Shown here: piece by piece, positions 1 through 64,000 of the stretch
Numbering within the stretch: the stretch's first letter is position 1
How the letters are laid out: every line of letters starts with the position of its first letter
Assembly: GCA_017432305.1 (NCBI GenBank)
Contig: JAFRJK010000001.1
Coordinates: 103,820-167,819 of the forward strand
Length of the DNA stretch: 64,000 nucleotides
Direction of reading: 5' to 3'
Source of the DNA: Candidatus Saccharimonadota bacterium
GTDB lineage: Bacteria; Patescibacteriota; Saccharimonadia; Saccharimonadales; Saccharimonadaceae
Notes under the pieces: generated by a model
Seen by the model: only the letters and a program-made list of their open reading frames with translations
Database searches by the model: none
Told to the model about the DNA's origin: nothing
Made by a program: the position numbers and the translations under genes

Positions 1-1
1 C

Positions 2-247
2 ATTGAAAAAGCTGTCAAAGAAGCAAAAGCTGGTAAAGTTGAATATCGTGTCGATAAACAATCAATCGTTCACATCGGTCTTGGTAAAACCAACTTCACC
101 GCAAAACAACTTCTAGAAAACGCAAACGTCTTCTTCGACTCTCTAAAGAGCCAAAGACCAGCTTCAATCAAAGGCGCATTTGTTAAAACTGTTTTCGTCA
201 CAACTACCATGGGCCCATCCGTCCCAGTTGAAAACATCTACAACTAA
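2..247 (+). CDS. rplA: 50S ribosomal protein L1, C-terminal part (cut by window edge)
   Basis: The first 82 codons are open from base 2 to a double stop (TAA TAA) at 245-250. The translation contains the typical L1 C-terminal blocks GKVEYRVDKQSIVHIGLGK, LLENANVFFDSLKSQRP and KTVFVTTTMGPSVPV. L1 binds 23S rRNA at the L1 stalk and often represses its own operon by binding mRNA. The N-terminus lies left of the window. L1 is normally followed closely by L10 and L7/L12; here those genes are about 2 kb away, separated by variable cassettes and a membrane protein gene. Confidence 0.95.
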   Translation: MEKAVKEAKAGKVEYRVDKQSIVHIGLGKTNFTAKQLLENANVFFDSLKSQRPASIKGAFVKTVFVTTTMGPSVPVENIYN

Positions 248-253
248 TAAAAT

Positions 254-493
254 TCAAACGCTAGAGGGCGCGAAATTGCCAAATTCCGCGTCCTTTTTTA
301 CGCAACGGATAAGCCTTCCAGCGCCTCGTAATTGGTACGCTGGAAGATAAGCATAGGATGCCCCATTTTCAATTTGGGATCCTAGATAGTAAGCCCAGTC
401 AGCTGTAGCGCTAGCACGATTCCACCAACGCCCGACATCATTGCGCTTGACTAATGCAGCATTTCGGTTATATTCTCCACCCCTCCAAAAATC
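254..493 (-). other. Variable FISUMP-like cassette 1, no start codon
   Basis: Reads DFWRGGEYNRN..., then GRWWNRASATADWAYYLG, and ends GAGRLIRCV; it is open to a stop at 254-256. The conserved core is 300-493. A TAG stop directly precedes the first GAT codon, so it cannot be translated alone. Only the end motifs are shared with the other cassettes. The head faces cassette 2; the tail abuts the rplA terminator. Confidence 0.75.
264..299 (+). terminator. Rho-independent terminator of rplA
   Basis: A GC-rich stem (AGGGCGCGAAATT pairing with AAATTCCGCGTCCT, one G-U) is followed by a T run. The T run directly touches the tail of the first variable cassette (ACGCAACGGAT from base 300). Confidence 0.8.
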
Positions 494-556
494 CTAACAG
501 AGCATTATTAGGATATTATAGTAATTCTGTTCCGATTGGATTTTTGGAGGGGTGGG
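477..556. repeat. Head-to-head cassette linker (cassettes 1/2)
   Basis: Inverted copies of ATTTTTGGAGGGGTGG flank about 45 bp. The left arm carries the CTCTGTTAG stop-type flank and the right arm the GTTCCGATTG (TTG) flank. The inner sequence GAACAGAATTACTATAAT recurs in the linkers at 33126 and 45877. Confidence 0.8.
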
Positions 557-814
557 AATTACTATAATACTTATGGAAAGATTCGGGACCGATCATTCGC
601 GATATCTTGGTGGACTGGTTATGCGGCCTCCGGTACTAATTCAGATTTTTTGGATACATTCCGTGGTGGACAAAATGCTAATATCGGTTTCGGCAAAGCT
701 TTAAAAGGTCTAGGACATGCTCTCCGTTGCGCAACGGATAGAAACTCCTTGCCCGTCAAATATCCCAGCATCAAATCTAACACGCGCAGTAAGAGAACCA
801 CTATTATCTTCTAG
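536..814 (+). CDS. Variable FISUMP-like cassette 2 (TTG-headed, probably silent)
   Basis: TTG at 536 followed by DFWRGGNYYNTYGKIRDR, ISWWTGYAASGTNSD and KGLGHALRCA. The cassette core ends near 737 in the palindrome shared with cassette 3; the rest of the frame only runs through antisense DNA of cassette 3. There is no Shine-Dalgarno sequence before TTG and no signal peptide, so independent expression is doubtful. The C-terminal pattern G-x-G-x-x-x-R-C resembles FISUMP-like domain ends. Confidence 0.6.
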   Translation: MDFWRGGNYYNTYGKIRDRSFAISWWTGYAASGTNSDFLDTFRGGQNANIGFGKALKGLGHALRCATDRNSLPVKYPSIKSNTRSKRTTIIF

Positions 815-931
815 GCCGGTGTTTAATGTAACCCTAGATTTGGATGTTCGCCAATAATTATATGCGCCACCTTGAGCACGGCTAGCACGTCCCTGACTAC
901 GATCATACATCCCACCCCTCCAAAAATCCAA
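710..931 (-). CDS. Variable FISUMP-like cassette 3 (TTG-headed, probably silent)
   Basis: LDFWRGGMYDRSQGRASRAQ, then YNYWRTSKSR and DGQGVSIRCA; the frame stops soon after the tail. The TTG is preceded by GCTCC and not by a ribosome binding site. Tail shared with cassette 2. Its head points toward cassette 4 across an unusually long linker that holds a copy of the structured hairpin repeat. Confidence 0.6.
   Translation of the reverse strand: MDFWRGGMYDRSQGRASRAQGGAYNYWRTSKSRVTLNTGLEDNSGSLTARVRFDAGIFDGQGVSIRCATESMS
724..737. repeat. Tail-to-tail cassette palindrome (cassettes 2/3)
   Basis: CCGTTGCGCAACGG is a perfect palindrome. Each half encodes the IRC(A/V) tail of one cassette, so two convergent cassettes share these bases. 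Confidence 0.8.
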
Positions 932-1075
932 CGGAGCAAGAAGCTGATAAAAAGTAAGTTTACTTACTTTTTAGAAGCGACGCAGGTCCGTCTATATCGA
1001 AGCTAGACGGGGTAAAATTAAACTTTAGTATTAAAGAAAGCTAATATTACTCTGTAGCATTTTTGGAGGGGTGGG
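911..1075. repeat. Long head-to-head cassette linker (cassettes 3/4)
   Basis: Same inverted ATTTTTGGAGGGGTGGG ends as the other linkers but about 130 bp between them instead of 40-50. The extra DNA contains the perfect inverted repeat AAAAAGTAAG/CTTACTTTTT and a CCGTCTA/TAGACGG stem. The arm at 1051-1057 is the CTCTGTAG stop type. Confidence 0.7.
933..1010 (+). repeat. Structured hairpin repeat, copy 1
   Basis: Central inverted repeat at 949-972, then GAAGCGACGCA, enclosed by ACGGAGC and GGTCCGT which pair with one mismatch. It is a divergent member of the family at 8423-8581 and 46155-46246. Confidence 0.5.
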
Positions 1076-1270
1076 ATTTATGAAGTTTCCAATTCCGGTA
1101 AAATTTTAGCCAGAACCGATTATGGTCGTCTTTGGAGCAATACTAGACTATTAGAGAGACTTCGAGGTTCCTGTTTTAACTCTTATGTCCAAAGTAATAA
1201 GGGCACCGTAGTCCCCTCGGGTGGAGATGAAGGTGGGCATGGATATCTCATCCGTTGCGTAGTGTTGTAA
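1058..1270 (+). other. Variable FISUMP-like cassette 4, no start codon
   Basis: HFWRGGIYEVSNSGKILART, YGRLWSNTRLLERLRG and GGHGYLIRCVVL then TAA at 1268. The codon before CAT is TAG, so it has no own start. The stop lies inside a GTGTTGTAA/TTACAACAC hairpin, an arrangement similar to that after cassette 14. Confidence 0.75.
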
Positions 1271-1281
1271 AAATTACAACA
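1262..1281 (+). terminator. Inverted repeat at the end of cassette 4
   Basis: GTGTTGTAA and TTACAACAC pair perfectly around a 2-nt loop; only a short T-rich tail follows. Possibly the original 3' end of the full-length gene from which the cassettes derive. Confidence 0.5.
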
Positions 1282-1334
1282 CTTTGTATAAGATAAATGG
1301 AAAGAAGAAAGGAAAAATCATCAAACCTAAACAA

Positions 1335-2027
1335 TTACCCTTTTACATTACGAATATGAATCTTCCCATCTTTAATTTCGACCGAGCTGTCGCATTTTGC
1401 ATCGTTTTTATTGCATTCTTCATCAACTCTGATGTCTAAACTATGAAAGAAGTCGTCAATGACGCGATTAATATCATCTCTATTGCGTGAAGCCCAAACA
1501 CCACCAGTGACACAGGCAGCAATAAGAAGCCCAACCCCAAGAACAAAGTTAACAATCACTCCAGCAATCCAACCTCTTTTAAGTGAAGATGGCTTAATGA
1601 AGTAGCCGACACAACGTCCGAAGATAATAAACCCGAGGACGATGAAGGCAAAGACCATCGCAATCCCAAGGCTAGCGGCAACAATCAAAAGTGGCTTATC
1701 TGGAATATCTCCAGCAGCAAGTCCCATCATCCCGAAAATCGAAACTGGAATTAGTGCAATTAACTTTGCAACATTAGTAATTAACCCGATAATACCGATA
1801 ATGAGCAGCACAACACGAATCGCAGTCTGGGTACTTGTTTCTTTTGATTTTTCCTCTGTTTTAGCCTCTTTTGGGGCGGTTTTTGGCGCCTTCGGAGCGG
1901 TTTTTGGCGCACTTTTTGCTCTTGTGGTCTTCGAAGCGGTCTTTGCAGTCACTTTCGGCGCAGTTTTTGTCTTCGCCGAAGCAGTTTTGGTTTTAGTATT
2001 CTTCTTAGTAGTACTCTTATTTTCCAT
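1335..2027 (-). CDS. Lysine/alanine/threonine-rich membrane protein, unknown function
   Basis: The 230-residue product has three parts. Residues 1-68 are a low-complexity K/A/T/P tract with repeated APK, TKT and TAPK units. Residues about 69-175 hold three to four hydrophobic segments (TAIRVVLLIIGIIGLI, LIVAASLGIAMVFAFIVLG, WIAGVIVNFVLGVGLLIAA). The tail has two Cys (EECNKNDAKC) and many charges. The ATG lies 6 nt after a TATAAT box (2034-2039), suggesting a leaderless mRNA. It diverges from rplJ. The basic N-terminus may bind nucleic acid or just be a disordered cytoplasmic tail. I do not recognise the family. Confidence 0.75.
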   Translation of the reverse strand: MENKSTTKKNTKTKTASAKTKTAPKVTAKTASKTTRAKSAPKTAPKAPKTAPKEAKTEEKSKETSTQTAIRVVLLIIGIIGLITNVAKLIALIPVSIFGMMGLAAGDIPDKPLLIVAASLGIAMVFAFIVLGFIIFGRCVGYFIKPSSLKRGWIAGVIVNFVLGVGLLIAACVTGGVWASRNRDDINRVIDDFFHSLDIRVDEECNKNDAKCDSSVEIKDGKIHIRNVKG

Positions 2028-2065
2028 AATTTCATTATAACACGCCCGTCAATTTCGCTATACTC

Positions 2066-2094
2066 TTGTAAAAATCCTTCCTTCGTGATATAAT
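2066..2094 (+). promoter_or_regulatory. Promoter of rplJ-rplL
   Basis: TTGTAA and TATAAT with a 17-bp spacer. The transcript would have a leader of about 145 nt before rplJ. Confidence 0.75.
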
Positions 2095-2100
2095 GTACGA

Positions 2101-2244
2101 AGTTACCAAAGACAGCGACGGAAAGAAAACAAAACTTTCTTAATTATGTCGCCGAGGAAAATATCTTTTTTCGAGGTTTTTAGTAACGAATTTTAACAAT
2201 TCACTAGTTTTTAATAATAAATTAATAACCAATGGGAGCCAAAA
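2101..2244 (+). promoter_or_regulatory. Possible L10 leader
   Basis: Long 5' UTR with short complementary blocks (GCGAC with GTCGC; GAAAG with CTTTC; a CGAGG pair around ATATC). L10 operons are commonly autoregulated through such leaders; no family consensus is recognised here. Confidence 0.35.
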
Positions 2245-2769
2245 ATGGCAATTTCAAAGGATAAAAAGAATACATTGGTTGCTGATTTAACCGAGCTTTT
2301 AAATTCTAGCAAAATGACCGTTTACGCTAAATATCAAGGCCTTACAGTTGCTGAACTTCAGGAACTTCGTAAGAACGCTCGTGAAAATGGCGTAAAAATC
2401 AAGGTCGTAAAGAACCGCTTGGTTCGCGTCGCTATGAACTCCGTTGCAGTCTATAAAGATACCGACACAACTGGTCTTACCGGCCAATTACTCTACGCTA
2501 TCTCTGACTCTGACGAAGTCGCTCCTGCAAAAGTGCTCGCTGAGTTTTCTAAGAATCACGACATCTTACAAATTGTAGGTGGTTTTAACGACAGTGGTAA
2601 TAACCTCTCTGATGCTGAGATCAAAGCACTTGCTTCTCTCCCATCGAAGAACGAGCTTATCGCTCAAGTTGTTGCGAACCTTCTTTCCCCAGTCAACGAA
2701 TCTATCTCTGGTCTTGCAAACGGAGTTTCGGAAATCGTTTCTGGCCTTGAAGCAAAAGCAAACGCTTAA
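2245..2769 (+). CDS. rplJ: 50S ribosomal protein L10
   Basis: The 174-residue product has the L10 pattern: N-terminal KKNTLVADLTELLNSSKMTVYAKYQGLTVAELQELRKNAR, the core VKIKVVKNRLVRVA, and NELIAQVVANLLSPVNESISGLANGVSEIV near the C-terminus, where L7/L12 dimers dock. It anchors the L7/L12 stalk to 23S rRNA. The ATG follows GGGAGCC. rplL starts 34 bp downstream, so the two are co-transcribed from the promoter at 2066. The usual L1 neighbour has been displaced by the cassette locus. Confidence 0.97.
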   Translation: MAISKDKKNTLVADLTELLNSSKMTVYAKYQGLTVAELQELRKNARENGVKIKVVKNRLVRVAMNSVAVYKDTDTTGLTGQLLYAISDSDEVAPAKVLAEFSKNHDILQIVGGFNDSGNNLSDAEIKALASLPSKNELIAQVVANLLSPVNESISGLANGVSEIVSGLEAKANA

Positions 2770-2803
2770 ATTAGCAATCTATTAATAAGTAAAGGAATAT
2801 ACT

Positions 2804-3184
2804 ATGGCTGATATCAAAAAATTAGCTGAGGAACTCGTAAACCTCACCGTTCTTGAAGTTAACGAACTTAAGAACACTCTTAAAGATGAATATGGCATCG
2901 AGCCAGCTGCTGCTGCAGCTGTTGCTGTCGCTGCTCCTGCTGCAGGTGATGCAGCTGCTGCCGATGAAGGCAAATCTGAATTCACCGTCGTCCTTAAAGA
3001 CGCTGGTGCACAAAAAATCGCAGTTATCAAAGCTGTTAAAGAAGCTACCGGCCTCGGTCTTGGCGAAGCTAAAGCAATCGTTGACGGTGCTCCTGCAAAC
3101 GTTAAAGAAAAAGTCGCTAAAGACGAAGCTGAAGCTCTCAAGAAAGCTCTTGAAGAAGCTGGCGCTACTGTCGAGCTCGCTTAA
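2804..3184 (+). CDS. rplL: 50S ribosomal protein L7/L12
   Basis: The 126-residue acidic protein has an N-terminal dimerisation helix ([25 protein letters not shown]), an alanine-rich hinge (about residues 37-55) and the factor-binding C-terminal domain ([52 protein letters not shown]). It recruits and stimulates translational GTPases at the ribosomal stalk. Length and domains are normal. An AAAGGAATA block precedes the ATG. A strong terminator follows. Confidence 0.98.
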
Positions 3185-3221
3185 ACGAACAGAATCGCTT
3201 AGAACTAGTGAATTGTCTTAT

Positions 3222-3257
3222 AAAATAGCATCTCTATCTATTAGGGATGCTATTTTT
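3222..3257 (+). terminator. Terminator of rplJ-rplL
   Basis: AAATAGCATC pairs with GATGCTATTT, followed by a T run. Confidence 0.85.
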
Positions 3258-3303
3258 TATTTCTGTTATATCAACCTAAAATTAGATAAGCATAAGCTTC
3301 TAC

Positions 3304-3332
3304 TTGACTTTTTAATTCATTTGTGCTATAAT
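3304..3332 (+). promoter_or_regulatory. Strong promoter
   Basis: TTGACT and TATAAT with a 17-bp spacer, extended by TGTGC. It drives the small gene at 3420. Confidence 0.85.
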
Positions 3333-3340
3333 AAAAATAT

Positions 3341-3419
3341 AGTAGTCTAATAGTGGACTATTAAAACCATTTGCCCCTTTTATGGATGTAAAAGGGAGAG
3401 AACATTAGGAGGTATTCGT
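3341..3419 (+). promoter_or_regulatory. Structured 5' leader
   Basis: Two hairpins, TAGTC/GACTA and a perfect 8-bp CCCTTTTA/TAAAAGGG, precede a canonical TAGGAGG ribosome binding site. The leader could regulate translation or stabilise the mRNA. Confidence 0.5.
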
Positions 3420-3770
3420 ATGAATACAACAGCAGAGAAAACTTTATATGACATTATCGACGGCCCTAACAGGGACATGCTCTTCGACGCTTGCAAGTAT
3501 GCGTATAGTAATCTTGCAAAAGTCGATATTAGGTTCGCAGTCGCGAAGGCCTATACAGCACCTAAGGATAGCCAAAAAGCCCTGTTTATACCAATCAGGA
3601 CAAAGGATGTCGTAATAACTCAAATCCAGCACGAAGATGGATCCGGCGAATCCTTCAACTTAGTCGGATTCTGCAAGACCGATGTTGAAAGGGAACTTGA
3701 GTTTAAGCCTTGTAATTTCGAGGCCTATTACAACACTAAAACCAGAAATGGCAAAATAAGTTTCTTCTAA
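3420..3770 (+). CDS. Small soluble protein, unknown function
   Basis: The 116-residue product has no membrane segment or recognisable motif. Its sequence is mixed alpha/beta with two Cys (DACKYAYSN, GFCKTD). It has an unusually good expression context: consensus promoter, stable 5' hairpins, AGGAGG seven bases before ATG and a strong terminator as a single-gene unit. Codons avoid the typical neighbour bias slightly (several AGG for Arg). This suggests an abundant or regulated small protein. I do not recognise the family. Confidence 0.75.
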   Translation: MNTTAEKTLYDIIDGPNRDMLFDACKYAYSNLAKVDIRFAVAKAYTAPKDSQKALFIPIRTKDVVITQIQHEDGSGESFNLVGFCKTDVERELEFKPCNFEAYYNTKTRNGKISFF

Positions 3771-3778
3771 ACTCCAAC

Positions 3779-3809
3779 GCCAGGGGCATAAAACCCCTGG
3801 CATTTTTTA
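3779..3809 (+). terminator. Terminator
   Basis: GCCAGGGG and CCCCTGGC around CATAAAA, followed by ATTTTTT. It may serve both the gene to the left and convergent rlmH. Confidence 0.9.
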
Positions 3810-3827
3810 TTCTAAGAATTCTAAAAA

Positions 3828-4259
3828 CTATTCGTGGTGATACTTTCCACCGTGCGAAATCTCTTGCGCACGATAGATTTGTTCAACCATCATAATCCGC
3901 ATCAACATGTGAGGGAAGACTAATTTCGAAAAGCTCCAAACAAAATCGGCTTTATCCCGCGCTGCTTCTGAAACTCCATACGCCCCGCCAATAATAATCA
4001 CTACTTCCGAACTTGCGTTAAAAATCTTGTTTAGTTTATCCGAAAGCTCCGGGGAAGAGATATTTTTGCCCTTCTCATCCGCCAAAATCACGACCTCGTT
4101 CGACTTAAAGTCCCATTTCTCAAGTTTTTTCGCAAGTTTTTCTTCGTCTAAAACTTCCCACTTAACATCAAACGGCTTTTTTAAGCGTTTCTCATATTCT
4201 GCGCACGCTTCTTCCACCCAACCACTCGATTTCTTTCCGCCAGCAATAATTCTTATCAT
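3828..4259 (-). CDS. rlmH: 23S rRNA pseudouridine-1915 N3-methyltransferase RlmH
   Basis: The 143-residue protein is a SPOUT-class methyltransferase of normal length (about 155). It starts MIRIIAGGKKSSGWVEEACAEYEKRL and carries VVILADEKGKNISSPELSDKL, the SAM-binding knot VVIIIGGAYGVSEAARDKAD and the C-terminal FPHMLMRIMMVEQIYRAQEI-SHGGKYHHE. RlmH methylates pseudouridine 1915 in helix 69 of 23S rRNA in assembled ribosomes. It is a single-gene unit convergent with the gene at 3420. Confidence 0.95.
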   Translation of the reverse strand: MIRIIAGGKKSSGWVEEACAEYEKRLKKPFDVKWEVLDEEKLAKKLEKWDFKSNEVVILADEKGKNISSPELSDKLNKIFNASSEVVIIIGGAYGVSEAARDKADFVWSFSKLVFPHMLMRIMMVEQIYRAQEISHGGKYHHE

Positions 4260-4380
4260 TTTGCCTGTTCCCCTTTTCTAATTTCATTGTATTTTATTTT
4301 AGTATTTTTTACAACGCCCGCTGTGGAAAAAGTCGTAAGTCGCCCCTTAAAACCTCAGTATTTTTTTCTTCTAAAAAATC

Positions 4381-4407
4381 TTGACAAAAATATATTGCCG
4401 ATATAAT
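4381..4407 (+). promoter_or_regulatory. Promoter with perfect -35
   Basis: TTGACA followed 15 bp later by TATAAT; an overlapping second TATAAT at 4407-4412 gives a 20-bp spacer. Confidence 0.65.
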
Positions 4408-4444
4408 ATAATATTAATACTATATTAACAGACAGGATGCGAGG

Positions 4445-4963
4445 ATGTCTGAATTACCAGAAAAACAAATAAAGAGGTTACGTTCACTTATCCAAGAGGC
4501 GGAGACTAATTTAGCAGCAGCTAAAGAGCTTTTAATTTCTATTGTTGGCGACGGAGATACTATTACTGCACCTCGCGATGTTACGGTTTCTGATCCTGAA
4601 GGGAAGATTATTGAAGGCGTCTTTGATGGCCAAATTATGATTGACCAAGAAGGGAAGAACTACCCTGTCCCGGCAAACTACGCATCGAAATCTAAACTCG
4701 TCGAAGGCGATATCATGAAACTTACTATCACACCTGATGGAAAGTTCCTCTATAAACAAATCGGTCCAGTCGAGCGAAAAACCGTTATCGGAACCCTCAC
4801 CCACCATGACGATAAATACTTTGTTGAAGTAAACGGCCGTGAATACGAAGTACTTTACGCATCAGTTACTTACTTCCATCTAAAAGAAGGCTCGCAAGTT
4901 TCGGTCGTCATCCCGGCGCAAAACGAAGAAGCAAACTGGGCAGCAGTTGAAGCCGCATTATAA
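4445..4963 (+). CDS. Conserved-looking hypothetical protein with beta-barrel-like core
   Basis: The 172-residue product starts with a predicted helix (PEKQIKRLRSLIQEAETNLAAAKELL). A beta-rich region follows with regularly spaced Gly/Asp turns (VTVSDPEGKIIEGVFDGQ, GDIMKLTITPDGKFLYKQIG, GTLTHHDDKYFVEVNGREYEVL). These turns resemble OB-fold or S1/KOW-like barrels, and no catalytic motif stands out. No Cys, no signal peptide. It is transcribed alone from a strong promoter and ends in a clean terminator. A nucleic-acid or ribosome-associated role is only a guess from the fold-like pattern. Confidence 0.75.
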   Translation: MSELPEKQIKRLRSLIQEAETNLAAAKELLISIVGDGDTITAPRDVTVSDPEGKIIEGVFDGQIMIDQEGKNYPVPANYASKSKLVEGDIMKLTITPDGKFLYKQIGPVERKTVIGTLTHHDDKYFVEVNGREYEVLYASVTYFHLKEGSQVSVVIPAQNEEANWAAVEAAL

Positions 4964-4971
4964 AATTAGTT

Positions 4972-5000
4972 TTAAAGACCGCCGAAAGGCGGTTTTTTCT
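4972..5000 (+). terminator. Terminator
   Basis: GACCGCC GAAA GGCGGTTTTTT. Cassette 5 begins about 30 bp downstream. Confidence 0.9.
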
Positions 5001-5007
5001 ATCCAAA

Positions 5008-5226
5008 TTATTTTTTTATTTTATCCACTACGCAACGGATAGACCTCCCGGCTCCTCTCCACATTCCACCAGCAGGCTCAACCCACCCAGTAGCACTACC
5101 ATTATTACCACCGATAGATACTGTATAGAAGGCTCTATCTGCACTAAGAGCACGGCGAATCCAGAGAATCGACACGACGAGGCGACCACTAACAGTCGGT
5201 TCATATAACCCACCCCTCCAAAAATA
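5008..5226 (-). other. Variable FISUMP-like cassette 5, no start codon
   Basis: YFWRGGLYEPTVSGRLVVSI, LWIRRALSADRAFYTVSIGG and RGAGRSIRCVVDK, open to a TAA at 5008-5010. The core is 5030-5226. The head flank is AATACTCCATTA, a variant of the stop-type arm without the TAG. No start codon is nearby. Confidence 0.75.
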
Positions 5227-5294
5227 TAATGGAGTATTATTAAGATAAGGATGTCTGTTTTTTTGGTTAACCGTTGGATTTTTGGAGGGGTGGG
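5209..5294. repeat. Head-to-head cassette linker (cassettes 5/6)
   Basis: Inverted ATTTTTGGAGGGGTGG ends. The right arm carries TTGGTTAACCGTTG and the inner part AAGATAAGGATGTCTGTTTTTT, both found again in reverse orientation in the linker at 6716. Confidence 0.8.
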
Positions 5295-5606
5295 GCTATG
5301 GCACCTGGTGGGTCATCGTTCATTTGGGGACGTTATCAACAGGCAGTTGCGCATTATTGGCCTAATAGGGCTGCAAGTGCCAATTCTGGTCATGTAATAC
5401 TTACGTTTGTAGATGACAAAGTTAATCAGGGAGCTGTTAGAGTCACGGATTCCTATAGTAGAGGCTTCGGGATTTCTATCCGTTACGCAACGGATGCGAA
5501 TCCCTCTGCCTTTACTACCACCTCCACCTTGCGGGAATACAGCACCGGTATCACTCCCAAAATCTGTGAAAGGGAGAGTGTCAAGATAAGTGCCATTATG
5601 ATTTGA
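5274..5606 (+). CDS. Variable FISUMP-like cassette 6 (TTG-headed, probably silent)
   Basis: LDFWRGGAMAPGGSSFIWGR, AHYWPNRAASANSGHVILTF and SRGFGISIRYA. The usual tail Cys is replaced by Tyr (CGT TAC). The cassette part ends about 5493; the remaining frame is antisense to cassette 7. No ribosome binding site before TTG. Confidence 0.6.
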   Translation: MDFWRGGAMAPGGSSFIWGRYQQAVAHYWPNRAASANSGHVILTFVDDKVNQGAVRVTDSYSRGFGISIRYATDANPSAFTTTSTLREYSTGITPKICERESVKISAIMI

Positions 5607-5702
5607 GCCAATACTTTTTGTCCACCAATACCCGCCTACTATGCGCTGTATAACACGGTTATTCGTATAAACCCCACCCCTCCAAAAATCCAACGGAGAC
5701 AC
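5313..5702 (-). CDS. Variable FISUMP-like cassette 7 (possible GTG or TTG start)
   Basis: GTG at 5702 gives SPLDFWRGGVYTNNRVIQR, then GGYWWTKSIGSNHNGTYLD and SKGRGIRIRCV. The core is about 5482-5692. The rest of the frame is antisense to cassette 6. Its head points outward into the ndk promoter region with no partner head beyond it. Confidence 0.6.
   Translation of the reverse strand: MSPLDFWRGGVYTNNRVIQRIVGGYWWTKSIGSNHNGTYLDTLPFTDFGSDTGAVFPQGGGGSKGRGIRIRCVTDRNPEASTIGIRDSNSSLINFVIYKRKYYMTRIGTCSPIRPIMRNCLLITSPNER
5478..5495. repeat. Tail-to-tail cassette palindrome (cassettes 6/7)
   Basis: ATCCGTTACGCAACGGAT, palindromic except at one base pair; the odd base makes the Cys-to-Tyr change in cassette 6 only. 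Confidence 0.8.
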
Positions 5703-5718
5703 ATTGCTGGAATTGTGG

Positions 5719-5724
5719 TATAAT
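5719..5724 (+). promoter_or_regulatory. -10 box of ndk
   Basis: TATAAT preceded by GTGG. No convincing -35 is visible; the -35 region falls inside the head of cassette 7. Confidence 0.5.
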
Positions 5725-5746
5725 ACAGAAAACTAAAGGAGTTAAA

Positions 5747-6274
5747 ATGGTACAAAAAGCAAAAGATCTTGTCCAAAGAACGCTCGTTTTATGCAAACCT
5801 GATGCGGTTCAACGCGGAATTGTTGGTGAAATTATCCAACGTTTCGAACGTGTAGGACTTAAAATTGTTGGTATTAAAATGGTCGCTCCGGACGCGAAGC
5901 TTTACGAAAAACATTACGAGGAAATTGGAAAACTTATCACTCGTCGTGGTGAGCAAACTTTCCGTTACAACCTTAATTATATGTTAACCGGTCCGGTCAT
6001 TGCGATTTGTCTTGAAGGTATCGAGGCAGTCGAGCTCGTTCGTAAAATTGTTGGCCCAACCGAACCAAAATCGGCACCAATGGGCACAATTCGTGGCGAT
6101 TATTCTCACATGAGCTTTGGCTATTCTGATGCAAAAGGCATTGGCGTTCCTAACCTCGTTCACGCTTCTGGCTCTGTCGAGGAAGCAAAAGACGAAGTCA
6201 AACTCTGGTTTACCGAAGAAGAAACCTACGATTACGAAGATCTTTCCGAAAAGTACACTCGCGGAAACTGGTAA
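5747..6274 (+). CDS. ndk: Nucleoside diphosphate kinase
   Basis: The 175-residue product has the NDK core: RTLVLCKPDAVQRGIVGEII, VGLKIVGIKMV, the substrate-loop region and the active-site histidine (His139 in NLVHASGS). It transfers the gamma phosphate between NTPs and NDPs through a phospho-His. It is longer than the usual 140-150 residues because of an N-terminal extension and a region around TRRGEQTFRYNLNYM. The ATG follows AAAGGAG. It stands alone between two cassette loci whose heads face it from both sides. Confidence 0.95.
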   Translation: MVQKAKDLVQRTLVLCKPDAVQRGIVGEIIQRFERVGLKIVGIKMVAPDAKLYEKHYEEIGKLITRRGEQTFRYNLNYMLTGPVIAICLEGIEAVELVRKIVGPTEPKSAPMGTIRGDYSHMSFGYSDAKGIGVPNLVHASGSVEEAKDEVKLWFTEEETYDYEDLSEKYTRGNW

Positions 6275-6281
6275 TTACTAT

Positions 6282-6307
6282 AAAAGCGTGCTAAAAGCAC
6301 GCTTTTT
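6282..6307 (+). terminator. Terminator of ndk
   Basis: AAAAGCGTGC TAAAA GCACGCTTTTT. The head flank of cassette 8 (TGGTGTTCTCTTG) follows directly. Confidence 0.9.
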
Positions 6308-6316
6308 GGTGTTCTC

Positions 6317-6523
6317 TTGGATTTTTGGAGGGGTGGGATGTATGAATACAGTGGCGGTATTCAAGTTCGTGTATCAAAAGGCTATTGGTGGAGGCCATCT
6401 ACCGCTGGCGTTAGTACTGCTCATAACCTTGCTACTGGCCTTAGCGGTAATGGTACTGCTTATTTTTGGCTACCAGGTGGCGACCCGAAAGGTTTGGGGT
6501 ATTCTATCCGTTACGGAGTTTGA
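6317..6523 (+). CDS. Variable FISUMP-like cassette 8 (TTG-headed, complete)
   Basis: LDFWRGGMYEYSGGIQVRVS, KGYWWRPSTAGVSTAHNL and GLGYSIRYGV then TGA. The tail Cys is Tyr. The flank GGTGTTCTCTTG recurs before cassette 14. No ribosome binding site, no signal peptide. Confidence 0.65.
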   Translation: MDFWRGGMYEYSGGIQVRVSKGYWWRPSTAGVSTAHNLATGLSGNGTAYFWLPGGDPKGLGYSIRYGV

Positions 6524-6539
6524 GTCTATAAGCAACGGA
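6506..6539. repeat. Tail-to-tail cassette junction (cassettes 8/9)
   Basis: ATCCGTTACGG and GCAACGGAC in inverted orientation separated by about 15 bp; a looser version of the palindrome seen at the other junctions. Confidence 0.7.
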
Positions 6540-6735
6540 CAAGATACCCATGGCCAGAATAATCGCTGCCTGAGACATACACGGCTCCGCTATTTGCAGG
6601 AAAAGTATTCAATAGACCAGATAAGCCTGACTGCGCAAAAGTAAAAGCACCAGTCCAGAAGCGTCCACTATTAGTTCGACTATAAACTTTGCCACTTCCT
6701 GCTACCTCATACATTCCACCCCTCCAAAAATCCAA
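6526..6735 (-). CDS. Variable FISUMP-like cassette 9 (TTG-headed, complete)
   Basis: LDFWRGGMYEVAGSGKVYSR, NSGRFWTGAFTFAQSGLSGL and YSGHGYLVRCL then TAG. The head has the AACCGTTG flank. It forms an inverted pair with cassette 10. Confidence 0.65.
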   Translation of the reverse strand: MDFWRGGMYEVAGSGKVYSRTNSGRFWTGAFTFAQSGLSGLLNTFPANSGAVYVSGSDYSGHGYLVRCL

Positions 6736-6800
6736 CGGTTAACCAAAAAACAAATATCCTTGTCTTAATAATGCTCTGTTAGGATTTTTGGAGGGGTGGG
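6716..6800. repeat. Head-to-head cassette linker (cassettes 9/10)
   Basis: Same two half-flanks as the linker at 5209 but in opposite order: CCGTTGG-type arm at left and the AATGCTCTGTTAG stop arm at right. Confidence 0.8.
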
Positions 6801-6998
6801 GCTTATTATAAAGGTGGAGTTTGGGATCCTGATAAAGATTTTCGTGCTTGGATAGGTTATGTCGATAATTCGTATGGAGATACTCATGGGCTATATGCAA
6901 ACATATCTTCGCAAACCACCACTGGTACAGGCGGAGTTTGGCTGGAAGACCGATATGCAGGTAGGGGGCTAGGATATCTCATCCGTTGCGTAAGCTAG
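6783..6998 (+). other. Variable FISUMP-like cassette 10, no start codon
   Basis: DFWRGGAYYKGGVWDPDKDF, RAWIGYVDNSYGDTHGLYAN and GRGLGYLIRCVS then TAG. TAG also directly precedes the GAT codon. The downstream flank GCTAGGTTTAGTGTTTATGA resembles the sequence at 46240. Confidence 0.75.
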
Positions 6999-7028
6999 GT
7001 TTAGTGTTTATGATTTTTCAACCACCCC

Positions 7029-7057
7029 TTGCAAAAACAGGGAATATGTGCTAAAAT
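7029..7057 (+). promoter_or_regulatory. Promoter of rpsB-tsf
   Basis: TTGCAA and TAAAAT with a 17-bp spacer and an upstream TGTGC. Confidence 0.7.
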
Positions 7058-7082
7058 AAAGAAGTTATTAATTTTAATGAAA

Positions 7083-7116
7083 CAGCTTCGCCACGTTTTC
7101 CTGACGAAAAGGCGAA
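7083..7116 (+). promoter_or_regulatory. rpsB leader hairpin
   Basis: CTTCGCC and GGCGAAG form a perfect stem in the leader just before the ribosome binding site; a possible autoregulatory S2 site. Confidence 0.45.
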
Positions 7117-7134
7117 GTGAAGGGAAAGGAAAAC

Positions 7135-7821
7135 ATGTCTGCTAATATTGACATGAAAGCTCTCCTTGAAGCGGGAGCACACTTTGGTCATAAGACCAGT
7201 CGTTGGCATCCGAAAATGGCGCCTTATATTCACAGCAAACGCCAAGATGCTCATATTATCAACCTCGAGAAAACCGTTGAAGGCCTCGAAAAAGCTCTAG
7301 CTAAGACTGCTGATGTAGTTAAAAGCGGTAAAAAAGTTCTCTTTGTTGGTACTAAAAAACAAGTAAAAGAAATCGTAAAAACCGCAGCTGAATCTGTTGA
7401 AATGCCTTATGTAACGGTCCGTTGGGTTGGTGGCGCTCTTACGAACGTTGAAACCGTTAACCGCCAAATTAAAAAGGTAAAAGATCTTGAGCGTAAAATG
7501 AAGAACGGCGAACTTGAAGCTCGTTATTCTAAACTCGAAGTTCAAAGATTCCAAGAAGAAATTGACACGTTAAACGAACGCTACGGCGGTATTAAAGACA
7601 TGAACGAACAACCATCTCTCGTTATTGTGGTTGATGTTCCTGAAGACAAAAATGCCGTAAAAGAAGCAAAAACTCTTGGTATCCCGGTAGTTGCACTTTG
7701 TGATACAAACGTCGATCCAAGTAATATTGACTTCGTTATCCCAGCAAATGACGATTCAGTCAAAGCAACAAAACTCATTCTCGACTACTTTGTCGAGGCA
7801 ATTAAAGGCGCAAGAAAATAA
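7135..7821 (+). CDS. rpsB: 30S ribosomal protein S2
   Basis: The 228-residue product has the S2 signatures ALLEAGAHFGHKTSRWHPKM at the N-terminus, GKKVLFVGTKKQVKEIVKTA, the coiled-coil region RQIKKVKDLERKMKNGELEA, and VVVDVPEDKNAVKEAKTLGI-PVVALCDTNVDPSNIDFVIPAND. It binds the 30S head-body junction and recruits S1 where present. I prefer the ATG at 7135, which follows GGGAAAGG, over an upstream GTG at 7117. It is co-transcribed with tsf, the usual arrangement. Confidence 0.97.
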   Translation: MSANIDMKALLEAGAHFGHKTSRWHPKMAPYIHSKRQDAHIINLEKTVEGLEKALAKTADVVKSGKKVLFVGTKKQVKEIVKTAAESVEMPYVTVRWVGGALTNVETVNRQIKKVKDLERKMKNGELEARYSKLEVQRFQEEIDTLNERYGGIKDMNEQPSLVIVVDVPEDKNAVKEAKTLGIPVVALCDTNVDPSNIDFVIPANDDSVKATKLILDYFVEAIKGARK

Positions 7822-7837
7822 TTTATAGGAGGCTCCC

Positions 7838-8431
7838 ATGGCGGGAAAAATTGATATTGAAACCATTAAAAAATTAAAAGAACTTTCTGGCGTTGGGCTT
7901 ACTGACGCAAAGAACGCCCTCGTCGAAGCTGGTGGTGATTTTGATAAAGCTCTCGAAGCTATGAGAAAGAAAGGCTTAACTAAAGCCGAAAAACGTGGCG
8001 ATCGTGAAACTCGTGAAGGTTTAATTGACTCTTATGTCCATGATGGTCGTATTGGTGCAATCATCGAAGTTAACTGTGAAACTTCTTTCGTCGCAAAAAC
8101 TGATGAATTTAAAGACCTCGCTCATAAACTCGCAATGCAAGTTGCATCGATGGCTCCACTTTACGTTTCTGAAGAAGATATTCCTGAGGTTGACAAAAAG
8201 GCTAAAATGAAGGAATTAGAAGCTAACTTTAAAGGCCCAGAAAAAATGAAGGAACAAATTCTTGGTGGCCAAATGAAGAAAGCTTTTGCAGATAAGGTCT
8301 TAATGTCTCAACCTTATATTCTCGACGATACAAAAACCGTCGCTGACTTCATTAAAGACAACATCGCAAAAACTGGTGAGAATATCACCGTCAAACAATT
8401 CAAGAGAATCGAGCTCGGCGTCACCGAGTAA
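7838..8431 (+). CDS. tsf: Elongation factor Ts
   Basis: The 197-residue product begins with the UBA-like domain and diagnostic TIKKLKELSGVGLTDAKNALVEAGGDFDKALEAMRKKGL, followed by INV-type core segments GAIIEVNCETSFVAKTDEFK and LAMQVAS. EF-Ts exchanges GDP for GTP on EF-Tu. It is shorter than the E. coli protein (283) and close to the short bacterial type. RBS TAGGAGG sits before the ATG. Its last codons (ACC GAG TAA) form the first bases of a tandem structured repeat. Confidence 0.97.
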   Translation: MAGKIDIETIKKLKELSGVGLTDAKNALVEAGGDFDKALEAMRKKGLTKAEKRGDRETREGLIDSYVHDGRIGAIIEVNCETSFVAKTDEFKDLAHKLAMQVASMAPLYVSEEDIPEVDKKAKMKELEANFKGPEKMKEQILGGQMKKAFADKVLMSQPYILDDTKTVADFIKDNIAKTGENITVKQFKRIELGVTE

Positions 8432-8503
8432 GGAGTCCGAGAGAAAGTAAATTTATTTACTTTATCGAGGCGACGCAACTCGGAAAACTCGCAGTACGAG
8501 ATT
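8423..8503 (+). repeat. Structured hairpin repeat, copy 2
   Basis: Period 81 bp with copy 3. CCGAGT pairs with ACTCGG around AAGGAGTCCGAG, an AT hairpin (AAAGTAAATTTATTTACTTT) and CGAGGCGACGCA. It includes the tsf stop codon. Confidence 0.8.
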
Positions 8504-8581
8504 ACCGAGTAGGGAGTCCGAGAGAAAGTAAATTTATTTACTTTATCGAGGCGACGCAACTCGGAAAACTCGCGAAGCGAG
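8504..8581 (+). repeat. Structured hairpin repeat, copy 3
   Basis: Near-identical tandem copy of 8423-8503, diverging only at its right end (CTCGCGAAGCGAG, itself an inverted repeat). Lies between tsf and a 31-codon peptide gene. Confidence 0.8.
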
Positions 8582-8618
8582 CTAAGTGATTTTTGTTACA
8601 TAGTGATATAATAGTGTT

Positions 8619-8714
8619 ATGTCACCATCCCCGATTTTCAACCCCTATCTCTTCACGATTCTTCTTGCCATTCTTGTCCTGTATGTATATTACGCCACCC
8701 ATAATAAAAAGTAG
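8619..8714 (+). CDS. 31-residue single-pass membrane peptide
   Basis: ATG at 8619 lies exactly 6 nt after TATAAT (8607-8612), the leaderless arrangement of many genes here. The peptide MSPSPIFNPYLF-TILLAILVLYVYYATHNKK has one hydrophobic helix and a positive tail. It ends 17 bp before the M50 protease gene, which has its own -10 box. It could be a small membrane protein or regulatory peptide of the protease. Its reality rests on the promoter spacing and composition. Confidence 0.5.
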   Translation: MSPSPIFNPYLFTILLAILVLYVYYATHNKK

Positions 8715-8731
8715 TATGCTATAATATTTTT

Positions 8732-10099
8732 ATGGATATATTTTTTGGAGTTTTAGTCGGAATACTTGTTTTAACTTTGGTCGTTACGATTCATGAATTC
8801 GGCCATTTTATTATTGCAAAGAAAAATGGTGTCAGAGTTAATGAATTTGGGATTGGTTTCCCGCCGAAAGCAAAAACCTGGCTTCATATCCCTGCAAAGG
8901 AAGCTAAAAACTATTGTAAAAAATTCAAATTCGACGACGTAAAAACCGAAAAAATTCTTAAAAAATCCGAGAAAAAACTAGCCTCGAAGAAGGGTAAAGA
9001 TAGTTGGCTTTGGATTCCATTACCGAGAGATGAATGGTTTGAAGAAGTTGATAATGAAGTCGTCCCAAAAACCCAAAAATACCTTATTTTTAGCTTAAAT
9101 CTTCTTCCAATCGGTGGTTTCTGCCAGATGGATGGCGAGTCTAATACCGATACAAAAAAGGGAACTTTCGGGGCAGCAAGTTTTTGGAGTAAAACGAAAA
9201 TTTTATTTGCCGGCGTTGCGATGAACTGGCTTCTCGCTTTTGTGATTTTTACAGTTTTGGCTTGGGTTGGAATGCCAGAAATGTTCAGCAACCAATATCG
9301 CGTCAAAGACGATTCAATTGCCGTCGGGGAAGCAATTATTACCGTTAAAAACGTCGTTGATGACTCCCCGGCAAAAGCTGGAAATTTTGAAGTTGGGGAC
9401 ATAATTTTAGAAGCAACCGAAACTGAAAACGGAAAAAACATAAAAGTCGTTTCCGCTACCGCTTTAACCGATTTTAATAACGAAAATGCTGGGAAAGAAG
9501 TCGAATATAAAATTAAACGAAAAACCGGCGAAGAAGAAACCGAATTAACTTTAAAAACGACCTTAAACAGCCTTGACTCAAATTACCGCCTTGGTATCTC
9601 TATGGGTCAAACCGGTCAAGTACTTTACCGCTCAACTTGGTCTGCTCCGATTGTCGGAGCTGTCACAACCGTCCAACTCACTGGCGAAACTTACCGCGGC
9701 ATCGGAACGCTTTTCGGAAATATTTTCTCTGGTATTGCAAAACAATTTAGTCCAGACGAATCGGTGCGTGCCGAGGGGAAAGATAGCATCAAATCCGCTG
9801 GTGACTCCGTCTCTGGTCCAGTCGGAATTATTGGCGTCCTTTTCCCAGCCATCACCCAAACTGGCCTTATAAACGTGCTCTTCTTAATGGCAATCATCTC
9901 AATCTCGCTTGCCTGTATGAACGTCCTTCCAATTCCAGCTCTAGATGGTGGGCGTTGGCTTCTAATTGCAATCTTTAAAGCCCTTCATCGTCCACTCGAT
10001 CCTGAAACTGAAAACAAAATCGTCAGCCGAGCCTTCACAATTCTCCTAATTCTTGCCGCAATTATCACCGTTCTCGATGTCATAAAAATCGTAAGGTAA
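8732..10099 (+). CDS. rseP: RseP-type site-2 zinc metalloprotease (M50) with PDZ domain
   Basis: The 455-residue membrane protein starts with a TM helix carrying the zinc motif HEFGHF (residues 21-26) and ends with TM helices including MNVLPIPALDGG, the third zinc ligand region. A PDZ-like domain lies around residues 200-290 (VVDDSPAKAGNFEVGDIILEA). Such proteases cut substrates within the membrane. There is a long charged insertion at about residues 50-115 compared with classical RseP. ATG is 6 nt after TATAAT (8720-8725). The CPBP protease gene follows after 2 bp. Confidence 0.92.
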   Translation: MDIFFGVLVGILVLTLVVTIHEFGHFIIAKKNGVRVNEFGIGFPPKAKTWLHIPAKEAKNYCKKFKFDDVKTEKILKKSEKKLASKKGKDSWLWIPLPRDEWFEEVDNEVVPKTQKYLIFSLNLLPIGGFCQMDGESNTDTKKGTFGAASFWSKTKILFAGVAMNWLLAFVIFTVLAWVGMPEMFSNQYRVKDDSIAVGEAIITVKNVVDDSPAKAGNFEVGDIILEATETENGKNIKVVSATALTDFNNENAGKEVEYKIKRKTGEEETELTLKTTLNSLDSNYRLGISMGQTGQVLYRSTWSAPIVGAVTTVQLTGETYRGIGTLFGNIFSGIAKQFSPDESVRAEGKDSIKSAGDSVSGPVGIIGVLFPAITQTGLINVLFLMAIISISLACMNVLPIPALDGGRWLLIAIFKALHRPLDPETENKIVSRAFTILLILAAIITVLDVIKIVR

Positions 10100-10101
10100 C
10101 A

Positions 10102-10827
10102 ATGGAAAAGGTGGATAAATCCAAAAAATTTAATTGGCGCCTAGTCGGAAAAATCGCCGTTTTAGTCCTTTGGGTTGGGGTAGCTTGTATTGCAGTCCAA
10201 TATATTGTTGGCTATCCACTGCTCTGGATTTTAGGAAAAGAAACTTTTACCACTCCACTTTGGACAACAATTTACAGCGCCCTAACTTACATCGTTACAG
10301 CCCTAGTCGTTATCTTTATCCCGAAAAAAATTAAGAAAAATTGGGGAACAACGCGCATAGAGCTCGGGCTATCTAACCTTCCGACTTTTGTTGATATCGG
10401 ACTTGGTCTTCTTGGGTTTATTGCCACAATTCTAATTTCCGCCTTTGTCACAAATATTATGAGCGGGTTTGATTGGTTTGATGCGAATCAAGCCCAAAAT
10501 ATTGGCTACAACGTCTTAAATACCGGCTTTGACCGCATTGTTGCATTTCTCGCACTCGTCGTATTTGCGCCTATCGCCGAAGAAATCATCTTCCGTGGTT
10601 GGCTCTATGGAAAACTTCGCAAAACCATCGCTGCCCCAGCCGCAATCATCCTAGTTTCATTCCTTTTCGGTTTTCTTCACGGACAACTCAATGTCGGGAT
10701 AACTGTAGGGATTATGAGCATCGCTATGTGTGTCGAACGAGAAATGACCGGCACGATTTATGCCAGCATTCTCACTCACATGATTAAAAATGGTATTGCT
10801 TTTTGGATTATTTATGTTTTAACTTAA
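10102..10827 (+). CDS. CPBP-family intramembrane metalloprotease
   Basis: The 241-residue protein has six or more hydrophobic segments and the CPBP/Abi motifs: EEIIFRGWLYGKLR at about residue 159, FLFGFLHG at about 187, and a third motif with a His near the C-terminus (SILTHMIKNGIAF). The Glu-Glu and His residues are the predicted catalytic/metal ligands. Family members include CAAX prenyl proteases and bacteriocin-immunity proteins. Substrate unknown. It is translationally coupled to the M50 protease and overlaps convergent frr by 4 bp. Confidence 0.9.
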   Translation: MEKVDKSKKFNWRLVGKIAVLVLWVGVACIAVQYIVGYPLLWILGKETFTTPLWTTIYSALTYIVTALVVIFIPKKIKKNWGTTRIELGLSNLPTFVDIGLGLLGFIATILISAFVTNIMSGFDWFDANQAQNIGYNVLNTGFDRIVAFLALVVFAPIAEEIIFRGWLYGKLRKTIAAPAAIILVSFLFGFLHGQLNVGITVGIMSIAMCVEREMTGTIYASILTHMIKNGIAFWIIYVLT

Positions 10828-11366
10828 ATTTTCATAATTTCAGCTTCTTTATCGCTGAAAGCTTTTTCGATTTTATCATTGAATTCTTTTGTTAAATCAT
10901 CAATTTCTTTTTCACCGCGTTTCTTCACATCTTCTGGAAGTTCCGCGCCTTTTAATTCTTTTCTAGCGTCTTCGCGTACGTTTCTAATTCCAACTTTTGC
11001 TTCCTCAACTTTCGATGAAGCAGTCTTAACAATTTCTTTTCTACGCTCCTCAGTAAGTGGTGGAACTGGCACGCGAATCACACGCCCATCATCCGATGGA
11101 TTAAGCCCTAAGGTCTGATCTGCACGAATTGCCGAAGAAATATTTGCGATAGTTGAAGGATCAAAAGGTGTAACAAGAAGCATTGTCGCATCCGAAACTG
11201 TCACGTTTGCAACTTGGTTCAAAGGCATATATTGGCCGTAAGCCTCGACTTTCACGCCCATAATCATATCTGGATGTGCGCGCCCAGTACGGACTTTCGC
11301 CATTTCGCCATTAAAACGCTCAACGACCGCTTCCATTGCTTTACGATATTCTTTAGAATCAAACAT
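10824..11366 (-). CDS. frr: Ribosome recycling factor
   Basis: The 180-residue product has the RRF pattern: KAMEAVVERFNGEMAKVRTGRAHPDMIMGVKVEAYGQYMPLNQ, VTPFDPSTIANISSAIRAD, GRVIRVPVPPLTEERRKEIVK and the final alpha-helical IDDLTKEFNDKIEKAFSDKE. It splits post-termination ribosomes together with EF-G. Normal length (about 185). RBS AGGAG before the ATG. Transcribed leftward with greA upstream of it in the same direction. Confidence 0.97.
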   Translation of the reverse strand: MFDSKEYRKAMEAVVERFNGEMAKVRTGRAHPDMIMGVKVEAYGQYMPLNQVANVTVSDATMLLVTPFDPSTIANISSAIRADQTLGLNPSDDGRVIRVPVPPLTEERRKEIVKTASSKVEEAKVGIRNVREDARKELKGAELPEDVKKRGEKEIDDLTKEFNDKIEKAFSDKEAEIMKI

Positions 11367-11417
11367 AAAATCTCCTAATATTATTACCTTAATAATATCA
11401 GAAAATTAGCGAAATTT

Positions 11418-11864
11418 CTACGAGATTTCTACAATCTTACCTTTATTGCCATTTGGGAGCTCAAAGGATTCGCCAACTTTTTTACCCATGAGAGCCTTCC
11501 CAATCGGCGAAACATCCGAGATGCGGCCATTCAACGGATCTGCTTCGACTGGTCCAACAATCGAATAAGTATTTTTCTTCCCAGAAATCGAAACTGTTAC
11601 CGTCGCGCCCATCGCTACCTTATCGTGCGAAGCGTTACGAATCAATTTCGCAGACTTCAAAATTTCTTCAATTTCTAAAATACGATTTTCAATCTGTTTC
11701 TGCTCAGAACGAGCAGAGCTATATTCTTCATTTTCAGACAAATCACCGAAAGCACGCGCTGTTGCAATTCTTTCAGCAATCGCCGGGCGCTGCGCAATTA
11801 AGCCTTCAAGTTCTTTCTCTAGCTCAGCTTTCCCATCTTTCGTTAAACTAACTGTCTTTTTCAT
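11418..11864 (-). CDS. greA: Transcription elongation factor GreA
   Basis: The 148-residue product has the N-terminal coiled coil (LTKDGKAELEKELEGLIAQRPAIAERIATARAFGDLSENEEYSSAR) whose tip Asp and Glu residues (GDLSENEEY) stimulate RNA cleavage by stalled RNA polymerase. A C-terminal FKBP-like domain follows (VDPLNGRISDVSPIGKALMGKKVGESFELPNGNK). Slightly shorter than E. coli GreA (158). It lies 51 bp upstream of frr on the same strand. Confidence 0.97.
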   Translation of the reverse strand: MKKTVSLTKDGKAELEKELEGLIAQRPAIAERIATARAFGDLSENEEYSSARSEQKQIENRILEIEEILKSAKLIRNASHDKVAMGATVTVSISGKKNTYSIVGPVEADPLNGRISDVSPIGKALMGKKVGESFELPNGNKGKIVEIS

Positions 11865-11991
11865 ACAACTATAAAAATATCTTAATCTCCCTATTTTGTC
11901 AATAATTTTTTTGCTAAAATTGGCTTTTTATCTCTATTATTTCGGAGTATTTTGTGCTATAATTTAGGAAAATAATAGTGATTGGGTAAAA

Positions 11992-13221
11992 ATGAAATTA
12001 AGTAAAACCTTTGTTAAGACTTTCCGTGAAGTCGGAAAAGATGAAACGGCGAAAAATGCCGAACTTTTAATTCGCGCGGGCTATATCAATAAAGAGATGG
12101 CCGGAGTCTATAGTTATCTTCCGCTCGGGTTAAAAACTCTGAAAAACATCGAAAATATTATTCGAGAAGAATTAAATAAAATTGGTTGCGAAGAAATCAA
12201 TCTCACCGCTTTACAAAACCCTGAACCTTGGGAAAAATCTGGGCGTTGGAATAGCGATAAAATGGATATTTGGTTTAAAACCGAACTCGCCTCTGGCGGA
12301 GAACTTGGCCTTGCTCCTACCCACGAAGAGCCAATCACTAACTTGATGAAAAAATACATCAGCTCTTATAAAGATCTCCCAATCTACGCTTACCAATTCC
12401 AAACAAAATTCCGAAACGAACTTCGTGCAAAATCTGGCATCCTCCGAACTCGTGAATTCTTAATGAAAGATCTCTATTCTTTTACTGCTGACGAAGAAAC
12501 TCATAACGAATTCTATGAAAAGGCAACTGGTGCCTACTTTAAGATTTATGACCGTCTCGGACTTGGCGACTGTACTTATAAATGTTTTGCTTCTGGCGGA
12601 GTTTTCTCAAAATATTCTCACGAATTCCAAACTTTTCTCCCAGTTGGTGAAGACACAGTCTACTACAACAAAGATAAAACCGTTGTTTTAAATGAAGAAG
12701 TCTTAAACGATGAAGTCCTTGTTGACTTAGGTGTAAAAAGAGAAGAATTAGAGAAAACTAACGCTGCTGAAGTTGGGAACATCTTCACTCTCAAATACAA
12801 ATTCTCTGAACCATTAGATCTCACCTTTAATGATAAAGACGGTGAAAGAAAAACTGTTTATATGGGCTGTTATGGCATCGGCGTTTCGCGCGTTATGGGT
12901 GTGATTGTTGAAAAATACGCTGATGAAAAAGGTCTAATCTGGCCGGAAAATATTGCCCCATTTAAGTACTACTTAATCGGTATCGGTGAGGAAGGCGAAA
13001 AGAAGGCACTTGAACTTTATGAAAAAAATCCTGAAAACATTATCTTAGACGACCGCGACCTTCGTCCAGGTCAAAAGTTTGCTGATAGCGAACTAATGGG
13101 AATTCCTTATCGTGTCGTAATCTCAGATAAAACTCTAGCTGAAGGCTCAGTCGAAATAACTGAAAGAAAAACTGGCGAATCGAAAATGATAAAATTAGAA
13201 GATTTAAAGGTGGAGGCATAA
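11992..13221 (+). CDS. proS: Prolyl-tRNA synthetase, short form without editing insertion
   Basis: The 409-residue class II synthetase has bacterial-type motif 2 (FRNELRAKSGILRTREFLMKDLYSF), motif 3 (CYGIGVSRVMGVIVEKYADEKGLIWPENIAPF) and an HGTP-type anticodon domain (ILDDRDLRPGQKFADSELMGIPYRVVI). Bacterial ProRS is usually about 570 residues with a roughly 180-residue editing domain between motifs 2 and 3. Here motif 2 passes almost directly via SKYSHEFQTFLPVGEDTVYYN into the catalytic core, so post-transfer editing in cis is probably absent. -10 TATAAT at 11958. First of a three-synthetase cluster. Confidence 0.95.
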   Translation: MKLSKTFVKTFREVGKDETAKNAELLIRAGYINKEMAGVYSYLPLGLKTLKNIENIIREELNKIGCEEINLTALQNPEPWEKSGRWNSDKMDIWFKTELASGGELGLAPTHEEPITNLMKKYISSYKDLPIYAYQFQTKFRNELRAKSGILRTREFLMKDLYSFTADEETHNEFYEKATGAYFKIYDRLGLGDCTYKCFASGGVFSKYSHEFQTFLPVGEDTVYYNKDKTVVLNEEVLNDEVLVDLGVKREELEKTNAAEVGNIFTLKYKFSEPLDLTFNDKDGERKTVYMGCYGIGVSRVMGVIVEKYADEKGLIWPENIAPFKYYLIGIGEEGEKKALELYEKNPENIILDDRDLRPGQKFADSELMGIPYRVVISDKTLAEGSVEITERKTGESKMIKLEDLKVEA

Positions 13222-14709
13222 ATGGCAACTTTAGAAGATTACCGTAATGAGCGTCTTAGAAAACTCGAAGAAATTAAAGCTCTTAGGATAAACCCATATC
13301 CATCAAAATCAAACCGTAGTGAAAAAATCGGAACAATCATTTCTGAATTTGAAAAATTCGAAGGAAAAGAAGTTACGCTCGTCGGACGTATTACTGCAAT
13401 CCGTTCTTTCGGGAAACTTGCCTTTATTAAAATCCGTGACTATTTTGGCGAAATCCAAATTTTCATGAAAGATGAAGGCGAAGCTGAGCCGGGTTATCTC
13501 GGGACGAAACAAGTTAAACTTCTCGATACTGGTGATTTTATCGAAGCAACTGGTAAAATCGGAAAAAGCCAAACTGGCGAAATTTCGATTTTTAGTAACA
13601 GTGTTCGACTCCTCACAAAATCACTCCGACCACTTCCTGGACGTGATGGGTTCACAAACAAGGAAGAGCGCTATCGTCGTCGCTATGTCGATATGAACGT
13701 CAACCCTGAAGTTAGAGAACGTATGGTTAGACGCTCGAAATTCTGGGAAGCAACAAGAAAATTCATGCTCGACCACGGCTTTATTGAAATTAACATTCCA
13801 GTTCTTGAACACACAACCGGTGGCGCCGATGCAACTCCGTTTACAACTCATATTAATGCTTATGACGAAGACCTTTATCTCCGTATTTCGCACGAATTAC
13901 CTCTGAAACGTCTTCTCGGCGCAGGCTTCGAAAAAGTCTTCGACATTGGCCCAAGATTTCGAAACGAAGGTGTTGATGATGAGCACCTCCCAGAACACAT
14001 CGCATTTGAATCTTATGCTGCCTACGAAAATTATGAAGACGGCATGAAACTCTACGAGGAAATGATAAAATACGTCGCAATGGAAACTTGGGGAACCTTG
14101 AAGTTCCACGTTGGTGGTTTTGATATTGATTTAGACCAAGAATGGCCACGTATTAAATACGCTGATCTCCTTAAAGAGAAATTCGATGTCGACGTCTTTA
14201 ATCCGGATGAAGAACAATTAAAACGTATCCTGAAAGAAAACAACGTCGAACTTTCTGGAGAAGTTTCAACGGCTCGTATGATTGATAATGTTTGGAAACT
14301 GATTCGTAAAAATTCTGGTGGTCCATATTGGCTTATCCACGAACCGACTTCACTCAGTCCGCTCGCTAAAGTTGATCCAGAACATCCAGAAATTACTGAA
14401 CGTTTCCACCCAATTATTGCTGGAACCGAAATGGGGAATGGGTTCTCTGAATTAAACGATCCGCTCGACCAACTCGCTCGTTTTAAGGAACAACAAGCAA
14501 TGCGTGACGCTGGCGATGACGAAGCTCAAATGCTTGATATGGACTTTGTGGAAATGCTTGAATACGGCATGCCACCAGCTTGTGGTTGGGGAAATAGCGA
14601 AAGAAACTTCTGGTTACTCGAAGGTGTACCTGGTCGCGAAGGCGTACCTTTCCCACTAATGAAACGCCGCGACGGAAATGAGAATAAGAAGGAGGAAGAA
14701 AATGCTTGA
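13222..14709 (+). CDS. lysS: Lysyl-tRNA synthetase, class II
   Basis: The 495-residue product has an N-terminal OB-fold anticodon domain (VTLVGRITAIRSFGKLAFIKIRDYFGEIQIFM) and the class II core with motif 2 FRNEGVDDEHLPEHIAFESYAAYENYED. Motif 3 lies in MPPACGWGNSERNFWLLEGV, where the usual final G-x-G-x-D-R is altered to GWGNSER. It attaches lysine to tRNA-Lys. The ATG directly follows the proS stop, with GGTGGAGG upstream. Its 3' end overlaps the serS start by 8 bp, implying coupling. Confidence 0.95.
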   Translation: MATLEDYRNERLRKLEEIKALRINPYPSKSNRSEKIGTIISEFEKFEGKEVTLVGRITAIRSFGKLAFIKIRDYFGEIQIFMKDEGEAEPGYLGTKQVKLLDTGDFIEATGKIGKSQTGEISIFSNSVRLLTKSLRPLPGRDGFTNKEERYRRRYVDMNVNPEVRERMVRRSKFWEATRKFMLDHGFIEINIPVLEHTTGGADATPFTTHINAYDEDLYLRISHELPLKRLLGAGFEKVFDIGPRFRNEGVDDEHLPEHIAFESYAAYENYEDGMKLYEEMIKYVAMETWGTLKFHVGGFDIDLDQEWPRIKYADLLKEKFDVDVFNPDEEQLKRILKENNVELSGEVSTARMIDNVWKLIRKNSGGPYWLIHEPTSLSPLAKVDPEHPEITERFHPIIAGTEMGNGFSELNDPLDQLARFKEQQAMRDAGDDEAQMLDMDFVEMLEYGMPPACGWGNSERNFWLLEGVPGREGVPFPLMKRRDGNENKKEEENA

Positions 14710-15949
14710 TATTAATTTTATTAGAGAAAATCTTGAGCTTGTTAAGAAATCAGCGACCGAAAAAGGCTATAAAAATGTCGATCTAAAATCACTTTTAAAG
14801 CTCGATGATGACCGCAAAGAGGCTCTAAAAATCGTTGAAGACCTCCGTAAAGAAAGAAATGAAACCGCTGCGAAAATGAAAGGTGGTAAGCCTTCTGATG
14901 AGCTGATTAAAAAGGGTAAGGAAATTAAAGAAAAACTTGCAACCGAAGAAAAAACTCTCGAAGATATCGAAATAAAGCTTAAAGAAACCCTAAAATCCGT
15001 CCCGAATATTATTCTAGAAGATGTTCCTTTAGGTCCTGAAGAAAACTCTGTCGAAGTTAAAAAGTGGGGCGAGCCAAAGAAGGAAGGTATCGACCATCTT
15101 GATTTTGCAACAAGTCGTGATTGGGTTGATTTTGAACGTGGAGCAAAAGTTGCTGGTGCAAAATTCTATTACACAAAAGGCGATCTTGCACTTCTCGAGA
15201 ATGCTTTACTCCAATTCGGATTAAAGAAAGTTACTGAACATGGCTTTACTTTCATGTATGTCCCAGATATGGTTTCTTCACGCGTTCTTGAAGGTTGTGG
15301 TTTTAACCCCAGAACTTCTGACCAATCCGATGAATATTACATCGAAGGCGAAGATCTTGCGATGATTGCAACTGCCGAAATGCCACTTACTGGCTATCAT
15401 ATGGACGAAATCTTAGATGAAAAAGATTTACCACTTTTCTATGCCGGTTATTCCGCATGTTTTAGAAAAGAAGCTGGTGCTTACGGAAAATACACTCGCG
15501 GCCTCTTCCGCGTTCACCAATTCAACAAACTTGAGATGTATTGTTTCTGTCTCCCAGAACAATCAAAAGAAATCCACGAAAAAATTCTTGGTATTGAGGA
15601 AGAAATTTGGCAAGAGCTTAATATCCCATACCACATTATCAACATCGCCGCTGGAGATCTCGGTGCTCCAGCCGCAAAGAAATATGATCTTGAATATTGG
15701 AGCCCAGTCAACCAAAAATATCAAGAGCTAACTAGTTGTTCAAACTGTACTGATTTCCAAGCTCGCTCAGTTAATTGCCGTGTTAGGAGAAAAGACGGTT
15801 CGCTCGAATTCGTCCACACTCTTAATGGCACCGCAATCTCGCTTGCTCGTACTATGGTTGCAGTAATTGAAAACTACGCTACGAAAGATGGAAAGTTAAA
15901 AGTTCCTGAGGCTTTAAAACCATATCTAGGTGACAGAGACGAATTATAG
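14702..15949 (+). CDS. serS: Seryl-tRNA synthetase
   Basis: The 415-residue product has the N-terminal tRNA-binding helical hairpin (MLDINFIRENLELVKKSATEKGYK through EKTLEDIEIKLKETLKSVPNII). The class II core carries TAEMPLTGYHMDEIL, motif 2 ACFRKEAGAYGKYTRGLFRVHQFNKLEMYCF and motif 3 LNGTAISLARTMVAVIENYA. Length is normal. I use the ATG at 14702, preceded by AAGGAGGAAG, and not the longer in-frame start at 14678. Confidence 0.97.
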   Translation: MLDINFIRENLELVKKSATEKGYKNVDLKSLLKLDDDRKEALKIVEDLRKERNETAAKMKGGKPSDELIKKGKEIKEKLATEEKTLEDIEIKLKETLKSVPNIILEDVPLGPEENSVEVKKWGEPKKEGIDHLDFATSRDWVDFERGAKVAGAKFYYTKGDLALLENALLQFGLKKVTEHGFTFMYVPDMVSSRVLEGCGFNPRTSDQSDEYYIEGEDLAMIATAEMPLTGYHMDEILDEKDLPLFYAGYSACFRKEAGAYGKYTRGLFRVHQFNKLEMYCFCLPEQSKEIHEKILGIEEEIWQELNIPYHIINIAAGDLGAPAAKKYDLEYWSPVNQKYQELTSCSNCTDFQARSVNCRVRRKDGSLEFVHTLNGTAISLARTMVAVIENYATKDGKLKVPEALKPYLGDRDEL

Positions 15950-15974
15950 TATAATTATTTTAAGGAGTTAACCT

Positions 15975-16334
15975 ATGATTGAAAAAATTGATATTAGCGG
16001 TAGTAACTATAAATTAGAGGATAATTTTAAGAAATACACAAGTAAACGTATTGGAAAACTTGATCGTTATCTTCCACGTAATAATAAAAAAGACGTAGTT
16101 GTAAAAATCGTCGTGACCGAAGTTAACCGTGCCCACGGGAATAAATACGAAATTTCCGCAAATATGGAAATCCCTGGCGGAAAAGTCATCTCCGCAAAAG
16201 ACGAATGTTCAAACATCTATGCTGGAATCGATATTCTCGAAGCAAAGCTTACTGGCCAAATCCGCCGCTTCAAAACTGAAACAAGCCCTCGTATCCGAAA
16301 AAATCCACTTTCATTTTTCAAACGAAACAAATAG
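15975..16334 (+). CDS. hpf: Ribosome hibernation-promoting factor / RaiA family
   Basis: The 119-residue protein matches the sigma-54 modulation/RaiA fold: IDISGSNYKLEDNFKKYTSKRIGKLDRYLP, VVKIVVTEVNRAHGNKYEISANMEIPGGKVISAKDECSNIYAGIDILEAKLTGQIRRFK. It binds the 30S decoding centre during stasis and blocks translation. It is the short form without the dimerisation domain of long HPF. TATAAT at 15950 sits just after the serS stop, and AAGGAG precedes the ATG, so it has its own promoter. Confidence 0.92.
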   Translation: MIEKIDISGSNYKLEDNFKKYTSKRIGKLDRYLPRNNKKDVVVKIVVTEVNRAHGNKYEISANMEIPGGKVISAKDECSNIYAGIDILEAKLTGQIRRFKTETSPRIRKNPLSFFKRNK

Positions 16335-16411
16335 TTTTCTCTTTATTTTAAGAGATAAATATGCTAAAATAAAAGATATATTATTATCCTGATTTGGAGG
16401 TTTTGACTGTG

Positions 16412-19228
16412 ATGTCGAAAAAAGAAGTAAAAGAGAAGAAGGTTAAAGAGAAAAAACCGACCGATAAATTGGCCGATAAAACCTTAATGACAAAAATCCT
16501 ACAAGGAATTTTTGGTGACGCCCAAAAGAAAACTTTAGTTCGCTATGCTAAAAAAGCGATTGAGATTAACAATCTCGAAGAAAAATACCAAAAGATGAGC
16601 GATAAAGAGCTCGCTTCACAAACTGAAATTTTAAAGAAAAAATTCGGAAAATTAACTAAATCCGAACAAAATAAAGCTCTCGCTGAAAAGGTTAAAAACT
16701 CTGAAAAACAGGATAAAAAATCAAAAAAGACTTCGAAAAAACTCCTTAAGAAACCTGAGGACAAAGTCCTTGACGAACTTCTCCCGGATGCTTTTGCAAT
16801 CGTCCGCGAAGCGACAAACCGTAAACTAAAAATGCGCCATTTCGACGTCCAGCTTATTGGTGGTATTGCTCTCCACGAAGGCAACGTTGCCGAAATGAAG
16901 ACTGGTGAAGGTAAAACCCTCGTTGCACTTCTCCCATCTTACCTTAATGCCTTAACTGGAAAAGGTGTCCATGTTGTAACTGTAAACGACTACCTCGCAC
17001 AACGTGATGCTGGCTGGAATGGCCCAGTTTTTGACTTCCTTGGCATGACCGTCGGTGTGATTATCGCTGAAGCAAGCTTTATCTACGATAAAAATTACAT
17101 CAACGAGGACCATGAAGATGAACGTTTCCGTCACCTAAAACCTTGTACGAGAAAAGAGGCCTATAATGCCGATGTGACTTACGGCACAAATAACGAATTC
17201 GGCTTTGATTATCTCCGTGACAACATGGTAAACGAAGTCCAATATCTCCGTCAAAGAGAATTAAATTTCGCAATCGTTGATGAGGTCGACTCGATTCTTA
17301 TTGATGAAGCAAGAACTCCGCTTATTATTTCCGCTCCAGCTGGCGATAATCCGGACTCCTATTACCAATTTGCTAAAATCGCCGCAAAACTCGGCCCGGA
17401 AGATTACGTCCTCGACGAAAAACGCCGTTCCGTCACACTAACTGACGCTGGTATCGACAAAGTACAAAACATCCTCGGTATCGATAATCTTTACTCAAGC
17501 GAAAACACCCGTCTCGTCTATCACATGGACCAAGCATTACGCGCTGAAGTTGTTTTCAACCGCGATAAAGATTACGTTGTGACAAATTCCGGTGAAGTTA
17601 TTATCGTCGATGAACACACTGGCCGTTTGATGCACGGACGTCGCTATAACGAAGGCTTACATCAAGCTATCGAAGCTAAAGAGGGTGTAACTGTTAAGGA
17701 AGAGTCGATGACTCTCGCTACGATTTCGTTCCAGAACTTCTTCCGTCTCTATAATAAACTTTCCGGTATGACCGGTACTGCCTTTACTGAAGCTGAAGAG
17801 TTCCAACAAATTTACTCGCTCGACGTCGTTCAAATCCCGCCTAACCGTCCAATTGCTCGTGTCGATGAAGACGATTTAATCTATCGTACCGAAGACGGAA
17901 AACTCCGTGCTATTGTCGAAGAAGTAAAGAAATACCATAAAAAAGGTCAACCAGTCCTTATCGGTTCTGCGTCTATCGTTAAAAATGAAAAAATCGCTGG
18001 CTATCTCGATAAAGCCGGATTAAAATACGAGATTTTAAACGCGAAAAACAATGAACGTGAAGCTGCGATTGTCGCAAAAGCTGGCGAAAAGGGTGCAATT
18101 ACTCTCGCTACAAACATGGCTGGTCGTGGTACCGACATTAAACTTGGAAAAGGCGTAAAAGAACTAGGCGGGCTTGTCGTGATTGGTTCTGAACGTCACG
18201 ATTCAAGACGTGTTGATAACCAGCTCCGTGGTCGTGGTGGTCGTCAAGGCGATCCTGGCACAACCCAATTCTTCGTGAGTTGCGAAGATGACCTTATGCG
18301 TATCTTCCAAGGTGATCGAATCTCCGTTCTTATGCAAAGATTAGGTGTCGATGAAGACACACCGATTCAAAATCGCTCCGTAACAAAAACTCTTGAAGCT
18401 GCTCAAAAACGCATCGAAGGCTTTAATTTCGACTCCCGTAAAAACGTCGTTCAATACGATAACGTGATTAACCGTCATCGCCGTGTCGTTTATATGATGC
18501 GTCGTAAAATTCTTGAAGGCGAAAATATTACAGACGAGATTAACCGCTTAATGAAAGATTGCGCTGAAGATTTAACAATGTTTTCTTCGCGCGCAAATAA
18601 AGATTTCGTTAAAAACTTTAAATCTGTTTTCGACTTTGATGAAGGTCTAATCGAGGAAATCGGTAAAAAACACAAAGAAAAAGATCGCTCCAGCCTCGCT
18701 CTCACCGCGATTAAAGAGGCTTACGCAATGAAAGAAGCGGAGTTTGGCTCCGAAGTTATGCGAAAAGTTGAACGTGAAGTTTATTTGAAAGTTCTAGACG
18801 GACTTTGGATGCAACACCTCGAAAATATGCAACATCTCCGTGAAGGTATCCATTGGCGTTCTGTTGGACAACGTGATCCGCTCGTCGAATATCGCTCTGA
18901 GTCGCAAAAACTCTTCGACGGTCTTCAAAAGAATCTCCGCGAAGTCGTATTAAAGATGCTCTTAACTCTAACAATGCAAGATGCAAACGAAGCTGACCTT
19001 ACTGACGGCGAAGAATATGAATCCGAACTCACGAAGATGGCCGAAAGTTCGACCGAAAAAGGCGTGAACGAGGTAAGCAAAGGCGTCGAAAATATGGATA
19101 AAGAGTTCAAAAAGGAAAGTTCAGCCGGAAAAAGCAGTAGTAAGAATAAAACTGCGAACGCAAAACGAAACGCCGCTAGAAAGTCTAAGAAAAAACAGCG
19201 CCAAAACAAGAAGAAAGGCCGTCGCTAA
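16412..19228 (+). CDS. secA: Preprotein translocase ATPase SecA
   Basis: The roughly 938-residue motor has Walker A in MKTGEGKTLVALLPSYLNAL (about residue 160), Walker B IVDEVDSILIDEARTPLIIS, the preprotein crosslinking region, the second NTP-binding domain TNMAGRGTDIKLGKGVKELGG and ERHDSRRVDNQLRGRGGRQGDPG. It drives export through SecYEG. It has a lysine-rich N-terminal extension and an insertion near residues 80-115. The tail is also lysine-rich and lacks the usual C-terminal zinc motif. GGAGG at 16396-16400 precedes a GTG (16409) and this ATG; either could be used. Confidence 0.96.
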   Translation: MSKKEVKEKKVKEKKPTDKLADKTLMTKILQGIFGDAQKKTLVRYAKKAIEINNLEEKYQKMSDKELASQTEILKKKFGKLTKSEQNKALAEKVKNSEKQDKKSKKTSKKLLKKPEDKVLDELLPDAFAIVREATNRKLKMRHFDVQLIGGIALHEGNVAEMKTGEGKTLVALLPSYLNALTGKGVHVVTVNDYLAQRDAGWNGPVFDFLGMTVGVIIAEASFIYDKNYINEDHEDERFRHLKPCTRKEAYNADVTYGTNNEFGFDYLRDNMVNEVQYLRQRELNFAIVDEVDSILIDEARTPLIISAPAGDNPDSYYQFAKIAAKLGPEDYVLDEKRRSVTLTDAGIDKVQNILGIDNLYSSENTRLVYHMDQALRAEVVFNRDKDYVVTNSGEVIIVDEHTGRLMHGRRYNEGLHQAIEAKEGVTVKEESMTLATISFQNFFRLYNKLSGMTGTAFTEAEEFQQIYSLDVVQIPPNRPIARVDEDDLIYRTEDGKLRAIVEEVKKYHKKGQPVLIGSASIVKNEKIAGYLDKAGLKYEILNAKNNEREAAIVAKAGEKGAITLATNMAGRGTDIKLGKGVKELGGLVVIGSERHDSRRVDNQLRGRGGRQGDPGTTQFFVSCEDDLMRIFQGDRISVLMQRLGVDEDTPIQNRSVTKTLEAAQKRIEGFNFDSRKNVVQYDNVINRHRRVVYMMRRKILEGENITDEINRLMKDCAEDLTMFSSRANKDFVKNFKSVFDFDEGLIEEIGKKHKEKDRSSLALTAIKEAYAMKEAEFGSEVMRKVEREVYLKVLDGLWMQHLENMQHLREGIHWRSVGQRDPLVEYRSESQKLFDGLQKNLREVVLKMLLTLTMQDANEADLTDGEEYESELTKMAESSTEKGVNEVSKGVENMDKEFKKESSAGKSSSKNKTANAKRNAARKSKKKQRQNKKKGRR

Positions 19229-19238
19229 CCCTATAGCT

Positions 19239-20510
19239 ATGAAACATAGTGTTGAGGAAGTCAAGCTTAAAAACGGGGCCGAAGGACTTTTAATCGACAT
19301 TCCTAATGCCTCCGTTATGACCACGAGAGTTCACTTTCGTGGAGGAATGCGCTACGCAAAAAATCCAAGCGTTTATGAAATTGCTCACGTCGTCGAACAT
19401 CTATCTTTTGGAGCAAACGCTAAATATAAGGATGAGAAAGCTTACGAAGCCGAATTTACAAAAAACGGCGCCTACCACAATGCCTGGACTTCCGATTTTT
19501 CGGTCTGTTATGAAACCGAATGTGCGGATTTCGAGTGGGATAGAATCCTCGATTTAAAACGTATAGCAATCACTTCTCCGCGCTTTAATGAAGATGAATT
19601 AAAGAGCGAAAAAGGGAATGTAAAAAGTGAATTAACTGGCTATATGAACGATTACTCGAGACTCCTATGGCCAAGATTACAAAAAGCCATCGGCGAGGAT
19701 GTACTTGACCTCCGCGAACGCATAAACACTCTCCCGAACATTGAAGTAAAAGATATCCGCGAGCATTACCGCCGCACCCATACCTCGAAGAATATGCGCT
19801 TTATTATTGCTGGCCAAGTCAAACATCGCAAAAAAGAGATCATTAAAAACCTTGAGGAGTGGGATCTAAAAGAAGGTGAACGTTTCGACGCGATTGAAGA
19901 TAGTCTCCACGCTTCCGACGCAATTTTAATCCGCCGAAAAGATGCAAACAACTTAACTTTCGGTTTTTCTTTAATCACTCCGAGACGTTTAAGTGTTGCT
20001 GAGTCCCAAACCATGGGAGCTTTAAACCATATTTTAAACGGAACAATGAGTTCAAAAATCTTTGGTGAAGCGAGAAGGCTCGGGCTAGTTTATGGAATGG
20101 GTTCAGATGTCTCACACAGTATAAACTATTCAAGCTGGGACTTCGATGGCGAAGTTAATGAAGACTCCGCTGAAGCACTCTTCGACCTTATCCAAAAAGA
20201 GATGGTAAAAGTTTTAAACGGCGAAATTGAAGAAGAGGACATCGAAGCTGCGAAAACTTACGCTCTCGGTCGCTACCAAATGGGCGCCCAAACCGTCAAC
20301 CAAATTTCCGATTATTACGCCGAAACTTATTTCTCGACCGGAGTTATTAACCGTTACGATGATATTCCAAATATTATTAATAAAATCAACAAAACCTCAA
20401 TTGTCGAACTCGCTCGCGAATTCGCTGCCAGTGGAATTCACGCCTTTGTTGCCGTTGGCTCCTGCGAAAAAGCTCTTATAAATTCATTAGAAGACAGATT
20501 AAAATTTTAG
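19239..20510 (+). CDS. M16-family zinc peptidase
   Basis: The 423-residue protein has the inverted zinc motif HxxEH (H50-V-V-E53-H54) with the distal Glu in a YETEC-ADFEWDRILDLKR-type helix. A second M16 half has TMGALNHILNGTMSSKIFGEARR-LGLVYGMG, the R/Y substrate-binding region. No signal peptide is visible, so it is likely cytosolic. M16 proteases degrade peptides or process proteins. It follows secA by 10 bp and is probably co-transcribed; a role in leader-peptide clearance is only a guess. Confidence 0.9.
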   Translation: MKHSVEEVKLKNGAEGLLIDIPNASVMTTRVHFRGGMRYAKNPSVYEIAHVVEHLSFGANAKYKDEKAYEAEFTKNGAYHNAWTSDFSVCYETECADFEWDRILDLKRIAITSPRFNEDELKSEKGNVKSELTGYMNDYSRLLWPRLQKAIGEDVLDLRERINTLPNIEVKDIREHYRRTHTSKNMRFIIAGQVKHRKKEIIKNLEEWDLKEGERFDAIEDSLHASDAILIRRKDANNLTFGFSLITPRRLSVAESQTMGALNHILNGTMSSKIFGEARRLGLVYGMGSDVSHSINYSSWDFDGEVNEDSAEALFDLIQKEMVKVLNGEIEEEDIEAAKTYALGRYQMGAQTVNQISDYYAETYFSTGVINRYDDIPNIINKINKTSIVELAREFAASGIHAFVAVGSCEKALINSLEDRLKF

Positions 20511-20534
20511 TGAGACTCGTGCTATAATATACTT

Positions 20535-21860
20535 ATGAATATTGCAGTTCTCGGCGGTGGCGTCGAGGGAAACGCTATCAAGAAATATTTTGTTGAGCGC
20601 GGTGACCACGTCCAGATTTTTGACGGTTTCAGAGATGAAAACATTAAAAGCTTTCAGCTTGAAGATTACGACTTAGTTTTTCGAAGTCCTTCCGTCCATC
20701 CTTTAGATAAAAGTTGGACTTCAATGACAAAATATTTCTTCGACCATAAAAAATCAAAAGTAATCGGCGTAACTGGAACAAAAGGAAAAGGTACGACCTG
20801 TTTACTTATTAAAAGTATTTTAGACGAAATTATTAAAAATTCCGAGTGGCCGAGCCGTGAAGTTTTTCTTGTTGGGAATATTGGAAATCCGAGTATTGAT
20901 GTTTTAGATAAGGCCAGCGAAGATGATATTATCGTTTTTGAAATGAGCAGCTTCCAACTTTGGGACCTTGAAAAATCTCCAGAAGTTGCGGTAGTTCTTC
21001 GCGTTGAACAAGACCATCTCGACCGCCATTATAGTCTTGAAGATTATCACGAAGCAAAAGCGAATATTACAAAACACCAGACTGATGAAGACTATACGGT
21101 TTATTATTCTAAAAATGCAGTCTCGAAGAAAATTGGCGAGCTATCAAAAGGGACTAAGGTGTCTTATCCGCTCGAGATTAACGAAAAAATTAAAGAACTT
21201 CTCGACTCTTTAAATGTCCCAGGCGGACACAACCGCGAAAATGCCGAAGCGGCTATTGTTGCGGTTTCTAGTTTCTTTAAGAAATCCGTTAATGATCTTC
21301 TCGAAGATGAAAATATTTTTGAAAGTATTAAAAATGGAATTAAAAACTTCAAGGGACTTCCACATCGCATTGAATTTGTTCGCGAATTAAATAATGTTAG
21401 TTACTTTGATGATAATTATTCTTCCGCCTTCCCAGCCCTAGACGTCGCAATTAAAACTTTTGAAAAACGCCCGACTATTTTGATTGCTGGCGGGAAAGAT
21501 CGCGGGCTCAATTTAACTGAAATGAAACGTTGTATTTTCGACGCAAATAATGTTAAGAAAGCAATTTTAATTGGCGAAACAAAAGAGAAATTAGCCGAAA
21601 ATGAAGATCCTGAAAAATTTGAATTTGCCGAATCGCTCGAAGAAGCAGTTAAAAAAGCAAGAGAAAAAGCCGAAGAAATCGCCGAAGCTGAAGAAAGTAA
21701 TTTCGACCTTTGTATCCCTTGCACTCCGAAAGAATTGAATGGAAAAGAAAATCCAAAACCAGTCGTCTTAATGTCACCTGGCGCTGCTAGCTTTGATATG
21801 TTCGAGAATTTTGAAGACCGTGGACAAAAATTTAAAAAAATCGTAAATGAATTAGGATAA
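20535..21860 (+). CDS. murD: UDP-N-acetylmuramoyl-alanine-glutamate ligase (MurD family)
   Basis: The 441-residue Mur ligase has an N-terminal Rossmann part (MNIAVLGGGVEGNAIKKYFVE), the ATP P-loop GVTGTKGKGTTCLL at about residue 76, the central ligase motifs (EMSSFQLWDLE, VEQDHLDRHYSLEDYHEAKANI) and the C-terminal domain (HRIEFVREL, DDNYSSAFPALDVAI). It adds glutamate to UDP-MurNAc-Ala. Adjacency to a MurL-like epimerase suggests the MurD2 variant that adds L-Glu, to be inverted afterward. ATG lies 6 nt after TATAAT (20523-20528). Confidence 0.92.
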   Translation: MNIAVLGGGVEGNAIKKYFVERGDHVQIFDGFRDENIKSFQLEDYDLVFRSPSVHPLDKSWTSMTKYFFDHKKSKVIGVTGTKGKGTTCLLIKSILDEIIKNSEWPSREVFLVGNIGNPSIDVLDKASEDDIIVFEMSSFQLWDLEKSPEVAVVLRVEQDHLDRHYSLEDYHEAKANITKHQTDEDYTVYYSKNAVSKKIGELSKGTKVSYPLEINEKIKELLDSLNVPGGHNRENAEAAIVAVSSFFKKSVNDLLEDENIFESIKNGIKNFKGLPHRIEFVRELNNVSYFDDNYSSAFPALDVAIKTFEKRPTILIAGGKDRGLNLTEMKRCIFDANNVKKAILIGETKEKLAENEDPEKFEFAESLEEAVKKAREKAEEIAEAEESNFDLCIPCTPKELNGKENPKPVVLMSPGAASFDMFENFEDRGQKFKKIVNELG

Positions 21861-21863
21861 AAT

Positions 21864-23492
21864 ATGGAAGGTGGACAAATAAATCAAAATCAACCAGCCG
21901 CAATGGTTAACCCAATGGCGCAATCTAACTACGTCTTTAAATTTTTAAGTTATTATTTTGATAAAACTTCACAGACCGGCACCTTCGTTTATCAGGGGAT
22001 TGATAATACAATTTTTACCGAAAGAGTTATTTTTGCAAAACATCCGGGCGAAAAAGAGGGGAAAAAGTTTAATGTTCTAAACGACCCAACGCTTGATAAA
22101 GTCCTCGATTCCGCGATGTTCCTTGCTTTTGTCTTAATTGGTACAAGCTATTATAAAGCTCATCCGACGCCTTACGTTCATCTTCCAAAAAACATCGACG
22201 AATTCCAAGCCGGATTTTTTAACAAAGTCTTCCAAGAAGGCCTTTCCCAATATGCTTTTGAAAATGGACTCGGAAGAGATAACCTCGCCCATTTTAAACC
22301 GACAATAAAAGTTAACGAGACCGCCTCTTTATATAAAGGAAACGGTGTTTTAAGCCTCCAATCCGGCGGGAAAGACTCGCTTCTCGTCTCGGCTTTGCTC
22401 GTCGAATCAGGAATCGACTTTACACCTTGGTATGCTTCGAGTGGTAGTAATGGTGAACATCCAGCCGTAATCGACCAACTTTTCCCGCAATTAACTCATC
22501 GAAACGCCTCTATCGCAATTCGCCAAATCGACCATATCCACCTAAAACAATCCGGCGGTCTCAACGGTCACGTTCCAGTTACTTACATTAACGAAGCTCT
22601 CGCCTTAGTCCAAGCAATTTTAAATAATCAAAACATTGTCCTAACGAGTATTGGTCAAGAGGGAAATGAACCACATTCTTACATCGGTGACCTTGCCGTA
22701 AACCACCAATGGTCAAAAACTTTCGAGGCAGAAAAACTGATGGATGAATATGTTAGGCGTTACATTTCGCCAGACATCCACGTTGGCTCACCAATCCGAA
22801 AATATACCGAACTTCGAATTGCAGAATTATTTATCCATAAATGTTGGAAGCGCTATGGCTATCAATTCAGCTCTTGTAATCAAGCAAACTATAAACAAGG
22901 CGCGGATAATGGCCGGCTTTCTTGGTGCGGCGAATGTGCAAAATGTGCGAATACTTATCTTCTTTTCTGCCCATTTCTCGCTCCGCAAGTCCTCCAATCA
23001 CTCTTTAAAGATACTGATCTTTTCCAAAATCCAAACCTCGCTGACACTTTCCGCGGGCTACTTGGAATCGACAATTATAAAAAGCCTTTTGAATGCGTTG
23101 GTTCAGTAGACGAACTTCGTTTTGCTTATCACCATCGCATGAAAGTCCCGCCGATAAAAGTAAACACTAACCCATCTACCGCCTCCTCCGCTGCTTCCGT
23201 TGTTTCCGATCTCGGTTCGAATCTTGTCGAAGGCGCAAAACGTCTCGGCCTTAATAAGCTTTTCAAAAAATCCGATTCTTCTAGCACTCCGCAACAATAT
23301 AATCCGAATGGAAATAATGGCCAATATGGAAACACCTACGGAAAAGCCACGGCCGCTACGGAAGAAATCTTTATCCAACCACTTTATGCCGATTTACCTT
23401 TTGATGTCCCAGAAGGGAATTTCGATTACGCGATGGAATATGAATCGCTAGATTTCTTCAAAAACTTCTTCGAAACCTACAAAGCTGAATAA
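21864..23492 (+). CDS. murL: MurL-type UDP-MurNAc-L-Ala-L-Glu epimerase
   Basis: The 542-residue protein has an adenylating PP-loop-like motif LQSGGKDSLL (about residue 167) and a cysteine cluster LSWCGECAKCANTYLLFCPFLAPQVL, a combination I associate with MurL. MurL uses ATP to epimerise the terminal L-Glu of UDP-MurNAc-L-Ala-L-Glu to D-Glu, replacing glutamate racemase (MurI). The gene starts 3 bp after murD, matching the known murD2-murL pairing. The last 110 residues are low-complexity (S/N/G/Q-rich) and probably an appendage. Family call from motifs and context. Confidence 0.8.
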   Translation: MEGGQINQNQPAAMVNPMAQSNYVFKFLSYYFDKTSQTGTFVYQGIDNTIFTERVIFAKHPGEKEGKKFNVLNDPTLDKVLDSAMFLAFVLIGTSYYKAHPTPYVHLPKNIDEFQAGFFNKVFQEGLSQYAFENGLGRDNLAHFKPTIKVNETASLYKGNGVLSLQSGGKDSLLVSALLVESGIDFTPWYASSGSNGEHPAVIDQLFPQLTHRNASIAIRQIDHIHLKQSGGLNGHVPVTYINEALALVQAILNNQNIVLTSIGQEGNEPHSYIGDLAVNHQWSKTFEAEKLMDEYVRRYISPDIHVGSPIRKYTELRIAELFIHKCWKRYGYQFSSCNQANYKQGADNGRLSWCGECAKCANTYLLFCPFLAPQVLQSLFKDTDLFQNPNLADTFRGLLGIDNYKKPFECVGSVDELRFAYHHRMKVPPIKVNTNPSTASSAASVVSDLGSNLVEGAKRLGLNKLFKKSDSSSTPQQYNPNGNNGQYGNTYGKATAATEEIFIQPLYADLPFDVPEGNFDYAMEYESLDFFKNFFETYKAE

Positions 23493-23496
23493 GGTC

Positions 23497-23525
23497 TTGA
23501 CATTTTATAGAAAGTATGCTATAAT
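23497..23525 (+). promoter_or_regulatory. Perfect consensus promoter of a short transcript
   Basis: TTGACA and TATAAT with a 17-bp spacer, with TATGC before the -10. Nothing protein-coding of normal size follows before the hairpin at 23551-23575. Confidence 0.85.
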
Positions 23526-23531
23526 AAAGAT

Positions 23532-23597
23532 ATAAAGGTTAATTAATCTCAAACGCAGATGCACCTCTACCCGGAGGTGCATTTCCGTTTTTAAGCC
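23532..23597 (+). ncRNA. Candidate small RNA (about 65 nt)
   Basis: Starts 7 nt after the consensus promoter and ends in a stable hairpin ATGCACCTC/GAGGTGCAT with TTTCCGTTTTT after it. An 11-codon frame MHLYPEVHFRF lies within the hairpin and may be accidental. A separate promoter for tRNA-Gln follows. Confidence 0.5.
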
Positions 23598-23600
23598 ACC

Positions 23601-23629
23601 TTGTAAAATTAAAGAAAAAATGATATTAT
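23601..23629 (+). promoter_or_regulatory. Promoter of tRNA-Gln
   Basis: TTGTAA and TATTAT with a 17-bp spacer, 18 bp before the tRNA. Confidence 0.65.
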
Positions 23630-23647
23630 TATATGGTATTAAGATAT

Positions 23648-23722
23648 TAGGCCGTCGCCAAGTGGTAAGGCAACGGGTTTTGGGCCCGTCATTCGCAGGT
23701 TCGAATCCTGCCGGCCTAGCCA
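23648..23722 (+). tRNA. tRNA-Gln (anticodon TTG), CCA encoded
   Basis: Acceptor stem TAGGCCG/CGGCCTA pairs perfectly. Anticodon stem ACGGG/CCCGT encloses loop TTTTGGG, giving anticodon TTG. The T-arm GCAGG-TTCGAAT-CCTGC is canonical. Discriminator G at 23719 and CCA at 23720-23722. Confidence 0.95.
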
Positions 23723-23733
23723 AGCGAGTAAGC

Positions 23734-23756
23734 AAAAAGAGCTTGCTCTTTTTTGT
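23734..23756 (+). terminator. Terminator after tRNA-Gln
   Basis: AAAAAGAGC TT GCTCTTTTTT. Flanks GCGAGTAAGC and GTTGCGAG resemble those around the terminator after tRNA-Leu at 58091. Confidence 0.85.
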
Positions 23757-23824
23757 TGCGAGCGCCGGCTAGGCCTAGCGCGTAGTGCGTCCCTAGCCAA
23801 GATTAAAAATGCGTCCGAAGGACT

Positions 23825-24021
23825 CTATTTTTTATTCAATAATCCTTTTATTGTGTCCTTAACTATCTCTGATAGTTTTTCTTTATTGTCGACATCTTCC
23901 ACGAAATACATCGGTTTTGCGCCGTCGTACGGAATCTCTTCGGTCATTTTGTATTGTTCGTTTTCTGGAACTATTTTTACTAACAAACGGTCATCATAAA
24001 TGCCATCTATTTCTCACTCAT
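23825..24021 (-). pseudogene. Frameshifted small gene (about 65 codons)
   Basis: An ATG at 24021 follows GAGG and a TATAAT box (rightward of it on this strand) but runs into TAG after MSEK. One extra base near codon 3 would restore MSEEIDGIYDDRLLVKIVPE and the long open frame ...KMTEEIPYDGAKPMYFVEDV...IVKDTIKGLLNKK to TAG at 23825-23827. The span is 197 nt, not a multiple of three. Either a real frameshift, a sequencing error, or a start further downstream. A hairpin near 23810-23835 could end the transcript. Family not recognised. Confidence 0.55.
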
Positions 24022-24074
24022 ATTTACCTCATATTATTATATCACTCGAGACTCGTGCTATAATATAAAAAGCT

Positions 24075-25160
24075 ATGAATGAAAATGCGAAACGTCTAGA
24101 AACTCTAGCGACTAATTTAGCTGATGCTTGGGAAAAATTGAAAATCGACGCAAAACTCGACCGACTTTCTGCTCTTGAAAAAGAAATCTCGAATCCTGAA
24201 CTTTGGAAAAATCCTGAAAATGCAAAAAACAAAAACATGGAACTTTCACGCCTAGATACTGAAACCCACGATTGGGAAGTTCTAAAAACTCAATGTGAAG
24301 ATCTAAAGGGAATCATCGATTTGAACGAGCCCGACCTCGACGAAGAAATTAAGTCCCAACTTTCCGCAATGGAAGAAAATTTTAACAATCTTAAAAAAGC
24401 ACTTCGCTTTAACGGCGAATTCGACGGAAATAATGCAATTCTTCGTATCACAGCCGGCGTCGGTGGAACAGAAGCGATGGATTGGGCAGGGATGCTTGAA
24501 CGTATGTATCTCCGCTTTTTCGAAAAAAATAATTTTAGTACAAAACTTATCGAGCGCCAAGTTGGTGAAGAAGCGGGAATTAAAACCGCCGTCTATGAAA
24601 TTTCTGGAACGAACGCTTATGGAAATCTAAAATCTGAACATGGCGTCCATCGTCTCGTTAGGCTTTCTCCTTTTAATGCCGATAACCTCCGCCAAACTAG
24701 TTTCAGTCTCGTCGAAATTCTCCCGGTTATGAATGCCGACAACAATATCGAAATCGACGAAAAAGACCTTCGTATTGACGTTTATCACGCATCCGGCCAC
24801 GGCGGCCAAGGCGTAAATACGACTGACTCTGCTGTTAGAATTACCCACCTTCCAACGGGTATTGTCGTCGCCATCCAAAACGAACGTAGTCAACACGCAA
24901 ATAAAGACACCGCCATGGAGATTTTAAAAGCGAAGCTTGTTTCATTAAAACTTGAACAACAAGCCGAAACTCTCGGCGAACTTAGAGCTGGCGAATCCGC
25001 AAAATGGGGCCAACAAATCCGAAACTACGTTCTTCAACCATACAAACTCGTAAAAGATACTCGCACAAAATACGAAGAAACCGACGCCGATGCCGTACTT
25101 GATGGAAAAATCCAAGGTTTCATCGACGCCTATCTTGATTATTTATTGTCCTTATGCTAA
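24075..25160 (+). CDS. prfB: Peptide chain release factor 2
   Basis: The 361-residue product has the GGQ peptidyl-hydrolysis motif (about residues 243-245 in HASGHGGQGVNTTDSAVRITH) and the SPF tripeptide (about 198-200 in VRLSPFNADNLRQTSF). SPF is diagnostic of RF2, which reads UGA and UAA. This supports UGA being a stop codon in this genome. The usual in-frame UGA autoregulatory frameshift near codon 25 is absent. The ATG lies 10 nt after TATAAT. Confidence 0.96.
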   Translation: MNENAKRLETLATNLADAWEKLKIDAKLDRLSALEKEISNPELWKNPENAKNKNMELSRLDTETHDWEVLKTQCEDLKGIIDLNEPDLDEEIKSQLSAMEENFNNLKKALRFNGEFDGNNAILRITAGVGGTEAMDWAGMLERMYLRFFEKNNFSTKLIERQVGEEAGIKTAVYEISGTNAYGNLKSEHGVHRLVRLSPFNADNLRQTSFSLVEILPVMNADNNIEIDEKDLRIDVYHASGHGGQGVNTTDSAVRITHLPTGIVVAIQNERSQHANKDTAMEILKAKLVSLKLEQQAETLGELRAGESAKWGQQIRNYVLQPYKLVKDTRTKYEETDADAVLDGKIQGFIDAYLDYLLSLC

Positions 25161-25169
25161 AATAGTTGC

Positions 25170-25973
25170 ATGATATTGTTCGATCATGTCACAAAGACTT
25201 ATGTCAGCGACAAAAAACCTGCGCTCGACAATGTTTCTCTACATATCGAAGCAAATGAATTTGTCTTTCTTGTCGGTAAATCTGGTGCCGGAAAATCGAC
25301 TTTGATTAAAATGATTACAAAAGAAGAAACTCCCGACGAAGGGAAGATCATTATTGGTGGAATTGACCTTGAATATGTTAAGAAACGCCACATCCCGCAT
25401 TATCGTCGTCGTATTGGAACTGTTTTCCAAGATTTCAAACTTCTCCCGACTCGTACTGTTTATGAGAACGTTGCGTTCGCACTCGAAATCGCTGGCATGT
25501 CTAACCGCGAAATCGAACGAACCGTCCCGAAAGTGCTTGAACTCGTCGAACTTTCTGATGTTGCTTATAAATTCCCAGATAACATTTCTGGTGGTCAAAG
25601 ACAAAGAACTTCGATTGCGCGCGCCGTTGCACGCCAGCCAAAAATTCTAATCGCCGACGAGCCGACCGGAAACCTCGATATTGAGACTGGTCGCGGAATT
25701 CTCGACCTACTTCAGAAAATTAATGACTATGGCACAACCGTCCTTGTCACAACTCACGATGCAAACGCCGTGAACCATCTTAAAAAACGTGTTATCACTC
25801 TCCGTGATGGTAAAATTGTTAGCGACCAAAAGAGCCACGGTATTTACCGCCTCGATGGCGACAACGATGGAATCTCACTTCCGCAGCCTGGCCACTTACA
25901 CCCTGAAACTTATCTCGATAAAGGTGATAGAGGAAATGTACCAGTAAGACATAAAAGGAGGCTTATTCAATGA
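25170..25973 (+). CDS. ftsE: Cell division ATP-binding protein FtsE
   Basis: The 267-residue ABC ATPase has Walker A VGKSGAGKSTLIKMI (about residue 35), Q-loop VFQDFKLLPTRTVYENVAFAL, signature NISGGQRQRTSIARAVARQP, and Walker B ILIADEPTGNLD. VFQDFKLL is typical of FtsE. With FtsX it couples ATP hydrolysis to activation of periplasmic or cell-wall hydrolases at the septum. The C-terminal 35 residues are longer than usual. Start ATG is 6 nt after TAAAAT. It overlaps ftsX by 4 bp. Confidence 0.95.
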   Translation: MILFDHVTKTYVSDKKPALDNVSLHIEANEFVFLVGKSGAGKSTLIKMITKEETPDEGKIIIGGIDLEYVKKRHIPHYRRRIGTVFQDFKLLPTRTVYENVAFALEIAGMSNREIERTVPKVLELVELSDVAYKFPDNISGGQRQRTSIARAVARQPKILIADEPTGNLDIETGRGILDLLQKINDYGTTVLVTTHDANAVNHLKKRVITLRDGKIVSDQKSHGIYRLDGDNDGISLPQPGHLHPETYLDKGDRGNVPVRHKRRLIQ

Positions 25974-26986
25974 GTAAAATGAAAAGTGAAGCTCGTCTCC
26001 GCTCTATGATTCAAAATAGTAGCAAACATTTTCTTCGAAACGTTAGTCGCATTTTTAAATACGGGGTGATTGGCTTTGGTCGAAACATCTGGCTTTCAAT
26101 CACTGCAACCATCGTCACGACTTTAACCCTCATTTTACTTTTCGCAACCGTTGTTGCTGGCTCCGTTTTGACTTCAACTGCTGATGCAATGCGCGAAAAA
26201 ATTGACATTACAATTTTCTTTAAATCTGGAACTGAAGAAACTGCTCTCGCAAGTATGGCAAATACCATCAAAAAAGATTCAAACGTTAAAACCGTTGCCT
26301 ATTCAACTTCCGAAGAAGAATACGAAAAACTTTATAATGACTATAAAGAAAAAGACAACCAAGAAATGCTTGCCACTCTCGAAATTGTTGGCCGTGATTT
26401 AATGATCCAAAAACAACCTGCCGCAATGCGTGTTAAAGTTTATAACACTAGTGATCTTGCTAGTATTAAAAACATTGTCAATAATGATGAAGAGTTCCAA
26501 GAAAATCTTCATAAAAGCGAAAAATATGCTCCAACTTATGACACAAACAGTTCTGCAATTCAGACAATCTCGTCTTGGGCAAATATCGCAACAAAAGGTG
26601 GAACCGCTCTTTCCATCCTCTTCCTCATAATCTCGACACTTGTTATCTTTAACACTATTCGTATGGCGATTTATTCACGCTCTGAAGAAATCTACATGGA
26701 AAAACTCGTTGGCGCAGATAGTAGCTTTATTCGCGGTCCATTCCTCGTCGAAGCGATGATGTCCGGAATTTTCGCTGGAATTATCTCGAGTATCGCTGGT
26801 TTAATTATCTATAACGCCCTCGGACCAAAAATGAAAGCTTACGAAATTAGTGTCGACAGTGTAAACGCCTTCCTCGCCGAACCACGCAACATCGTTCTGT
26901 TATTCTTAATGTTAATCGGTACTGGTATGGTTATTACTCTCATCTCCTCTCGCCTCGCCGTCCAAAAATATCTAAAACGTTTCTAA
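25970..26986 (+). CDS. ftsX: Cell division protein FtsX
   Basis: The 338-residue permease has the FtsX layout: one N-terminal TM helix (NIWLSITATIVTTLTLILLFATVVAGS), a large extracellular loop (EKIDITIFFKSGTEETALASMANTIKKDSNVKTVAYSTSEEEYEKL), then three TM helices with the conserved IFNTIRMAIYSRSEEIYMEKLVGADSSFIRGPFLVE. It transmits FtsE activity to an extracellular hydrolase; the CHAP protein encoded next is the likely partner. Confidence 0.95.
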   Translation: MSKMKSEARLRSMIQNSSKHFLRNVSRIFKYGVIGFGRNIWLSITATIVTTLTLILLFATVVAGSVLTSTADAMREKIDITIFFKSGTEETALASMANTIKKDSNVKTVAYSTSEEEYEKLYNDYKEKDNQEMLATLEIVGRDLMIQKQPAAMRVKVYNTSDLASIKNIVNNDEEFQENLHKSEKYAPTYDTNSSAIQTISSWANIATKGGTALSILFLIISTLVIFNTIRMAIYSRSEEIYMEKLVGADSSFIRGPFLVEAMMSGIFAGIISSIAGLIIYNALGPKMKAYEISVDSVNAFLAEPRNIVLLFLMLIGTGMVITLISSRLAVQKYLKRF

Positions 26987-27016
26987 TTCTTAATCTAGAT
27001 TTATTGGGGTGACGTC

Positions 27017-27045
27017 TTGATTTTTTATTCCGCTTGTGCTAAAAT
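27017..27045 (+). promoter_or_regulatory. Promoter of CHAP hydrolase gene
   Basis: TTGATT and TAAAAT with a 17-bp spacer and TTGTGC before the -10. Confidence 0.65.
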
Positions 27046-27072
27046 AAAAAGGCAAACTATCCAAGGATAAAA

Positions 27073-28194
27073 ATGAAAACTAAAAGAAACCGTAAAATTC
27101 TAATCTCTCTCCTCGCTGCAGGAATTATTACGGGTGGGCTATCTTCTATTGTCACTTCAGTAAACACGCTTGCCGTGTCTTGGTGCACAACTGAAAAATG
27201 TAAAGCCGCAGAAGCTGCTGAACGCCAAGCGACTGAAAAAGCAAATAACGCTTCTGAAGCTGCTGATACATTAGACGGCGAAATTAACCGCTTGAACCAA
27301 GAAATCTCAATGTACGAAGCGCGTATTGTTGCAAATAAAGCTAAAGCTGAAGATCTGAAAAAACAAATTGAAGAAAATACTAAAAAGCTCGAACTCCAAA
27401 AAGAATCTCTTGCCGAAATGGTAATCTCGATGTATCTCGAAGGCGACACTGACGAGCTTACAATTCTAGCATCTTCGAATTCGCTTTCCGATTTTGCCGA
27501 ACGCCAAATTCGTGTTGACTCTGCTCGCGACCAAATTAGCCTTTCTGCTCAAATGGTCCAAAGCTTAAAAGAAGATCTCGAACGTCAAAAACAAGAAGTT
27601 GACCGCGTAATCGCCGACCAAGAAGTTCAACAAAAAGCAATTGAAGAAACAAAACGCCGTGAAGAGGCACTGATCGCTCAATACCGCGCAAACGCCGCAG
27701 CTTACGCTTCCGAAGCAGCTGCCGCTCGTAAAGCAAAAGAGGCTGAAATCGCCGAAGCAATTCGTGCCGCGAACAGTAATGGTGCGGTTGGCGACGGGAC
27801 GAACACTTATCCGATGCGTGGAAATTGTCCTCGTGACAACCTCCGTTATCTCTACACCGGTGGTTATGTCTGTCAATGTACATCTTATGCTGGTTGGAAA
27901 GTTAAAGAACGCTATGGAGTTACCATCTCAGCTTGGGGAAATGCAAATAACTGGGCAAACACCGCAAAGAAACTCGGCTACCGCGTCGACCATACTCCGG
28001 AAGCTGGCTCAGTCGCTGTCTCTACTAGCGGTCAATGGGGCCACGTCATGTGGGTTGAAAGCGTAAACTCTAACGGTTCGATTAATGTCTCTGAATATAA
28101 TAACTCTTACTCTGCTGCTTCCCACCTTCCTGGCGACTTTGGCTATCGTATTGGTGCATCTAGCGCCGGGCTCTGGTTCATCCATTTCGTATAA
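27073..28194 (+). CDS. Secreted coiled-coil CHAP-domain peptidoglycan hydrolase (PcsB-like)
   Basis: The 373-residue protein has a signal peptide (KRNRKILISLLAAGIITGGLSSIVTSVNTLAVS), a long coiled coil (about residues 45-225) and a C-terminal CHAP domain. Catalytic residues appear to be Cys269 (VCQCTSYAGWKVKERYG) and His324 (WGHVMWVESV). The architecture matches PcsB/CwlO-type amidases or endopeptidases held inactive by the coiled coil until FtsEX acts. It lies just downstream of ftsEX with its own promoter, supporting this pairing. Confidence 0.9.
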   Translation: MKTKRNRKILISLLAAGIITGGLSSIVTSVNTLAVSWCTTEKCKAAEAAERQATEKANNASEAADTLDGEINRLNQEISMYEARIVANKAKAEDLKKQIEENTKKLELQKESLAEMVISMYLEGDTDELTILASSNSLSDFAERQIRVDSARDQISLSAQMVQSLKEDLERQKQEVDRVIADQEVQQKAIEETKRREEALIAQYRANAAAYASEAAAARKAKEAEIAEAIRAANSNGAVGDGTNTYPMRGNCPRDNLRYLYTGGYVCQCTSYAGWKVKERYGVTISAWGNANNWANTAKKLGYRVDHTPEAGSVAVSTSGQWGHVMWVESVNSNGSINVSEYNNSYSAASHLPGDFGYRIGASSAGLWFIHFV

Positions 28195-28214
28195 AAACGT
28201 GATACAATATTATA

Positions 28215-29453
28215 GTGAGTAAAAAAGAAGAGGTAAAAAAGTCGGCTCCGACAAAGAAAAAAATTGAAGATGTGACGCTCGGCACTGCAGTTTTTGGGTG
28301 TGTGATTACTCTCATCATTGGTTTCACTATCGGGCTAAACTGGACTGGAATTTGGGATAATTTTAAGCCATTTCTCGGCTTTAAATCTAATTCTTCCGAT
28401 TCACTCAACCTCTCAAGTGTCCAAAATCTCTACCGCACATTGAAAGATAACTACGATGGCGACCTTGATAAAGACGCGCTAGTCGAAGGTGCGAAAAAAG
28501 GTCTCGTCGAAGCGATTGGTGATGAATATACCTCTTACATGAATACTAGCGAAGCTACAAGCTATCGTGCAAGTCTAGAAGGTGAAATTTCCGAAGCTGG
28601 AATTGGCGTTTCTTTTGCAAAAAGGGAAGATTATATCCGCATTCTTCGCACTCTCCCAGATAATCCAGCAAGGAAAGCTGGCATCCTCGCTGGCGATATT
28701 ATCTTTTCGGTTGACGATGAAGAAGTTTGGAATAAAGATGCTGAATATGTTATGACGAAACTCCGTGGCTCTGTTGGCTCGACCGTGAAAGTAACCGTCG
28801 TTCGTGATAAGGAAAAACTCGATTTTACTTTAACTCGCGAAAAAATTAATAATGTCTCCGCCGATGTAACTTATACTGATAATAACGTTGCAATTTTATC
28901 AATCTATCGTTTCTCAAGAGATACCACAACTCTCGTCCGTAATCTCGCAAACGAGATAAAAAATAAAAACGTAAAAGGCGTAGTTTTGGATCTTCGTGGA
29001 AACGGTGGCGGTTATGTAAACTCCGCACGCGACATCGCTGGACTTTGGTTAAACGGCGAAAAAGTCTTAATCCAAAAATCTCGTCTTTCTGGCGATTCAT
29101 TCAGCTATTCTCCGCGCGGAAATACTCTCTTTGCTGATACAAAAACTGTCGTTCTAATAAATAGTGGCACTGCCTCCGCTTCGGAAATCCTAGTTGGCGC
29201 TCTTAAAGATTACGAAAAAGCAACCGTTGTCGGGACAACGAGCTTCGGAAAAGGCGTAATGCAAACACTCCTCGAAGTTGATGGAAGCGCCCTTCTAAAA
29301 GTTACAAGCGCGCATTGGTATACTCCAAAAGATAACTCAATTAATGGCACTGGTATTGAACCAGATATTGAAATTGAACGAACTTACGACCAAATCAATA
29401 AAGGCATTGATCCGCAACTTGACAAAGCCCTTGAACTAATGTCATCAGAATAG
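28215..29453 (+). CDS. ctpA: S41 C-terminal processing protease with PDZ domain
   Basis: The 412-residue protein has an N-terminal TM anchor (TLGTAVFGCVITLIIGFTIGL), a PDZ domain (GEISEAGIGVSFAKREDYIRILRTLPDNPARKAGILAGDIIFSVDD) and an S41 catalytic domain (GVVLDLRGNGGGYVNSARDIAG, NSGTASASEILVGALKDYEK, TSFGKGVMQTLL) with the Ser/Lys dyad. It cleaves exported proteins near their C-termini. It starts with GTG exactly 6 nt after TACAAT (28203-28208), so leaderless. Its place after the CHAP hydrolase suggests it may process or degrade that enzyme. Confidence 0.92.
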   Translation: MSKKEEVKKSAPTKKKIEDVTLGTAVFGCVITLIIGFTIGLNWTGIWDNFKPFLGFKSNSSDSLNLSSVQNLYRTLKDNYDGDLDKDALVEGAKKGLVEAIGDEYTSYMNTSEATSYRASLEGEISEAGIGVSFAKREDYIRILRTLPDNPARKAGILAGDIIFSVDDEEVWNKDAEYVMTKLRGSVGSTVKVTVVRDKEKLDFTLTREKINNVSADVTYTDNNVAILSIYRFSRDTTTLVRNLANEIKNKNVKGVVLDLRGNGGGYVNSARDIAGLWLNGEKVLIQKSRLSGDSFSYSPRGNTLFADTKTVVLINSGTASASEILVGALKDYEKATVVGTTSFGKGVMQTLLEVDGSALLKVTSAHWYTPKDNSINGTGIEPDIEIERTYDQINKGIDPQLDKALELMSSE

Positions 29454-29454
29454 G

Positions 29455-29483
29455 AGATAAGCAAGCAAAAGCTCGCTTTTTTA
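29455..29483 (+). terminator. Weak terminator after ctpA
   Basis: GCAAGC AAAA GCTCGC with one mismatch, followed by TTTTTT. Confidence 0.55.
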
Positions 29484-29538
29484 CGAATCGAAGCCATTTG
29501 GAAGCATTTTTTGCAGAAAAATGCTATAATAGTAAAGT

Positions 29539-30330
29539 ATGAAACAATCTTTAATTAAGCCTGCTTCGGCAAGTAGGTCTAGCGAGCCTGTGCCTATTGT
29601 CGAAGTGAAAGGACTCTCAAAAACTTATGGTAAAAAGAGCACTGCCTTTAAAGCGCTCGACGATATTAATCTAAAAATCTTTAGCGGCGAATCAGTCGCA
29701 ATTATTGGAAAATCCGGCTCCGGAAAGTCGACCCTAATGCACCTTATGGCACTTCTTGATAATCCGACTTCCGGCACTGTGAAAATTATGGGCGTTAATG
29801 CTTCAAAGCTAAAAGGAAAGAAGTTAAATCGCCTTCGCAATAAATATTTCGGATTCGTCTTCCAGCAATTCTTTATGAACCCGAACGATTCTGTCCTTGA
29901 AAATGTCCTCCTCCCACTTAAAATCGGAAAAGTTAAACGTTTTTCAAGGAAAAAATTAGCTCTTAAGGCTCTCGATATTGTCGACCTTGAGAATAAAGCA
30001 AAAAACAAAGCGACGAATCTTTCCGGTGGTCAAAAACAACGCGTTTGTATTGCTCGTGCCATCGTCAATAACCCGAAAGTGATTTTCGCTGACGAACCGA
30101 CCGGAAATCTCGACTCCGGAACTGGTAAAAAGATTGTTGATTTACTCTTTGGATTAAATAAAAAACGCGGTGTAACTCTTATTATCGTCACCCACGACGA
30201 AGATCTCGCCGCGCTCTGCGACCGTCAAGTTAGAATCGTTGACGGGAAAATCACTTCCGAAACTAAAACGCGCCAAGCTCGCACTCTTAAAACAACCGCA
30301 ATCCGCGAGGGAAGAAAGGAGGATCGCTAA
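29539..30330 (+). CDS. MacB/LolD-type ABC transporter ATPase
   Basis: The 263-residue ATPase has Walker A IIGKSGSGKSTLMHLMALLDNPTSGTV, Q-loop FGFVFQQFFMNPNDSVLENVLLPL, signature ATNLSGGQKQRVCIARAIVNNP and Walker B VIFADEPTGNLDSGTGKKIV. These are the MacB/LolD family features (mechanotransmission or export across the envelope). It overlaps the permease gene by one base (TAATG). Start ATG 8 nt after TATAAT (29525). Substrate unknown; candidates are peptides, lipoproteins or cell-wall signals. Confidence 0.92.
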   Translation: MKQSLIKPASASRSSEPVPIVEVKGLSKTYGKKSTAFKALDDINLKIFSGESVAIIGKSGSGKSTLMHLMALLDNPTSGTVKIMGVNASKLKGKKLNRLRNKYFGFVFQQFFMNPNDSVLENVLLPLKIGKVKRFSRKKLALKALDIVDLENKAKNKATNLSGGQKQRVCIARAIVNNPKVIFADEPTGNLDSGTGKKIVDLLFGLNKKRGVTLIIVTHDEDLAALCDRQVRIVDGKITSETKTRQARTLKTTAIREGRKEDR

Positions 30331-31646
30331 TGAAAATTTCTGATTTAATTCTTACCGCCAATAGAAATCTACTTCGAAATAAGGTTCGTACCTTCTTAAC
30401 TATTCTTGCAATTTTCGTAGGTTCTTTCACAATTATTCTAAATACTGCAATCAACGCTGGTGTAAACGATTTTATCGATAAACAGGTCTCAACAATTGGT
30501 GGCGACGGCTTTATCGAAGTAATGCCGGCTGCTGCTTCCGAACAAATCATGACAATGATGAAGACTGGCGAAAAAGTGACTGAATATAACGAAAAAACTG
30601 GTAGCATGATGTCCGCCGTAATCTCCGACGAAGATTTCGAGGCAATGAAAAAAGTTGATGGCGTAAAGAAGCTTGAAGTTTTTCACGTCCTTAGTGTCGA
30701 GTGGATGCGTCTTTACGGAGCAGAGAAAAAATATAACGTAAATGTTGAATATTTCCCGGCCGAATCGATGAATGTCGACCTCTCTGCCGGCCGTATGACC
30801 GACGACACAGTTGAAGACGAATATGAAATCATCATCAACGAAGATTGGCTAAAACCGTTTAATCTCGGTTCTGCGGAAGAAGCGCTCGGAAAAACCGTCG
30901 AAATCGGCGCAAAACAAACCCTAAAATGTTACACCGCCCCGAACGATTGTATAAGTATAGTTGAGGCAAAAATCGTCGGCGTTCAAGCTCCTGGCGTCTT
31001 AACAATGGATGGTGACCTACATATTAACAAAGCGCTCGACGCGAAACTCTACGAGTTAATTAATGAAGGTGTTCCGGAAGAACAGCTCTCAACTATTTTT
31101 GCAGTTGGCGAGGTTGAGCCAAATAAAGTCGAGGACGTTCGAAAAACCTTTAAAGAACTTGGTTCCGGTTACGAAATTATCACCGTAAAAGACACTGCCG
31201 GGATGATTCGCACCTTCTTTGACGTAATTCTCGCCGTCTTTAACATCTTCGGCGTGATTGCTCTTATCGCAGCCGCAATTGGGATTATTAACACTCTCTT
31301 TATGTCTGTCCAAGAGCGCACTCGTGAAATCGGTCTTGATAAAGCTCTCGGAATGAGTCGTCTAAAAATCTTCTTTAGCTTCTCAATCGAGGCAATTTCA
31401 CTTGGCTTCTGGGGTTCAATTTTTGGGATGTTCGTTTCGATGTTAATCGGCTATAGTGCAAACAATATCCTCCACGCTGAGGGGCAATTCCTAAGCCCAT
31501 TCCCGACTTTTGATCTTGTCAAATTCAGCCCAGAAGTTGTTGTTCCAATCGTCCTTCTTATTATGTTTATCGCTTTTGTCGCCGGTACTGCTCCAGCCTT
31601 AAAAGCTGCAAAGAAGGATCCGATCGACGCATTGCGTTATGAATAA
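30330..31646 (+). CDS. MacB-like ABC transporter permease (FtsX domain)
   Basis: The 438-residue protein has an N-terminal TM helix (NKVRTFLTILAIFVGSFTIILNTAINAG), an extracellular MacB_PCD-like domain (about residues 45-280) and three C-terminal TM helices with the FtsX motif FMSVQERTREIGLDKALGMSRLKIFFSFSIEAI. Translationally coupled to its ATPase. The pair is separate from ftsEX but in the same cluster of envelope genes. Confidence 0.92.
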   Translation: MKISDLILTANRNLLRNKVRTFLTILAIFVGSFTIILNTAINAGVNDFIDKQVSTIGGDGFIEVMPAAASEQIMTMMKTGEKVTEYNEKTGSMMSAVISDEDFEAMKKVDGVKKLEVFHVLSVEWMRLYGAEKKYNVNVEYFPAESMNVDLSAGRMTDDTVEDEYEIIINEDWLKPFNLGSAEEALGKTVEIGAKQTLKCYTAPNDCISIVEAKIVGVQAPGVLTMDGDLHINKALDAKLYELINEGVPEEQLSTIFAVGEVEPNKVEDVRKTFKELGSGYEIITVKDTAGMIRTFFDVILAVFNIFGVIALIAAAIGIINTLFMSVQERTREIGLDKALGMSRLKIFFSFSIEAISLGFWGSIFGMFVSMLIGYSANNILHAEGQFLSPFPTFDLVKFSPEVVVPIVLLIMFIAFVAGTAPALKAAKKDPIDALRYE

Positions 31647-31681
31647 ATTTATATTATAATATAGAAAATAAAGGAGTTAAA

Positions 31682-32884
31682 ATGGCTAACGACCGCTTAA
31701 TCTTAATTACGAACCCTGGGAGCTCATCTCGAAAATACGCTCTTTACAAGGGACAAAACTTTGTCTGTTCTCTTCACTTTGAATTTGAAGGGAAAGGAAT
31801 TATCTGTACGCTTAAAAAAGCTGATGATACAAAAAAGAAAATTAAAACTGATTTTAAAGCACTCACTTCAACCGTTGCAAATATCGAAGAAATCTTAACC
31901 GCCGAAGGCTATCTTGGTGGGATGACAAAAATCGACGCGATTCTCGCACGTGTGGCCGCTCCTGGCGAATATTTCTCGCATGACCACATTGTTGATGATG
32001 AATGTTTGAAAGAACTCGAAGATGCGAAGAAAAAAGCTCCGCTTCATGTCCCAGTTGTTGCTGGCGAAATTGAGCATTTTATGACTTCATTTAAAGGAAC
32101 GCCTGTACTCGCGATTTCCGACTCTTCGTTCCACACCGACCGACCAGAGCTAATGAAGGCTTATGCAATCGACCAAGAAGCAGCTGAGAAGTTCGATATT
32201 AAACGTTGGGGTTACCACGGTCTTTCTGTTGGCTCAATCGTTCAATACATGAAGAAAGCTGAAATTCTTCCTGAAAAATTAATCGTCTGCCATATCGGTT
32301 CCGGTTCCTCACTAACTGCAGTTTTTGAGGGAAAAGCACACGATACAACTATGGGCTACACTCCACTTGAGGGACTTATGATGTCGACTCGTGCTGGCTC
32401 AATGGATGTTGCCGCTGCGCTCGCATTAAAACGTGGTCTTAAAATCCGTTCTGAAGAAGCGCTCGAAAAATATTTAAACAAGAAGTGTGGTCTTCTCGGT
32501 GTTTCCGGCCAAACCGACGATATGCGCGAAATTATTCGTCTCCGTGATGAAGGAGATAAACTCGGTACTTTCGCTCACGCGCTCTATGTCTATCGCATCC
32601 AATCTGCAATCGGACAAATGGCAGCTTCGCTTGGTGGCGTTGACGCAATCGTCTTTACTGCAACAATTGGTGAACGTTCGGATGAAATCCGCCGTATGGT
32701 CTGTCAAAAACTTTCTTATCTCGGTTTTGCACTCGATGAAGCGAAAAATGTCGCAGACATGCCAAATCGCCACACTAATATCGCTGCTGAAGGTTCTAAG
32801 CCTGTCTACGTAATCAGAACCGATGAATTTGAAGAAATGATTCGTCGCGCAAACGACCTTCTCGAAGACGGCGTTGAAGGCTAA
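31682..32884 (+). CDS. ackA: Acetate kinase
   Basis: The 400-residue ASKHA kinase has N-terminal TNPGSSSRKYALY, ILARVAAPGEYF, the phosphate-binding RWGYHGLSVGSIV and IGSGSSLTAVFEGKAHDTTMGYTPLEGLMMSTRAGSMD, and VFTATIGERSDEIRRMVCQKL. It makes ATP from acetyl phosphate. With ldh at 50078 it indicates fermentative energy metabolism. Several usual residues are changed: VSG becomes GSG, and the typical FTGGIGEN is here FTATIGERS. RBS AAAGGAG before ATG; TATAAT-type box about 20 bp upstream. Confidence 0.93.
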   Translation: MANDRLILITNPGSSSRKYALYKGQNFVCSLHFEFEGKGIICTLKKADDTKKKIKTDFKALTSTVANIEEILTAEGYLGGMTKIDAILARVAAPGEYFSHDHIVDDECLKELEDAKKKAPLHVPVVAGEIEHFMTSFKGTPVLAISDSSFHTDRPELMKAYAIDQEAAEKFDIKRWGYHGLSVGSIVQYMKKAEILPEKLIVCHIGSGSSLTAVFEGKAHDTTMGYTPLEGLMMSTRAGSMDVAAALALKRGLKIRSEEALEKYLNKKCGLLGVSGQTDDMREIIRLRDEGDKLGTFAHALYVYRIQSAIGQMAASLGGVDAIVFTATIGERSDEIRRMVCQKLSYLGFALDEAKNVADMPNRHTNIAAEGSKPVYVIRTDEFEEMIRRANDLLEDGVEG

Positions 32885-33146
32885 AATCAATAAATTTTAA
32901 TAAACGCGAAATTACCAAAATTTTGGTAATTTCGCTTATTTTTATGCAACGGATAGAAAGCCCATGTCCTCTATCAGCGGAAGTCGTGAGCCAAATATCC
33001 ATATAGTTGAGATTGCTACTATCCGTACCAAAAACATAGCCTCTATTAGGAGGGTCTATGATCCCTATCCACCACCAACCCTTCATTACGCGAGGAGTGA
33101 CCATACCGACGAGATGACGATAAATCCCACCCCTCCAAAAATCCAA
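32814..33146 (-). CDS. Variable FISUMP-like cassette 11 (TTG-headed, probably silent)
   Basis: LDFWRGGIYRHLVGMVTPRV, KGWWWIGIIDPPNRGYVFG and DRGHGLSIRCI. Core about 32943-33145; the frame continues into the ackA terminator and the antisense of its 3' end. The TTG is in the flank GTTCCAATTG; no ribosome binding site. Confidence 0.6.
   Translation of the reverse strand: MDFWRGGIYRHLVGMVTPRVMKGWWWIGIIDPPNRGYVFGTDSSNLNYMDIWLTTSADRGHGLSIRCIKISEITKILVISRLLKFIDFSLQRRLREGRLRDESFLQIHRF
32904..32942 (+). terminator. Terminator of ackA
   Basis: GCGAAATTACCAAAA/TTTTGGTAATTTCGC, a perfect palindromic stem, then TTATTTTTA. The tail of cassette 11 (TGCAACGGAT) begins at the end of the T run. Confidence 0.85.
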
Positions 33147-33206
33147 TTGGAACAGAATTACTATAATGTTCTAATATTGCTCTGTAGTATTTTTGGAGGG
33201 GTGGGG
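33126..33206. repeat. Head-to-head cassette linker (cassettes 11/12)
   Basis: Inverted ATTTTTGGAGGGGTGGG ends. The inner part is nearly identical, inverted, to the linker at 45877 (GTTCC.ATTG arm, GAACATTATAGTAATTC, CTAATATTGCTCTGTAG arm). A TATAAT at 33162 points toward cassette 12. Confidence 0.8.
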
Positions 33207-33484
33207 AATATTTCATGTCAGCTGGTGGTATTTACGATAGGCTAATAATGATCCGTTTCTGGATGTCGCGAACAGGAAATTATGACTCAGCCCTCACTTT
33301 TCGTACTGTAACTACTGATGGCACCGGTGAAGTACTTTTTTCAGCTGGGCATTCTAGGGGATTAGGATTTTCTATCCGTTGCATAAATATTTCGCGCTAC
33401 GCAACGGATAAAGACTCCACCACCTCTGACAAGATCGTATTTAGTAGTGAAAAACCCGCCATCACCAAATCGGTTCGTTCCTAA
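33188..33484 (+). other. Variable FISUMP-like cassette 12, no start codon at head
   Basis: YFWRGGEYFMSAGGIYDRLI, IRFWMSRTGNYDSALTFRTV and SRGLGFSIRCI. TAG directly precedes the TAT codon. Core to about 33389; the frame then runs antisense through cassette 13. An internal ATG at 33215 could be mistaken for a start. Confidence 0.7.
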
Positions 33485-33595
33485 TACAAAACTCTGCCAA
33501 GGAGATGCTACACTACGTGACCACCACATACTAAGTGATGTACGAGCTTCGATGTCACCATCACTGCGTCGATAATGTCCACCCCTCCAAAAATA
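33362..33595 (-). other. Variable FISUMP-like cassette 13, no start codon
   Basis: YFWRGGHYRRSDGDIEARTS, LSMWWSRSVASPWQSFVLG and VRGGGVFIRCVA; core 33399-33595. Preceded by TAG. The frame stays open through the junction to TAA at 33362. Confidence 0.75.
33374..33409. repeat. Tail-to-tail cassette junction (cassettes 12/13)
   Basis: ATCCGTTGCATA and TACGCAACGGAT inverted around about 14 bp, so each cassette keeps its own full tail. Confidence 0.75.
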
Positions 33596-33650
33596 CTACA
33601 GAGCATTATTATAGTTCTTTGGTGTTCTCTTGGATTTTTGGAGGGGTGGG
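33579..33650. repeat. Head-to-head cassette linker (cassettes 13/14)
   Basis: Left arm is the CTCTGTAG stop type, right arm GGTGTTCTCTTG as before cassette 8. At about 70 bp this is the shortest linker. Confidence 0.8.
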
Positions 33651-33845
33651 TTTTATAGTAGCCGGTCGGGTGGTGGTGTACTAAATCGTACGTCCGAGTC
33701 TCACCAGTGGTCTTCCGTCGTCCCTGGCAACATCATAGCGGGCCGGAATTTGTCTCTATACCTCTCTGAGGGTACTGCTTATGCCTGGCCTCTAGGTGAT
33801 TACTGGCGTGGTGGTGGATTCTTCATCCGTTGCGTACTGTTGTAG
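33630..33845 (+). CDS. Variable FISUMP-like cassette 14 (TTG-headed, complete)
   Basis: LDFWRGGFYSSRSGGGVLNR, SHQWSSVVPGNIIAGRNLSL and WRGGGFFIRCVLL then TAG. The stop lies in a TGTTGTAG...CACAACGA inverted repeat resembling that after cassette 4. No Shine-Dalgarno or signal sequence. Confidence 0.65.
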   Translation: MDFWRGGFYSSRSGGGVLNRTSESHQWSSVVPGNIIAGRNLSLYLSEGTAYAWPLGDYWRGGGFFIRCVLL

Positions 33846-33895
33846 TTTTCACAACGATATACAAGGCAAATTGGGTGTTTGGGGATTTTCCTATT

Positions 33896-33922
33896 TTAGC
33901 ACTCTTGCATTTCGAGTGCTAG
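33896..33922 (+). promoter_or_regulatory. CIRCE operator (HrcA site)
   Basis: TTAGCACTC-N9-GAGTGCTAG, matching the CIRCE inverted repeat except at the last base. It overlaps the dnaJ promoter and should give heat-inducible repression by HrcA. Confidence 0.92.
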
Positions 33923-33933
33923 CGGTGTATAAT
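33905..33933 (+). promoter_or_regulatory. Promoter of dnaJ-like gene
   Basis: TTGCAT inside the CIRCE loop and TATAAT 17 bp later; the ATG is 7 nt downstream of the -10. Confidence 0.75.
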
Positions 33934-33940
33934 ATTACTT

Positions 33941-34849
33941 ATGGCAGAAGACTATTATGAAATTCTAGGCGTAAATAAAAACGCATCTGATGACGAAATA
34001 AAAAAGGCTTATAGAAAGCTCGCTTTAAAATACCATCCTGACCGAAACCCTGGTGATAAAGAAGCTGAGAAGAAATTCAAAGAAGTAAACGAAGCTCACG
34101 AAGTCCTTTCCGATAAACAAAAACGTACTAGATATGATCAATTCGGAAAAGCCGGCCTCGGTGGAAATGGTAATCCGTTTGGTGGTGGAAATCCTTTCGG
34201 TGGCCAAGGTGGTTCTTATTCTTATTCGTTCAATGGCCAAAACATCAACTTTGGCGATTTTGATCTTAATGATATTTTCAGTTCATTCTTTGGCGGCGGA
34301 GGTTTTAATAGACGAAACCGCGGTCGCGATCTCCAAACGAGCATCACGATTGATTTTAAAGACGCAATTTTTGGCACAACGAAGACTATCAATATTGAAG
34401 GGAAGAATATTAAAATTAAAATCCCAGCTGGCATTGATGACGGCCAAGCAATAAAACTTTCTGGACGTGGTGGCGAAGCTCCTGAAAAAGGCGGCGAACC
34501 CGGCGACCTCTATATCCAAATCCGCGTTAAGCCACATAAAACTCTCACTCGCGAAGGTCGGATTATTCTCTCCGAGCAACATATCTCGATGGCTGATGCT
34601 GCACTCGGTTGCGAAATTGAAGTCGAAACGATTGACGGTCCAATCACTATGAAAGTTCCAGCCGGCACTCAATCTGGTACTCCATTTAAATTAAGCGGTC
34701 ATGGCGTTCCAATCCGCGCCGACGGCGATCGTGGTCCGCACATTGTCTCGATTATCGTTGACACCCCTGTAAAACTTTCTAAACGCCAAAGAGAAATCCT
34801 CGAAGAATTTCGTTCAAACACCTCGAAAAAACGCGGTTTCTTCGGATAA
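33941..34849 (+). CDS. DnaJ-family co-chaperone without zinc domain (class B, CbpA-like)
   Basis: The 302-residue protein has a J domain with His32-Pro-Asp ([29 protein letters not shown]), a Gly/Phe-rich linker (about 70-125) and two C-terminal substrate-binding beta domains ([41 protein letters not shown]). The four CxxCxGxG repeats of class A DnaJ are missing; the protein has almost no Cys. It stimulates DnaK ATPase. CIRCE control without adjacent grpE/dnaK suggests the heat-shock operon is split in this genome. Confidence 0.93.
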
Positions 34850-34877
34850 AAACTTAAAAATCTGATACAATAGTCTT

Positions 34878-35414
34878 ATGAAGAGGAAAAAACTTTTACC
34901 TTTATTAATCCTTCCGATTTTTTCGGCATCCTTTTTAGTCTCTCCTGTCTTTGCTGAGAATCTTTCAGTCAGTCTATCAAACGACCAAATCGGGAACATC
35001 TCAACGAATTGTTCCTCGATTAAAGAGACCTTAAAACGTGCTCAAAATTCCGACCGTAACACTCGCCTTTCTCTTGGGCGCATCTATCAAAACGTCTTAA
35101 CTAATTTCATTACCCCTCTAAACGTCCGCCTCGTTAAAAATAACCTTTTCGATTCCTCCCTCGCTGATAACCAAAGCAACTTCTCAAAAAATCGCGAAAC
35201 TTTTAACCACGATTATGTGACCTATAGTAAGGATCTTGAAGCACTTATTGCAACGGACTGTAAGACCAATCCAGTAGATTTCTATTCTCAACTCGAAAAA
35301 ACTAGAGCTTCTAGAAAAGCCGTCTCGAACGATATCGCTACCTTAAATAATATCCTTTTAAAACATTCCAAGCTCGTAGTCAACCTTAAAAACACCGTCG
35401 GAGGAACAGAATGA
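34878..35414 (+). CDS. Secreted helical protein, unknown function
   Basis: The 178-residue product has a signal peptide (KRKKLLPLLILPIFSASFLVSPVFAE, cleavage likely after VFA). A mostly helical mature part with two Cys follows (ISTNCSSIKETLKRAQ; IATDCKTNPVDFYSQLEKTRASRK), possibly a disulfide. Start ATG 6 nt after TACAAT (34866-34871). It overlaps the next gene by 4 bp, so the two probably function together at the cell surface. Family not recognised. Confidence 0.8.
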   Translation: MKRKKLLPLLILPIFSASFLVSPVFAENLSVSLSNDQIGNISTNCSSIKETLKRAQNSDRNTRLSLGRIYQNVLTNFITPLNVRLVKNNLFDSSLADNQSNFSKNRETFNHDYVTYSKDLEALIATDCKTNPVDFYSQLEKTRASRKAVSNDIATLNNILLKHSKLVVNLKNTVGGTE

Positions 35415-35749
35415 ACGAAGAACCACATGGCGGAAGAAATTTAATGGTTCTCGGACTTTGTTCGATTATCATTGCGCTTGCAACCAGCCTCGTTTCGCTT
35501 TATATCTATCATAAAAGTGGCGATATTTACCTTGATTGTTCACTCCCAGATGCAGATTGCCCGAGTGCAAGGTCAGATAGCGATGAAAACAAATCTGGAA
35601 ACGACTTTGTTTTCTCCGATAATGGCGAAATCAACGAAAAAACTCTCGATGAATACTTAAAAGAGCTAAAAGATTCCTCTGAAAAGCTCCAAAAAATCGA
35701 TTCTCCGTTCAGTGACGACGCTCTCTCGGACGAATCTCTCGGTATTTAA
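35411..35749 (+). CDS. Single-pass membrane protein with acidic tail
   Basis: The 112-residue protein has one TM helix (LMVLGLCSIIIALATSLVSLYIYH) after a short N-terminus. The extracellular part is acidic and has two Cys (YLDCSLPDADCPSARSDSDENKSG). Coupled by ATGA overlap to the secreted protein gene upstream. Function unknown; the shared Cys pairs suggest both act outside the membrane. Confidence 0.75.
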   Translation: MNEEPHGGRNLMVLGLCSIIIALATSLVSLYIYHKSGDIYLDCSLPDADCPSARSDSDENKSGNDFVFSDNGEINEKTLDEYLKELKDSSEKLQKIDSPFSDDALSDESLGI

Positions 35750-35820
35750 AAATTTTTAAACACTACCACTTTTCTTTTTGTTTCTACCGTGATACACTCA
35801 TAGAAATAAATGGAGGTACA

Positions 35821-36027
35821 TTGGGAACAATTAAGGAAGCGTTACTTCGTAACGGCGTCTTCCTATACGATGGTATGACCATCGAAAACGGATTTGGAAC
35901 CTATATGGTTGTCCGAGATAGTTCGGGGATAGCCCGCTATAAAATCCGAAACGCCGAACTCAGTAATAAGCTCATTGTCGAAGATTATTACAGTGGAAGT
36001 ACAGTTAGAACAATAGACTTTATTTAA
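35821..36027 (+). CDS. Small hypothetical protein (TTG start)
   Basis: The 68-residue product starts at TTG with GGAGG five bases upstream. The sequence is soluble and beta-rich (GVFLYDGMTIENGFGTYMVVRD-SSGIARYKIRNAEL). A single-gene unit between a TACACT-type -10 and a terminator at 36069. I do not recognise it. Confidence 0.6.
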   Translation: MGTIKEALLRNGVFLYDGMTIENGFGTYMVVRDSSGIARYKIRNAELSNKLIVEDYYSGSTVRTIDFI

Positions 36028-36068
36028 TAAATACTGCAAACGCGCGAATTACCGCAAACTAGCAAAGA

Positions 36069-36098
36069 TCGCCCCTAATACTCTGGGGCATTTTTGTA
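36069..36098 (+). terminator. Terminator
   Basis: GCCCC TAATACTCT GGGGC followed by ATTTTT. Confidence 0.8.
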
Positions 36099-36120
36099 CC
36101 TTAAATAACCATAAAAACTA

Positions 36121-36149
36121 TTGCATTTTTAGTTAAAATATGATATAAT
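36121..36149 (+). promoter_or_regulatory. Promoter of the rimB-like/rimK pair
   Basis: TTGCAT and TATAAT with a 17-bp spacer; GAAGGAA precedes the ATG. Confidence 0.75.
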
Positions 36150-36167
36150 AAAGAGAAGGAATTAGTT

Positions 36168-36683
36168 ATGGAAAATTCTAAAAAACAGAGAGAATTAAAG
36201 GTTATCGGCAATGCCGTTCATGTTTCTATTGAGGGGTGCGATGATATTCCTGCAAAAATCGATACTGGCGCCGACAGCTCATCTGTTTGGGCCTCAAATA
36301 TTGAAATAAAAGAAGACGGGCATCTCTATTTCACTCTATTTGACAAGAAAAGCCCGTTTTATACCGGAAAAGTTCTAAAACGCAAAGATTTTAGCGTGCT
36401 TGTTGTCCGAAGTAGTAACGGAACTGAACAAATCCGCTATTTCACGAAATTATTAATAAAAATTAAAGGTCGAAAAATCCGTGCCTCCGTCACTTTAACT
36501 AACCGCAGTAATAATAGTTTTCCAGTTTTAATCGGCCGTCGAACTCTAGCTGGAAAATTCCTTGTCGACACCTCAAAAACCAATATTCTCCGTCCGCCGA
36601 AGAATGTTAAAAGTGGTCCATTAAATGACGAATTAAAGAAAGATCCTCATAAATTCCACCAAAAATATTTCAAGAAAAGTTGA
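36168..36683 (+). CDS. RimB-like retropepsin-type protease (ATP-dependent zinc protease family)
   Basis: The 171-residue protein has an aspartic-protease motif AKIDTGADSSSVWAS and a second conserved block FPVLIGRRTLAGKFLVDTSK. This matches the RimK-associated family long annotated as zinc proteases and related to RimB. Such proteins trim poly-glutamate tails that RimK adds to ribosomal protein S6. The neighbour 48 bp downstream is rimK. Function by family and context. Confidence 0.85.
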   Translation: MENSKKQRELKVIGNAVHVSIEGCDDIPAKIDTGADSSSVWASNIEIKEDGHLYFTLFDKKSPFYTGKVLKRKDFSVLVVRSSNGTEQIRYFTKLLIKIKGRKIRASVTLTNRSNNSFPVLIGRRTLAGKFLVDTSKTNILRPPKNVKSGPLNDELKKDPHKFHQKYFKKS

Positions 36684-36730
36684 TAAAAGGTCAAAAAAGT
36701 ATTATAATATCGAATTAAGGAAAAAGTATC

Positions 36731-37639
36731 ATGAAAATTGCTATCTTAAGTAACGGAAACGCAAACTACTCGACTAAGCGTCTTGTCGAGGAGGCTGAAG
36801 CCCGTGGTCACGAAGTAAAAGTAATTAAATACAAGAACTGTTATATCTCGGTCGACGAAAAGAACCCGAACGTATTCTACAAGGGAAAGAAACTTGGTTC
36901 TTTTGACGCAATTTTGCCTCGTATTTCGAACAATATGACTCGCTATGGCTGTACGATCGTCCGTCAATTTGAAATGCAAGGAGTCTGGACCTCCTCAAGT
37001 TCAATCGCTATTACCCGTGCTCGCGATAAATTGCGCGCAACCCAAATTCTCGCAAAAGCTGGAATTGATAGCCCGAAAACTTTTGTTTCTCGTAATACTA
37101 CCGATATCGACGCTCTCCTTGATCATATCGGCGTTCCAGTTATTATTAAGCTTGCTACAGGTACTCACGGAAATGGCGTTGTGCTTGCCGATACGAAAAA
37201 AGCTGCAAAATCTGCTCTCCAAGCTTTCTACCTTTACAACGAAGACGGCACAAACGTCCTCCTTCAAGAATATATTAAGGAATCTGCTGGAACTGATATC
37301 CGTGCTTTCGTCGTTGGCGGGAAAGTTGTCGCCTCGATGCAAAGAAAATCGCTTGACGATGATTTCCGCTCTAATCTTCATAAAGGTGGGGAAGGAAAGA
37401 GTATTAAACTTACTGACGAAGAAAAGAAAATCGCCGTTCGTGCTGCAAAAGCGATGGGGCTCCATATTGCTGGTGTTGACCTCATGCGTTCAAGCCGTGG
37501 CCCACTCGTCCTCGAAGTAAATGCTTCTCCTGGATTTGGTATTGAAAAGGTCACTGGCCGAAACGTCGCTCTCCCGATTATTGAATATATTGAACACAAC
37601 GCGACAAGGAAAAATTCCAAAGACCGCGTCGGCGCTTAA
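36731..37639 (+). CDS. rimK: RimK-type alpha-L-glutamate ligase (ATP-grasp)
   Basis: The 302-residue protein has the RimK N-domain (MKIAILSNGNANYSTKRLVEEAEARGHEV) and ATP-grasp elements: PVIIKLATGTHGNGVVLADTKKA, LLQEYIKESAGTDIRAFVVGGKVVASMQRKS and GVDLMRSSRGPLVLEVNASPGFGIEKVTG. RimK adds glutamates to the C-terminus of ribosomal protein S6. Normal length (300). Ends in a strong terminator. Confidence 0.94.
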   Translation: MKIAILSNGNANYSTKRLVEEAEARGHEVKVIKYKNCYISVDEKNPNVFYKGKKLGSFDAILPRISNNMTRYGCTIVRQFEMQGVWTSSSSIAITRARDKLRATQILAKAGIDSPKTFVSRNTTDIDALLDHIGVPVIIKLATGTHGNGVVLADTKKAAKSALQAFYLYNEDGTNVLLQEYIKESAGTDIRAFVVGGKVVASMQRKSLDDDFRSNLHKGGEGKSIKLTDEEKKIAVRAAKAMGLHIAGVDLMRSSRGPLVLEVNASPGFGIEKVTGRNVALPIIEYIEHNATRKNSKDRVGA

Positions 37640-37643
37640 AGAA

Positions 37644-37674
37644 AAAGCCTCCAATTTTACTTGGAGGCTTTTTT
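37644..37674 (+). terminator. Terminator of rimK
   Basis: AAAAAGCCTCCAA TTTTAC TTGGAGGCTTTTTT, a long stem with a T run. Confidence 0.93.
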
Positions 37675-37690
37675 GTGGTACAATATGCTT

Positions 37691-38149
37691 ATGATTATTA
37701 TAATCGCTTTAGTGCTACTTTTTATCCTGTTCTTCTCGTTAAGGAAACATACCGGACCGGCACATCTCGCCGCTATCGCTGGCGTTTCTATTTATGAAGC
37801 TTTCGGGAAAGAGCTTGCAAAAAATCTTTCCTCATCTATCCATACCCAAAAAAGTCTCATCGAAGTGATTATTTTTCTTGTTCTCGTTGTCGTCTTACCA
37901 CTAATTTTATATTTCCGCTCTTCTCGTAATTATAGCTCGCCTTTCTTCCGGATTATTGAAGCTCTCGTTTTTTCCGCACTCCTCGTCTCGCTCTCGGCTT
38001 GGTGTATAAATTACTTCATTCCGTTTGATAATCTCTCGAAAAACATTTTCTCAGCAATCAACTCGTTCAAGGGAATTATTATGGTTGTCGGGTTAGTTTT
38101 TGCCTATTTCAACATCCTCTTTTACCGCAATAGTAGTAGTCGTTATTAA
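37691..38149 (+). CDS. Small polytopic membrane protein, unknown function
   Basis: The roughly 152-residue product has four hydrophobic segments (MIIIIALVLLFILFFSLR; LIEVIIFLVLVVVLPLILYF; RIIEALVFSALLVSLSAWCI; GIIMVVGLVFAYFNILF). The ATG at 37691 is 6 nt after TACAAT, so I prefer it over the in-frame ATG at 37685 and upstream TTG. The size and four-helix pattern are CvpA-like but no motif confirms this. Convergent with comEC, overlapping by 4 bp. Confidence 0.65.
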   Translation: MIIIIALVLLFILFFSLRKHTGPAHLAAIAGVSIYEAFGKELAKNLSSSIHTQKSLIEVIIFLVLVVVLPLILYFRSSRNYSSPFFRIIEALVFSALLVSLSAWCINYFIPFDNLSKNIFSAINSFKGIIMVVGLVFAYFNILFYRNSSSRY

Positions 38150-39276
38150 TGCTTAGTTTTTAAAACTCTTCGCGAAGTCATAATTTCACCTTTTTCCCAA
38201 ATATTTTTTCGACTCAGTTCCGCCCATTTTAAAAATCGCTCACGTTTTTTCTTTTTCTCGCGCTTTTTAAGAAAAACTAGCCATAAAAATAGGACAAGGT
38301 ATAAAAGTAAAACTGTCGGATTCTTTTTTGGAAATTCGAATAAAAATTCCGAATGGTTATAAACGCTATTTATAATAAAAATTTGGTATTTTAAAATTAT
38401 CTCATTCAGTGTTCCAAAAGCCACTCCTAGAACTTTAAACCCAATCAACCCAAAAGTACCCGTCAAAAAGCCCAGCCCCATCACAATCGGGATAGTCGGC
38501 AAAATTAAAAGATTTGAGATAGTCGACGCTAAATTAAACGAGCCAAAATAATAAATCTGTAACGGCAAACAGGAAATCATTACCGAAAGGCTCGAAAGAA
38601 CCGTAGAGCCGATAAAACCTGGGCGATCTCTTCCATAAAAATAACGAATCAAAATCGGGAGAACTATCACTACCCCAATATAGGAAAGCATTGAAAGCTG
38701 AAAAGAAAAATTAGTTAGAAAATAGGGGTTTATTAAAAGACATCCTGAAAGCGTAAAAAGAACTACTCTTATTGGTTCCATTTCTCGCCCAAAATACCAA
38801 GCAACAAGCCCAAAAACTGCAACAAAAGATGCTCGAACAAGCGAAGGCGAAACCCCAACGAGAGCGACATAAAATATTAAAAAACCAAGTGTAAAGAAAA
38901 GCGCCGCCCCCCTTGAAAACTTTTCAAAAATTCTTCGTGCCGACATGATGATAATCGAAAGATGTGTTCCCGAAACGACAATAATATGGGAAAGACCGAC
39001 TGCTTTCATCTTATCTTCTAGACCATCCGGAAGTTCCGATTTTTCTCCGAGAAGATATCCAATTTCAAGCCCCGAAACATCAGTCGAAATATTTTCTGAA
39101 ATTGAAGAAAGAAAATCTTTTTTAATCTCACTAAATTCGGAATTTTTATTAGAGTTTCCACTACTTTTTCTCGGTGGAAAAACGATATTTAGGACAAGTG
39201 CATAAAAAACGATAGCTAAAGACAAAATTATTAAGATATTGTTCTTAAATTTTCTTCTCATGCCAACGAATCCCAC
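38146..39276 (-). CDS. comEC: ComEC/Rec2 competence-family DNA channel
   Basis: The 376-residue membrane protein has the ComEC competence-domain signature VGLSHIIVVSGTHLSIIIM, followed by multiple TM helices with VGVSPSLVRASFVAVFGLVAWYFGRE and FQLSMLSYIGVVI. ComEC forms the inner-membrane channel for DNA uptake. The C-terminal metallo-beta-lactamase domain and part of the N-terminal OB domain of long ComEC proteins are absent. GTG 39276 (8 nt from TATAGT) or ATG 39261 may be the start. DNA uptake would be relevant to acquisition of variable cassettes. Confidence 0.9.
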   Translation of the reverse strand: MGFVGMRRKFKNNILIILSLAIVFYALVLNIVFPPRKSSGNSNKNSEFSEIKKDFLSSISENISTDVSGLEIGYLLGEKSELPDGLEDKMKAVGLSHIIVVSGTHLSIIIMSARRIFEKFSRGAALFFTLGFLIFYVALVGVSPSLVRASFVAVFGLVAWYFGREMEPIRVVLFTLSGCLLINPYFLTNFSFQLSMLSYIGVVIVLPILIRYFYGRDRPGFIGSTVLSSLSVMISCLPLQIYYFGSFNLASTISNLLILPTIPIVMGLGFLTGTFGLIGFKVLGVAFGTLNEIILKYQIFIINSVYNHSEFLFEFPKKNPTVLLLYLVLFLWLVFLKKREKKKKRERFLKWAELSRKNIWEKGEIMTSRRVLKTKH

Positions 39277-39334
39277 GGCGTGGGACTATACTCTAATTTT
39301 CTAGGAATGCAAGCATAGGCATTACAAAAGCATA

Positions 39335-39438
39335 AAATAACAGGGGTGAGAAATTCTTATTTTCTATTTCCGTTTATTCTTATTTCAAAGAAAAAATACA
39401 AAGTTATGCAACTTTTCGCCATCCCACCCCTGTTATTT
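39335..39438. repeat. 14-bp inverted repeat around a 76-bp AT-rich loop
   Basis: AAATAACAGGGGTG at 39335-39348 pairs perfectly with CACCCCTGTTATTT at 39425-39438. It lies in the 220-bp space between divergent comEC and the methyltransferase gene. Confidence 0.6.
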
Positions 39439-39498
39439 GTGTACAGAATTGCAGTTTTTAGTCTTTTCCTTACCAATTTATGCTATAATATTATCAAT

Positions 39499-40758
39499 AT
39501 GTCAAGACGAAGTCGCAAGAGATTTTCAACGGAACTTGTTATTCCAGATTCACCAATTCATATTGATCGTCTCGCCACAACCGGGCAAGGTATTGGTACC
39601 GGAAATGATGGGGTGAAAATTTTCTTTTGGAATGCGCTCCCAGGCGAAAACGTAAAATCTTACCGAATTATCAAAAAACGCGCCCATTTACTTGAAGCTA
39701 TTGCCGAAGAGGTTGAAAATAAAAATGAGAATCGTGTCGAACCAAAAGATGGGCAATTTCTCTCGACTTCTCCATGGCAAATTATGACCGACGAATTTGA
39801 GATTAAAAGTAAAACGGAAATTTTAAAAGAACTTTATCGAAATCTCCTAAAAAATACTGATAAAGACAATAAAATCATCTTTAATACTGATGGAAATTCC
39901 TACTTTTATCGCAATAAAATGGAGTACTCGCTCTACTTTGATTTTACTGACAAAAAAATAAAGCTCTCGATTCATCGTCGCGGTTCTCACCAAAAACTTC
40001 CTATAAAAACTAGCTCTTTAGAGCGTCCAGAAATCTTTGAAAAAGCCCTTGAGATTGTTGAAAAATTAAATGCCAAACATGACGAAGCGCGAAAATACCA
40101 GAGCCTACTTCTTCGCTCAAACCAAAACGGCGAAGTTTCCGGTGGACTTTTTGAGAAAGGGAAACCTCACCCGAAATTTAACAACCTCGAAGACAAAATC
40201 CTTGGAAAAACCTATTCTTACTCTCCAAACGGTTTTTTCCAAATCAACCTTCCAGTTTACGAAATGGCTTTAAAGCGTATCAAAGAATTAGCTAGTAACT
40301 CGGAAAAAATTCTCGACCTTTATTCCGGCGTCGGGACGATTGGCCTCTCTATCTTAGATGATAAAAATTCAACCCTCACAAAATACCAATCTTTAACTCT
40401 TGTCGAAGTCGATAAATCTGCTTATAAGGAACTTGTAGAAAATTGTAAGACCGCTGAAAAAAAATTGAATGCGTTAGTCCGTCCAATCCTTTCAAAATCC
40501 GAAGAAGCTCTTAATTACATCGAACCTGATTCGGTTGTGATTCTTGACCCACCACGCGCTGGCTGTGACAAAAAACTAATTAAAAAACTCATTGAGATTA
40601 AGCCAAAAAAGATCATTTATCTTTCTTGTAACCCAATTACCCAAGCCCGCGATGTCGAGCTACTCGTTTTAGCTGGTGCGAAATTGAACTCACTTGAAGG
40701 TTTTAATTTCTTCCCAAAAACTCCGCACATCGAATCACTTGTCAGCCTCGAATTCTAA
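39499..40758 (+). CDS. RNA (uracil-5-)-methyltransferase, RlmD/TrmFO-independent TrmA-RlmCD family
   Basis: The roughly 419-residue protein has an N-terminal TRAM-like domain (VIPDSPIHIDRLATTGQGIGT), a SAM-binding Rossmann core (KILDLYSGVGTIGLSI, LTLVEVDKSA) and the catalytic region VVILDPPRAGCDKKL plus IIYLSCNPITQARD, where the SCNP Cys is the nucleophile. It makes m5U in 23S rRNA or tRNA; which target cannot be said. The 4Fe-4S cysteines of RlmD are not evident. ATG 39499 lies 9 nt after TATAAT; the longer upstream frame lacks support. Confidence 0.9.
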   Translation: MSRRSRKRFSTELVIPDSPIHIDRLATTGQGIGTGNDGVKIFFWNALPGENVKSYRIIKKRAHLLEAIAEEVENKNENRVEPKDGQFLSTSPWQIMTDEFEIKSKTEILKELYRNLLKNTDKDNKIIFNTDGNSYFYRNKMEYSLYFDFTDKKIKLSIHRRGSHQKLPIKTSSLERPEIFEKALEIVEKLNAKHDEARKYQSLLLRSNQNGEVSGGLFEKGKPHPKFNNLEDKILGKTYSYSPNGFFQINLPVYEMALKRIKELASNSEKILDLYSGVGTIGLSILDDKNSTLTKYQSLTLVEVDKSAYKELVENCKTAEKKLNALVRPILSKSEEALNYIEPDSVVILDPPRAGCDKKLIKKLIEIKPKKIIYLSCNPITQARDVELLVLAGAKLNSLEGFNFFPKTPHIESLVSLEF

Positions 40759-40798
40759 TTTTTTTGCTGTTCTATACTGCTTGTGCTATACTATAATT

Positions 40799-41647
40799 AT
40801 GAAAATTACTATTTATGGTGCTGGTGCTTTTGGTAGCGCGCTCGGCGAGATTTTAGTCGGAAACGGCCACCAAGTTAATTATTATGATCCTGTAAAATAC
40901 CCTGATAAGGGCTTGACTTCTATGATTGAAGGTAGTGAGATAAATATTCTTGCTATCCCATCTCACGCCGCTCCAAAACTTCTCCTCTTTCTCCCGCACG
41001 ATATTCCGCTAATTTGCGCGAGTAAAGGCTTTTTAACTACTGCTTCGTTTAAGCCATTTAAGAATTTCTCAGTTCTTTCCGGTGGTGCTTTTGCAGCTGA
41101 TTTAATGAAAAAACAACCTTGTGTCCTTACCGCAACAAGTGATCTTATCGAACAACTTTTTAAAACCGATTGGCTCACTTTTGATAAAACAAACGACCAC
41201 CTCGGCGCACTCCTTTGTGGCTCATTTAAAAACGTTTACGCGATTGGCGCCGGTTATTGGGAGCTAAAATACGGCACAACCGACTTTGATGATTTTATTA
41301 ACTCCTCGCTGGATGAACTTCGCCTTATTCTCGCACATAATAATTGCAAAGTCGAAACCGTAAACCTGAGTTGTGGCCTTCGTGACTTAGTTATTACTTG
41401 TGCATCTCCAACTTCAAGAAACTATGATTTTGGCGTAAAGCTCAAAAAGGATCCAGAACTCGGGAAGAAATATCTTGCTGGCTCTTCAAAACTCCAAACT
41501 ACTGAAGGTGTTACGACTGTTGAACAAATCCTATCCACTCCGAGCTTCGTTAAACCAGACAACACTCCAATCCTTGACCGCATTATCGCCTTAACTCGAA
41601 ACGAACAAATCATCTCCCCGACTACTGGTGAAGAAACCAACTCGTAG
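40799..41647 (+). CDS. gpsA: NAD(P)-dependent glycerol-3-phosphate dehydrogenase
   Basis: The 282-residue product has the NAD-binding GAGAFGSALGEILVGNGHQV, LAIPSHAAPKLL, SKGFLTTASF, and the catalytic block LCGSFKNVYAIGAGYWE with GLRDLVITCASPTSRNYDFG. It makes sn-glycerol-3-phosphate from dihydroxyacetone phosphate for lipids. It is shorter than E. coli GpsA (339). ATG lies 6 nt after TATACT (40787-40792), supporting this start over the in-frame ATG at 40694 within the previous gene. Confidence 0.9.
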   Translation: MKITIYGAGAFGSALGEILVGNGHQVNYYDPVKYPDKGLTSMIEGSEINILAIPSHAAPKLLLFLPHDIPLICASKGFLTTASFKPFKNFSVLSGGAFAADLMKKQPCVLTATSDLIEQLFKTDWLTFDKTNDHLGALLCGSFKNVYAIGAGYWELKYGTTDFDDFINSSLDELRLILAHNNCKVETVNLSCGLRDLVITCASPTSRNYDFGVKLKKDPELGKKYLAGSSKLQTTEGVTTVEQILSTPSFVKPDNTPILDRIIALTRNEQIISPTTGEETNS

Positions 41648-41659
41648 TATAATAGAAAT

Positions 41660-44600
41660 ATGCCTTTAAATTTAGATCAACAGAAAGCCGTTGATTATCT
41701 TGACGGCCCACTTTTAGTCTTAGCTGGCCCAGGAACTGGAAAAACCCAGCTTCTATCTTCGAAAGTCGCTCATATTTTAAATACCGGCGATGTAAACCCA
41801 GAAAATATTTTATGTTTAACTTTCACCGAAGCTGGCGCTTCAAACATGCGTGAACGTTTACTCTCGATGATTGGCCCAGAAGGAAACAAAGTTAATATCC
41901 ATACTTACCATGCTTTTGGCTCCGACATTCTCGGTCAATATAAAAACTACGCTGAAAATTTTGATCGAAAACTTGACGATCCAATCGACACCGTAACCCA
42001 ATATAAAATCATTAGCTCCATCGTCGAATCATTACCATTTTCCGATATAATCCGAACCAACGAATTAAAAGATATCATTGCAACTATCTCCGAGGTCAAA
42101 TCTGCAGGTTTAACTTCTGAAGTTTTATTCAAAATCGCTGAGAAAAATATCTCCGATACCGAGAAAATGAACGCTCGTATTTCCGAAATCCTAAAAGAAG
42201 TTATCCCTCGTATGAAATACGCAGATGGATTAAAAATTTATGAAAAAGTTGATGACGTTCTAAAAGAATTCGTTTCTACTAACTTTATTACGAAGCATAT
42301 TGAACCAGAAGCAAACGAGTTCGCTCGCACTTTAGCAAATGCAGTTAAAGAAGCCGAATCCTCCGAAAAACCAAGCATAAAATATTTAACAAAGTGGCGA
42401 AATGATAACTTTGAAAAAGACAAAAACGGCAATTACCGCTTTAAAAACTATGTCGCGAATAAAAAATTAGTCAGCATTGCAAATATCTTAAAATCTTACG
42501 AAGAATATCTTTCTAGCAACAACCTCTTCGATTTTTCCGACATGATTCAACAATCAATTACGATTTTAAAAGAAGATGGTGGTTTTCGTGCAACGCTCCA
42601 AGAACGTTATCAATACGTTCTACTTGACGAATTCCAAGATACAAACCCATCCCAATTCGAACTCGTCAAACTTGTAACCGATAAAGAAATGACCTTTATT
42701 ATGGCGGTCGGAGACGATGACCAGGCAATCTTTGAATTCCAAGGGGCAAACGCGAATAATCTCTTTGATTTTACAGAAGAATATGGCGCCGAAGTAGTAA
42801 ACCTAACCGAAAACTACCGTTCAACAACCGAAATTGTAGATCTTGGGCGAAAAATTGCCGACCAAATCGAAAATAGTTTTGCAAAAACTTATAACTATAA
42901 TAAAATTTTAACCTCAGCAAGAAATGACGAAATTTTAGAGGGGAACGAAGAGCCGCTAGTTTCTCGCCACGAGTTCCTCTCTTCCGACAGTGAATATGCT
43001 TTTGTCGCAAAAAAGATTAACGATCTTATTGAATCTGGCGAAAAACAAAGCGAAATTGCAATCATCGCCCCGAAGCATAAGTTTATCCTTCCGATTCTCC
43101 CTTATTTAAAATCCTATGAGAAAATAAACGTTTCCTACGAGCGTCGCGAAAATGTCCTCGAAGACGAATATATCTCTGAATTAACTACGCTCGCTCGCTT
43201 TATTTTCGAAACCGCAAATGAGAAGAACTCGTCTTATAAACTTCTCGAAATTATGTCGTATCCTTGTTTTGAAATCCCAGCCCTAGATGCGATTACGACA
43301 ATGCGAAGTGAACAAGATAAAAAATATAACGCGTTTGATTTTCTCAAAAATTCTAAGAGCGAAAAAATCAAAGCTTTCGGCGAGCTCCTAGCCGAACTCG
43401 TTATGAAAAGTTTTGACACTCCGCTTGAACTCTTTATCGATTATCTAACTGGAAATGCCGAAGTAAAAGAAGGTCTTCGTTCACCATTTCTTGACTTTTA
43501 TAAAAAAGATGGTTTAAATTTTAAAGCCTATAATCTCTATGAAAATCTTTCAATTCTTCGCGAGCATATTCTAAAACATACAAAAGTCGAAAAACCGCGC
43601 TTAAAGGATTTTATCGATTTCCTTAATGATTACGAAATCGCAAACGAAGCAATCTTAAACACCTCCCCATACCAAGATTCTGAAAATTCAATTCAAGTTT
43701 TAACTGCTCATAAATCGAAAGGTCTTGAATTTAAGCACGTCTTTATCATTTCGACCGACGATGGCTCTTGGGGGAATAGTAAGGGAAATACAAACAAACT
43801 AACTCTCCCAAAAAACTTAAAACAAATCCGCCACTCCGGCGATACCGATGATGAGTGTTTACGTCTTTTCTTCGTTGCAATTACCCGTGCGAAAAAGACT
43901 TTAACTCTTACAAATTCGATTAAAAATTATGCTGGGAAAAATCCAAAACGCCTTGAATATCTTAAAGAATACCAAAACTCCGACGACGTCGTTGTTTCGC
44001 CACTTCTTAAAAATACTGACGTAATCGAACACTACGAAGAAATCCCAGAAGAAGCAAGATGCGAAAACGTCGAAAATTATTGGCTCTCGAATTATCTAAA
44101 TCTCACGCCAGATTTAAAACCAATTCTCATGAAAACCGTCGAGAATTTTAAAATGTTCCCAACCGCTCTCACTTGTTTTATCGATATCGTTTATGACGGT
44201 CCACTCGCGTTTTACAACAAATATATCTTAAAAGGCCCTAAAGAACCATCGTCCAACGATATGGAATTTGGAACGCTTATCCACTCTGTTTTTGAAAAAA
44301 CCACGAACGAAAAATTATCCGAGGAAGCGGCTCTAAAATTCTTCCATGAAGAGTTAGAAAAACTCGACCTAACTACGGAGGAAAAAGAAGGTACTATCAG
44401 CCGCGGCGAAACCTCCATTAAGGAAAGTTTGAAAGCTTTTCACGAAATTCTCATCCCGTCGAATAAAAATATTAAACCAAAAGCCGAAGTTAATCTTGCA
44501 TTTGAGCATTTAAGCTACAACAGTATCCCAATTACCGGAAAAATCGATCATATAAATATCGACGAAGAAAATAAAACTATCGAAATTTATGATTTTAAAA

Positions 44601-44989
44601 CTGGTGGATACCATAAAGAAAAATGGGAATCCCACGCCACGCTTTATAAATATGCGCTCCAACTTGGCTTTTATAAGCTTCTATTAAACACTTCACCAAC
44701 TTACAATAAATATAAAATTACTAAGGCTCATATTCTCTTTGTCTCACCAAGTAGCAAAGATCTAGTTAATAATGAGCTCGAAGGAACCGAAAGTGAACTC
44801 GTCCATGATAAAGTTTATGAATTTAACACCGAAGATGAAGCTGACTTAAAAGAATTACTCTCAGCAGTCTATAACCATATTAAAACACTCGATTTTGTTG
44901 ATAAAAACTCTCCACTCGCCGTAAAAAGCGATAATGAAAAAGGAATTAAAGACATAAAAGAGTTTTGTAAACTTGTAAAAACCTCTTAA
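41660..44989 (+). CDS. UvrD/AddA-type helicase fused to a PD-(D/E)XK nuclease
   Basis: The 1109-residue protein has SF1A helicase motifs: Walker A GPGTGKTQLLSSKVAHIL (about residue 22), motif Ia CLTFTEAGASNMRERL, Walker B LLDEFQDTNPSQFELV (about 322), VGDDDQAIFEFQGA, ENYRST, and motifs V/VI TAHKSKGLEFKHVFII and FFVAITRAKKTL. The C-terminus has GTLIHSVFEK and TIEIYDFKTGGY (about 972), a RecB-like nuclease. Such fusions process DNA ends for recombination or restrict foreign DNA. ATG lies 6 nt after TATAAT (41648-41653). Confidence 0.92.
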   Translation: MPLNLDQQKAVDYLDGPLLVLAGPGTGKTQLLSSKVAHILNTGDVNPENILCLTFTEAGASNMRERLLSMIGPEGNKVNIHTYHAFGSDILGQYKNYAENFDRKLDDPIDTVTQYKIISSIVESLPFSDIIRTNELKDIIATISEVKSAGLTSEVLFKIAEKNISDTEKMNARISEILKEVIPRMKYADGLKIYEKVDDVLKEFVSTNFITKHIEPEANEFARTLANAVKEAESSEKPSIKYLTKWRNDNFEKDKNGNYRFKNYVANKKLVSIANILKSYEEYLSSNNLFDFSDMIQQSITILKEDGGFRATLQERYQYVLLDEFQDTNPSQFELVKLVTDKEMTFIMAVGDDDQAIFEFQGANANNLFDFTEEYGAEVVNLTENYRSTTEIVDLGRKIADQIENSFAKTYNYNKILTSARNDEILEGNEEPLVSRHEFLSSDSEYAFVAKKINDLIESGEKQSEIAIIAPKHKFILPILPYLKSYEKINVSYERRENVLEDEYISELTTLARFIFETANEKNSSYKLLEIMSYPCFEIPALDAITTMRSEQDKKYNAFDFLKNSKSEKIKAFGELLAELVMKSFDTPLELFIDYLTGNAEVKEGLRSPFLDFYKKDGLNFKAYNLYENLSILREHILKHTKVEKPRLKDFIDFLNDYEIANEAILNTSPYQDSENSIQVLTAHKSKGLEFKHVFIISTDDGSWGNSKGNTNKLTLPKNLKQIRHSGDTDDECLRLFFVAITRAKKTLTLTNSIKNYAGKNPKRLEYLKEYQNSDDVVVSPLLKNTDVIEHYEEIPEEARCENVENYWLSNYLNLTPDLKPILMKTVENFKMFPTALTCFIDIVYDGPLAFYNKYILKGPKEPSSNDMEFGTLIHSVFEKTTNEKLSEEAALKFFHEELEKLDLTTEEKEGTISRGETSIKESLKAFHEILIPSNKNIKPKAEVNLAFEHLSYNSIPITGKIDHINIDEENKTIEIYDFKTGGYHKEKWESHATLYKYALQLGFYKLLLNTSPTYNKYKITKAHILFVSPSSKDLVNNELEGTESELVHDKVYEFNTEDEADLKELLSAVYNHIKTLDFVDKNSPLAVKSDNEKGIKDIKEFCKLVKTS

Positions 44990-45040
44990 ATATGTTATAA
45001 TATCTCAACTATAGTACATTACGGAAGGTGGTGGTTATGA

Positions 45041-45268
45041 GTGGGCCTATTCAAAACAGGAGGAGGGAATTGGCCATGTAGTCGTTGTGGGGCTTTTTAT
45101 GATACGCCAGAAGCGGCCGCAGCTTGCTCTTGCCGTACCGGATATGATCCAAGATATAGCACGGGTAAAAAAACTTGCCCTTCATGTCGTGGCGACGGTT
45201 ACGTTTACGGAAACTCTCAAATTATGTGCCCGACTTGTGGCGGGACCGGCCAGGTCGCAGCATGGTAA
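45041..45268 (+). CDS. Small zinc-ribbon protein with DnaJ-like CxxCxGxG motifs
   Basis: The 75-residue product starts at GTG (45041) and has eight Cys: CSRCGAFYDTPEAAAACSC and the pair CPSCRGDGYVYG / CPTCGGTGQV, the latter being DnaJ-type CxxCxGxG modules separated by about 14 residues. It probably binds two zincs. The GTG start is read from GGAAGG upstream; an ATG at 45037 in another frame gives only 14 codons. A DnaJ zinc module as a free small protein is unusual given that the DnaJ of this window lacks one. Confidence 0.65.
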   Translation: MGLFKTGGGNWPCSRCGAFYDTPEAAAACSCRTGYDPRYSTGKKTCPSCRGDGYVYGNSQIMCPTCGGTGQVAAW

Positions 45269-45295
45269 ACCAATTCTCACATCACCAAGCACATT

Positions 45296-45325
45296 TGAAG
45301 CAGGAATTATCTCCTGCTTCAAAAA
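45296..45325 (+). terminator. Terminator
   Basis: GAAGCAGGA ATTA TCTCCTGCTTC followed by AAAAA; the T-rich side favours a function on the minus strand as well, for the remnant at 45350. Confidence 0.6.
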
Positions 45326-45349
45326 CCTTCCAAAATGCTAATGTCTTAT

Positions 45350-45484
45350 TTACGAACCAATATTCACTCCGACCGAGCACCACCAAACTTCACCGTTACG
45401 AAAATCAGGAGCTCTTTCTAATGATTCGAGCGTTTCTGCAACCTTACTCCAGCGATCAAATTGTTTTCTATAGATGCAAGCATA
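45350..45484 (-). pseudogene. PemK/MazF-like toxin remnant
   Basis: The frame reads YRKQFDRWSKVAETLESLE-RAPDFRNGEVWWCSVGVNIGS then TAA. The block (R/N)GE(V/I)WW(C/A)xxGxNIG is the start of MazF/PemK-type ribonucleases of the kind found in CPR genomes. It has no start codon: its 5' end runs into the head flank of cassette 15. The toxin's remaining roughly 100 residues are missing after NIGS. So both ends are lost. Call from motif only. Confidence 0.5.
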
Positions 45485-45829
45485 AGTGGTACTCTCTTAG
45501 ATTTTTGGAGGGGTGGGTATTATACTCGCACTATCGGAGATATAAACAGTCGTCTAATCGGTATTGTCCTATGGGCTAATCGTACTCATTCTGAACCTTA
45601 TACGTACCAGTTTTCTGCCTGGCGTGATGGTGATTCGATAAAAATAAATGCTGAGCGCTCGTTTAATTGGCGAGGTTATGGGTATGGTATCCGTTGCGCA
45701 CGGATAAGTGCTCCAATACCTCTAAGACCGCCACCGACCGGCCATATGCTTGCATATATCTCATCCCGTAAATCTGAAACAAGGCGGCTATTATCTTGGG
45801 CTAATGAAGCAAAACGTGTTTGCCAATAG
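45461..45829 (+). CDS. Variable FISUMP-like cassette 15 with extended 5' frame
   Basis: Core 45500-about 45700: DFWRGGYYTRTIGDINSRLI, IVLWANRTHSEPYTYQFSA and RGYGYGIRCA. The flank ACTCTCTTA resembles GTTCTCTTG of cassettes 8 and 14 with TTG changed to TTA. The frame stays open upstream (TPAIKLFSIDASISGTLLDFW) but that part is the antisense of the PemK-like remnant. TTG at 45461 is the only possible start. The 3' extension is antisense to cassette 16. Confidence 0.55.
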   Translation: MFSIDASISGTLLDFWRGGYYTRTIGDINSRLIGIVLWANRTHSEPYTYQFSAWRDGDSIKINAERSFNWRGYGYGIRCARISAPIPLRPPPTGHMLAYISSRKSETRRLLSWANEAKRVCQ

Positions 45830-45894
45830 CCGCTACTATCGGGAACTTCAATACGACCATCCGAACGAAGATATATCCCACCCCTCCAAAAATA
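45676..45894 (-). other. Variable FISUMP-like cassette 16, no start, damaged tail
   Basis: YFWRGGIYLRSDGRIEVPDS, SGYWQTRFASLAQDNSRLV and LRGIGALIRAQRI. TAG precedes the first codon. The tail frame is shifted by the junction deletion, replacing the conserved Cys. Confidence 0.7.
45689..45705. repeat. Tail-to-tail cassette junction with asymmetric deletion (cassettes 15/16)
   Basis: ATCCGTTGCGCACGGAT: the right half has lost two bases relative to GCAACGGAT, so cassette 16 reads IRAQ and not IRCV. Confidence 0.8.
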
Positions 45895-45956
45895 CTACAG
45901 AGCAATATTAGAACATTATAGTAATTCTGTTCCGATTGGATTTTTGGAGGGGTGGG
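45877..45956. repeat. Head-to-head cassette linker (cassettes 16/17)
   Basis: Inverted copy of the linker at 33126: CTACAGAGCAATATTAG arm, GAACATTATAGTAATTC, GTTCCGATTG arm. The right half matches the linker at 477 as well. Confidence 0.85.
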
Positions 45957-46175
45957 ATTTATGATGGAAAATCTGGCAGACTGGGAAATCGTCTCGTTTG
46001 GAATCACCGCATCACGAAGGTCTCGTTCTCCGCATCATCTGTGCCTAAAATTAGAACTATGAATTCCTATGCAGATGGTAATTATGCGACAGTCTGGATA
46101 CCTGGCGGAGATAGTATAATATGGGGGTATGTTATCCGTTGCGTCATAGAGTGTTCCGTCTTCGCTTCGCTCTAG
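45936..46175 (+). CDS. Variable FISUMP-like cassette 17 (TTG-headed, probably silent)
   Basis: LDFWRGGIYDGKSGRLGNRL, VWNHRITKVSFSASSVPKI and IIWGYVIRCVIE. Core to about 46145. The same GTTCCGATTG flank as cassette 2. No ribosome binding site. Confidence 0.65.
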   Translation: MDFWRGGIYDGKSGRLGNRLVWNHRITKVSFSASSVPKIRTMNSYADGNYATVWIPGGDSIIWGYVIRCVIECSVFASL

Positions 46176-46246
46176 TCGGAACTGTGTCGTCTCGAAATAG
46201 AAAATAAATTTTCTCTTTCTCGAACTCCTTGTTCCGTAATCTAGGT
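46155..46246 (-). repeat. Structured hairpin repeat, copy 4
   Basis: On the minus strand: CGGAAC, AAGGAGTTCGAG, an AT hairpin, TCGAGACGACACA, GTTCCG. The outer stem CGGAAC/GTTCCG differs from CCGAGT/ACTCGG of copies 2 and 3 but is fully complementary (compensatory change). Confidence 0.75.
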
Positions 46247-46272
46247 TTAGGGTTTGTGATTTTCTACCACTC

Positions 46273-46301
46273 TTTACATTTTTAACCATAAGTGTTATAA
46301 T
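46273..46301 (+). promoter_or_regulatory. Promoter of the gene at 46442
   Basis: TTTACA and TATAAT with a 17-bp spacer. Confidence 0.75.
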
Positions 46302-46307
46302 GCGGTT

Positions 46308-46436
46308 GTCAACCTACACTTCGGTCACTGGGTTTGAAAAAAGATTTTAGCAGCCGACATTGTCATTTATATCGGTTGCCAGGAGCCAATAAATCAGGCT
46401 CGCATAAATGACTTCTAATTAAATTAATTTAGGAGT
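46308..46436 (+). promoter_or_regulatory. Structured leader, possible cis-regulatory RNA
   Basis: GCAGCCGA (46350) can pair with TCGGTTGC (46372) and GAGCC with GGCTC (46383/46397). GTCATTTAT (46362) pairs perfectly with ATAAATGAC (46404) across the other stem, giving a pseudoknot or two exclusive states before the AGGAG site. Confidence 0.5.
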
Positions 46437-46441
46437 TGTCT

Positions 46442-46693
46442 ATGAAAATCAATAACAATAAAGAAGAACGCGTCGAAGTAATGGCTCTTTTCGGCTATGA
46501 AATGACTCCATGCCAACCGCTTAATTTCAAGCGTCGTGGTGGGGAAGAAATCGAAGTAACTGAGCTCCTAAAAACTCAGGTCCACTTCGCCGGAAAAAGC
46601 GCAAAACACATCTTCGATGTCCTTGCCGGAAGACAGATTTATCGTCTGACTTTTGACTCGGTAGATTTAACTTGGGAAGCCGAGCTAATCTAG
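46442..46693 (+). CDS. Small protein, unknown function (DUF6504-like pattern)
   Basis: The 83-residue product starts at ATG 46442 with AGGAG seven bases upstream. The second half, PLNFKRRGGEEIEVTELLKT and HIFDVLAGRQIYRLTFDSVDLTWEAELI, resembles small beta-rich proteins common in CPR genomes whose pattern is a basic start, (H/R)xFxV...Y/FRL.FD..L.W. Function unknown. It has a good promoter, a long structured leader and a strong terminator, so it is probably well expressed and regulated. Confidence 0.7.
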   Translation: MKINNNKEERVEVMALFGYEMTPCQPLNFKRRGGEEIEVTELLKTQVHFAGKSAKHIFDVLAGRQIYRLTFDSVDLTWEAELI

Positions 46694-46697
46694 TTCA

Positions 46698-46726
46698 AAG
46701 GAACCGCGAAAGCGGTCCTTTTTTAT
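46698..46726 (+). terminator. Terminator (possibly bidirectional)
   Basis: AAGGAACCGC GAAA GCGGTCCTTTTTT; it borders the stop codon of the convergent glycosyltransferase gene. Confidence 0.88.
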
Positions 46727-48006
46727 TCTTCAATTGAATTATGTTCGGATTTTAATTTTACCGCTTCTTTATAAATTTCTTCAAAACGTTTCAATGTACG
46801 ATTAAGATCATGTAATTTCGAAATTTCAATTGATTGTTCACTATATTTTTTCCGAAGTTCTTTATCAGACAAAATTTTGTTTAAAGCCTTTGCGATTCCA
46901 TCGACATCTCCAGGCTTACAAAGTTCGCCATTTCGTTTATTTTGGCAAAGTTCTTTTACCGCCCCCGCATCAACCGCCACAAGTGGTAAACCAGTCGCCG
47001 CTGCCTCGATTAAAACGATGCCTTGCGTTTCTTTTTCACTCGCCGTTGCAAAAACTGTACCACTTCGATAAATTTCAGCAAGTTCTGGTGGCATAATTTT
47101 CCCAGTGAATTTAACCGAACCCGAGATTCCAAGTTTTTTTACTAAGTCCTTTAGATGTGGGAGGTCAATTCCATCCCCAACCACCACCATTTCCGCATCT
47201 GGAACCTTCTCCAAAACTTTAGAAAATGCCATAATAACGTTCGAAATACTTTTTTCCGGATCAACCCGCCCAATATAAAGCACTCTCTTTTTTGGACTAG
47301 CCGAAAGTCCATATTTTTTTAAGACTTCCGCTTTTGGCTTTGCTGGATAAAATTCCGTTAAGTCGACGCCATTTGAAAGCGCCTCGACCGTCACCTTAAA
47401 ACGTCTCCTATCTTTCGGGACTAAATCTCCGATTGCCATTTCCGTTGGCATTGTTGCATACTCTGCATGTTTTAGGAAGCTCGCCATATAAGCTCGAAGC
47501 ACTGCATCGGTCGGGCGTTTAATTAATTTTGGTTTTAGAAGCTTAAATTGCCCCGTAATATTATCTGGATAAGCATGTCCAGTTGAAACGAGTGGCACAT
47601 CTTTTTTCCGAACATAGTGCATCACCGCTAACGCAATCGTTTCCGCCGTTTGCAAATGAATTACATCTGGCTTAAAATCATCTAATGCGTCTTCAACTTC
47701 GCGCCAAGGGTTTACACTCCACCAAATTCCATTCTTATAAATCAGCCTTGGCATTGGAAGCCCTAAAATCGTCTTTTTGTCCGGTATGGCATTAATTTGA
47801 TCCGGATAAAGATGGAACCTCGCCGAAGTTAAGTGAACGGTTTTTACTCCTTTTTCAATCTCAACATTATATTTTCCACTAAAAGACGGGCAAATCACCA
47901 TCACTTCATGCCCAGCCTTAGAGAGTCCTAATGCTAGGTTATGCGCGAAGACTGCCACACCGTTCGTCATCGGATAATAGATATCTGAAGCAATCGCTAT
48001 TTTCAT
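46723..48006 (-). CDS. GT4-family glycosyltransferase
   Basis: The roughly 427-residue enzyme has the GT-B N-domain MKIAIASDIYYPMTNGVAVFAHNLALGLSKAGHEVMVICPSF and the GT4 C-domain VLYIGRVDPEKSISNVIMAF, VVVGDGIDLPHLKDL, VKFTGKIMPPELAEIYRSGTVFATASEKETQGIVLIEAAATGLPLVAVDAG. It resembles alpha-mannosyl- or glucosyltransferases acting on diacylglycerol or phosphatidylinositol. I take ATG 48006; the longer frame reads into smpB DNA. Acceptor unknown. Divergent from smpB with only 19 bp between starts. Confidence 0.9.
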   Translation of the reverse strand: MKIAIASDIYYPMTNGVAVFAHNLALGLSKAGHEVMVICPSFSGKYNVEIEKGVKTVHLTSARFHLYPDQINAIPDKKTILGLPMPRLIYKNGIWWSVNPWREVEDALDDFKPDVIHLQTAETIALAVMHYVRKKDVPLVSTGHAYPDNITGQFKLLKPKLIKRPTDAVLRAYMASFLKHAEYATMPTEMAIGDLVPKDRRRFKVTVEALSNGVDLTEFYPAKPKAEVLKKYGLSASPKKRVLYIGRVDPEKSISNVIMAFSKVLEKVPDAEMVVVGDGIDLPHLKDLVKKLGISGSVKFTGKIMPPELAEIYRSGTVFATASEKETQGIVLIEAAATGLPLVAVDAGAVKELCQNKRNGELCKPGDVDGIAKALNKILSDKELRKKYSEQSIEISKLHDLNRTLKRFEEIYKEAVKLKSEHNSIEE

Positions 48007-48025
48007 GTTATACTTAGTATAATAT

Positions 48026-48460
48026 ATGGGTAAGAAAAAATCAAAGAAGCCGACCAATAATGTAAACGTCAATCGACGTGCTTCTTTTGATTATAAGCTC
48101 GGTGAAGAAATTTCCGCCGGGATGGTTCTTTCCGGTCCGGAAGTTCGCCTAATTCGCGATAATCACGTCCAGCTTAAAGGTTCTTTTGTTACAATTCGAG
48201 ATAATGAACTTTGGTTAAATAATTTGACTCTGGGCTCCGAAACCGCAAGAAATATTAAACTCCTCGTTACAAAAAAGCAAATAAAATCTCTTGAACGCTC
48301 GAAACAAGACGGCATGACCATCGTCCCAACAAAACTTTTTGGTGGAAGCCGTTATATTAAACTCAGTATCGCGATTGCCGAGGGTAAGAAAAAATATGAT
48401 AAACGCCTTTCGATTAAACAAAAAGATCTCGACCGTGAGAAAAAAAGGAGGCTCTTTTAA
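48026..48460 (+). CDS. smpB: SsrA-binding protein SmpB
   Basis: The 144-residue protein has NRRASFDYKLGEEISAGMVLSGPEVRLIRDNHVQLKGSFVTIRDNELWLNNL and a basic C-terminal tail (KKYDKRLSIKQKDLDREKKRRLF) with the conserved KKxxDKR-type region. It binds tmRNA for ribosome rescue. Its stop and the xth start overlap in TAATG. The tmRNA gene itself is not seen in this window. Confidence 0.95.
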   Translation: MGKKKSKKPTNNVNVNRRASFDYKLGEEISAGMVLSGPEVRLIRDNHVQLKGSFVTIRDNELWLNNLTLGSETARNIKLLVTKKQIKSLERSKQDGMTIVPTKLFGGSRYIKLSIAIAEGKKKYDKRLSIKQKDLDREKKRRLF

Positions 48461-49254
48461 TGAAACTTTTTTCTTGGAACGTAAATGGAATTCGTGCCGT
48501 TTTAAAAAAGGGCGAATTAGAAAAATTTCTAGCTTTTTACAATCCTGATATTTTATGTCTCCAAGAAACTAAAGCTAAAAAAGACCAAGTTAAGTTTGAC
48601 TCGCCAGAATATGTCGAATTTTGGAATTCCGCGAAACGCCCGGGCTATGCCGGAACTGCAATTTTTGTAAAAAATAATCTAAAGGTTTTAAATAAATTTA
48701 ATGATTTTGAAAAATTTGATGACCTTAAAATCGAGGAAGATAAATTCGGAAATCCATTGGACGAAGGTCGGATCTTAACTTTAGAACTGGAAGATTATTT
48801 TATCGTCACGGTCTATGTTCCAAATAGTAAACGCGCTCTTGAGCGTCTAAAACTCCGCGAAAGTTCTTTTGATCCAACACTTAAAAATTACTTGAAATTA
48901 CTTGAAAAAGAAAAACCGGTTATAATTTGTGGTGATTTTAATGCTGCCCACGAAGAAATTGATCTCGCTCGTCCGAAAGAAAATACAAAAAACGCTGGTT
49001 TTACAATTGAAGAAAGACAGGGAATTACGAATCTCTTAGACGCTGGTTTTATTGATACTTTTCGCAAACTTCATCCGACTGAAGAGCGCTATACTTGGTG
49101 GAGCCATTGGGGAAATGCAAGAGCGAATAATGTTGGCTGGCGGATTGACTATTTCTTCGTTTCTAACTCGCTTAAAAACAAATTAAAATCCGCTGAAATT
49201 TATGAATCAGTTTTTGGCTCGGACCATTGTCCAATCTCAATCGAATTGGAGTAA
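48460..49254 (+). CDS. xth: Exodeoxyribonuclease III
   Basis: The 264-residue EEP-family nuclease has MKLFSWNVNGIRAVLKKGEL, ILCLQETKAK (metal-binding Glu), YVPNSKR-type AP-site loop, ICGDFNAAHEEIDLARPKEN, and the C-terminal YTWWSHWGNARANNVGWRIDYFFVS and GSDHCPISIEL. It cleaves abasic sites in base-excision repair. Length is normal. AAAAGGAGG lies upstream of ATG within smpB. Confidence 0.96.
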   Translation: MKLFSWNVNGIRAVLKKGELEKFLAFYNPDILCLQETKAKKDQVKFDSPEYVEFWNSAKRPGYAGTAIFVKNNLKVLNKFNDFEKFDDLKIEEDKFGNPLDEGRILTLELEDYFIVTVYVPNSKRALERLKLRESSFDPTLKNYLKLLEKEKPVIICGDFNAAHEEIDLARPKENTKNAGFTIEERQGITNLLDAGFIDTFRKLHPTEERYTWWSHWGNARANNVGWRIDYFFVSNSLKNKLKSAEIYESVFGSDHCPISIELE

Positions 49255-49256
49255 AA

Positions 49257-50042
49257 ATGAATTTAGATTATCTCAAAAAAACCGAAAAAGCTCTAAATGA
49301 AGATATCTTCTGGAATATCCCAGAACAAAAAACCGGAATTATCTCGATAATCGGCGGAAATTCAAATAATTTTTCTTTTGAAATAAAACAAGCTGAATTT
49401 TTAAATACTTTAAATTTAAAAGAAGTGCGCTTAATCCTTCCGGATTCTTTAAAATCGAAAGTTCCACCAGTCCCAGGAGTTAATTTCACTCCTGCTACTG
49501 AATCCGGTTCTTTTGATAAAAGCAGCGAACTGAATTTTGCTCTTTCCGATTCCGACTTAACACTTCTTTCTGGTGATTTCTCGAAAAATTCCGCAACTTC
49601 GATTGCAATTTTAAACGCAATTAAAAACTCTGAAAAACCAGTTGTCCTTTCACGCGATGCGATTGATCTAATTTCCGAATCTGCTGAAGAAATTATCGAA
49701 CGTGAAGGGTTAATTTTCGTCGCCTCGATGTCACAACTCCAAAAACTTTTTAGAAATCTCCTTTACCCAAAAATGTTACTTCTTGGCGCACCCCTTCTTC
49801 CAGTTGTCGAAACGCTCCATAAATTCACTTTAAGCTATCCTGCGACAATCCTAACTTTTCACCAGGGAAATATTCTCGTCGCCTCTTCCGGAGAAGTTAT
49901 CGCAACTCCAATTGATGCGACCAATTATTCTCCAATTTCACTTTTTATGAGCAACCTTGCTTCAAAAATCGCTACTTTAAATCTTTGGAATCCCAAAAAA
50001 TACCTTGAATCAACTCATTCTGCTTTATTCTATAATTCGTGA
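49257..50042 (+). CDS. Ribokinase-fold protein, NAD(P)HX-dehydratase-like
   Basis: The 261-residue protein has SIIGGNSNNFSFEIKQAEFL, VRLILPDSLKSKVPPVPGVNF, an LLSGDFSKNSATSIAIL region and TILTFHQGNILVASSGEVIATPI. These resemble the YjeF C-terminal kinase-like fold. The usual G-x-G-D-x-L-x-G catalytic motif is not evident, so it may be a degenerate, non-catalytic member. I use ATG 49257 two bases after the xth stop. Weak call. Confidence 0.6.
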   Translation: MNLDYLKKTEKALNEDIFWNIPEQKTGIISIIGGNSNNFSFEIKQAEFLNTLNLKEVRLILPDSLKSKVPPVPGVNFTPATESGSFDKSSELNFALSDSDLTLLSGDFSKNSATSIAILNAIKNSEKPVVLSRDAIDLISESAEEIIEREGLIFVASMSQLQKLFRNLLYPKMLLLGAPLLPVVETLHKFTLSYPATILTFHQGNILVASSGEVIATPIDATNYSPISLFMSNLASKIATLNLWNPKKYLESTHSALFYNS

Positions 50043-50077
50043 TATAATAAGCATAAGAATTAAAAGGAATTTTTCTT

Positions 50078-51007
50078 ATGCAAAAAGACAATAACAAAAT
50101 TATGATTGTTGGAACTGGTAATGTGGGCGCCAGCATTGGTTATTGTCTCATTTCCGGACGTCACACAGTAAATGAATTAATCTTAACTGATATTAATATG
50201 GAAGATGCCGAAGGTGAAGCAATGGATCTTCGTGACACTCTCGCTGTAAACCAAAACTTCGTCAAAATCCGTTCTGGAACCTACGAAGAAGAAGCTGGAG
50301 ATTGCGATATTATCGTTATCACCGCTGGTGTGCCACAAGCTAAAGGCGGCGAAACCCGCATGGAACTATTGCAAAAAAACGCAAGTATTATGAAAGGGAT
50401 TGTTGATCCAATTATGAAAGCTGGATTTAATGGTATTTTCATTGTTGTTTCAAATCCGATGGATGTTATGACTTACCTTGTTTGGAAATATTCTGGACTT
50501 CCAACTGAACAAATTATCGGCTCTGGAACTGTTCTTGATTCTGCACGTCTTCGTTACCGTATTGCCGAAAAAACTGGCGTCTCTCCGAAATCCGTTCACG
50601 CCTACCAAATTGGTGAACATGGTGACAGCGAATTTTCACTTTGGAGTCTCGCAAACATTGGTGGAATGCCAATTAGGAGATTTTTGAACGAATCTGAACA
50701 ATCCGAAATTGAAGATTATGCAAGAAATGAAGCTTACGAAATTATTAACCGTAAAGGTGCAACTTATTATGGTATTGGCGCTTGCGTAACTGATATTATT
50801 GATAATATCTTAGGCGACGAAAAGCGCGTGATGCCAGTTTCAACTTACGATACTTTCACTGATACTTTCCACGGTTTCCCATCAGTTATCGGTCGTGATG
50901 GCGTAATAAAACGCCTCGAAATCGAACTTAGTGAAGAAGAGGGAATAAAGCTTCAAAAATCCGTCAACGCGATTAAATCTGCAATCGGCGAAGCAACCAC
51001 GAACTAA
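50078..51007 (+). CDS. ldh: L-lactate dehydrogenase
   Basis: The 309-residue protein has NAD-binding IVGTGNVGASIGYCLISG, the active-site loop ITAGVPQAKGGETRMELLQKNA, FIVVSNPMDVMTYLVWK, catalytic His181 in IGEHGDSEFSLWSLANIGG and VMPVSTY. Gln in the VPQ position favours lactate over malate as substrate (Arg would mean malate). It reduces pyruvate to regenerate NAD+. TATAAT at about 50043 and AAAAGGAA precede the ATG. Confidence 0.93.
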   Translation: MQKDNNKIMIVGTGNVGASIGYCLISGRHTVNELILTDINMEDAEGEAMDLRDTLAVNQNFVKIRSGTYEEEAGDCDIIVITAGVPQAKGGETRMELLQKNASIMKGIVDPIMKAGFNGIFIVVSNPMDVMTYLVWKYSGLPTEQIIGSGTVLDSARLRYRIAEKTGVSPKSVHAYQIGEHGDSEFSLWSLANIGGMPIRRFLNESEQSEIEDYARNEAYEIINRKGATYYGIGACVTDIIDNILGDEKRVMPVSTYDTFTDTFHGFPSVIGRDGVIKRLEIELSEEEGIKLQKSVNAIKSAIGEATTN

Positions 51008-51015
51008 AACCGAAA

Positions 51016-51042
51016 AAGCCCTTAAAAAACGGGGCTTTTTTG
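51016..51042 (+). terminator. Terminator of ldh
   Basis: AAAAAGCCC TTAAAAAAC GGGGCTTTTTT; the -10 of the next gene starts right after the T run. Confidence 0.8.
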
Positions 51043-51055
51043 ATATAATAAAACT

Positions 51056-53767
51056 ATGAAACGAATCCGAAATTTTCTTTTTATAGGCATTCTAATTCTT
51101 GCCTCATTTTTACCAATTTTTAAATTCGAAAATGCGTCTGCTAGCGCTAATGATTTTTATTTTAAGAGCTTTAATGCTGACTATTATTTAAAGAAAAAGA
51201 GCGATAACACAAGTGAGATGGAAGTTGTCGAAACTCTTACTGCTGTCTTCCCAGATAAAAATCAGAACCACGGTATTGAGAGAAGGATTCCATTTCTAAA
51301 CCAAAACGACACAAACTTGACAATGGAAAGTACTGATAGGCTTGATATTAGTGTAACAAGAAATGGCGAAAAAGAAAATTTCACAGTCAAAGCCTATGAC
51401 GACTATTTTAATGTCCGAATTGGAAACGCTGACACTTACGTTCATGGCGAACAAACTTATGTTTTAAAATATAAATTTATCCACGTTATCACCGATTTTA
51501 GCTCTTCCGGTTATAGTGTTGAACCATACCAAGAGCTTTATTGGGATTCGAACGGCACTGGCTGGAGCCAAAGATTCAACGAGATAAACGTCAATCTTCA
51601 TATGGATAAAGACATCCTAAAAAATGTCAAATCTAATACAGAAATCTCCAAAACTAGCTCCTATAAAGATAAATCAACCATTCATGAAAATAATAAAACA
51701 AAAGATCAACTCGCTGCTTGGTGCTACGTTGGAAGGCTTGGAAGTAATGGTCAAAACCGCTGCGAAATTACCGATCTTAAGGACGGGATAAACTTTAACG
51801 CAAAAAATCTCTCAGCATCCGAAAACCTAACTTTTGTCGCAAACTTTAATAAAGATACCTTTAAAGTTCCTGAAAATGATTTTATCAAAAAACTCACCTT
51901 TAAAGATATTACTGCCGATTATTATCTCTCAAAAAACGACGACGGCACTTCGAACTTAAAAGTCAAAGAATCCGTCAAAGTCCTCTTCCCGACCCTAAAC
52001 ACTGAGCGCGGACTCGAACATTTAATTCCTTACACAAATCATAAAAAGAATAGCTTTATTTCCGATAACCAAGAAAAACCAAATTTAAAAGTCACAATGG
52101 ACGGCGAAGAAATTGAGTGGTCTTCAACTAACGATGATGGCGTTTTCGATGTTTTAACTGGAAATTCTCGAACCTATGTCCACGGTGAACATACTATAAA
52201 TTTTGAATATGAATTTAAAAATATTATCGAAGAAGTTGACGATGAAGATTCTAATCTTTACCAACTTTTTAGCCTTAGCACTCGCGATTTCTGGCTAGGT
52301 AGTGTTGACGCAATTGTTTACCGAGTTCATCTTGATGATAATCTAAAATCTGAGCTATTAAACACTACTGCGAGAATGAGCGAATATCCACTAGTTCGCG
52401 ATGAGTTAACGGGCGAAGCTTGGTGCTACGCAAGCACAAAGAACGGTTATTCAACTTCGTCTTGTACTTCTTATAAGTCCAGCGATGGCTTCACATTTCT
52501 CACGAACAATCTCGAAAAAACTAGTGGGTTCGTCTTCGGGATTAACTTTAAGAAAGGGACTTTTGTCGTTCCAGGCCCGAACCATAACTATCTTTATTAC
52601 TTCATTTTCGCATTTGTCTTTATTGTACTCTCGATTATTGTAATTATCTTCTATAAAAGATCTTACGAACCAATTAAATCCAAAGTTAAATATCTTAAAA
52701 ATCGCCCAATCGCACCTGAATATACTCCACTCAAGGGTTTCACTGCCGCAGAAATGGCTGAAGTTTATGTGAAACCGACTAAAAATCCAAAGGTCGCAAC
52801 AATGCTTGAACTCGTAGTCGGAAAGAAAATCGAACTTATAAAAGGCGAGAAAAAGACTTTTGGCGGTTATAAATGGAAAGTAAAAATTAAAAGTCTCACC
52901 GGGCTCTCAAACGAACAAATCGATCTTCTAAAAATTCTTAATGGCGGAAAAACTGTCACTCTAAATCAAGTTGTCGAAATTACGAGCCACAGTTATTCTT
53001 CATCCCTAAATGATGCCTTTAAGGATTTCGATTCTCATATTAAAGATAAACTTGAAAAAGCTAGTTGCTTCGTAAAGAATTCTAAAAACTCCGCTAAAAC
53101 TCTCGCGAATAATACTACACTTTTCTTCGTCATTTTCGGGCTTTGTTTCTTCAGCCCACTCATCATCTTAATTGTCGGTAGTGTTTTCTATGCTTTAGTA
53201 AAAACTTTCTTAGTCGCAATCGATTTCACTCCTTACTCAATTTATGAAGGTTCCTTCCTCCTTCCAATTACAATTATTCTTACTCTTATTGTTTTCACGG
53301 CTTTACCGATTCTTTCCGGCTATTTCATCCGTTATAAAAAGCGTACTGAGAAAGGTCTTGATATGAGCAACTATATGGAAGGCCTAAAGCTTTACATTAA
53401 AATGGCCGAAAAAGACCGTCTCGAATTTTTGCAAAGCATCGAAGGCGCCGATACAAGCGAGGAGGGAATTGTTAAACTCTACGAAAAACTCCTCCCTTAT
53501 GCTGCGCTCTTTGGACTTGAAAAATCCTGGATGAACGAACTTGGCAAATATTACGAATTACAAGGAACCGAAACTCCAGATTGGTACGCTGCTGGCTTTA
53601 CTTATTCCGTTTTAAACTCGACTATGCGTAGTGCAGTCGCTCGTCCAATCGATACTAGTTCTTCGCATTCTGGCGGCGGTTGGTCTTCTAGCTCCGGATT
53701 CTCCGGCGGCGGAGGTGGAGGATTCTCCGGCGGCGGAGGCGGCGGCGGAGGAGGGGGAGGTTGGTAA
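51056..53767 (+). CDS. Large membrane protein with duplicated DUF2207-type ectodomain and glycine tail
   Basis: The 903-residue protein has a signal peptide (FLFIGILILASFLPIFKFENASA) and two homologous extracellular units of about 250 residues: NADTYVHGEQTYVLKYKFIH in the first, NSRTYVHGEHTINFEYEFKN in the second. A TM helix (YLYYFIFAFVFIVLSIIVIIFY), a cytosolic domain and two more TM helices follow. The tail from about 870 is nearly all Gly/Ser ending GGGGGGW. This is the DUF2207 architecture with an extra ectodomain copy. ATG 6 nt after TATAAT (51044). Function unknown, probably envelope. Confidence 0.88.
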   Translation: MKRIRNFLFIGILILASFLPIFKFENASASANDFYFKSFNADYYLKKKSDNTSEMEVVETLTAVFPDKNQNHGIERRIPFLNQNDTNLTMESTDRLDISVTRNGEKENFTVKAYDDYFNVRIGNADTYVHGEQTYVLKYKFIHVITDFSSSGYSVEPYQELYWDSNGTGWSQRFNEINVNLHMDKDILKNVKSNTEISKTSSYKDKSTIHENNKTKDQLAAWCYVGRLGSNGQNRCEITDLKDGINFNAKNLSASENLTFVANFNKDTFKVPENDFIKKLTFKDITADYYLSKNDDGTSNLKVKESVKVLFPTLNTERGLEHLIPYTNHKKNSFISDNQEKPNLKVTMDGEEIEWSSTNDDGVFDVLTGNSRTYVHGEHTINFEYEFKNIIEEVDDEDSNLYQLFSLSTRDFWLGSVDAIVYRVHLDDNLKSELLNTTARMSEYPLVRDELTGEAWCYASTKNGYSTSSCTSYKSSDGFTFLTNNLEKTSGFVFGINFKKGTFVVPGPNHNYLYYFIFAFVFIVLSIIVIIFYKRSYEPIKSKVKYLKNRPIAPEYTPLKGFTAAEMAEVYVKPTKNPKVATMLELVVGKKIELIKGEKKTFGGYKWKVKIKSLTGLSNEQIDLLKILNGGKTVTLNQVVEITSHSYSSSLNDAFKDFDSHIKDKLEKASCFVKNSKNSAKTLANNTTLFFVIFGLCFFSPLIILIVGSVFYALVKTFLVAIDFTPYSIYEGSFLLPITIILTLIVFTALPILSGYFIRYKKRTEKGLDMSNYMEGLKLYIKMAEKDRLEFLQSIEGADTSEEGIVKLYEKLLPYAALFGLEKSWMNELGKYYELQGTETPDWYAAGFTYSVLNSTMRSAVARPIDTSSSHSGGGWSSSSGFSGGGGGGFSGGGGGGGGGGGW

Positions 53768-55050
53768 TGAGAATTGCCGTTTTTACCGATTTATATCTTG
53801 AAATTGCTGGCGGGATTCCGTCTTCGATTTCTGCTCAAAAAAGAGAACTTGAAAAGCTTGGCCATCATGTAACAGTTTTTTGCCCAGGTTTCTCTACGCC
53901 TAAAGAAGAGAATGTAGTTGTACTCCCAACTTCAAAACTCATAAAAATTAATGGTGCTCCAACAACAAAGAGCCCGAAAAAAGTTGTAGAATTTATCGAC
54001 AAAAACTTCCCAAATTTCAAATCTGATTTTGATTTAATTCACGCTCATTACGAAGCTGGTGCCAGTATTGCCGCGATTATGCTTTCGAAAAAGTATAAAC
54101 TCCCCCTAGTTCAAACCATGCACGGTCGCGAAGATATGGCAATTGCTGTAAACGTTCCACATCCATTCAAAACTATCGCCGGGGTAACTCTTAATTCATT
54201 CCATCGTCATTACCTAAAATCTTATATTGAGAACCCTACAAAAGTAAAAAAAGACGATTATCTCGCCCCAACTTGTGCAAGAAAGAAAATGTGGGAGCTA
54301 ATGGTTAGAGAAGCGAATCTCGCTGATAAAGTTATTACTCCAAGCCAACATTTTGCCGATAAGCTAAAGCATTATGGTGTTTCTCGGCCAATTACAGCCG
54401 TTTCTAACGGCGTTCCAGACGAAATGGCCAATATCCGCCCATGGAAAATTAGAACGCTTCAAAAAGGCTCTGATGAGCCTCTGAAGATTATCTGGACTTC
54501 TAGACTCTCCCGAGAAAAACGCATCCTACCGTTTCTTGAATCCCTAAAAATTATAAAGAAATCAACCGACAAATTCTTCTTTACAGCCCTTGGCGATGGG
54601 AACGAATTCGAAACCTCGAAAAAGTTTATCGCCGAAAATGGTCTTTCTCACAATTGTGACTTAAAGGGCGCCGTCCCCCACGAAGATGTTCTATCTTATC
54701 TCGAAGATCAACATCTTTCGATTATCAACTCTTATGGTTTTGACACCCAAGGTTTGACAATCCTCGAAGCGGCCGCCGTCGGGCTTCCGGTAATTTATTG
54801 TGATAAAGATATGGACCAAGTTGTCCTCGAAAATGGCGGTCTTCGTGCGAAAGATGAAACTCCAGAAAAGATGGCAGAACTAATCCTTGATATTATCGAA
54901 CACCCAACAATTATTGAAAGAATGAGCGAAGCTTGTTTCAAAAATCGAAACGAGGTGCTTCAATCAACCCAGATTAAGAATCTCCTAAGAGTTTATGAAG
55001 ACGCACTCCAAGCTTCCCCTGAAGACGTTTCTCAAGCCAACCTTCATTAA
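53767..55050 (+). CDS. GT4-family glycosyltransferase
   Basis: The roughly 427-residue enzyme has the GT-B N-domain MRIAVFTDLYLEIAGGIPSSISAQKRELEKLGHHVTVFCPGF, ADKVITPSQHFADKLKHYGV, and the C-domain IIWTSRLSREKRILPFLESLKII, SYGFDTQGLTILEAAAVGLPVIYCDKDMDQVV. It is paralogous in layout to the enzyme at 46723. The ATG overlaps the preceding stop (TAATG), so it is coupled to the DUF2207 protein. Its last 77 bp overlap the convergent P-type ATPase gene. Confidence 0.9.
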   Translation: MRIAVFTDLYLEIAGGIPSSISAQKRELEKLGHHVTVFCPGFSTPKEENVVVLPTSKLIKINGAPTTKSPKKVVEFIDKNFPNFKSDFDLIHAHYEAGASIAAIMLSKKYKLPLVQTMHGREDMAIAVNVPHPFKTIAGVTLNSFHRHYLKSYIENPTKVKKDDYLAPTCARKKMWELMVREANLADKVITPSQHFADKLKHYGVSRPITAVSNGVPDEMANIRPWKIRTLQKGSDEPLKIIWTSRLSREKRILPFLESLKIIKKSTDKFFFTALGDGNEFETSKKFIAENGLSHNCDLKGAVPHEDVLSYLEDQHLSIINSYGFDTQGLTILEAAAVGLPVIYCDKDMDQVVLENGGLRAKDETPEKMAELILDIIEHPTIIERMSEACFKNRNEVLQSTQIKNLLRVYEDALQASPEDVSQANLH

Positions 55051-57403
55051 ACTTTTTTGATAATTTTTCACCGATTATAATCAAAATTGGCGCGCATACT
55101 ACAACTATTCCGATTAGTAGCCATGCCTGCCACGAAATATCGTGCCCAACGCCGAATAAATCCTTCAGAAAAATACTAAACGTAATCATTCCAACGATAC
55201 AAAGGAGAATAATTCCGCCTTTAATTTTGTCGAGCGGACGACAAAGCCTAAACATATAAACAAACCCGACTGCTGCCCAAACAAAGGTACAAACTGTCGA
55301 TAAGATTGAACGATCAAGTTCTAAGAATGTCGAGCCTACAAAACTCACCACCGCAATTAGAATCACATTCGTAAGTGCTGCTGGAAGTGCTGTAAAAATC
55401 ACGTTTCGCATAAAGTTGCCCTTAATTAGATTCTCACTCGGGATTTGTGCTAAGAGGAAACTCGGAACACCAATCGTAAACATCGTAACTAACGAAACCT
55501 GAGTCGGGTTCATTGGATATCTTGTAAAGAGACAAATCGCAATCAAAGCCGTAATGAACGAGAAAATATTCTTAACTAAGAACAGGGAACCGGAACGTTG
55601 CAAGTTATTAACAACTCTACGCCCTTCTCTAACTACCGAAGGCATTTTCGAAAAATCCGATTCTAGGAGCACGACTTGCGAAGCTTGGACCGCCGCCTCC
55701 GATCCAGAAGCCATCGCGACCGAACAATCCGCATCCTTAAGTGCTAAAACATCATTCACGCCATCCCCAACCATTGCGACTGTCTTCCCGGCTTTCTTCA
55801 AAATATTAATAATTCGACGTTTCTGATTTGGAGTAACACGGCCTAAGACCACGTTTCCTAAAACGCCTTTCTTGAAATCTACGCCCGAGCCAAGTCTTGT
55901 TGCATCGACGTATTTCGAAGCGTCTTTTATTCCAGCTCGTTTTGCCACTTCCGAAACTGTTTCTGGGTTGTCACCAGAAATCACTTTTATTTCAACACCT
56001 TGTTCTGCGAAATATTTAAATGTCTCGACTGCCGTATCGCGAATCTCGTTTTGGAGCACAATTAGAGCAAGTGGAATTACTTTTGCGGTTAAAGCCTTGT
56101 CTGTCGCTTTCTCACCTTCGTTGATTAATCTTCCATTATACTTTCCAAAAACTAAAACTCGGTATCCTCGTTTTAAGAACTTCTCAAGTTTTGGATAAAC
56201 TTTTTCATATTCGTCTCGCATCACAAACTCTGGCGCACCAATCACAAATGCGGCCTTCTCAAATTGCACCCCAGAATATTTATATTTTGATGAAAAACCA
56301 AGTGAGCCAACTAGCCCAGCATATTCATCCTGTTTAAACGACTTTAAGCGCTTAAACTCACGCTTTAGAGCCGCCATAGTTGCGTTATCAGCCGATAAAT
56401 TCGCGACCGTCTCGCCAATCATTGCTGGGATTAATTCATTTTGCTTCTTATCTTTCGAAAGCGGGACTGTCTCGACTACATTCATTTTTTCATCTGTAAT
56501 TGTGCCAGTTTTATCAACACACATCACGTCAACTCGCGCCAAAGTCTCGATACTTTTCATATCGTGAAGCATCACTTTATTTTTTGCAAGACGCATTGCC
56601 GAGAGTGCTAAAGTAATCGTCGAAAGTAGAAACAATCCCTCCGGAATCATCCCGATTATCGCCGCCACCATCGACTGGACTGCAGTCTTCGCCGAAGCAT
56701 CACCAATAATATATTGTTGTGCGAATAATAAAATTCCAATCGGGATAATCGCAATTCCAGCTAATTTCACAAATGCGTTTAAAGAGCGGATAATTTCCGA
56801 TTGCTCTCCAGTTTTAATCGCCTTTGCTTTAAGTGTGAGTTGCGCCGCATAAGAATCTTCACCGACTTTCGTGAGTTTTGCATAACATTCACCATAAACG
56901 ATAAAACTTCCTGACAACAAATCATCATCTTCAGATTTTATAACCTCATCCGCTTCGCCTGTTAAAAGCGATTCATTAACCGCGACTTCGCCGTCTAAAA
57001 TCCGTGCATCCGCCGGGATTTGATCTCCAGCCTTAAAAACTACAACGTCGTCTAAAACTAATTTTGAAACTGGAATTACTTGCTGCTTTCCATTTCGAAC
57101 TACCCGTGCCTTTGGGGCATTTAAAACTGTTAATTTATCTAAAACCGCCTTCGCGCGAAGTTCTTGAACGATACCGATAATCGAGTTTGCGATAATGACT
57201 GGAAGAAAAGTTAAATCCCGAAAAGAACCGACAACAATAAGAAGTATTGCGATAATTAAAAACACTATATTAAAATAAGTGATCACATTTGAACGAATAA
57301 TTTCTCCGACGCTTTTTGTCGGAGCAATCACGTCACGGTTAACCAACCCCGCTCTTTTTCGCTCATTTACTTCATCAAAATTAAGACCTCGAAATTTCGT
57401 CAT
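54974..57403 (-). CDS. CtpE-like cation-transporting P-type ATPase
   Basis: The 809-residue pump has the phosphorylation motif DKTGT (Asp about 296, MCVDKTGTITDEKMNV), the actuator TGE motif (NESLLTGEADEVIKS) and the hinge VGDGVNDVLALKDADCSVAM. N-terminal GLNFDEVNERKRAGLVNR...IIRSNVITYFNIVFL and IVQELRAKAVLDKL resemble mycobacterial CtpE, implicated in Ca2+ uptake. Eight to ten TM helices. Ion specificity is inferred from similarity only. Its 5' end overlaps the next minus-strand gene by 4 bp. Confidence 0.9.
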   Translation of the reverse strand: MTKFRGLNFDEVNERKRAGLVNRDVIAPTKSVGEIIRSNVITYFNIVFLIIAILLIVVGSFRDLTFLPVIIANSIIGIVQELRAKAVLDKLTVLNAPKARVVRNGKQQVIPVSKLVLDDVVVFKAGDQIPADARILDGEVAVNESLLTGEADEVIKSEDDDLLSGSFIVYGECYAKLTKVGEDSYAAQLTLKAKAIKTGEQSEIIRSLNAFVKLAGIAIIPIGILLFAQQYIIGDASAKTAVQSMVAAIIGMIPEGLFLLSTITLALSAMRLAKNKVMLHDMKSIETLARVDVMCVDKTGTITDEKMNVVETVPLSKDKKQNELIPAMIGETVANLSADNATMAALKREFKRLKSFKQDEYAGLVGSLGFSSKYKYSGVQFEKAAFVIGAPEFVMRDEYEKVYPKLEKFLKRGYRVLVFGKYNGRLINEGEKATDKALTAKVIPLALIVLQNEIRDTAVETFKYFAEQGVEIKVISGDNPETVSEVAKRAGIKDASKYVDATRLGSGVDFKKGVLGNVVLGRVTPNQKRRIINILKKAGKTVAMVGDGVNDVLALKDADCSVAMASGSEAAVQASQVVLLESDFSKMPSVVREGRRVVNNLQRSGSLFLVKNIFSFITALIAICLFTRYPMNPTQVSLVTMFTIGVPSFLLAQIPSENLIKGNFMRNVIFTALPAALTNVILIAVVSFVGSTFLELDRSILSTVCTFVWAAVGFVYMFRLCRPLDKIKGGIILLCIVGMITFSIFLKDLFGVGHDISWQAWLLIGIVVVCAPILIIIGEKLSKKFNEGWLEKRLQGKLGVRLHKLLGDS

Positions 57404-57903
57404 TTTTCCTCATCAATCGTCAAAATTTTGTTACGTTTTTTTCGATTATTCATCCAAATCGTCGCGCCCGCACCGATCACCATCACAATCACACCTAGAG
57501 TAATTAACGAAATTGAACCACTAATTTTTCTTTTCTCCATTCTTTTATAAATCCCGCTTTGGGCATTATAAAGGTCCGCTTCAAGATCAGAAAGTTCGCC
57601 TTCAGCCGTCACGACTTCGTGATTTAATTCACGATATTTTTCGGAAGTCGAAGATTTTTCATATTCTGCATTAAGCTCACTTCTTAAAGAATTTAATTCG
57701 TCAATTTTTGCGCTGACATCTTTCTTTAAAGTTTCTTCATTCTTATAATTTAAAATGTCATATTCTGGATCAAAATTACGCGCAATTCCAAACCAAACTA
57801 ACACTCCACCAATCACGAGCCCAAGCACGAAAATAATAATCGATGGAAAAGAACGGCTTCTAACCGTCTCTGTCTTTTTCGACGTTTTCTTTAATTTTTT
57901 CAC
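57400..57903 (-). CDS. Membrane protein with two TM helices and coiled-coil loop
   Basis: The 167-residue product has a basic N-terminus (KKLKKTSKKTETVRSR), a TM helix (FPSIIIFVLGLVIGGVLVWFGIA), an approximately 80-residue coiled coil (NEETLKKDVSAKIDELNSLRSELNAEYE...) and a second TM helix (SGSISLITLGVIVMVIGAGATIW) with a basic tail. It precedes the P-type ATPase with a 4-bp overlap, so could be an accessory subunit. Not recognised as a known family. Confidence 0.75.
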   Translation of the reverse strand: MKKLKKTSKKTETVRSRSFPSIIIFVLGLVIGGVLVWFGIARNFDPEYDILNYKNEETLKKDVSAKIDELNSLRSELNAEYEKSSTSEKYRELNHEVVTAEGELSDLEADLYNAQSGIYKRMEKRKISGSISLITLGVIVMVIGAGATIWMNNRKKRNKILTIDEEK

Positions 57904-57993
57904 AAAAATACCTCCGATTACCTCTATTATAGCATAAGTGGTTCAGTTTCATAACCTTTATTTTTACCTAAAAATATGCTAAAATATCAGAGT

Positions 57994-58080
57994 GGCCGAG
58001 TGGCGGAATTGGTATACGCGCTAGACTCAAAATCTGGTACTCGCAAGGGTTTATGGGTTCGAGTCCCATCTCGGCTACCA
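57994..58080 (+). tRNA. tRNA-Leu (anticodon CAA), CCA encoded
   Basis: Acceptor GGCCGAG/CTCGGCT (first pair G-U). D-arm GGCGGAATTGGTATACGC. Anticodon stem CTAGA/TCTGG with loop CTCAAAA gives CAA. A long variable arm (TACTCGCAAGGGTTTA) is typical of Leu. T-loop TTCGAGT. CCA at 58078-58080. Confidence 0.92.
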
Positions 58081-58121
58081 CCGTAGAAGTCGAGCAAGCG
58101 AAAAAGCTTGCTTTTTTGATT
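58076..58121 (+). repeat. Direct repeat, copy 1 (tRNA-Leu 3' end plus terminator)
   Basis: Begins with the last bases of tRNA-Leu (TACCACCGTAGAAGTCGAG) and includes the terminator AAGC GAAA AAGCTTGCTTTTTT-type hairpin. Repeats 91 bp downstream with one mismatch. Confidence 0.85.
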
Positions 58122-58166
58122 GCGAGACACCGCCCGGTGGAAAGCTTTTCGCGCTAGCAAAATGAT

Positions 58167-58212
58167 TACCACCGTAGAAGTCGAGTAAGCGAAAAAGCTT
58201 GCTTTTTTGATT
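58167..58212 (+). repeat. Direct repeat, copy 2
   Basis: Same sequence as 58076-58121 with C to T at one base. The 45 bp between the copies (TGCGAGACACCGCCCGGTGG...) hold a small CACCG/CGGTG hairpin. Confidence 0.85.
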
Positions 58213-58253
58213 ACTAAGTGACGTCAAACTATTTTTTATGATATAATATTTAT

Positions 58254-59489
58254 ATGAATCCAGACACCGGTGGGCGTTATTCTGATGAGCGACAGCGACA
58301 AACTGCCGCCGAGATTGCGCGTAAAAAAGTGCTTTCGGCTTACCAACATAGCCCGGTTTTTGGTTCCCAACCACAAACAACGCAACAACCTACAACGCAA
58401 ACAACGCAGCAGCCAGCTCAACCAGTCCAATCAGCTCAACCACAATCAACCCAACCTGCCGCACAAACTTATCGCAACACCCCAATCAACACTACCATTT
58501 CAAACCCAGATCTCCAGAGATACCACTCCGCCTGGCAAAATTATTATCAAAAATATTATAACGATTATTACGCAAACGCCGCAAAAAATTATATTGCTTC
58601 TGAAAGATTAAAGGCAGAACGTCTAAGAAAAGATCAAGAACGTCTCAATTCCGAAACGCTTGATCCCGATTCGACTGACAATGAAAAAATCGCAAAGACT
58701 CTCCGCGAAACTATCCGTGAAAAAGCTGACAGTCGCTTTAAATTGAAAAAGAAACACAAAAAATTCTTACCAATCGCCGCTGGTGTTTTCACCGTTCTCT
58801 TTATCTTATTCTTACAATATAATCGTCTCATTTTCGCACCGATTATGGCCTACATCGCTCCTGGAAACACGAATGACACTGGAATCTCTGCAATCGATCC
58901 AACCGTCAGTACCGCCGCCTCTGACACAAATAAATTAATTATCCCGAAATTAAACGTCGATGTTCCAGTTCATTTTGGAATTAATAATGACACCAAAACG
59001 ATTAATAACGCAATGATGAACGGCGTCGCTCACTTTATGGTTTCTGGAGCTAATGCTTTCCCGGGTCAAATCGGAAACACCGTCATAACCGGTCACTCTG
59101 CTGGCGATATTTACAGCTCAAACCAATACAAATTTATTTTCTCCGGTCTTGAGCGCTTAACTGAAGGCGACTTAGTTTATATTGACTATAATAAAGTCCG
59201 CTACACTTATAAAATTACTGGTAGTAAAACCGTTGAACCGGACGACGTCAGCTCACTAGTTTATACTGGAGACAAAGCAATTCTAACTCTTATTACTTGT
59301 TGGCCACTTGGTACTTCACGTTATCGTCTCCTCGTCCAAGCTGAACAAATTAATCCTGCAATCGATACTTCTAGTGAAGCGCCAAAAGCTGATCCTTCGA
59401 CCACCACCGATTCGAATAACCAAGAAATGCCGAAAAATGAAAAATCCTTCTTTGAAAATGTCTGGGGTTTTCTAACCGGGAGTCTATAA
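58254..59489 (+). CDS. Sortase with long cytoplasmic N-terminal region
   Basis: The 411-residue protein has a Q/T/P-rich N-terminus (about 1-110), a charged helix, one TM helix (KFLPIAAGVFTVLFILFLQY) and a C-terminal sortase domain with catalytic His281 (VITGHSAGD), Cys349 (TLITCWPLGTSRYRL) and Arg356. Sortases join LPxTG-like proteins to the cell wall or to each other. The C-terminal tail is S/T/D-rich. ATG is 6 nt after TATAAT (58242). The next gene starts 2 bp after the stop. No clear LPxTG protein is encoded in the window. Confidence 0.9.
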   Translation: MNPDTGGRYSDERQRQTAAEIARKKVLSAYQHSPVFGSQPQTTQQPTTQTTQQPAQPVQSAQPQSTQPAAQTYRNTPINTTISNPDLQRYHSAWQNYYQKYYNDYYANAAKNYIASERLKAERLRKDQERLNSETLDPDSTDNEKIAKTLRETIREKADSRFKLKKKHKKFLPIAAGVFTVLFILFLQYNRLIFAPIMAYIAPGNTNDTGISAIDPTVSTAASDTNKLIIPKLNVDVPVHFGINNDTKTINNAMMNGVAHFMVSGANAFPGQIGNTVITGHSAGDIYSSNQYKFIFSGLERLTEGDLVYIDYNKVRYTYKITGSKTVEPDDVSSLVYTGDKAILTLITCWPLGTSRYRLLVQAEQINPAIDTSSEAPKADPSTTTDSNNQEMPKNEKSFFENVWGFLTGSL

Positions 59490-59490
59490 A

Positions 59491-60939
59491 ATGGATATTG
59501 AAAAGATTAGAAAACGTCGTGCAATCAAAGTAGTCATTACTGATATTATTATGGCAACCTCAGTTGTAATCATTTCAATTATCCTTGTAGCAGTAGTCAC
59601 TGGCTGGCGTATTAATAAAGACTTCACAATTGAGCAAAACGGTCTCGTCTCAATTAGAACGAACCCGACCGGAGTCTCGGTTATCATTGACGATGAAAAG
59701 CAGTCTCAAACCACCAATATGACTAAAATGCTGCGCGGTGGGGAACATAAAATTACTTTAAAAAAGGATGGCTATGATTCTTGGGAGAAAACCGTAAAAA
59801 TCACTCCGGGATGGCTTCTTCGTCTCGAATATCCTCGACTTTTCAAACAAAATCGTGAAACCGAAACTATTGAAACTCTAAACGGCCTAAAATTCTTCCA
59901 TGTTTCTCCAGACCATAGCACTGCTCTTTATACGACCAATGATTCGACAAAATGGCAAGTTATGACAAATTTCAATTCCACCCCAAAAACCGAGGAGGTT
60001 GATTTAACTGACATCTTTAGTGATACAAGAAATGGGAATTTTCCTTATTCTATTAAGTCCATAAAATGGAGCCGTGATAACGAACGCGTCCTCCTAAACG
60101 TCACCAATGGTAAAACTGATGAGTGGGGAATCATCGATTTAAAAAATAGTAAAAACAGTTTTAACCTTTCGACCATCTACAACCAAAAAATCTCCGTTGC
60201 CGAATTTGAAGGCGGCTCAAATAACCGCATTATTATGATTCTTGGCGGAAAACTCGTACGGAGTGATCTATCCTCAAAAACTCTTATCGAGCCAAGTATC
60301 GAAAATGTCTCGAGTTTTTTCTCAAACGGTTCTGAGATAATTTATCTTTCTCGAGATAGCTCAAATATCGAAACGCTTTGGCTCACAAAATTTGGTAGCG
60401 AAAGAGCAACGAAAATTGTAGAACTTAAAAACGGCGACAGTACTACTTTTGCGCTCACTCACTTTAACGACTCTAATTATCTCGCCTATACGCTTAATAA
60501 CCACCTTTACGTTTACCAAAATAGCACCTATCCAACCGAAGAAGATGATATTACTAATATGAAATTAATCGTCGATAGTGATATCGAAATTAGCCCAAGC
60601 GAAGTATTTGTTTCGAATAATAATGAATTTATCATCTTTAAAGATAACCAAAAAATAGTCCTCTTTGATACTGAATTAGAAATTTATCACACCTATGATT
60701 ATGGTTCAAACAAAGTTAAATTCCTTGATGGCTCTATTCTTTACCGAGTCGATAACGAATCGAAAAGTTTCATCGCTTTCGATTTCGACAATACAAACAC
60801 TCGTACCATATTAAACGACCACGCAGCTGACGGTTTTGATGCGCTTATTTCCAATAATAATCGCTACTTCTATTACGTTGGGACATTTGAAACTGCGTCT
60901 TCTAAAAACGAGCTTAGATTAGTTCGCGAAAAACTTTAA
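59491..60939 (+). CDS. Membrane-anchored PEGA-domain protein with propeller-like ectodomain
   Basis: The 482-residue protein has an N-terminal TM anchor (AIKVVITDIIMATSVVIISIILVAVVTGW), a PEGA domain (GLVSIRTNPTGVSVIIDDEKQ...LRGGEHKITLKKDGYDSWEKTVKI, about 50-110) and a region of repeated blades (KWSRDNERVLLNV, FFSNGSEIIYLSRDSSN, NHLYVYQNS). Probably a surface or wall-binding protein. Co-transcribed with the sortase but lacks a visible sorting signal. Confidence 0.82.
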   Translation: MDIEKIRKRRAIKVVITDIIMATSVVIISIILVAVVTGWRINKDFTIEQNGLVSIRTNPTGVSVIIDDEKQSQTTNMTKMLRGGEHKITLKKDGYDSWEKTVKITPGWLLRLEYPRLFKQNRETETIETLNGLKFFHVSPDHSTALYTTNDSTKWQVMTNFNSTPKTEEVDLTDIFSDTRNGNFPYSIKSIKWSRDNERVLLNVTNGKTDEWGIIDLKNSKNSFNLSTIYNQKISVAEFEGGSNNRIIMILGGKLVRSDLSSKTLIEPSIENVSSFFSNGSEIIYLSRDSSNIETLWLTKFGSERATKIVELKNGDSTTFALTHFNDSNYLAYTLNNHLYVYQNSTYPTEEDDITNMKLIVDSDIEISPSEVFVSNNNEFIIFKDNQKIVLFDTELEIYHTYDYGSNKVKFLDGSILYRVDNESKSFIAFDFDNTNTRTILNDHAADGFDALISNNNRYFYYVGTFETASSKNELRLVREKL

Positions 60940-61025
60940 TTTTATCCAATTTTAGGACGAAAAGCACTTGCTTTTTCATTATGCTTTCGGTTATAATAGA
61001 TATAAGTTTTTAGAGGTTTTAATTG

Positions 61026-62198
61026 ATGAGTAATTCTGAAAAAATTAAAGTTAGTATTAGCAGCAGTGCCGCGCATCGTGGGGTTGAAAAATCTTCGACG
61101 CTTAATCGCCGCTATGTGAAACGTCCGACTAAACTCACTATTTCTGATGGAACCGAAAACGAAAAAGAAGCTAAAAAGGCTAAAAAAGTTGAAGTTAAAA
61201 AATCCACCTCTAAAAAAGCAAAAACTGAGAAAGTCGAGAAGAAAACTGAAAAAGTCGAAATTAAAAAGACTCTCTCAAAAAAGGCTGACACCCCGAAAAA
61301 AGTCGAGATTAAATCCTTAAAATCTGACGAACTAACGGAAAAAGCAACTGAAGAATTACTTACTGTTATTCCGAAAATCGCCCATATTCACGTCGAAACT
61401 CCGGATTCCGCTAATGAAAAATTAAAAATTAAAGACGACGCCGAAATTCCGGACGTTCCTCCTGCACCAAACCCATACCAAGCTGCGCTTGATGCTCGAA
61501 AAGCTGAAAATGAAAAAAAGCAACTCGCAGCGATTTCGTCTAAAGCTCTAAAAGAAGCTGCAATTGCTCGCGCTCTTGCCGGGATGAAAAAACCTACCCC
61601 AGCTTCGAAGAAAGAGCTAAAAGAGGAATCTATTGCTGAACGCGTTATGTTAAACGAGATGAAGGCTGCGAAAAAAGAAAAACGCGCCGATAAAAAATCT
61701 CGTAAAAAGACACTTAAAGAAACCCGCCATCTTAAAAAACGCTCGAGGAAACACGTTCTCTTTGCGCTCGCCGCTTCGACCGCTTGTATGATTGCTTTAG
61801 GCGTGCTCGTAAAAGTTAATCTTCCAAATATTTCCGTTAAAGTTGCGGCAGTTCAAACCGGTGTTGAGGCGACTTACCCTGGCTATATCCCGCGTGATTT
61901 CTCGATTAACGATGTCTACACCGACGAAGAAACTGTAATTATTAACTTCAGTGGTCCGAATGATATGAAATTCTCGCTTGCTGAAGAAAAAAGCTCCTGG
62001 AGTTCTAGTTCACTCCTCACAAACTACGTTAAGAATGCCTATGGTTCTAATTACGAAGTTATCCGTGAACAGGGAATCACAATTTATGTTAGCGCTAGTA
62101 ACGCTAGCTGGGTAAATAAAGGTGTCTTTTATCGTATTACTGCCACTAACGGAACCCTCACAAAGAAGCAAATTAAGAACATTGTCACATCTCTTTAA
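61026..62198 (+). CDS. Lysine-rich single-pass membrane protein with extracellular C-terminal domain
   Basis: The roughly 390-residue protein has a very basic cytoplasmic half (KKAKKVEVKKSTSKKAKTEKVEKK..., about 40-235), a TM helix (HVLFALAASTACMIALGVLVKV) and about 120 extracellular residues (GVEATYPGYIPRDFSINDVYTDEETVIINFSG...GVFYRITATNGTLTKKQIKNIV), reminiscent of DUF4367-type domains. ATG 61026 preferred over an adjacent TTG. Separate transcription unit after the sortase operon. Function unknown. Confidence 0.78.
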   Translation: MSNSEKIKVSISSSAAHRGVEKSSTLNRRYVKRPTKLTISDGTENEKEAKKAKKVEVKKSTSKKAKTEKVEKKTEKVEIKKTLSKKADTPKKVEIKSLKSDELTEKATEELLTVIPKIAHIHVETPDSANEKLKIKDDAEIPDVPPAPNPYQAALDARKAENEKKQLAAISSKALKEAAIARALAGMKKPTPASKKELKEESIAERVMLNEMKAAKKEKRADKKSRKKTLKETRHLKKRSRKHVLFALAASTACMIALGVLVKVNLPNISVKVAAVQTGVEATYPGYIPRDFSINDVYTDEETVIINFSGPNDMKFSLAEEKSSWSSSSLLTNYVKNAYGSNYEVIREQGITIYVSASNASWVNKGVFYRITATNGTLTKKQIKNIVTSL

Positions 62199-62210
62199 AT
62201 TAGCCTCACA

Positions 62211-62250
62211 CAATAAAATTCACCCCTTGAAAGAGGGGTAATTTTATTGT
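62211..62250. terminator. Strong symmetrical terminator between 61026 gene and gltX
   Basis: CAATAAAATT-C-ACCCCT-TGAAAG-AGGGGT-AATTTTATTG. The last T of the stem is the first base of the gltX -10 box (TATACT 62250-62255). Confidence 0.85.
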
Positions 62251-62261
62251 ATACTTTTCTT

Positions 62262-63737
62262 ATGAAAGAAATTAGAACTCGCTTTGCCCCAAGTCCAACG
62301 GGCTATATCCATATTGGTAACGTCAGAAGTGCAATTTATCCATATCTCATCGCGCGTCAAAATGACGGGAAATTTATTCTTCGTATCGAGGATACCGACC
62401 GCGCACGTTATGTCGAAGGTGCAACCGAGCTAATTGAAGATACCTTAAAATGGCTAGGCTTAGAATGGGATGAAGGCCCGATTGTCGGAGGCGAAAATGG
62501 TCCTTATTTCCAAACCGAGAGAAAAGACCACTATATCGCTTGGGCGAAGAAGTTGATTGAAACTGGCCGCGCTTATCCTGATGATACTCCAAGTGAAAAA
62601 ATCGATGAATACCGAAAAGAAGATAATGCGAAAAAAATCCCTTATCTTTATCGAAATCACCGTCCAGCTTCCGCAGAAAACTCACCGGAAGAGAATCTAG
62701 AAATCTGGAAAGAGGGAACACCACTTCGTTTTAAGGCTGATCCAAAAAATTACGAGTGGAAAGACGAAGTCATGGGCGAAATGCATACTGGTCCAGAAGT
62801 TTGTGATGATATTATTTTAATTAAAAAAGACGGGCTTCCAACTTATAATTTTGCACACATTATCGACGATGCAGAAATGGGCGTAACGCACATCGCACGC
62901 GGAGTTGAATATCTATCGTCTATGCCGAATTATCTTGCGCTCTACGAGGCTCTAGGACTCGACAGACCGTTATTCTTAAGCTTACCGCATATTTTAGCAC
63001 CTCAAGGCAATAAAAAGCTTGGAAAGCGTGATGGGGCGAAATCCGTGACAGAATACCGCGATGATGGAGTCTTACCAGAAGCAATGTTGAATTACCTCGC
63101 ATGTCTTGGCTGGAACGACGGAACCGAAAAAGAAATTTATTCTAAAGATGAATTAATTAAGGCTTTCTCGATTGATCGCATTCAAAATTCCGGCGCTCGC
63201 TTCGATGAAGTAAAAATCTATTGGTATAACGGCCAATGGATTCGAAAAATTGCTGACGAACAAGGAATCGATGAGCTTTATTCGAGGACCAAAGGTTTTT
63301 GGCCAGAAGTCGCCGAAAATGAACCAGAAGATTATAAGAAAAAAGTTCTCTCGATTATTTACGACCGCTTAAAAACTCTCTCCGATCTAAAATCTATGAC
63401 TGAATATTTCTTCGTTGATCCAAAAATCGATGCCTCAATGATTTTAGAGAATAAATTCTTGAAAAAACTCTCCGAAACCGAACTTATCGAGCTTCTAACT
63501 CTTACGATTGAACGCTTAAACGATGTTTCAGATTGGTCCGAAGAAAATCTCCAAAAAGAATTAAACGATTTACTGGCAAAATCAGGGAAGAAGCCGGCGG
63601 AATATTTCAGTCTCGTTCGCATCGCCGTCTCGTTTGCACCATTTTCACCAGCCCTACATCAAACCTTGTCCGTCCTCGGACGAGATAAAGTCTTGTCACG
63701 TCTAAATATGACACGTACAGCATTGGTTAGTGGATAG
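62262..63737 (+). CDS. gltX: Glutamyl-tRNA synthetase
   Basis: The 491-residue class I synthetase has the HIGH-type motif RFAPSPTGYIHIGNVRSAIYPYL, DTDRARYVEGATELIEDTLKWLGLEWDEGP and the KMSKS-like KKLGKRDGAKSVTEYRDDG. In many lineages without GlnRS this enzyme also charges tRNA-Gln for amidation. ATG 62262 lies 6 nt after TATACT, so I prefer it to the upstream TTG-type start at 62247. Confidence 0.95.
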   Translation: MKEIRTRFAPSPTGYIHIGNVRSAIYPYLIARQNDGKFILRIEDTDRARYVEGATELIEDTLKWLGLEWDEGPIVGGENGPYFQTERKDHYIAWAKKLIETGRAYPDDTPSEKIDEYRKEDNAKKIPYLYRNHRPASAENSPEENLEIWKEGTPLRFKADPKNYEWKDEVMGEMHTGPEVCDDIILIKKDGLPTYNFAHIIDDAEMGVTHIARGVEYLSSMPNYLALYEALGLDRPLFLSLPHILAPQGNKKLGKRDGAKSVTEYRDDGVLPEAMLNYLACLGWNDGTEKEIYSKDELIKAFSIDRIQNSGARFDEVKIYWYNGQWIRKIADEQGIDELYSRTKGFWPEVAENEPEDYKKKVLSIIYDRLKTLSDLKSMTEYFFVDPKIDASMILENKFLKKLSETELIELLTLTIERLNDVSDWSEENLQKELNDLLAKSGKKPAEYFSLVRIAVSFAPFSPALHQTLSVLGRDKVLSRLNMTRTALVSG

Positions 63738-63908
63738 AAAAGCACTAAACCACAATCCATCTTCCATACCGCTCACGTCAAGAAAATCTCTTTTTCTATC
63801 CAGGACTGCGCCCAGATCTTCGTCCGGTACTCGTCGTGGTATAGAAAAAGAGTTTTTCATTGGCTCGCTTTTTTCAATGGAAGATAAATTGGGTTCAGTG
63901 CTTTTCTA
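63735..63908 (+). ncRNA. Long rod-like inverted repeat, candidate structured RNA
   Basis: Outer arms TAGAAAAGCACT (63735) and AGTGCTTTTCTA (63897) pair perfectly. Next come AAACC..ATCTTCCAT and ATGGAAGAT..GGTT, then GAAAATCTCTTTTTCTAT (63782) and ATAGAAAAAGAGTTTTTC (63841). The apical loop is GGAC..GTCC. A 174-nt rod with internal bulges is 6S-RNA-like in shape, but no promoter is obvious and gltX read-through may make it. Confidence 0.5.
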
Positions 63909-64000
63909 CGCAACGGATAGACCACCCCAAACCTCTACTATCAACGCCTAACGGCCAAACATAAACCGACGTACCCGCATTATAACTGACTGCATTTGCA
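63895..64000 (-). other. Variable FISUMP-like cassette 18 (cut by window edge)
   Basis: Minus-strand frame reads ANAVSYNAGTSVYVWPLG-VDSRGLGWSIRCVEKH then TGA. The tail ATCCGTTGCGTA abuts the outer arm of the inverted repeat at 63735-63908. The head lies beyond the window. Confidence 0.7.

What the first reader, a model, noticed from the sequence alone, without database searches (positions are those of the whole stretch)
254..64000. Dispersed reservoir of 18 start-less variable coding cassettes with invariant DNA ends
Seen directly: 18 elements of about 200 bp share an almost invariant 5' end (ATTTTTGGAGGGGTGGG, encoding FWRGG) and 3' end (ATCCGTTGCGTA, encoding IRCV), while the DNA between differs strongly from element to element. 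They sit in six places across 64 kb between housekeeping genes. The translations look like the last 65 residues of FISUMP-like domains (Y-W, G, then RGxGxxIRCV). Inference: these are silent 3' cassettes that recombine through their conserved ends into one or more expressed surface-protein genes elsewhere, giving antigenic or binding variation, comparable in logic to vls or pilS.
Basis: partly seen in the sequence, partly recalled or inferred. Interest (0 to 1): 0.95.

Follow-up and report, generated by a model that had tools for sequence, protein, structure and literature searches.

The report
Retroelement with a silent variant library
In a small-genome Saccharibacteria bacterium, one predicted surface-protein gene beside a mutation-making retroelement shares its variable end with more than a hundred silent copies spread over the genome, which likely store old variants and would let the cell bring them back.

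Summary
Seventeen cassette heads and one cut cassette lie in the window; the 748-kb genome has 117 heads, 112 with an identical 16-bp start. Exactly one (outside the window) continues a long frame: a 522-aa open gene with a predicted membrane anchor reading ...APLDFWRGG.... The expressed end differs from the template only at template adenines (17 of 17 core differences), and so does a second allele (12 of 12 residues). Variation seen at the expressed site thus comes from the DGR, not from cassettes. The cassettes carry the ends of the expressed copy rather than of the template, lack its downstream hairpin, and nearly all stay in frame. Two show strongly adenine-biased changes against this template. 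In two other species of the genus the link is plainer: dispersed cassettes, some changed almost only at adenines of their resident template, others aged. I read them as DGR-made variants copied to silent sites and kept. Recall into the gene is inferred; no mosaic was seen. My literature searches found no counterpart.

The parts
299..492 (-). silent cassette, FWRGGEYNRNAAL...IRCV
   Evidence: head and tail matches, open frame
540..733 (+). silent cassette
722..739 (.). tail-to-tail palindrome CTCCGTTGCGCAACGGAT, predicted 6-bp stem with 4-nt loop
728..927 (-). silent cassette
1059..1261 (+). silent cassette; tail followed by a 10-bp-stem hairpin
5029..5225 (-). silent cassette
5278..5489 (+). 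silent cassette; an ORF in it is listed as one sequence on 41 contigs
5478..5495 (.). tail-to-tail palindrome ATCCGTTACGCAACGGAT, predicted 7-bp stem with 4-nt loop
5484..5689 (-). silent cassette
6321..6517 (+). silent cassette
6529..6731 (-). silent cassette
6784..6992 (+). silent cassette
32943..33142 (-). silent cassette; tail followed by a 13-bp-stem hairpin
33189..33385 (+). silent cassette
33398..33594 (-). silent cassette
33634..33836 (+). silent cassette
45501..45700 (+). silent cassette
45694..45893 (-). silent cassette whose tail is one base short inside the palindrome; inner end approximate
45940..46145 (+). silent cassette
63907..64000 (-). eighteenth cassette, cut by the window and contig end; its end overlaps contig C2 by 135 bp. 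The expressed gene and the DGR lie outside the window (C8:9291-10856 and C5:1-3034)

Best explanation
The cassettes share both DNA ends with the variable 3' end of a single predicted surface-protein gene that lies beside a diversity-generating retroelement, and they likely are retroelement-made variants that were copied out to silent sites, kept there, and would be recalled into the gene by recombination across the shared ends. Anatomy read from the sequence: target gene (C8:9291 to the contig end), its variable region (VR) continuing at the start of contig C5, then a 331-aa accessory ORF, a reverse transcriptase and, on the other strand, the template repeat (TR). Descent of the cassettes from DGR-made variable regions is well supported (I put it at about 0.85): they have the VR's own ends, two match this TR with strongly adenine-biased changes, and in two sister species many dispersed cassettes differ from the resident TR mostly or almost only at adenines. 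Storage is supported less strongly: cassettes lack the VR's downstream hairpin, so most are predicted to be poor retrohoming targets, and they stay in frame while ageing. How a variant is copied out (DNA recombination or a reverse-transcribed copy) and whether it is ever recalled are inferred.
For: One long frame among 117 heads; target gene with matching junction. DGR: RT with IGNLTSQ and YVDD, TR 91% identical to the VR over 256 bp; 17 of 17 core VR-TR differences at TR adenines, 50 of 171 bases being A. Cassette ends are VR-type, not TR-type. Two own cassettes with mismatches at TR adenines 19/49 v 5/116 and 28/49 v 14/116 elsewhere. G011: 10 of 11 dispersed cassettes biased at p<0.01, best 26/55 v 0/143. 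G087: 17 of 33 at p<0.01, 15 of 33 with at most 10% non-adenine changes. Mismatch rates by TR base highest at A in both. Frames open; a fold glycine in 109 of 109 with four codons. Hairpin flank absent from 101 of 101 own tails and from the 9 readable ones of 11 in G011. Cassette ORF listed as one sequence on 41 contigs. A second copy of the present VR appears to lie between contigs C6 and C8.
Against: No cassette-to-gene transfer seen: both expressed alleles known are TR-derived, and no mosaics. In the own genome only 2 cassettes are clearly tied to the present TR; the others are too diverged to trace (which printed the 14 most TR-like rows). G046 has 61 repeats of its own head but no detected RT. 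Convergent cassette pairs make a hairpin of their own (two junctions folded), so they may not be shielded. Stability rests on one ORF; a second had no homologue. The VR 3' fold is only modestly better than shuffles (z -1.68). One of 11 G011 cassettes has a stop codon. The gene end and the DGR sit on different contigs that overlap by 72 bases.
Confidence: 0.5

Rival explanations
1. The cassettes are by-products: DGR-made ends are copied out now and then by recombination or stray reverse transcription and linger without any return path.
For: No recall seen; gene end, template, a fragment and a fourth copy share one 3' boundary but differ at 5', as stray reverse-transcribed copies could; G046 keeps cassettes without a detected RT.
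Against: Strongly diverged cassettes remain open and in frame (100 of 101 interiors) with conserved fold residues and synonymous changes, which neutral debris should lose; species-specific ends are kept almost invariant.
Confidence: 0.27
2. The cassettes are silent DGR targets, rewritten in place by retrohoming.
For: They keep the 12-bp tail like that of the VR; convergent pairs form a short hairpin at the tail; some outer tails abut hairpins; fresh adenine-type variants occur at dispersed sites.
Against: The VR hairpin flank is absent from 101 of 101 own tails, and published work ties retrohoming to such a structure (PMC3240598, passages read); most own cassettes are unlike the TR; one cassette ORF is listed as one sequence on 41 contigs.
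Confidence: 0.13
3. A vls/pilS-type reservoir only: segmental gene conversion from silent cassettes makes the variation and the DGR is incidental.
For: Layout: one expressed gene with many silent pieces sharing short ends.
Against: Expressed alleles reachable from the TR at adenines only, 15 of 15 and 12 of 12; no mosaics.
Confidence: 0.05
4. Assembly or binning artefact.
For: An 8-contig draft of which several contigs end in cassettes.
Against: 17 cassettes lie inside one continuous 64-kb stretch between housekeeping genes; contamination is listed as 0.05; similar layouts occur in other genomes of the genus with different ends.
Confidence: 0.03

Closest known systems
Diversity-generating retroelements (BPP-1 type; a Patescibacteria clade is described by Roux et al. 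2021, PMC8144416, passages read)
   Same: RT, TR and VR at the 3' end of the target gene, adenine-specific differences, different ends in TR and VR, hairpin after the VR.
   Different: The accessory ORF matched no family searched; over a hundred silent VR-like cassettes go with it.
DGRs with several variable regions (Yan et al. 2019, PMC6642488, passages read: 271 of 948 DGRs; 92.6% of VRs overlap ORFs)
   Same: More than one VR-like copy per template.
   Different: There the copies mostly lie in target genes; here 116 of 117 heads have fewer than 100 open codons upstream and the tails lack the VR's 3' flank.
Remote variable proteins of cyanobacterial DGRs (PMC7517822, passages read)
   Same: Dispersed relatives of the DGR target.
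   Different: There described as whole proteins; here short 3' cassettes.
Borrelia vls and Neisseria pilS silent cassettes (recalled; PMC9159922 seen as a listing only)
   Same: One expressed gene, many silent partial copies, short conserved flanking DNA.
   Different: No mosaic seen; cassettes in 30 clusters; the variation seen at the expressed site comes from a DGR.

Membership tests
Diversity-generating retroelement | Reverse transcriptase of the DGR kind | tested here: met
   RVT_1 37.4 bits over a cut-off of 29.6; phrog_1423 reverse transcriptase E 2e-76; best PDB sequence hit 8ub7, named Reverse transcriptase, E 4e-24 (that it is the BPP-1 enzyme is recalled); motifs YVDD and IGNLTSQ in the sequence (DGR diagnostic value recalled).
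Diversity-generating retroelement | TR/VR pair differing at TR adenines | tested here: met
   17 of 17 core differences.
Diversity-generating retroelement | VR at the 3' end of a target gene, TR outside it near the RT | tested here: met
   gene and VR end are on contigs overlapping by 72 bp.
Diversity-generating retroelement | Different end sequences in VR and TR, hairpin after the VR | tested here: met
   predicted fold only, z -1.68.
Diversity-generating retroelement | Avd-type accessory protein | tested here: inconclusive
   331-aa ORF in place, 45% identical to that of G043 over 261 aa, but no family or PDB match (one sub-cut-off NCBIfam match).
Diversity-generating retroelement | C-type lectin fold of the variable domain | tested here: inconclusive
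Diversity-generating retroelement | Retrohoming activity | not testable with these tools
   Only two alleles compared.
vls/pilS-type silent-cassette gene conversion | One expressed locus and silent partial copies with shared ends | tested here: met
   silence inferred from missing upstream frames.
vls/pilS-type silent-cassette gene conversion | Mosaic expressed alleles built from cassettes | tested here: not met
   Two alleles, both TR-derived; hardly any shared blocks among cassettes.
vls/pilS-type silent-cassette gene conversion | Dependence on recombination proteins | not testable with these tools
   Needs genetics.
Multi-VR DGR | Extra VRs lie in target genes | tested here: not met
   116 of 117 heads have fewer than 100 open codons upstream.

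The most novel reading that the evidence does not exclude
A bacterium that couples a mutation engine to a heritable memory: the DGR invents receptor ends in one gene, useful ones are written as locked, silent cassettes into intergenic slots by an active copying process, and are recalled into the gene when needed, so the cell explores with the retroelement and remembers with the archive.
Probability: 0.3. Interest if true: 0.97.

Novelty: new variant of a known kind. Interest (0 to 1): 0.87.

Why it matters
As DGRs are understood, each retrohoming event overwrites the last variant. A genome-wide store of past variants with matching ends would give such an engine a memory. Cassettes with species-specific ends recur in the genus, so the idea can be tested from metagenome reads without culture. 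The store is also a record of past variable regions, and bears on how Saccharibacteria, which live on other bacteria (recalled, not tested here), could change partners.

Tried and rejected

Rows dropped before counts: of 117 heads, 101 have a recognised tail; 10 more end in a shortened palindrome and were added for the alignment; 2 with a stop codon were left out there; 4 are truncated or degenerate and 2 are cut by contig ends. Two cassettes at the ends of C2 and C5 differ by one base and may be one locus. One search printed only the 14 most TR-like rows. In G011, 11 dispersed cassettes lay in the stretches fetched and one of them is a fragment, of 28 matches at E 0.01 or better; in G087, 33, of 57 such matches, which also include VR, TR and another target. 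In G011, 2 of the 11 could not be judged for the hairpin because masked bases follow. Start codons were checked only in the own genome.
Full report
What is in the window. Seventeen copies of a 17-base head (14 exact, 3 with one mismatch) lie in the window, against 0.18 expected; an eighteenth cassette is cut at 63907-64000. Each is about 190-210 bp and reads as an open frame of the form FWRGG.Y...G......R....W...RG.GxxIRC; flanking genes include ribosomal protein L10, nucleoside diphosphate kinase, acetate kinase and DnaJ.

Genome scale. The window belongs to a 747,863-base, 8-contig genome. It holds 117 heads at up to two mismatches, 112 of them identical over 16 bases, in 30 clusters. In arrays, neighbours alternate in direction (81 of 87). 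Heads face each other across short spacers (42 pairs; 37-57 bp, three near 130 bp) and tails overlap in a palindrome (36 pairs, 35 recognised). Of 101 cassettes with a recognised tail all keep the frame and 2 have a stop codon; 100 interiors are open. The other forward frames are open in 13 and 1, shuffled interiors in 3.6 on average.

One expressed gene. Of the 117 heads exactly one continues a long frame: 501 codons at G000:C8. The protein has a predicted helix near its N-terminus (residues 12-35 of P0001, moderate confidence) and a FISUMP-like region below the curated cut-offs, and reads ...NGAPLDFWRGGLYSRSNGG... up to the contig end. The start of contig C5 overlaps it by 72 bases and reads on in frame to ...FYIRCVARQ and a stop.

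A retroelement next door. After the stop on C5 come a 331-aa ORF, a 375-aa reverse transcriptase with YVDD and IGNLTSQ, and on the opposite strand a 256-base repeat 91% identical to the gene's end. In the 171-base core the two differ at 17 bases, all 17 adenines in the template. This is the signature of a diversity-generating retroelement. Gene end and template differ in the last bases before the stop (ATCCGTTGCGTAGCGCGCC against ATTCGTTGTGTGGCGAGGC), and of the two only the gene's end is predicted to form a hairpin with a 4-base loop there. The same gene order is present in two relatives, G043 and G107. Their contig lengths equal those of records titled Candidatus Saccharibacteria from goat duodenum and roe deer rumen.

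What varies at the expressed site. P0001, from another record, aligns without a difference up to the head and then differs at 15 positions. Own and foreign tails are each reachable from the template by changing adenines alone: 15 of 15 and 12 of 12. So the retroelement, not the cassettes, explains the variation seen; only two alleles were available. P0001 is listed with 13 member sequences, whereas the one cassette ORF that could be tested is listed as one sequence on 41 contigs. A second cassette ORF found no homologue.

Where the cassettes come from. At both ends they match the gene, not the template. Their most variable columns are those where the template has AAN codons (mean entropy 3.68 in 14 columns against 2.65 in 40, p=1e-5). 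Two are clear products of this template: mismatches at adenines 19/49 against 5/116 elsewhere, and 28/49 against 14/116. The rest are old: the median pairwise identity is 45%, with almost no shared blocks. Two sister species make the point more plainly. In G011, 10 of 11 dispersed cassettes are adenine-biased against the resident template at p<0.01, from 26/55 against 0/143 to aged ones; the eleventh is not. Its target end is cut by a contig end, so that gene is inferred from position. In G087, 17 of 33 show the bias at p<0.01 and 15 of 33 have at most 10% other changes; its arrays run head to tail. Pooled mismatch rates at template A, C, G, T are 0.54, 0.25, 0.13, 0.13 in G011 and 0.46, 0.29, 0.26, 0.15 in G087. 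Four genomes examined each have their own repeated end motif. G046 has 61 such repeats and no detected reverse transcriptase, so the store may outlive its maker, or the gene may be missing from the draft.

Why I call it a store. In the own genome none of 101 cassettes continues more than 8 bases into the gene's hairpin flank; in G011 none of the 9 readable ones has the flank shared by gene and template. Guo et al. (PMC3240598, passages read) report that such a structure is critical for retrohoming in BPP-1, so the cassettes are predicted to be shielded from rewriting. A caution: convergent cassettes make a small hairpin of their own. The cassettes keep fold residues with synonymous codon changes: one glycine in 109 of 109 using four codons, one tyrosine in 101 of 109. 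DGR products start without stop codons at variable sites, because NNY codons cannot be stops (established genetics), but old cassettes should have lost the frame if nothing ever selected on them. I infer that they are at times expressed, most simply through recombination across the shared ends into the single gene. That step has not been seen. Against it stand the lack of mosaics and the two TR-derived alleles.

Copying. Contigs C6 and C8 end in the same 141 bases, and C5 and C8 both carry the part that follows, which suggests a second copy of the present variable end, without the gene in front, between C6 and C8. Gene end, template, this copy and a fragment at C5:2449-2524 all stop at the same ...TGCGTTTCGC, while their 5' ends differ. 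Copying by reverse transcription would leave that, but four copies do not prove it, and the dispersed cassettes end earlier.

Literature. Searches listed no report of silent, gene-less DGR cassettes. DGRs with several variable regions (PMC6642488) and dispersed variable paralogues (PMC7517822) are known; passages were read. The 2017 survey of DGRs in candidate phyla (PMC5436926) is not held and was not seen, so 'not in print' holds only for this library and these terms.

Noticed in passing
window about 63790-63853; starts of contigs C1, C3 and C7 (L054, L040, L061): A repeat with inverted ends (CTCTTTTTCTAT...ATAGAAAAAGAG) is shared by three contig starts and occurs near the window end; the stretch with the C1 copy gave no Rfam match.
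   Followed up: partly
window 493-539, 33143-33188, 45894-45939 and other head-to-head spacers: Spacer sequences recur in near-identical form at distant loci, for example the same 46 bp at C3_385 and C4_16747. Why spacers are shared while cassettes are not is unexplained.
   Followed up: no
L124, L125, L127, L153, L154 (genome G087): Cassettes stand mostly in head-to-tail tandem, joined in frame by short linkers, unlike the alternating arrays of the own genome.
   Followed up: partly
G046 (L128-L132, L140-L142): 61 repeats of a species-specific head without any detected DGR reverse transcriptase; a 780-aa FISUMP-like gene ends in a similar but not identical stretch.
   Followed up: partly
L031/L032 (G000:C1:96063-97670): A 944-aa frame with two FISUMP matches, unrelated to the cassette heads.
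   Followed up: no
L149 329-345, L150 638-654: Single exact head matches in two viral contigs; may be chance.
   Followed up: no
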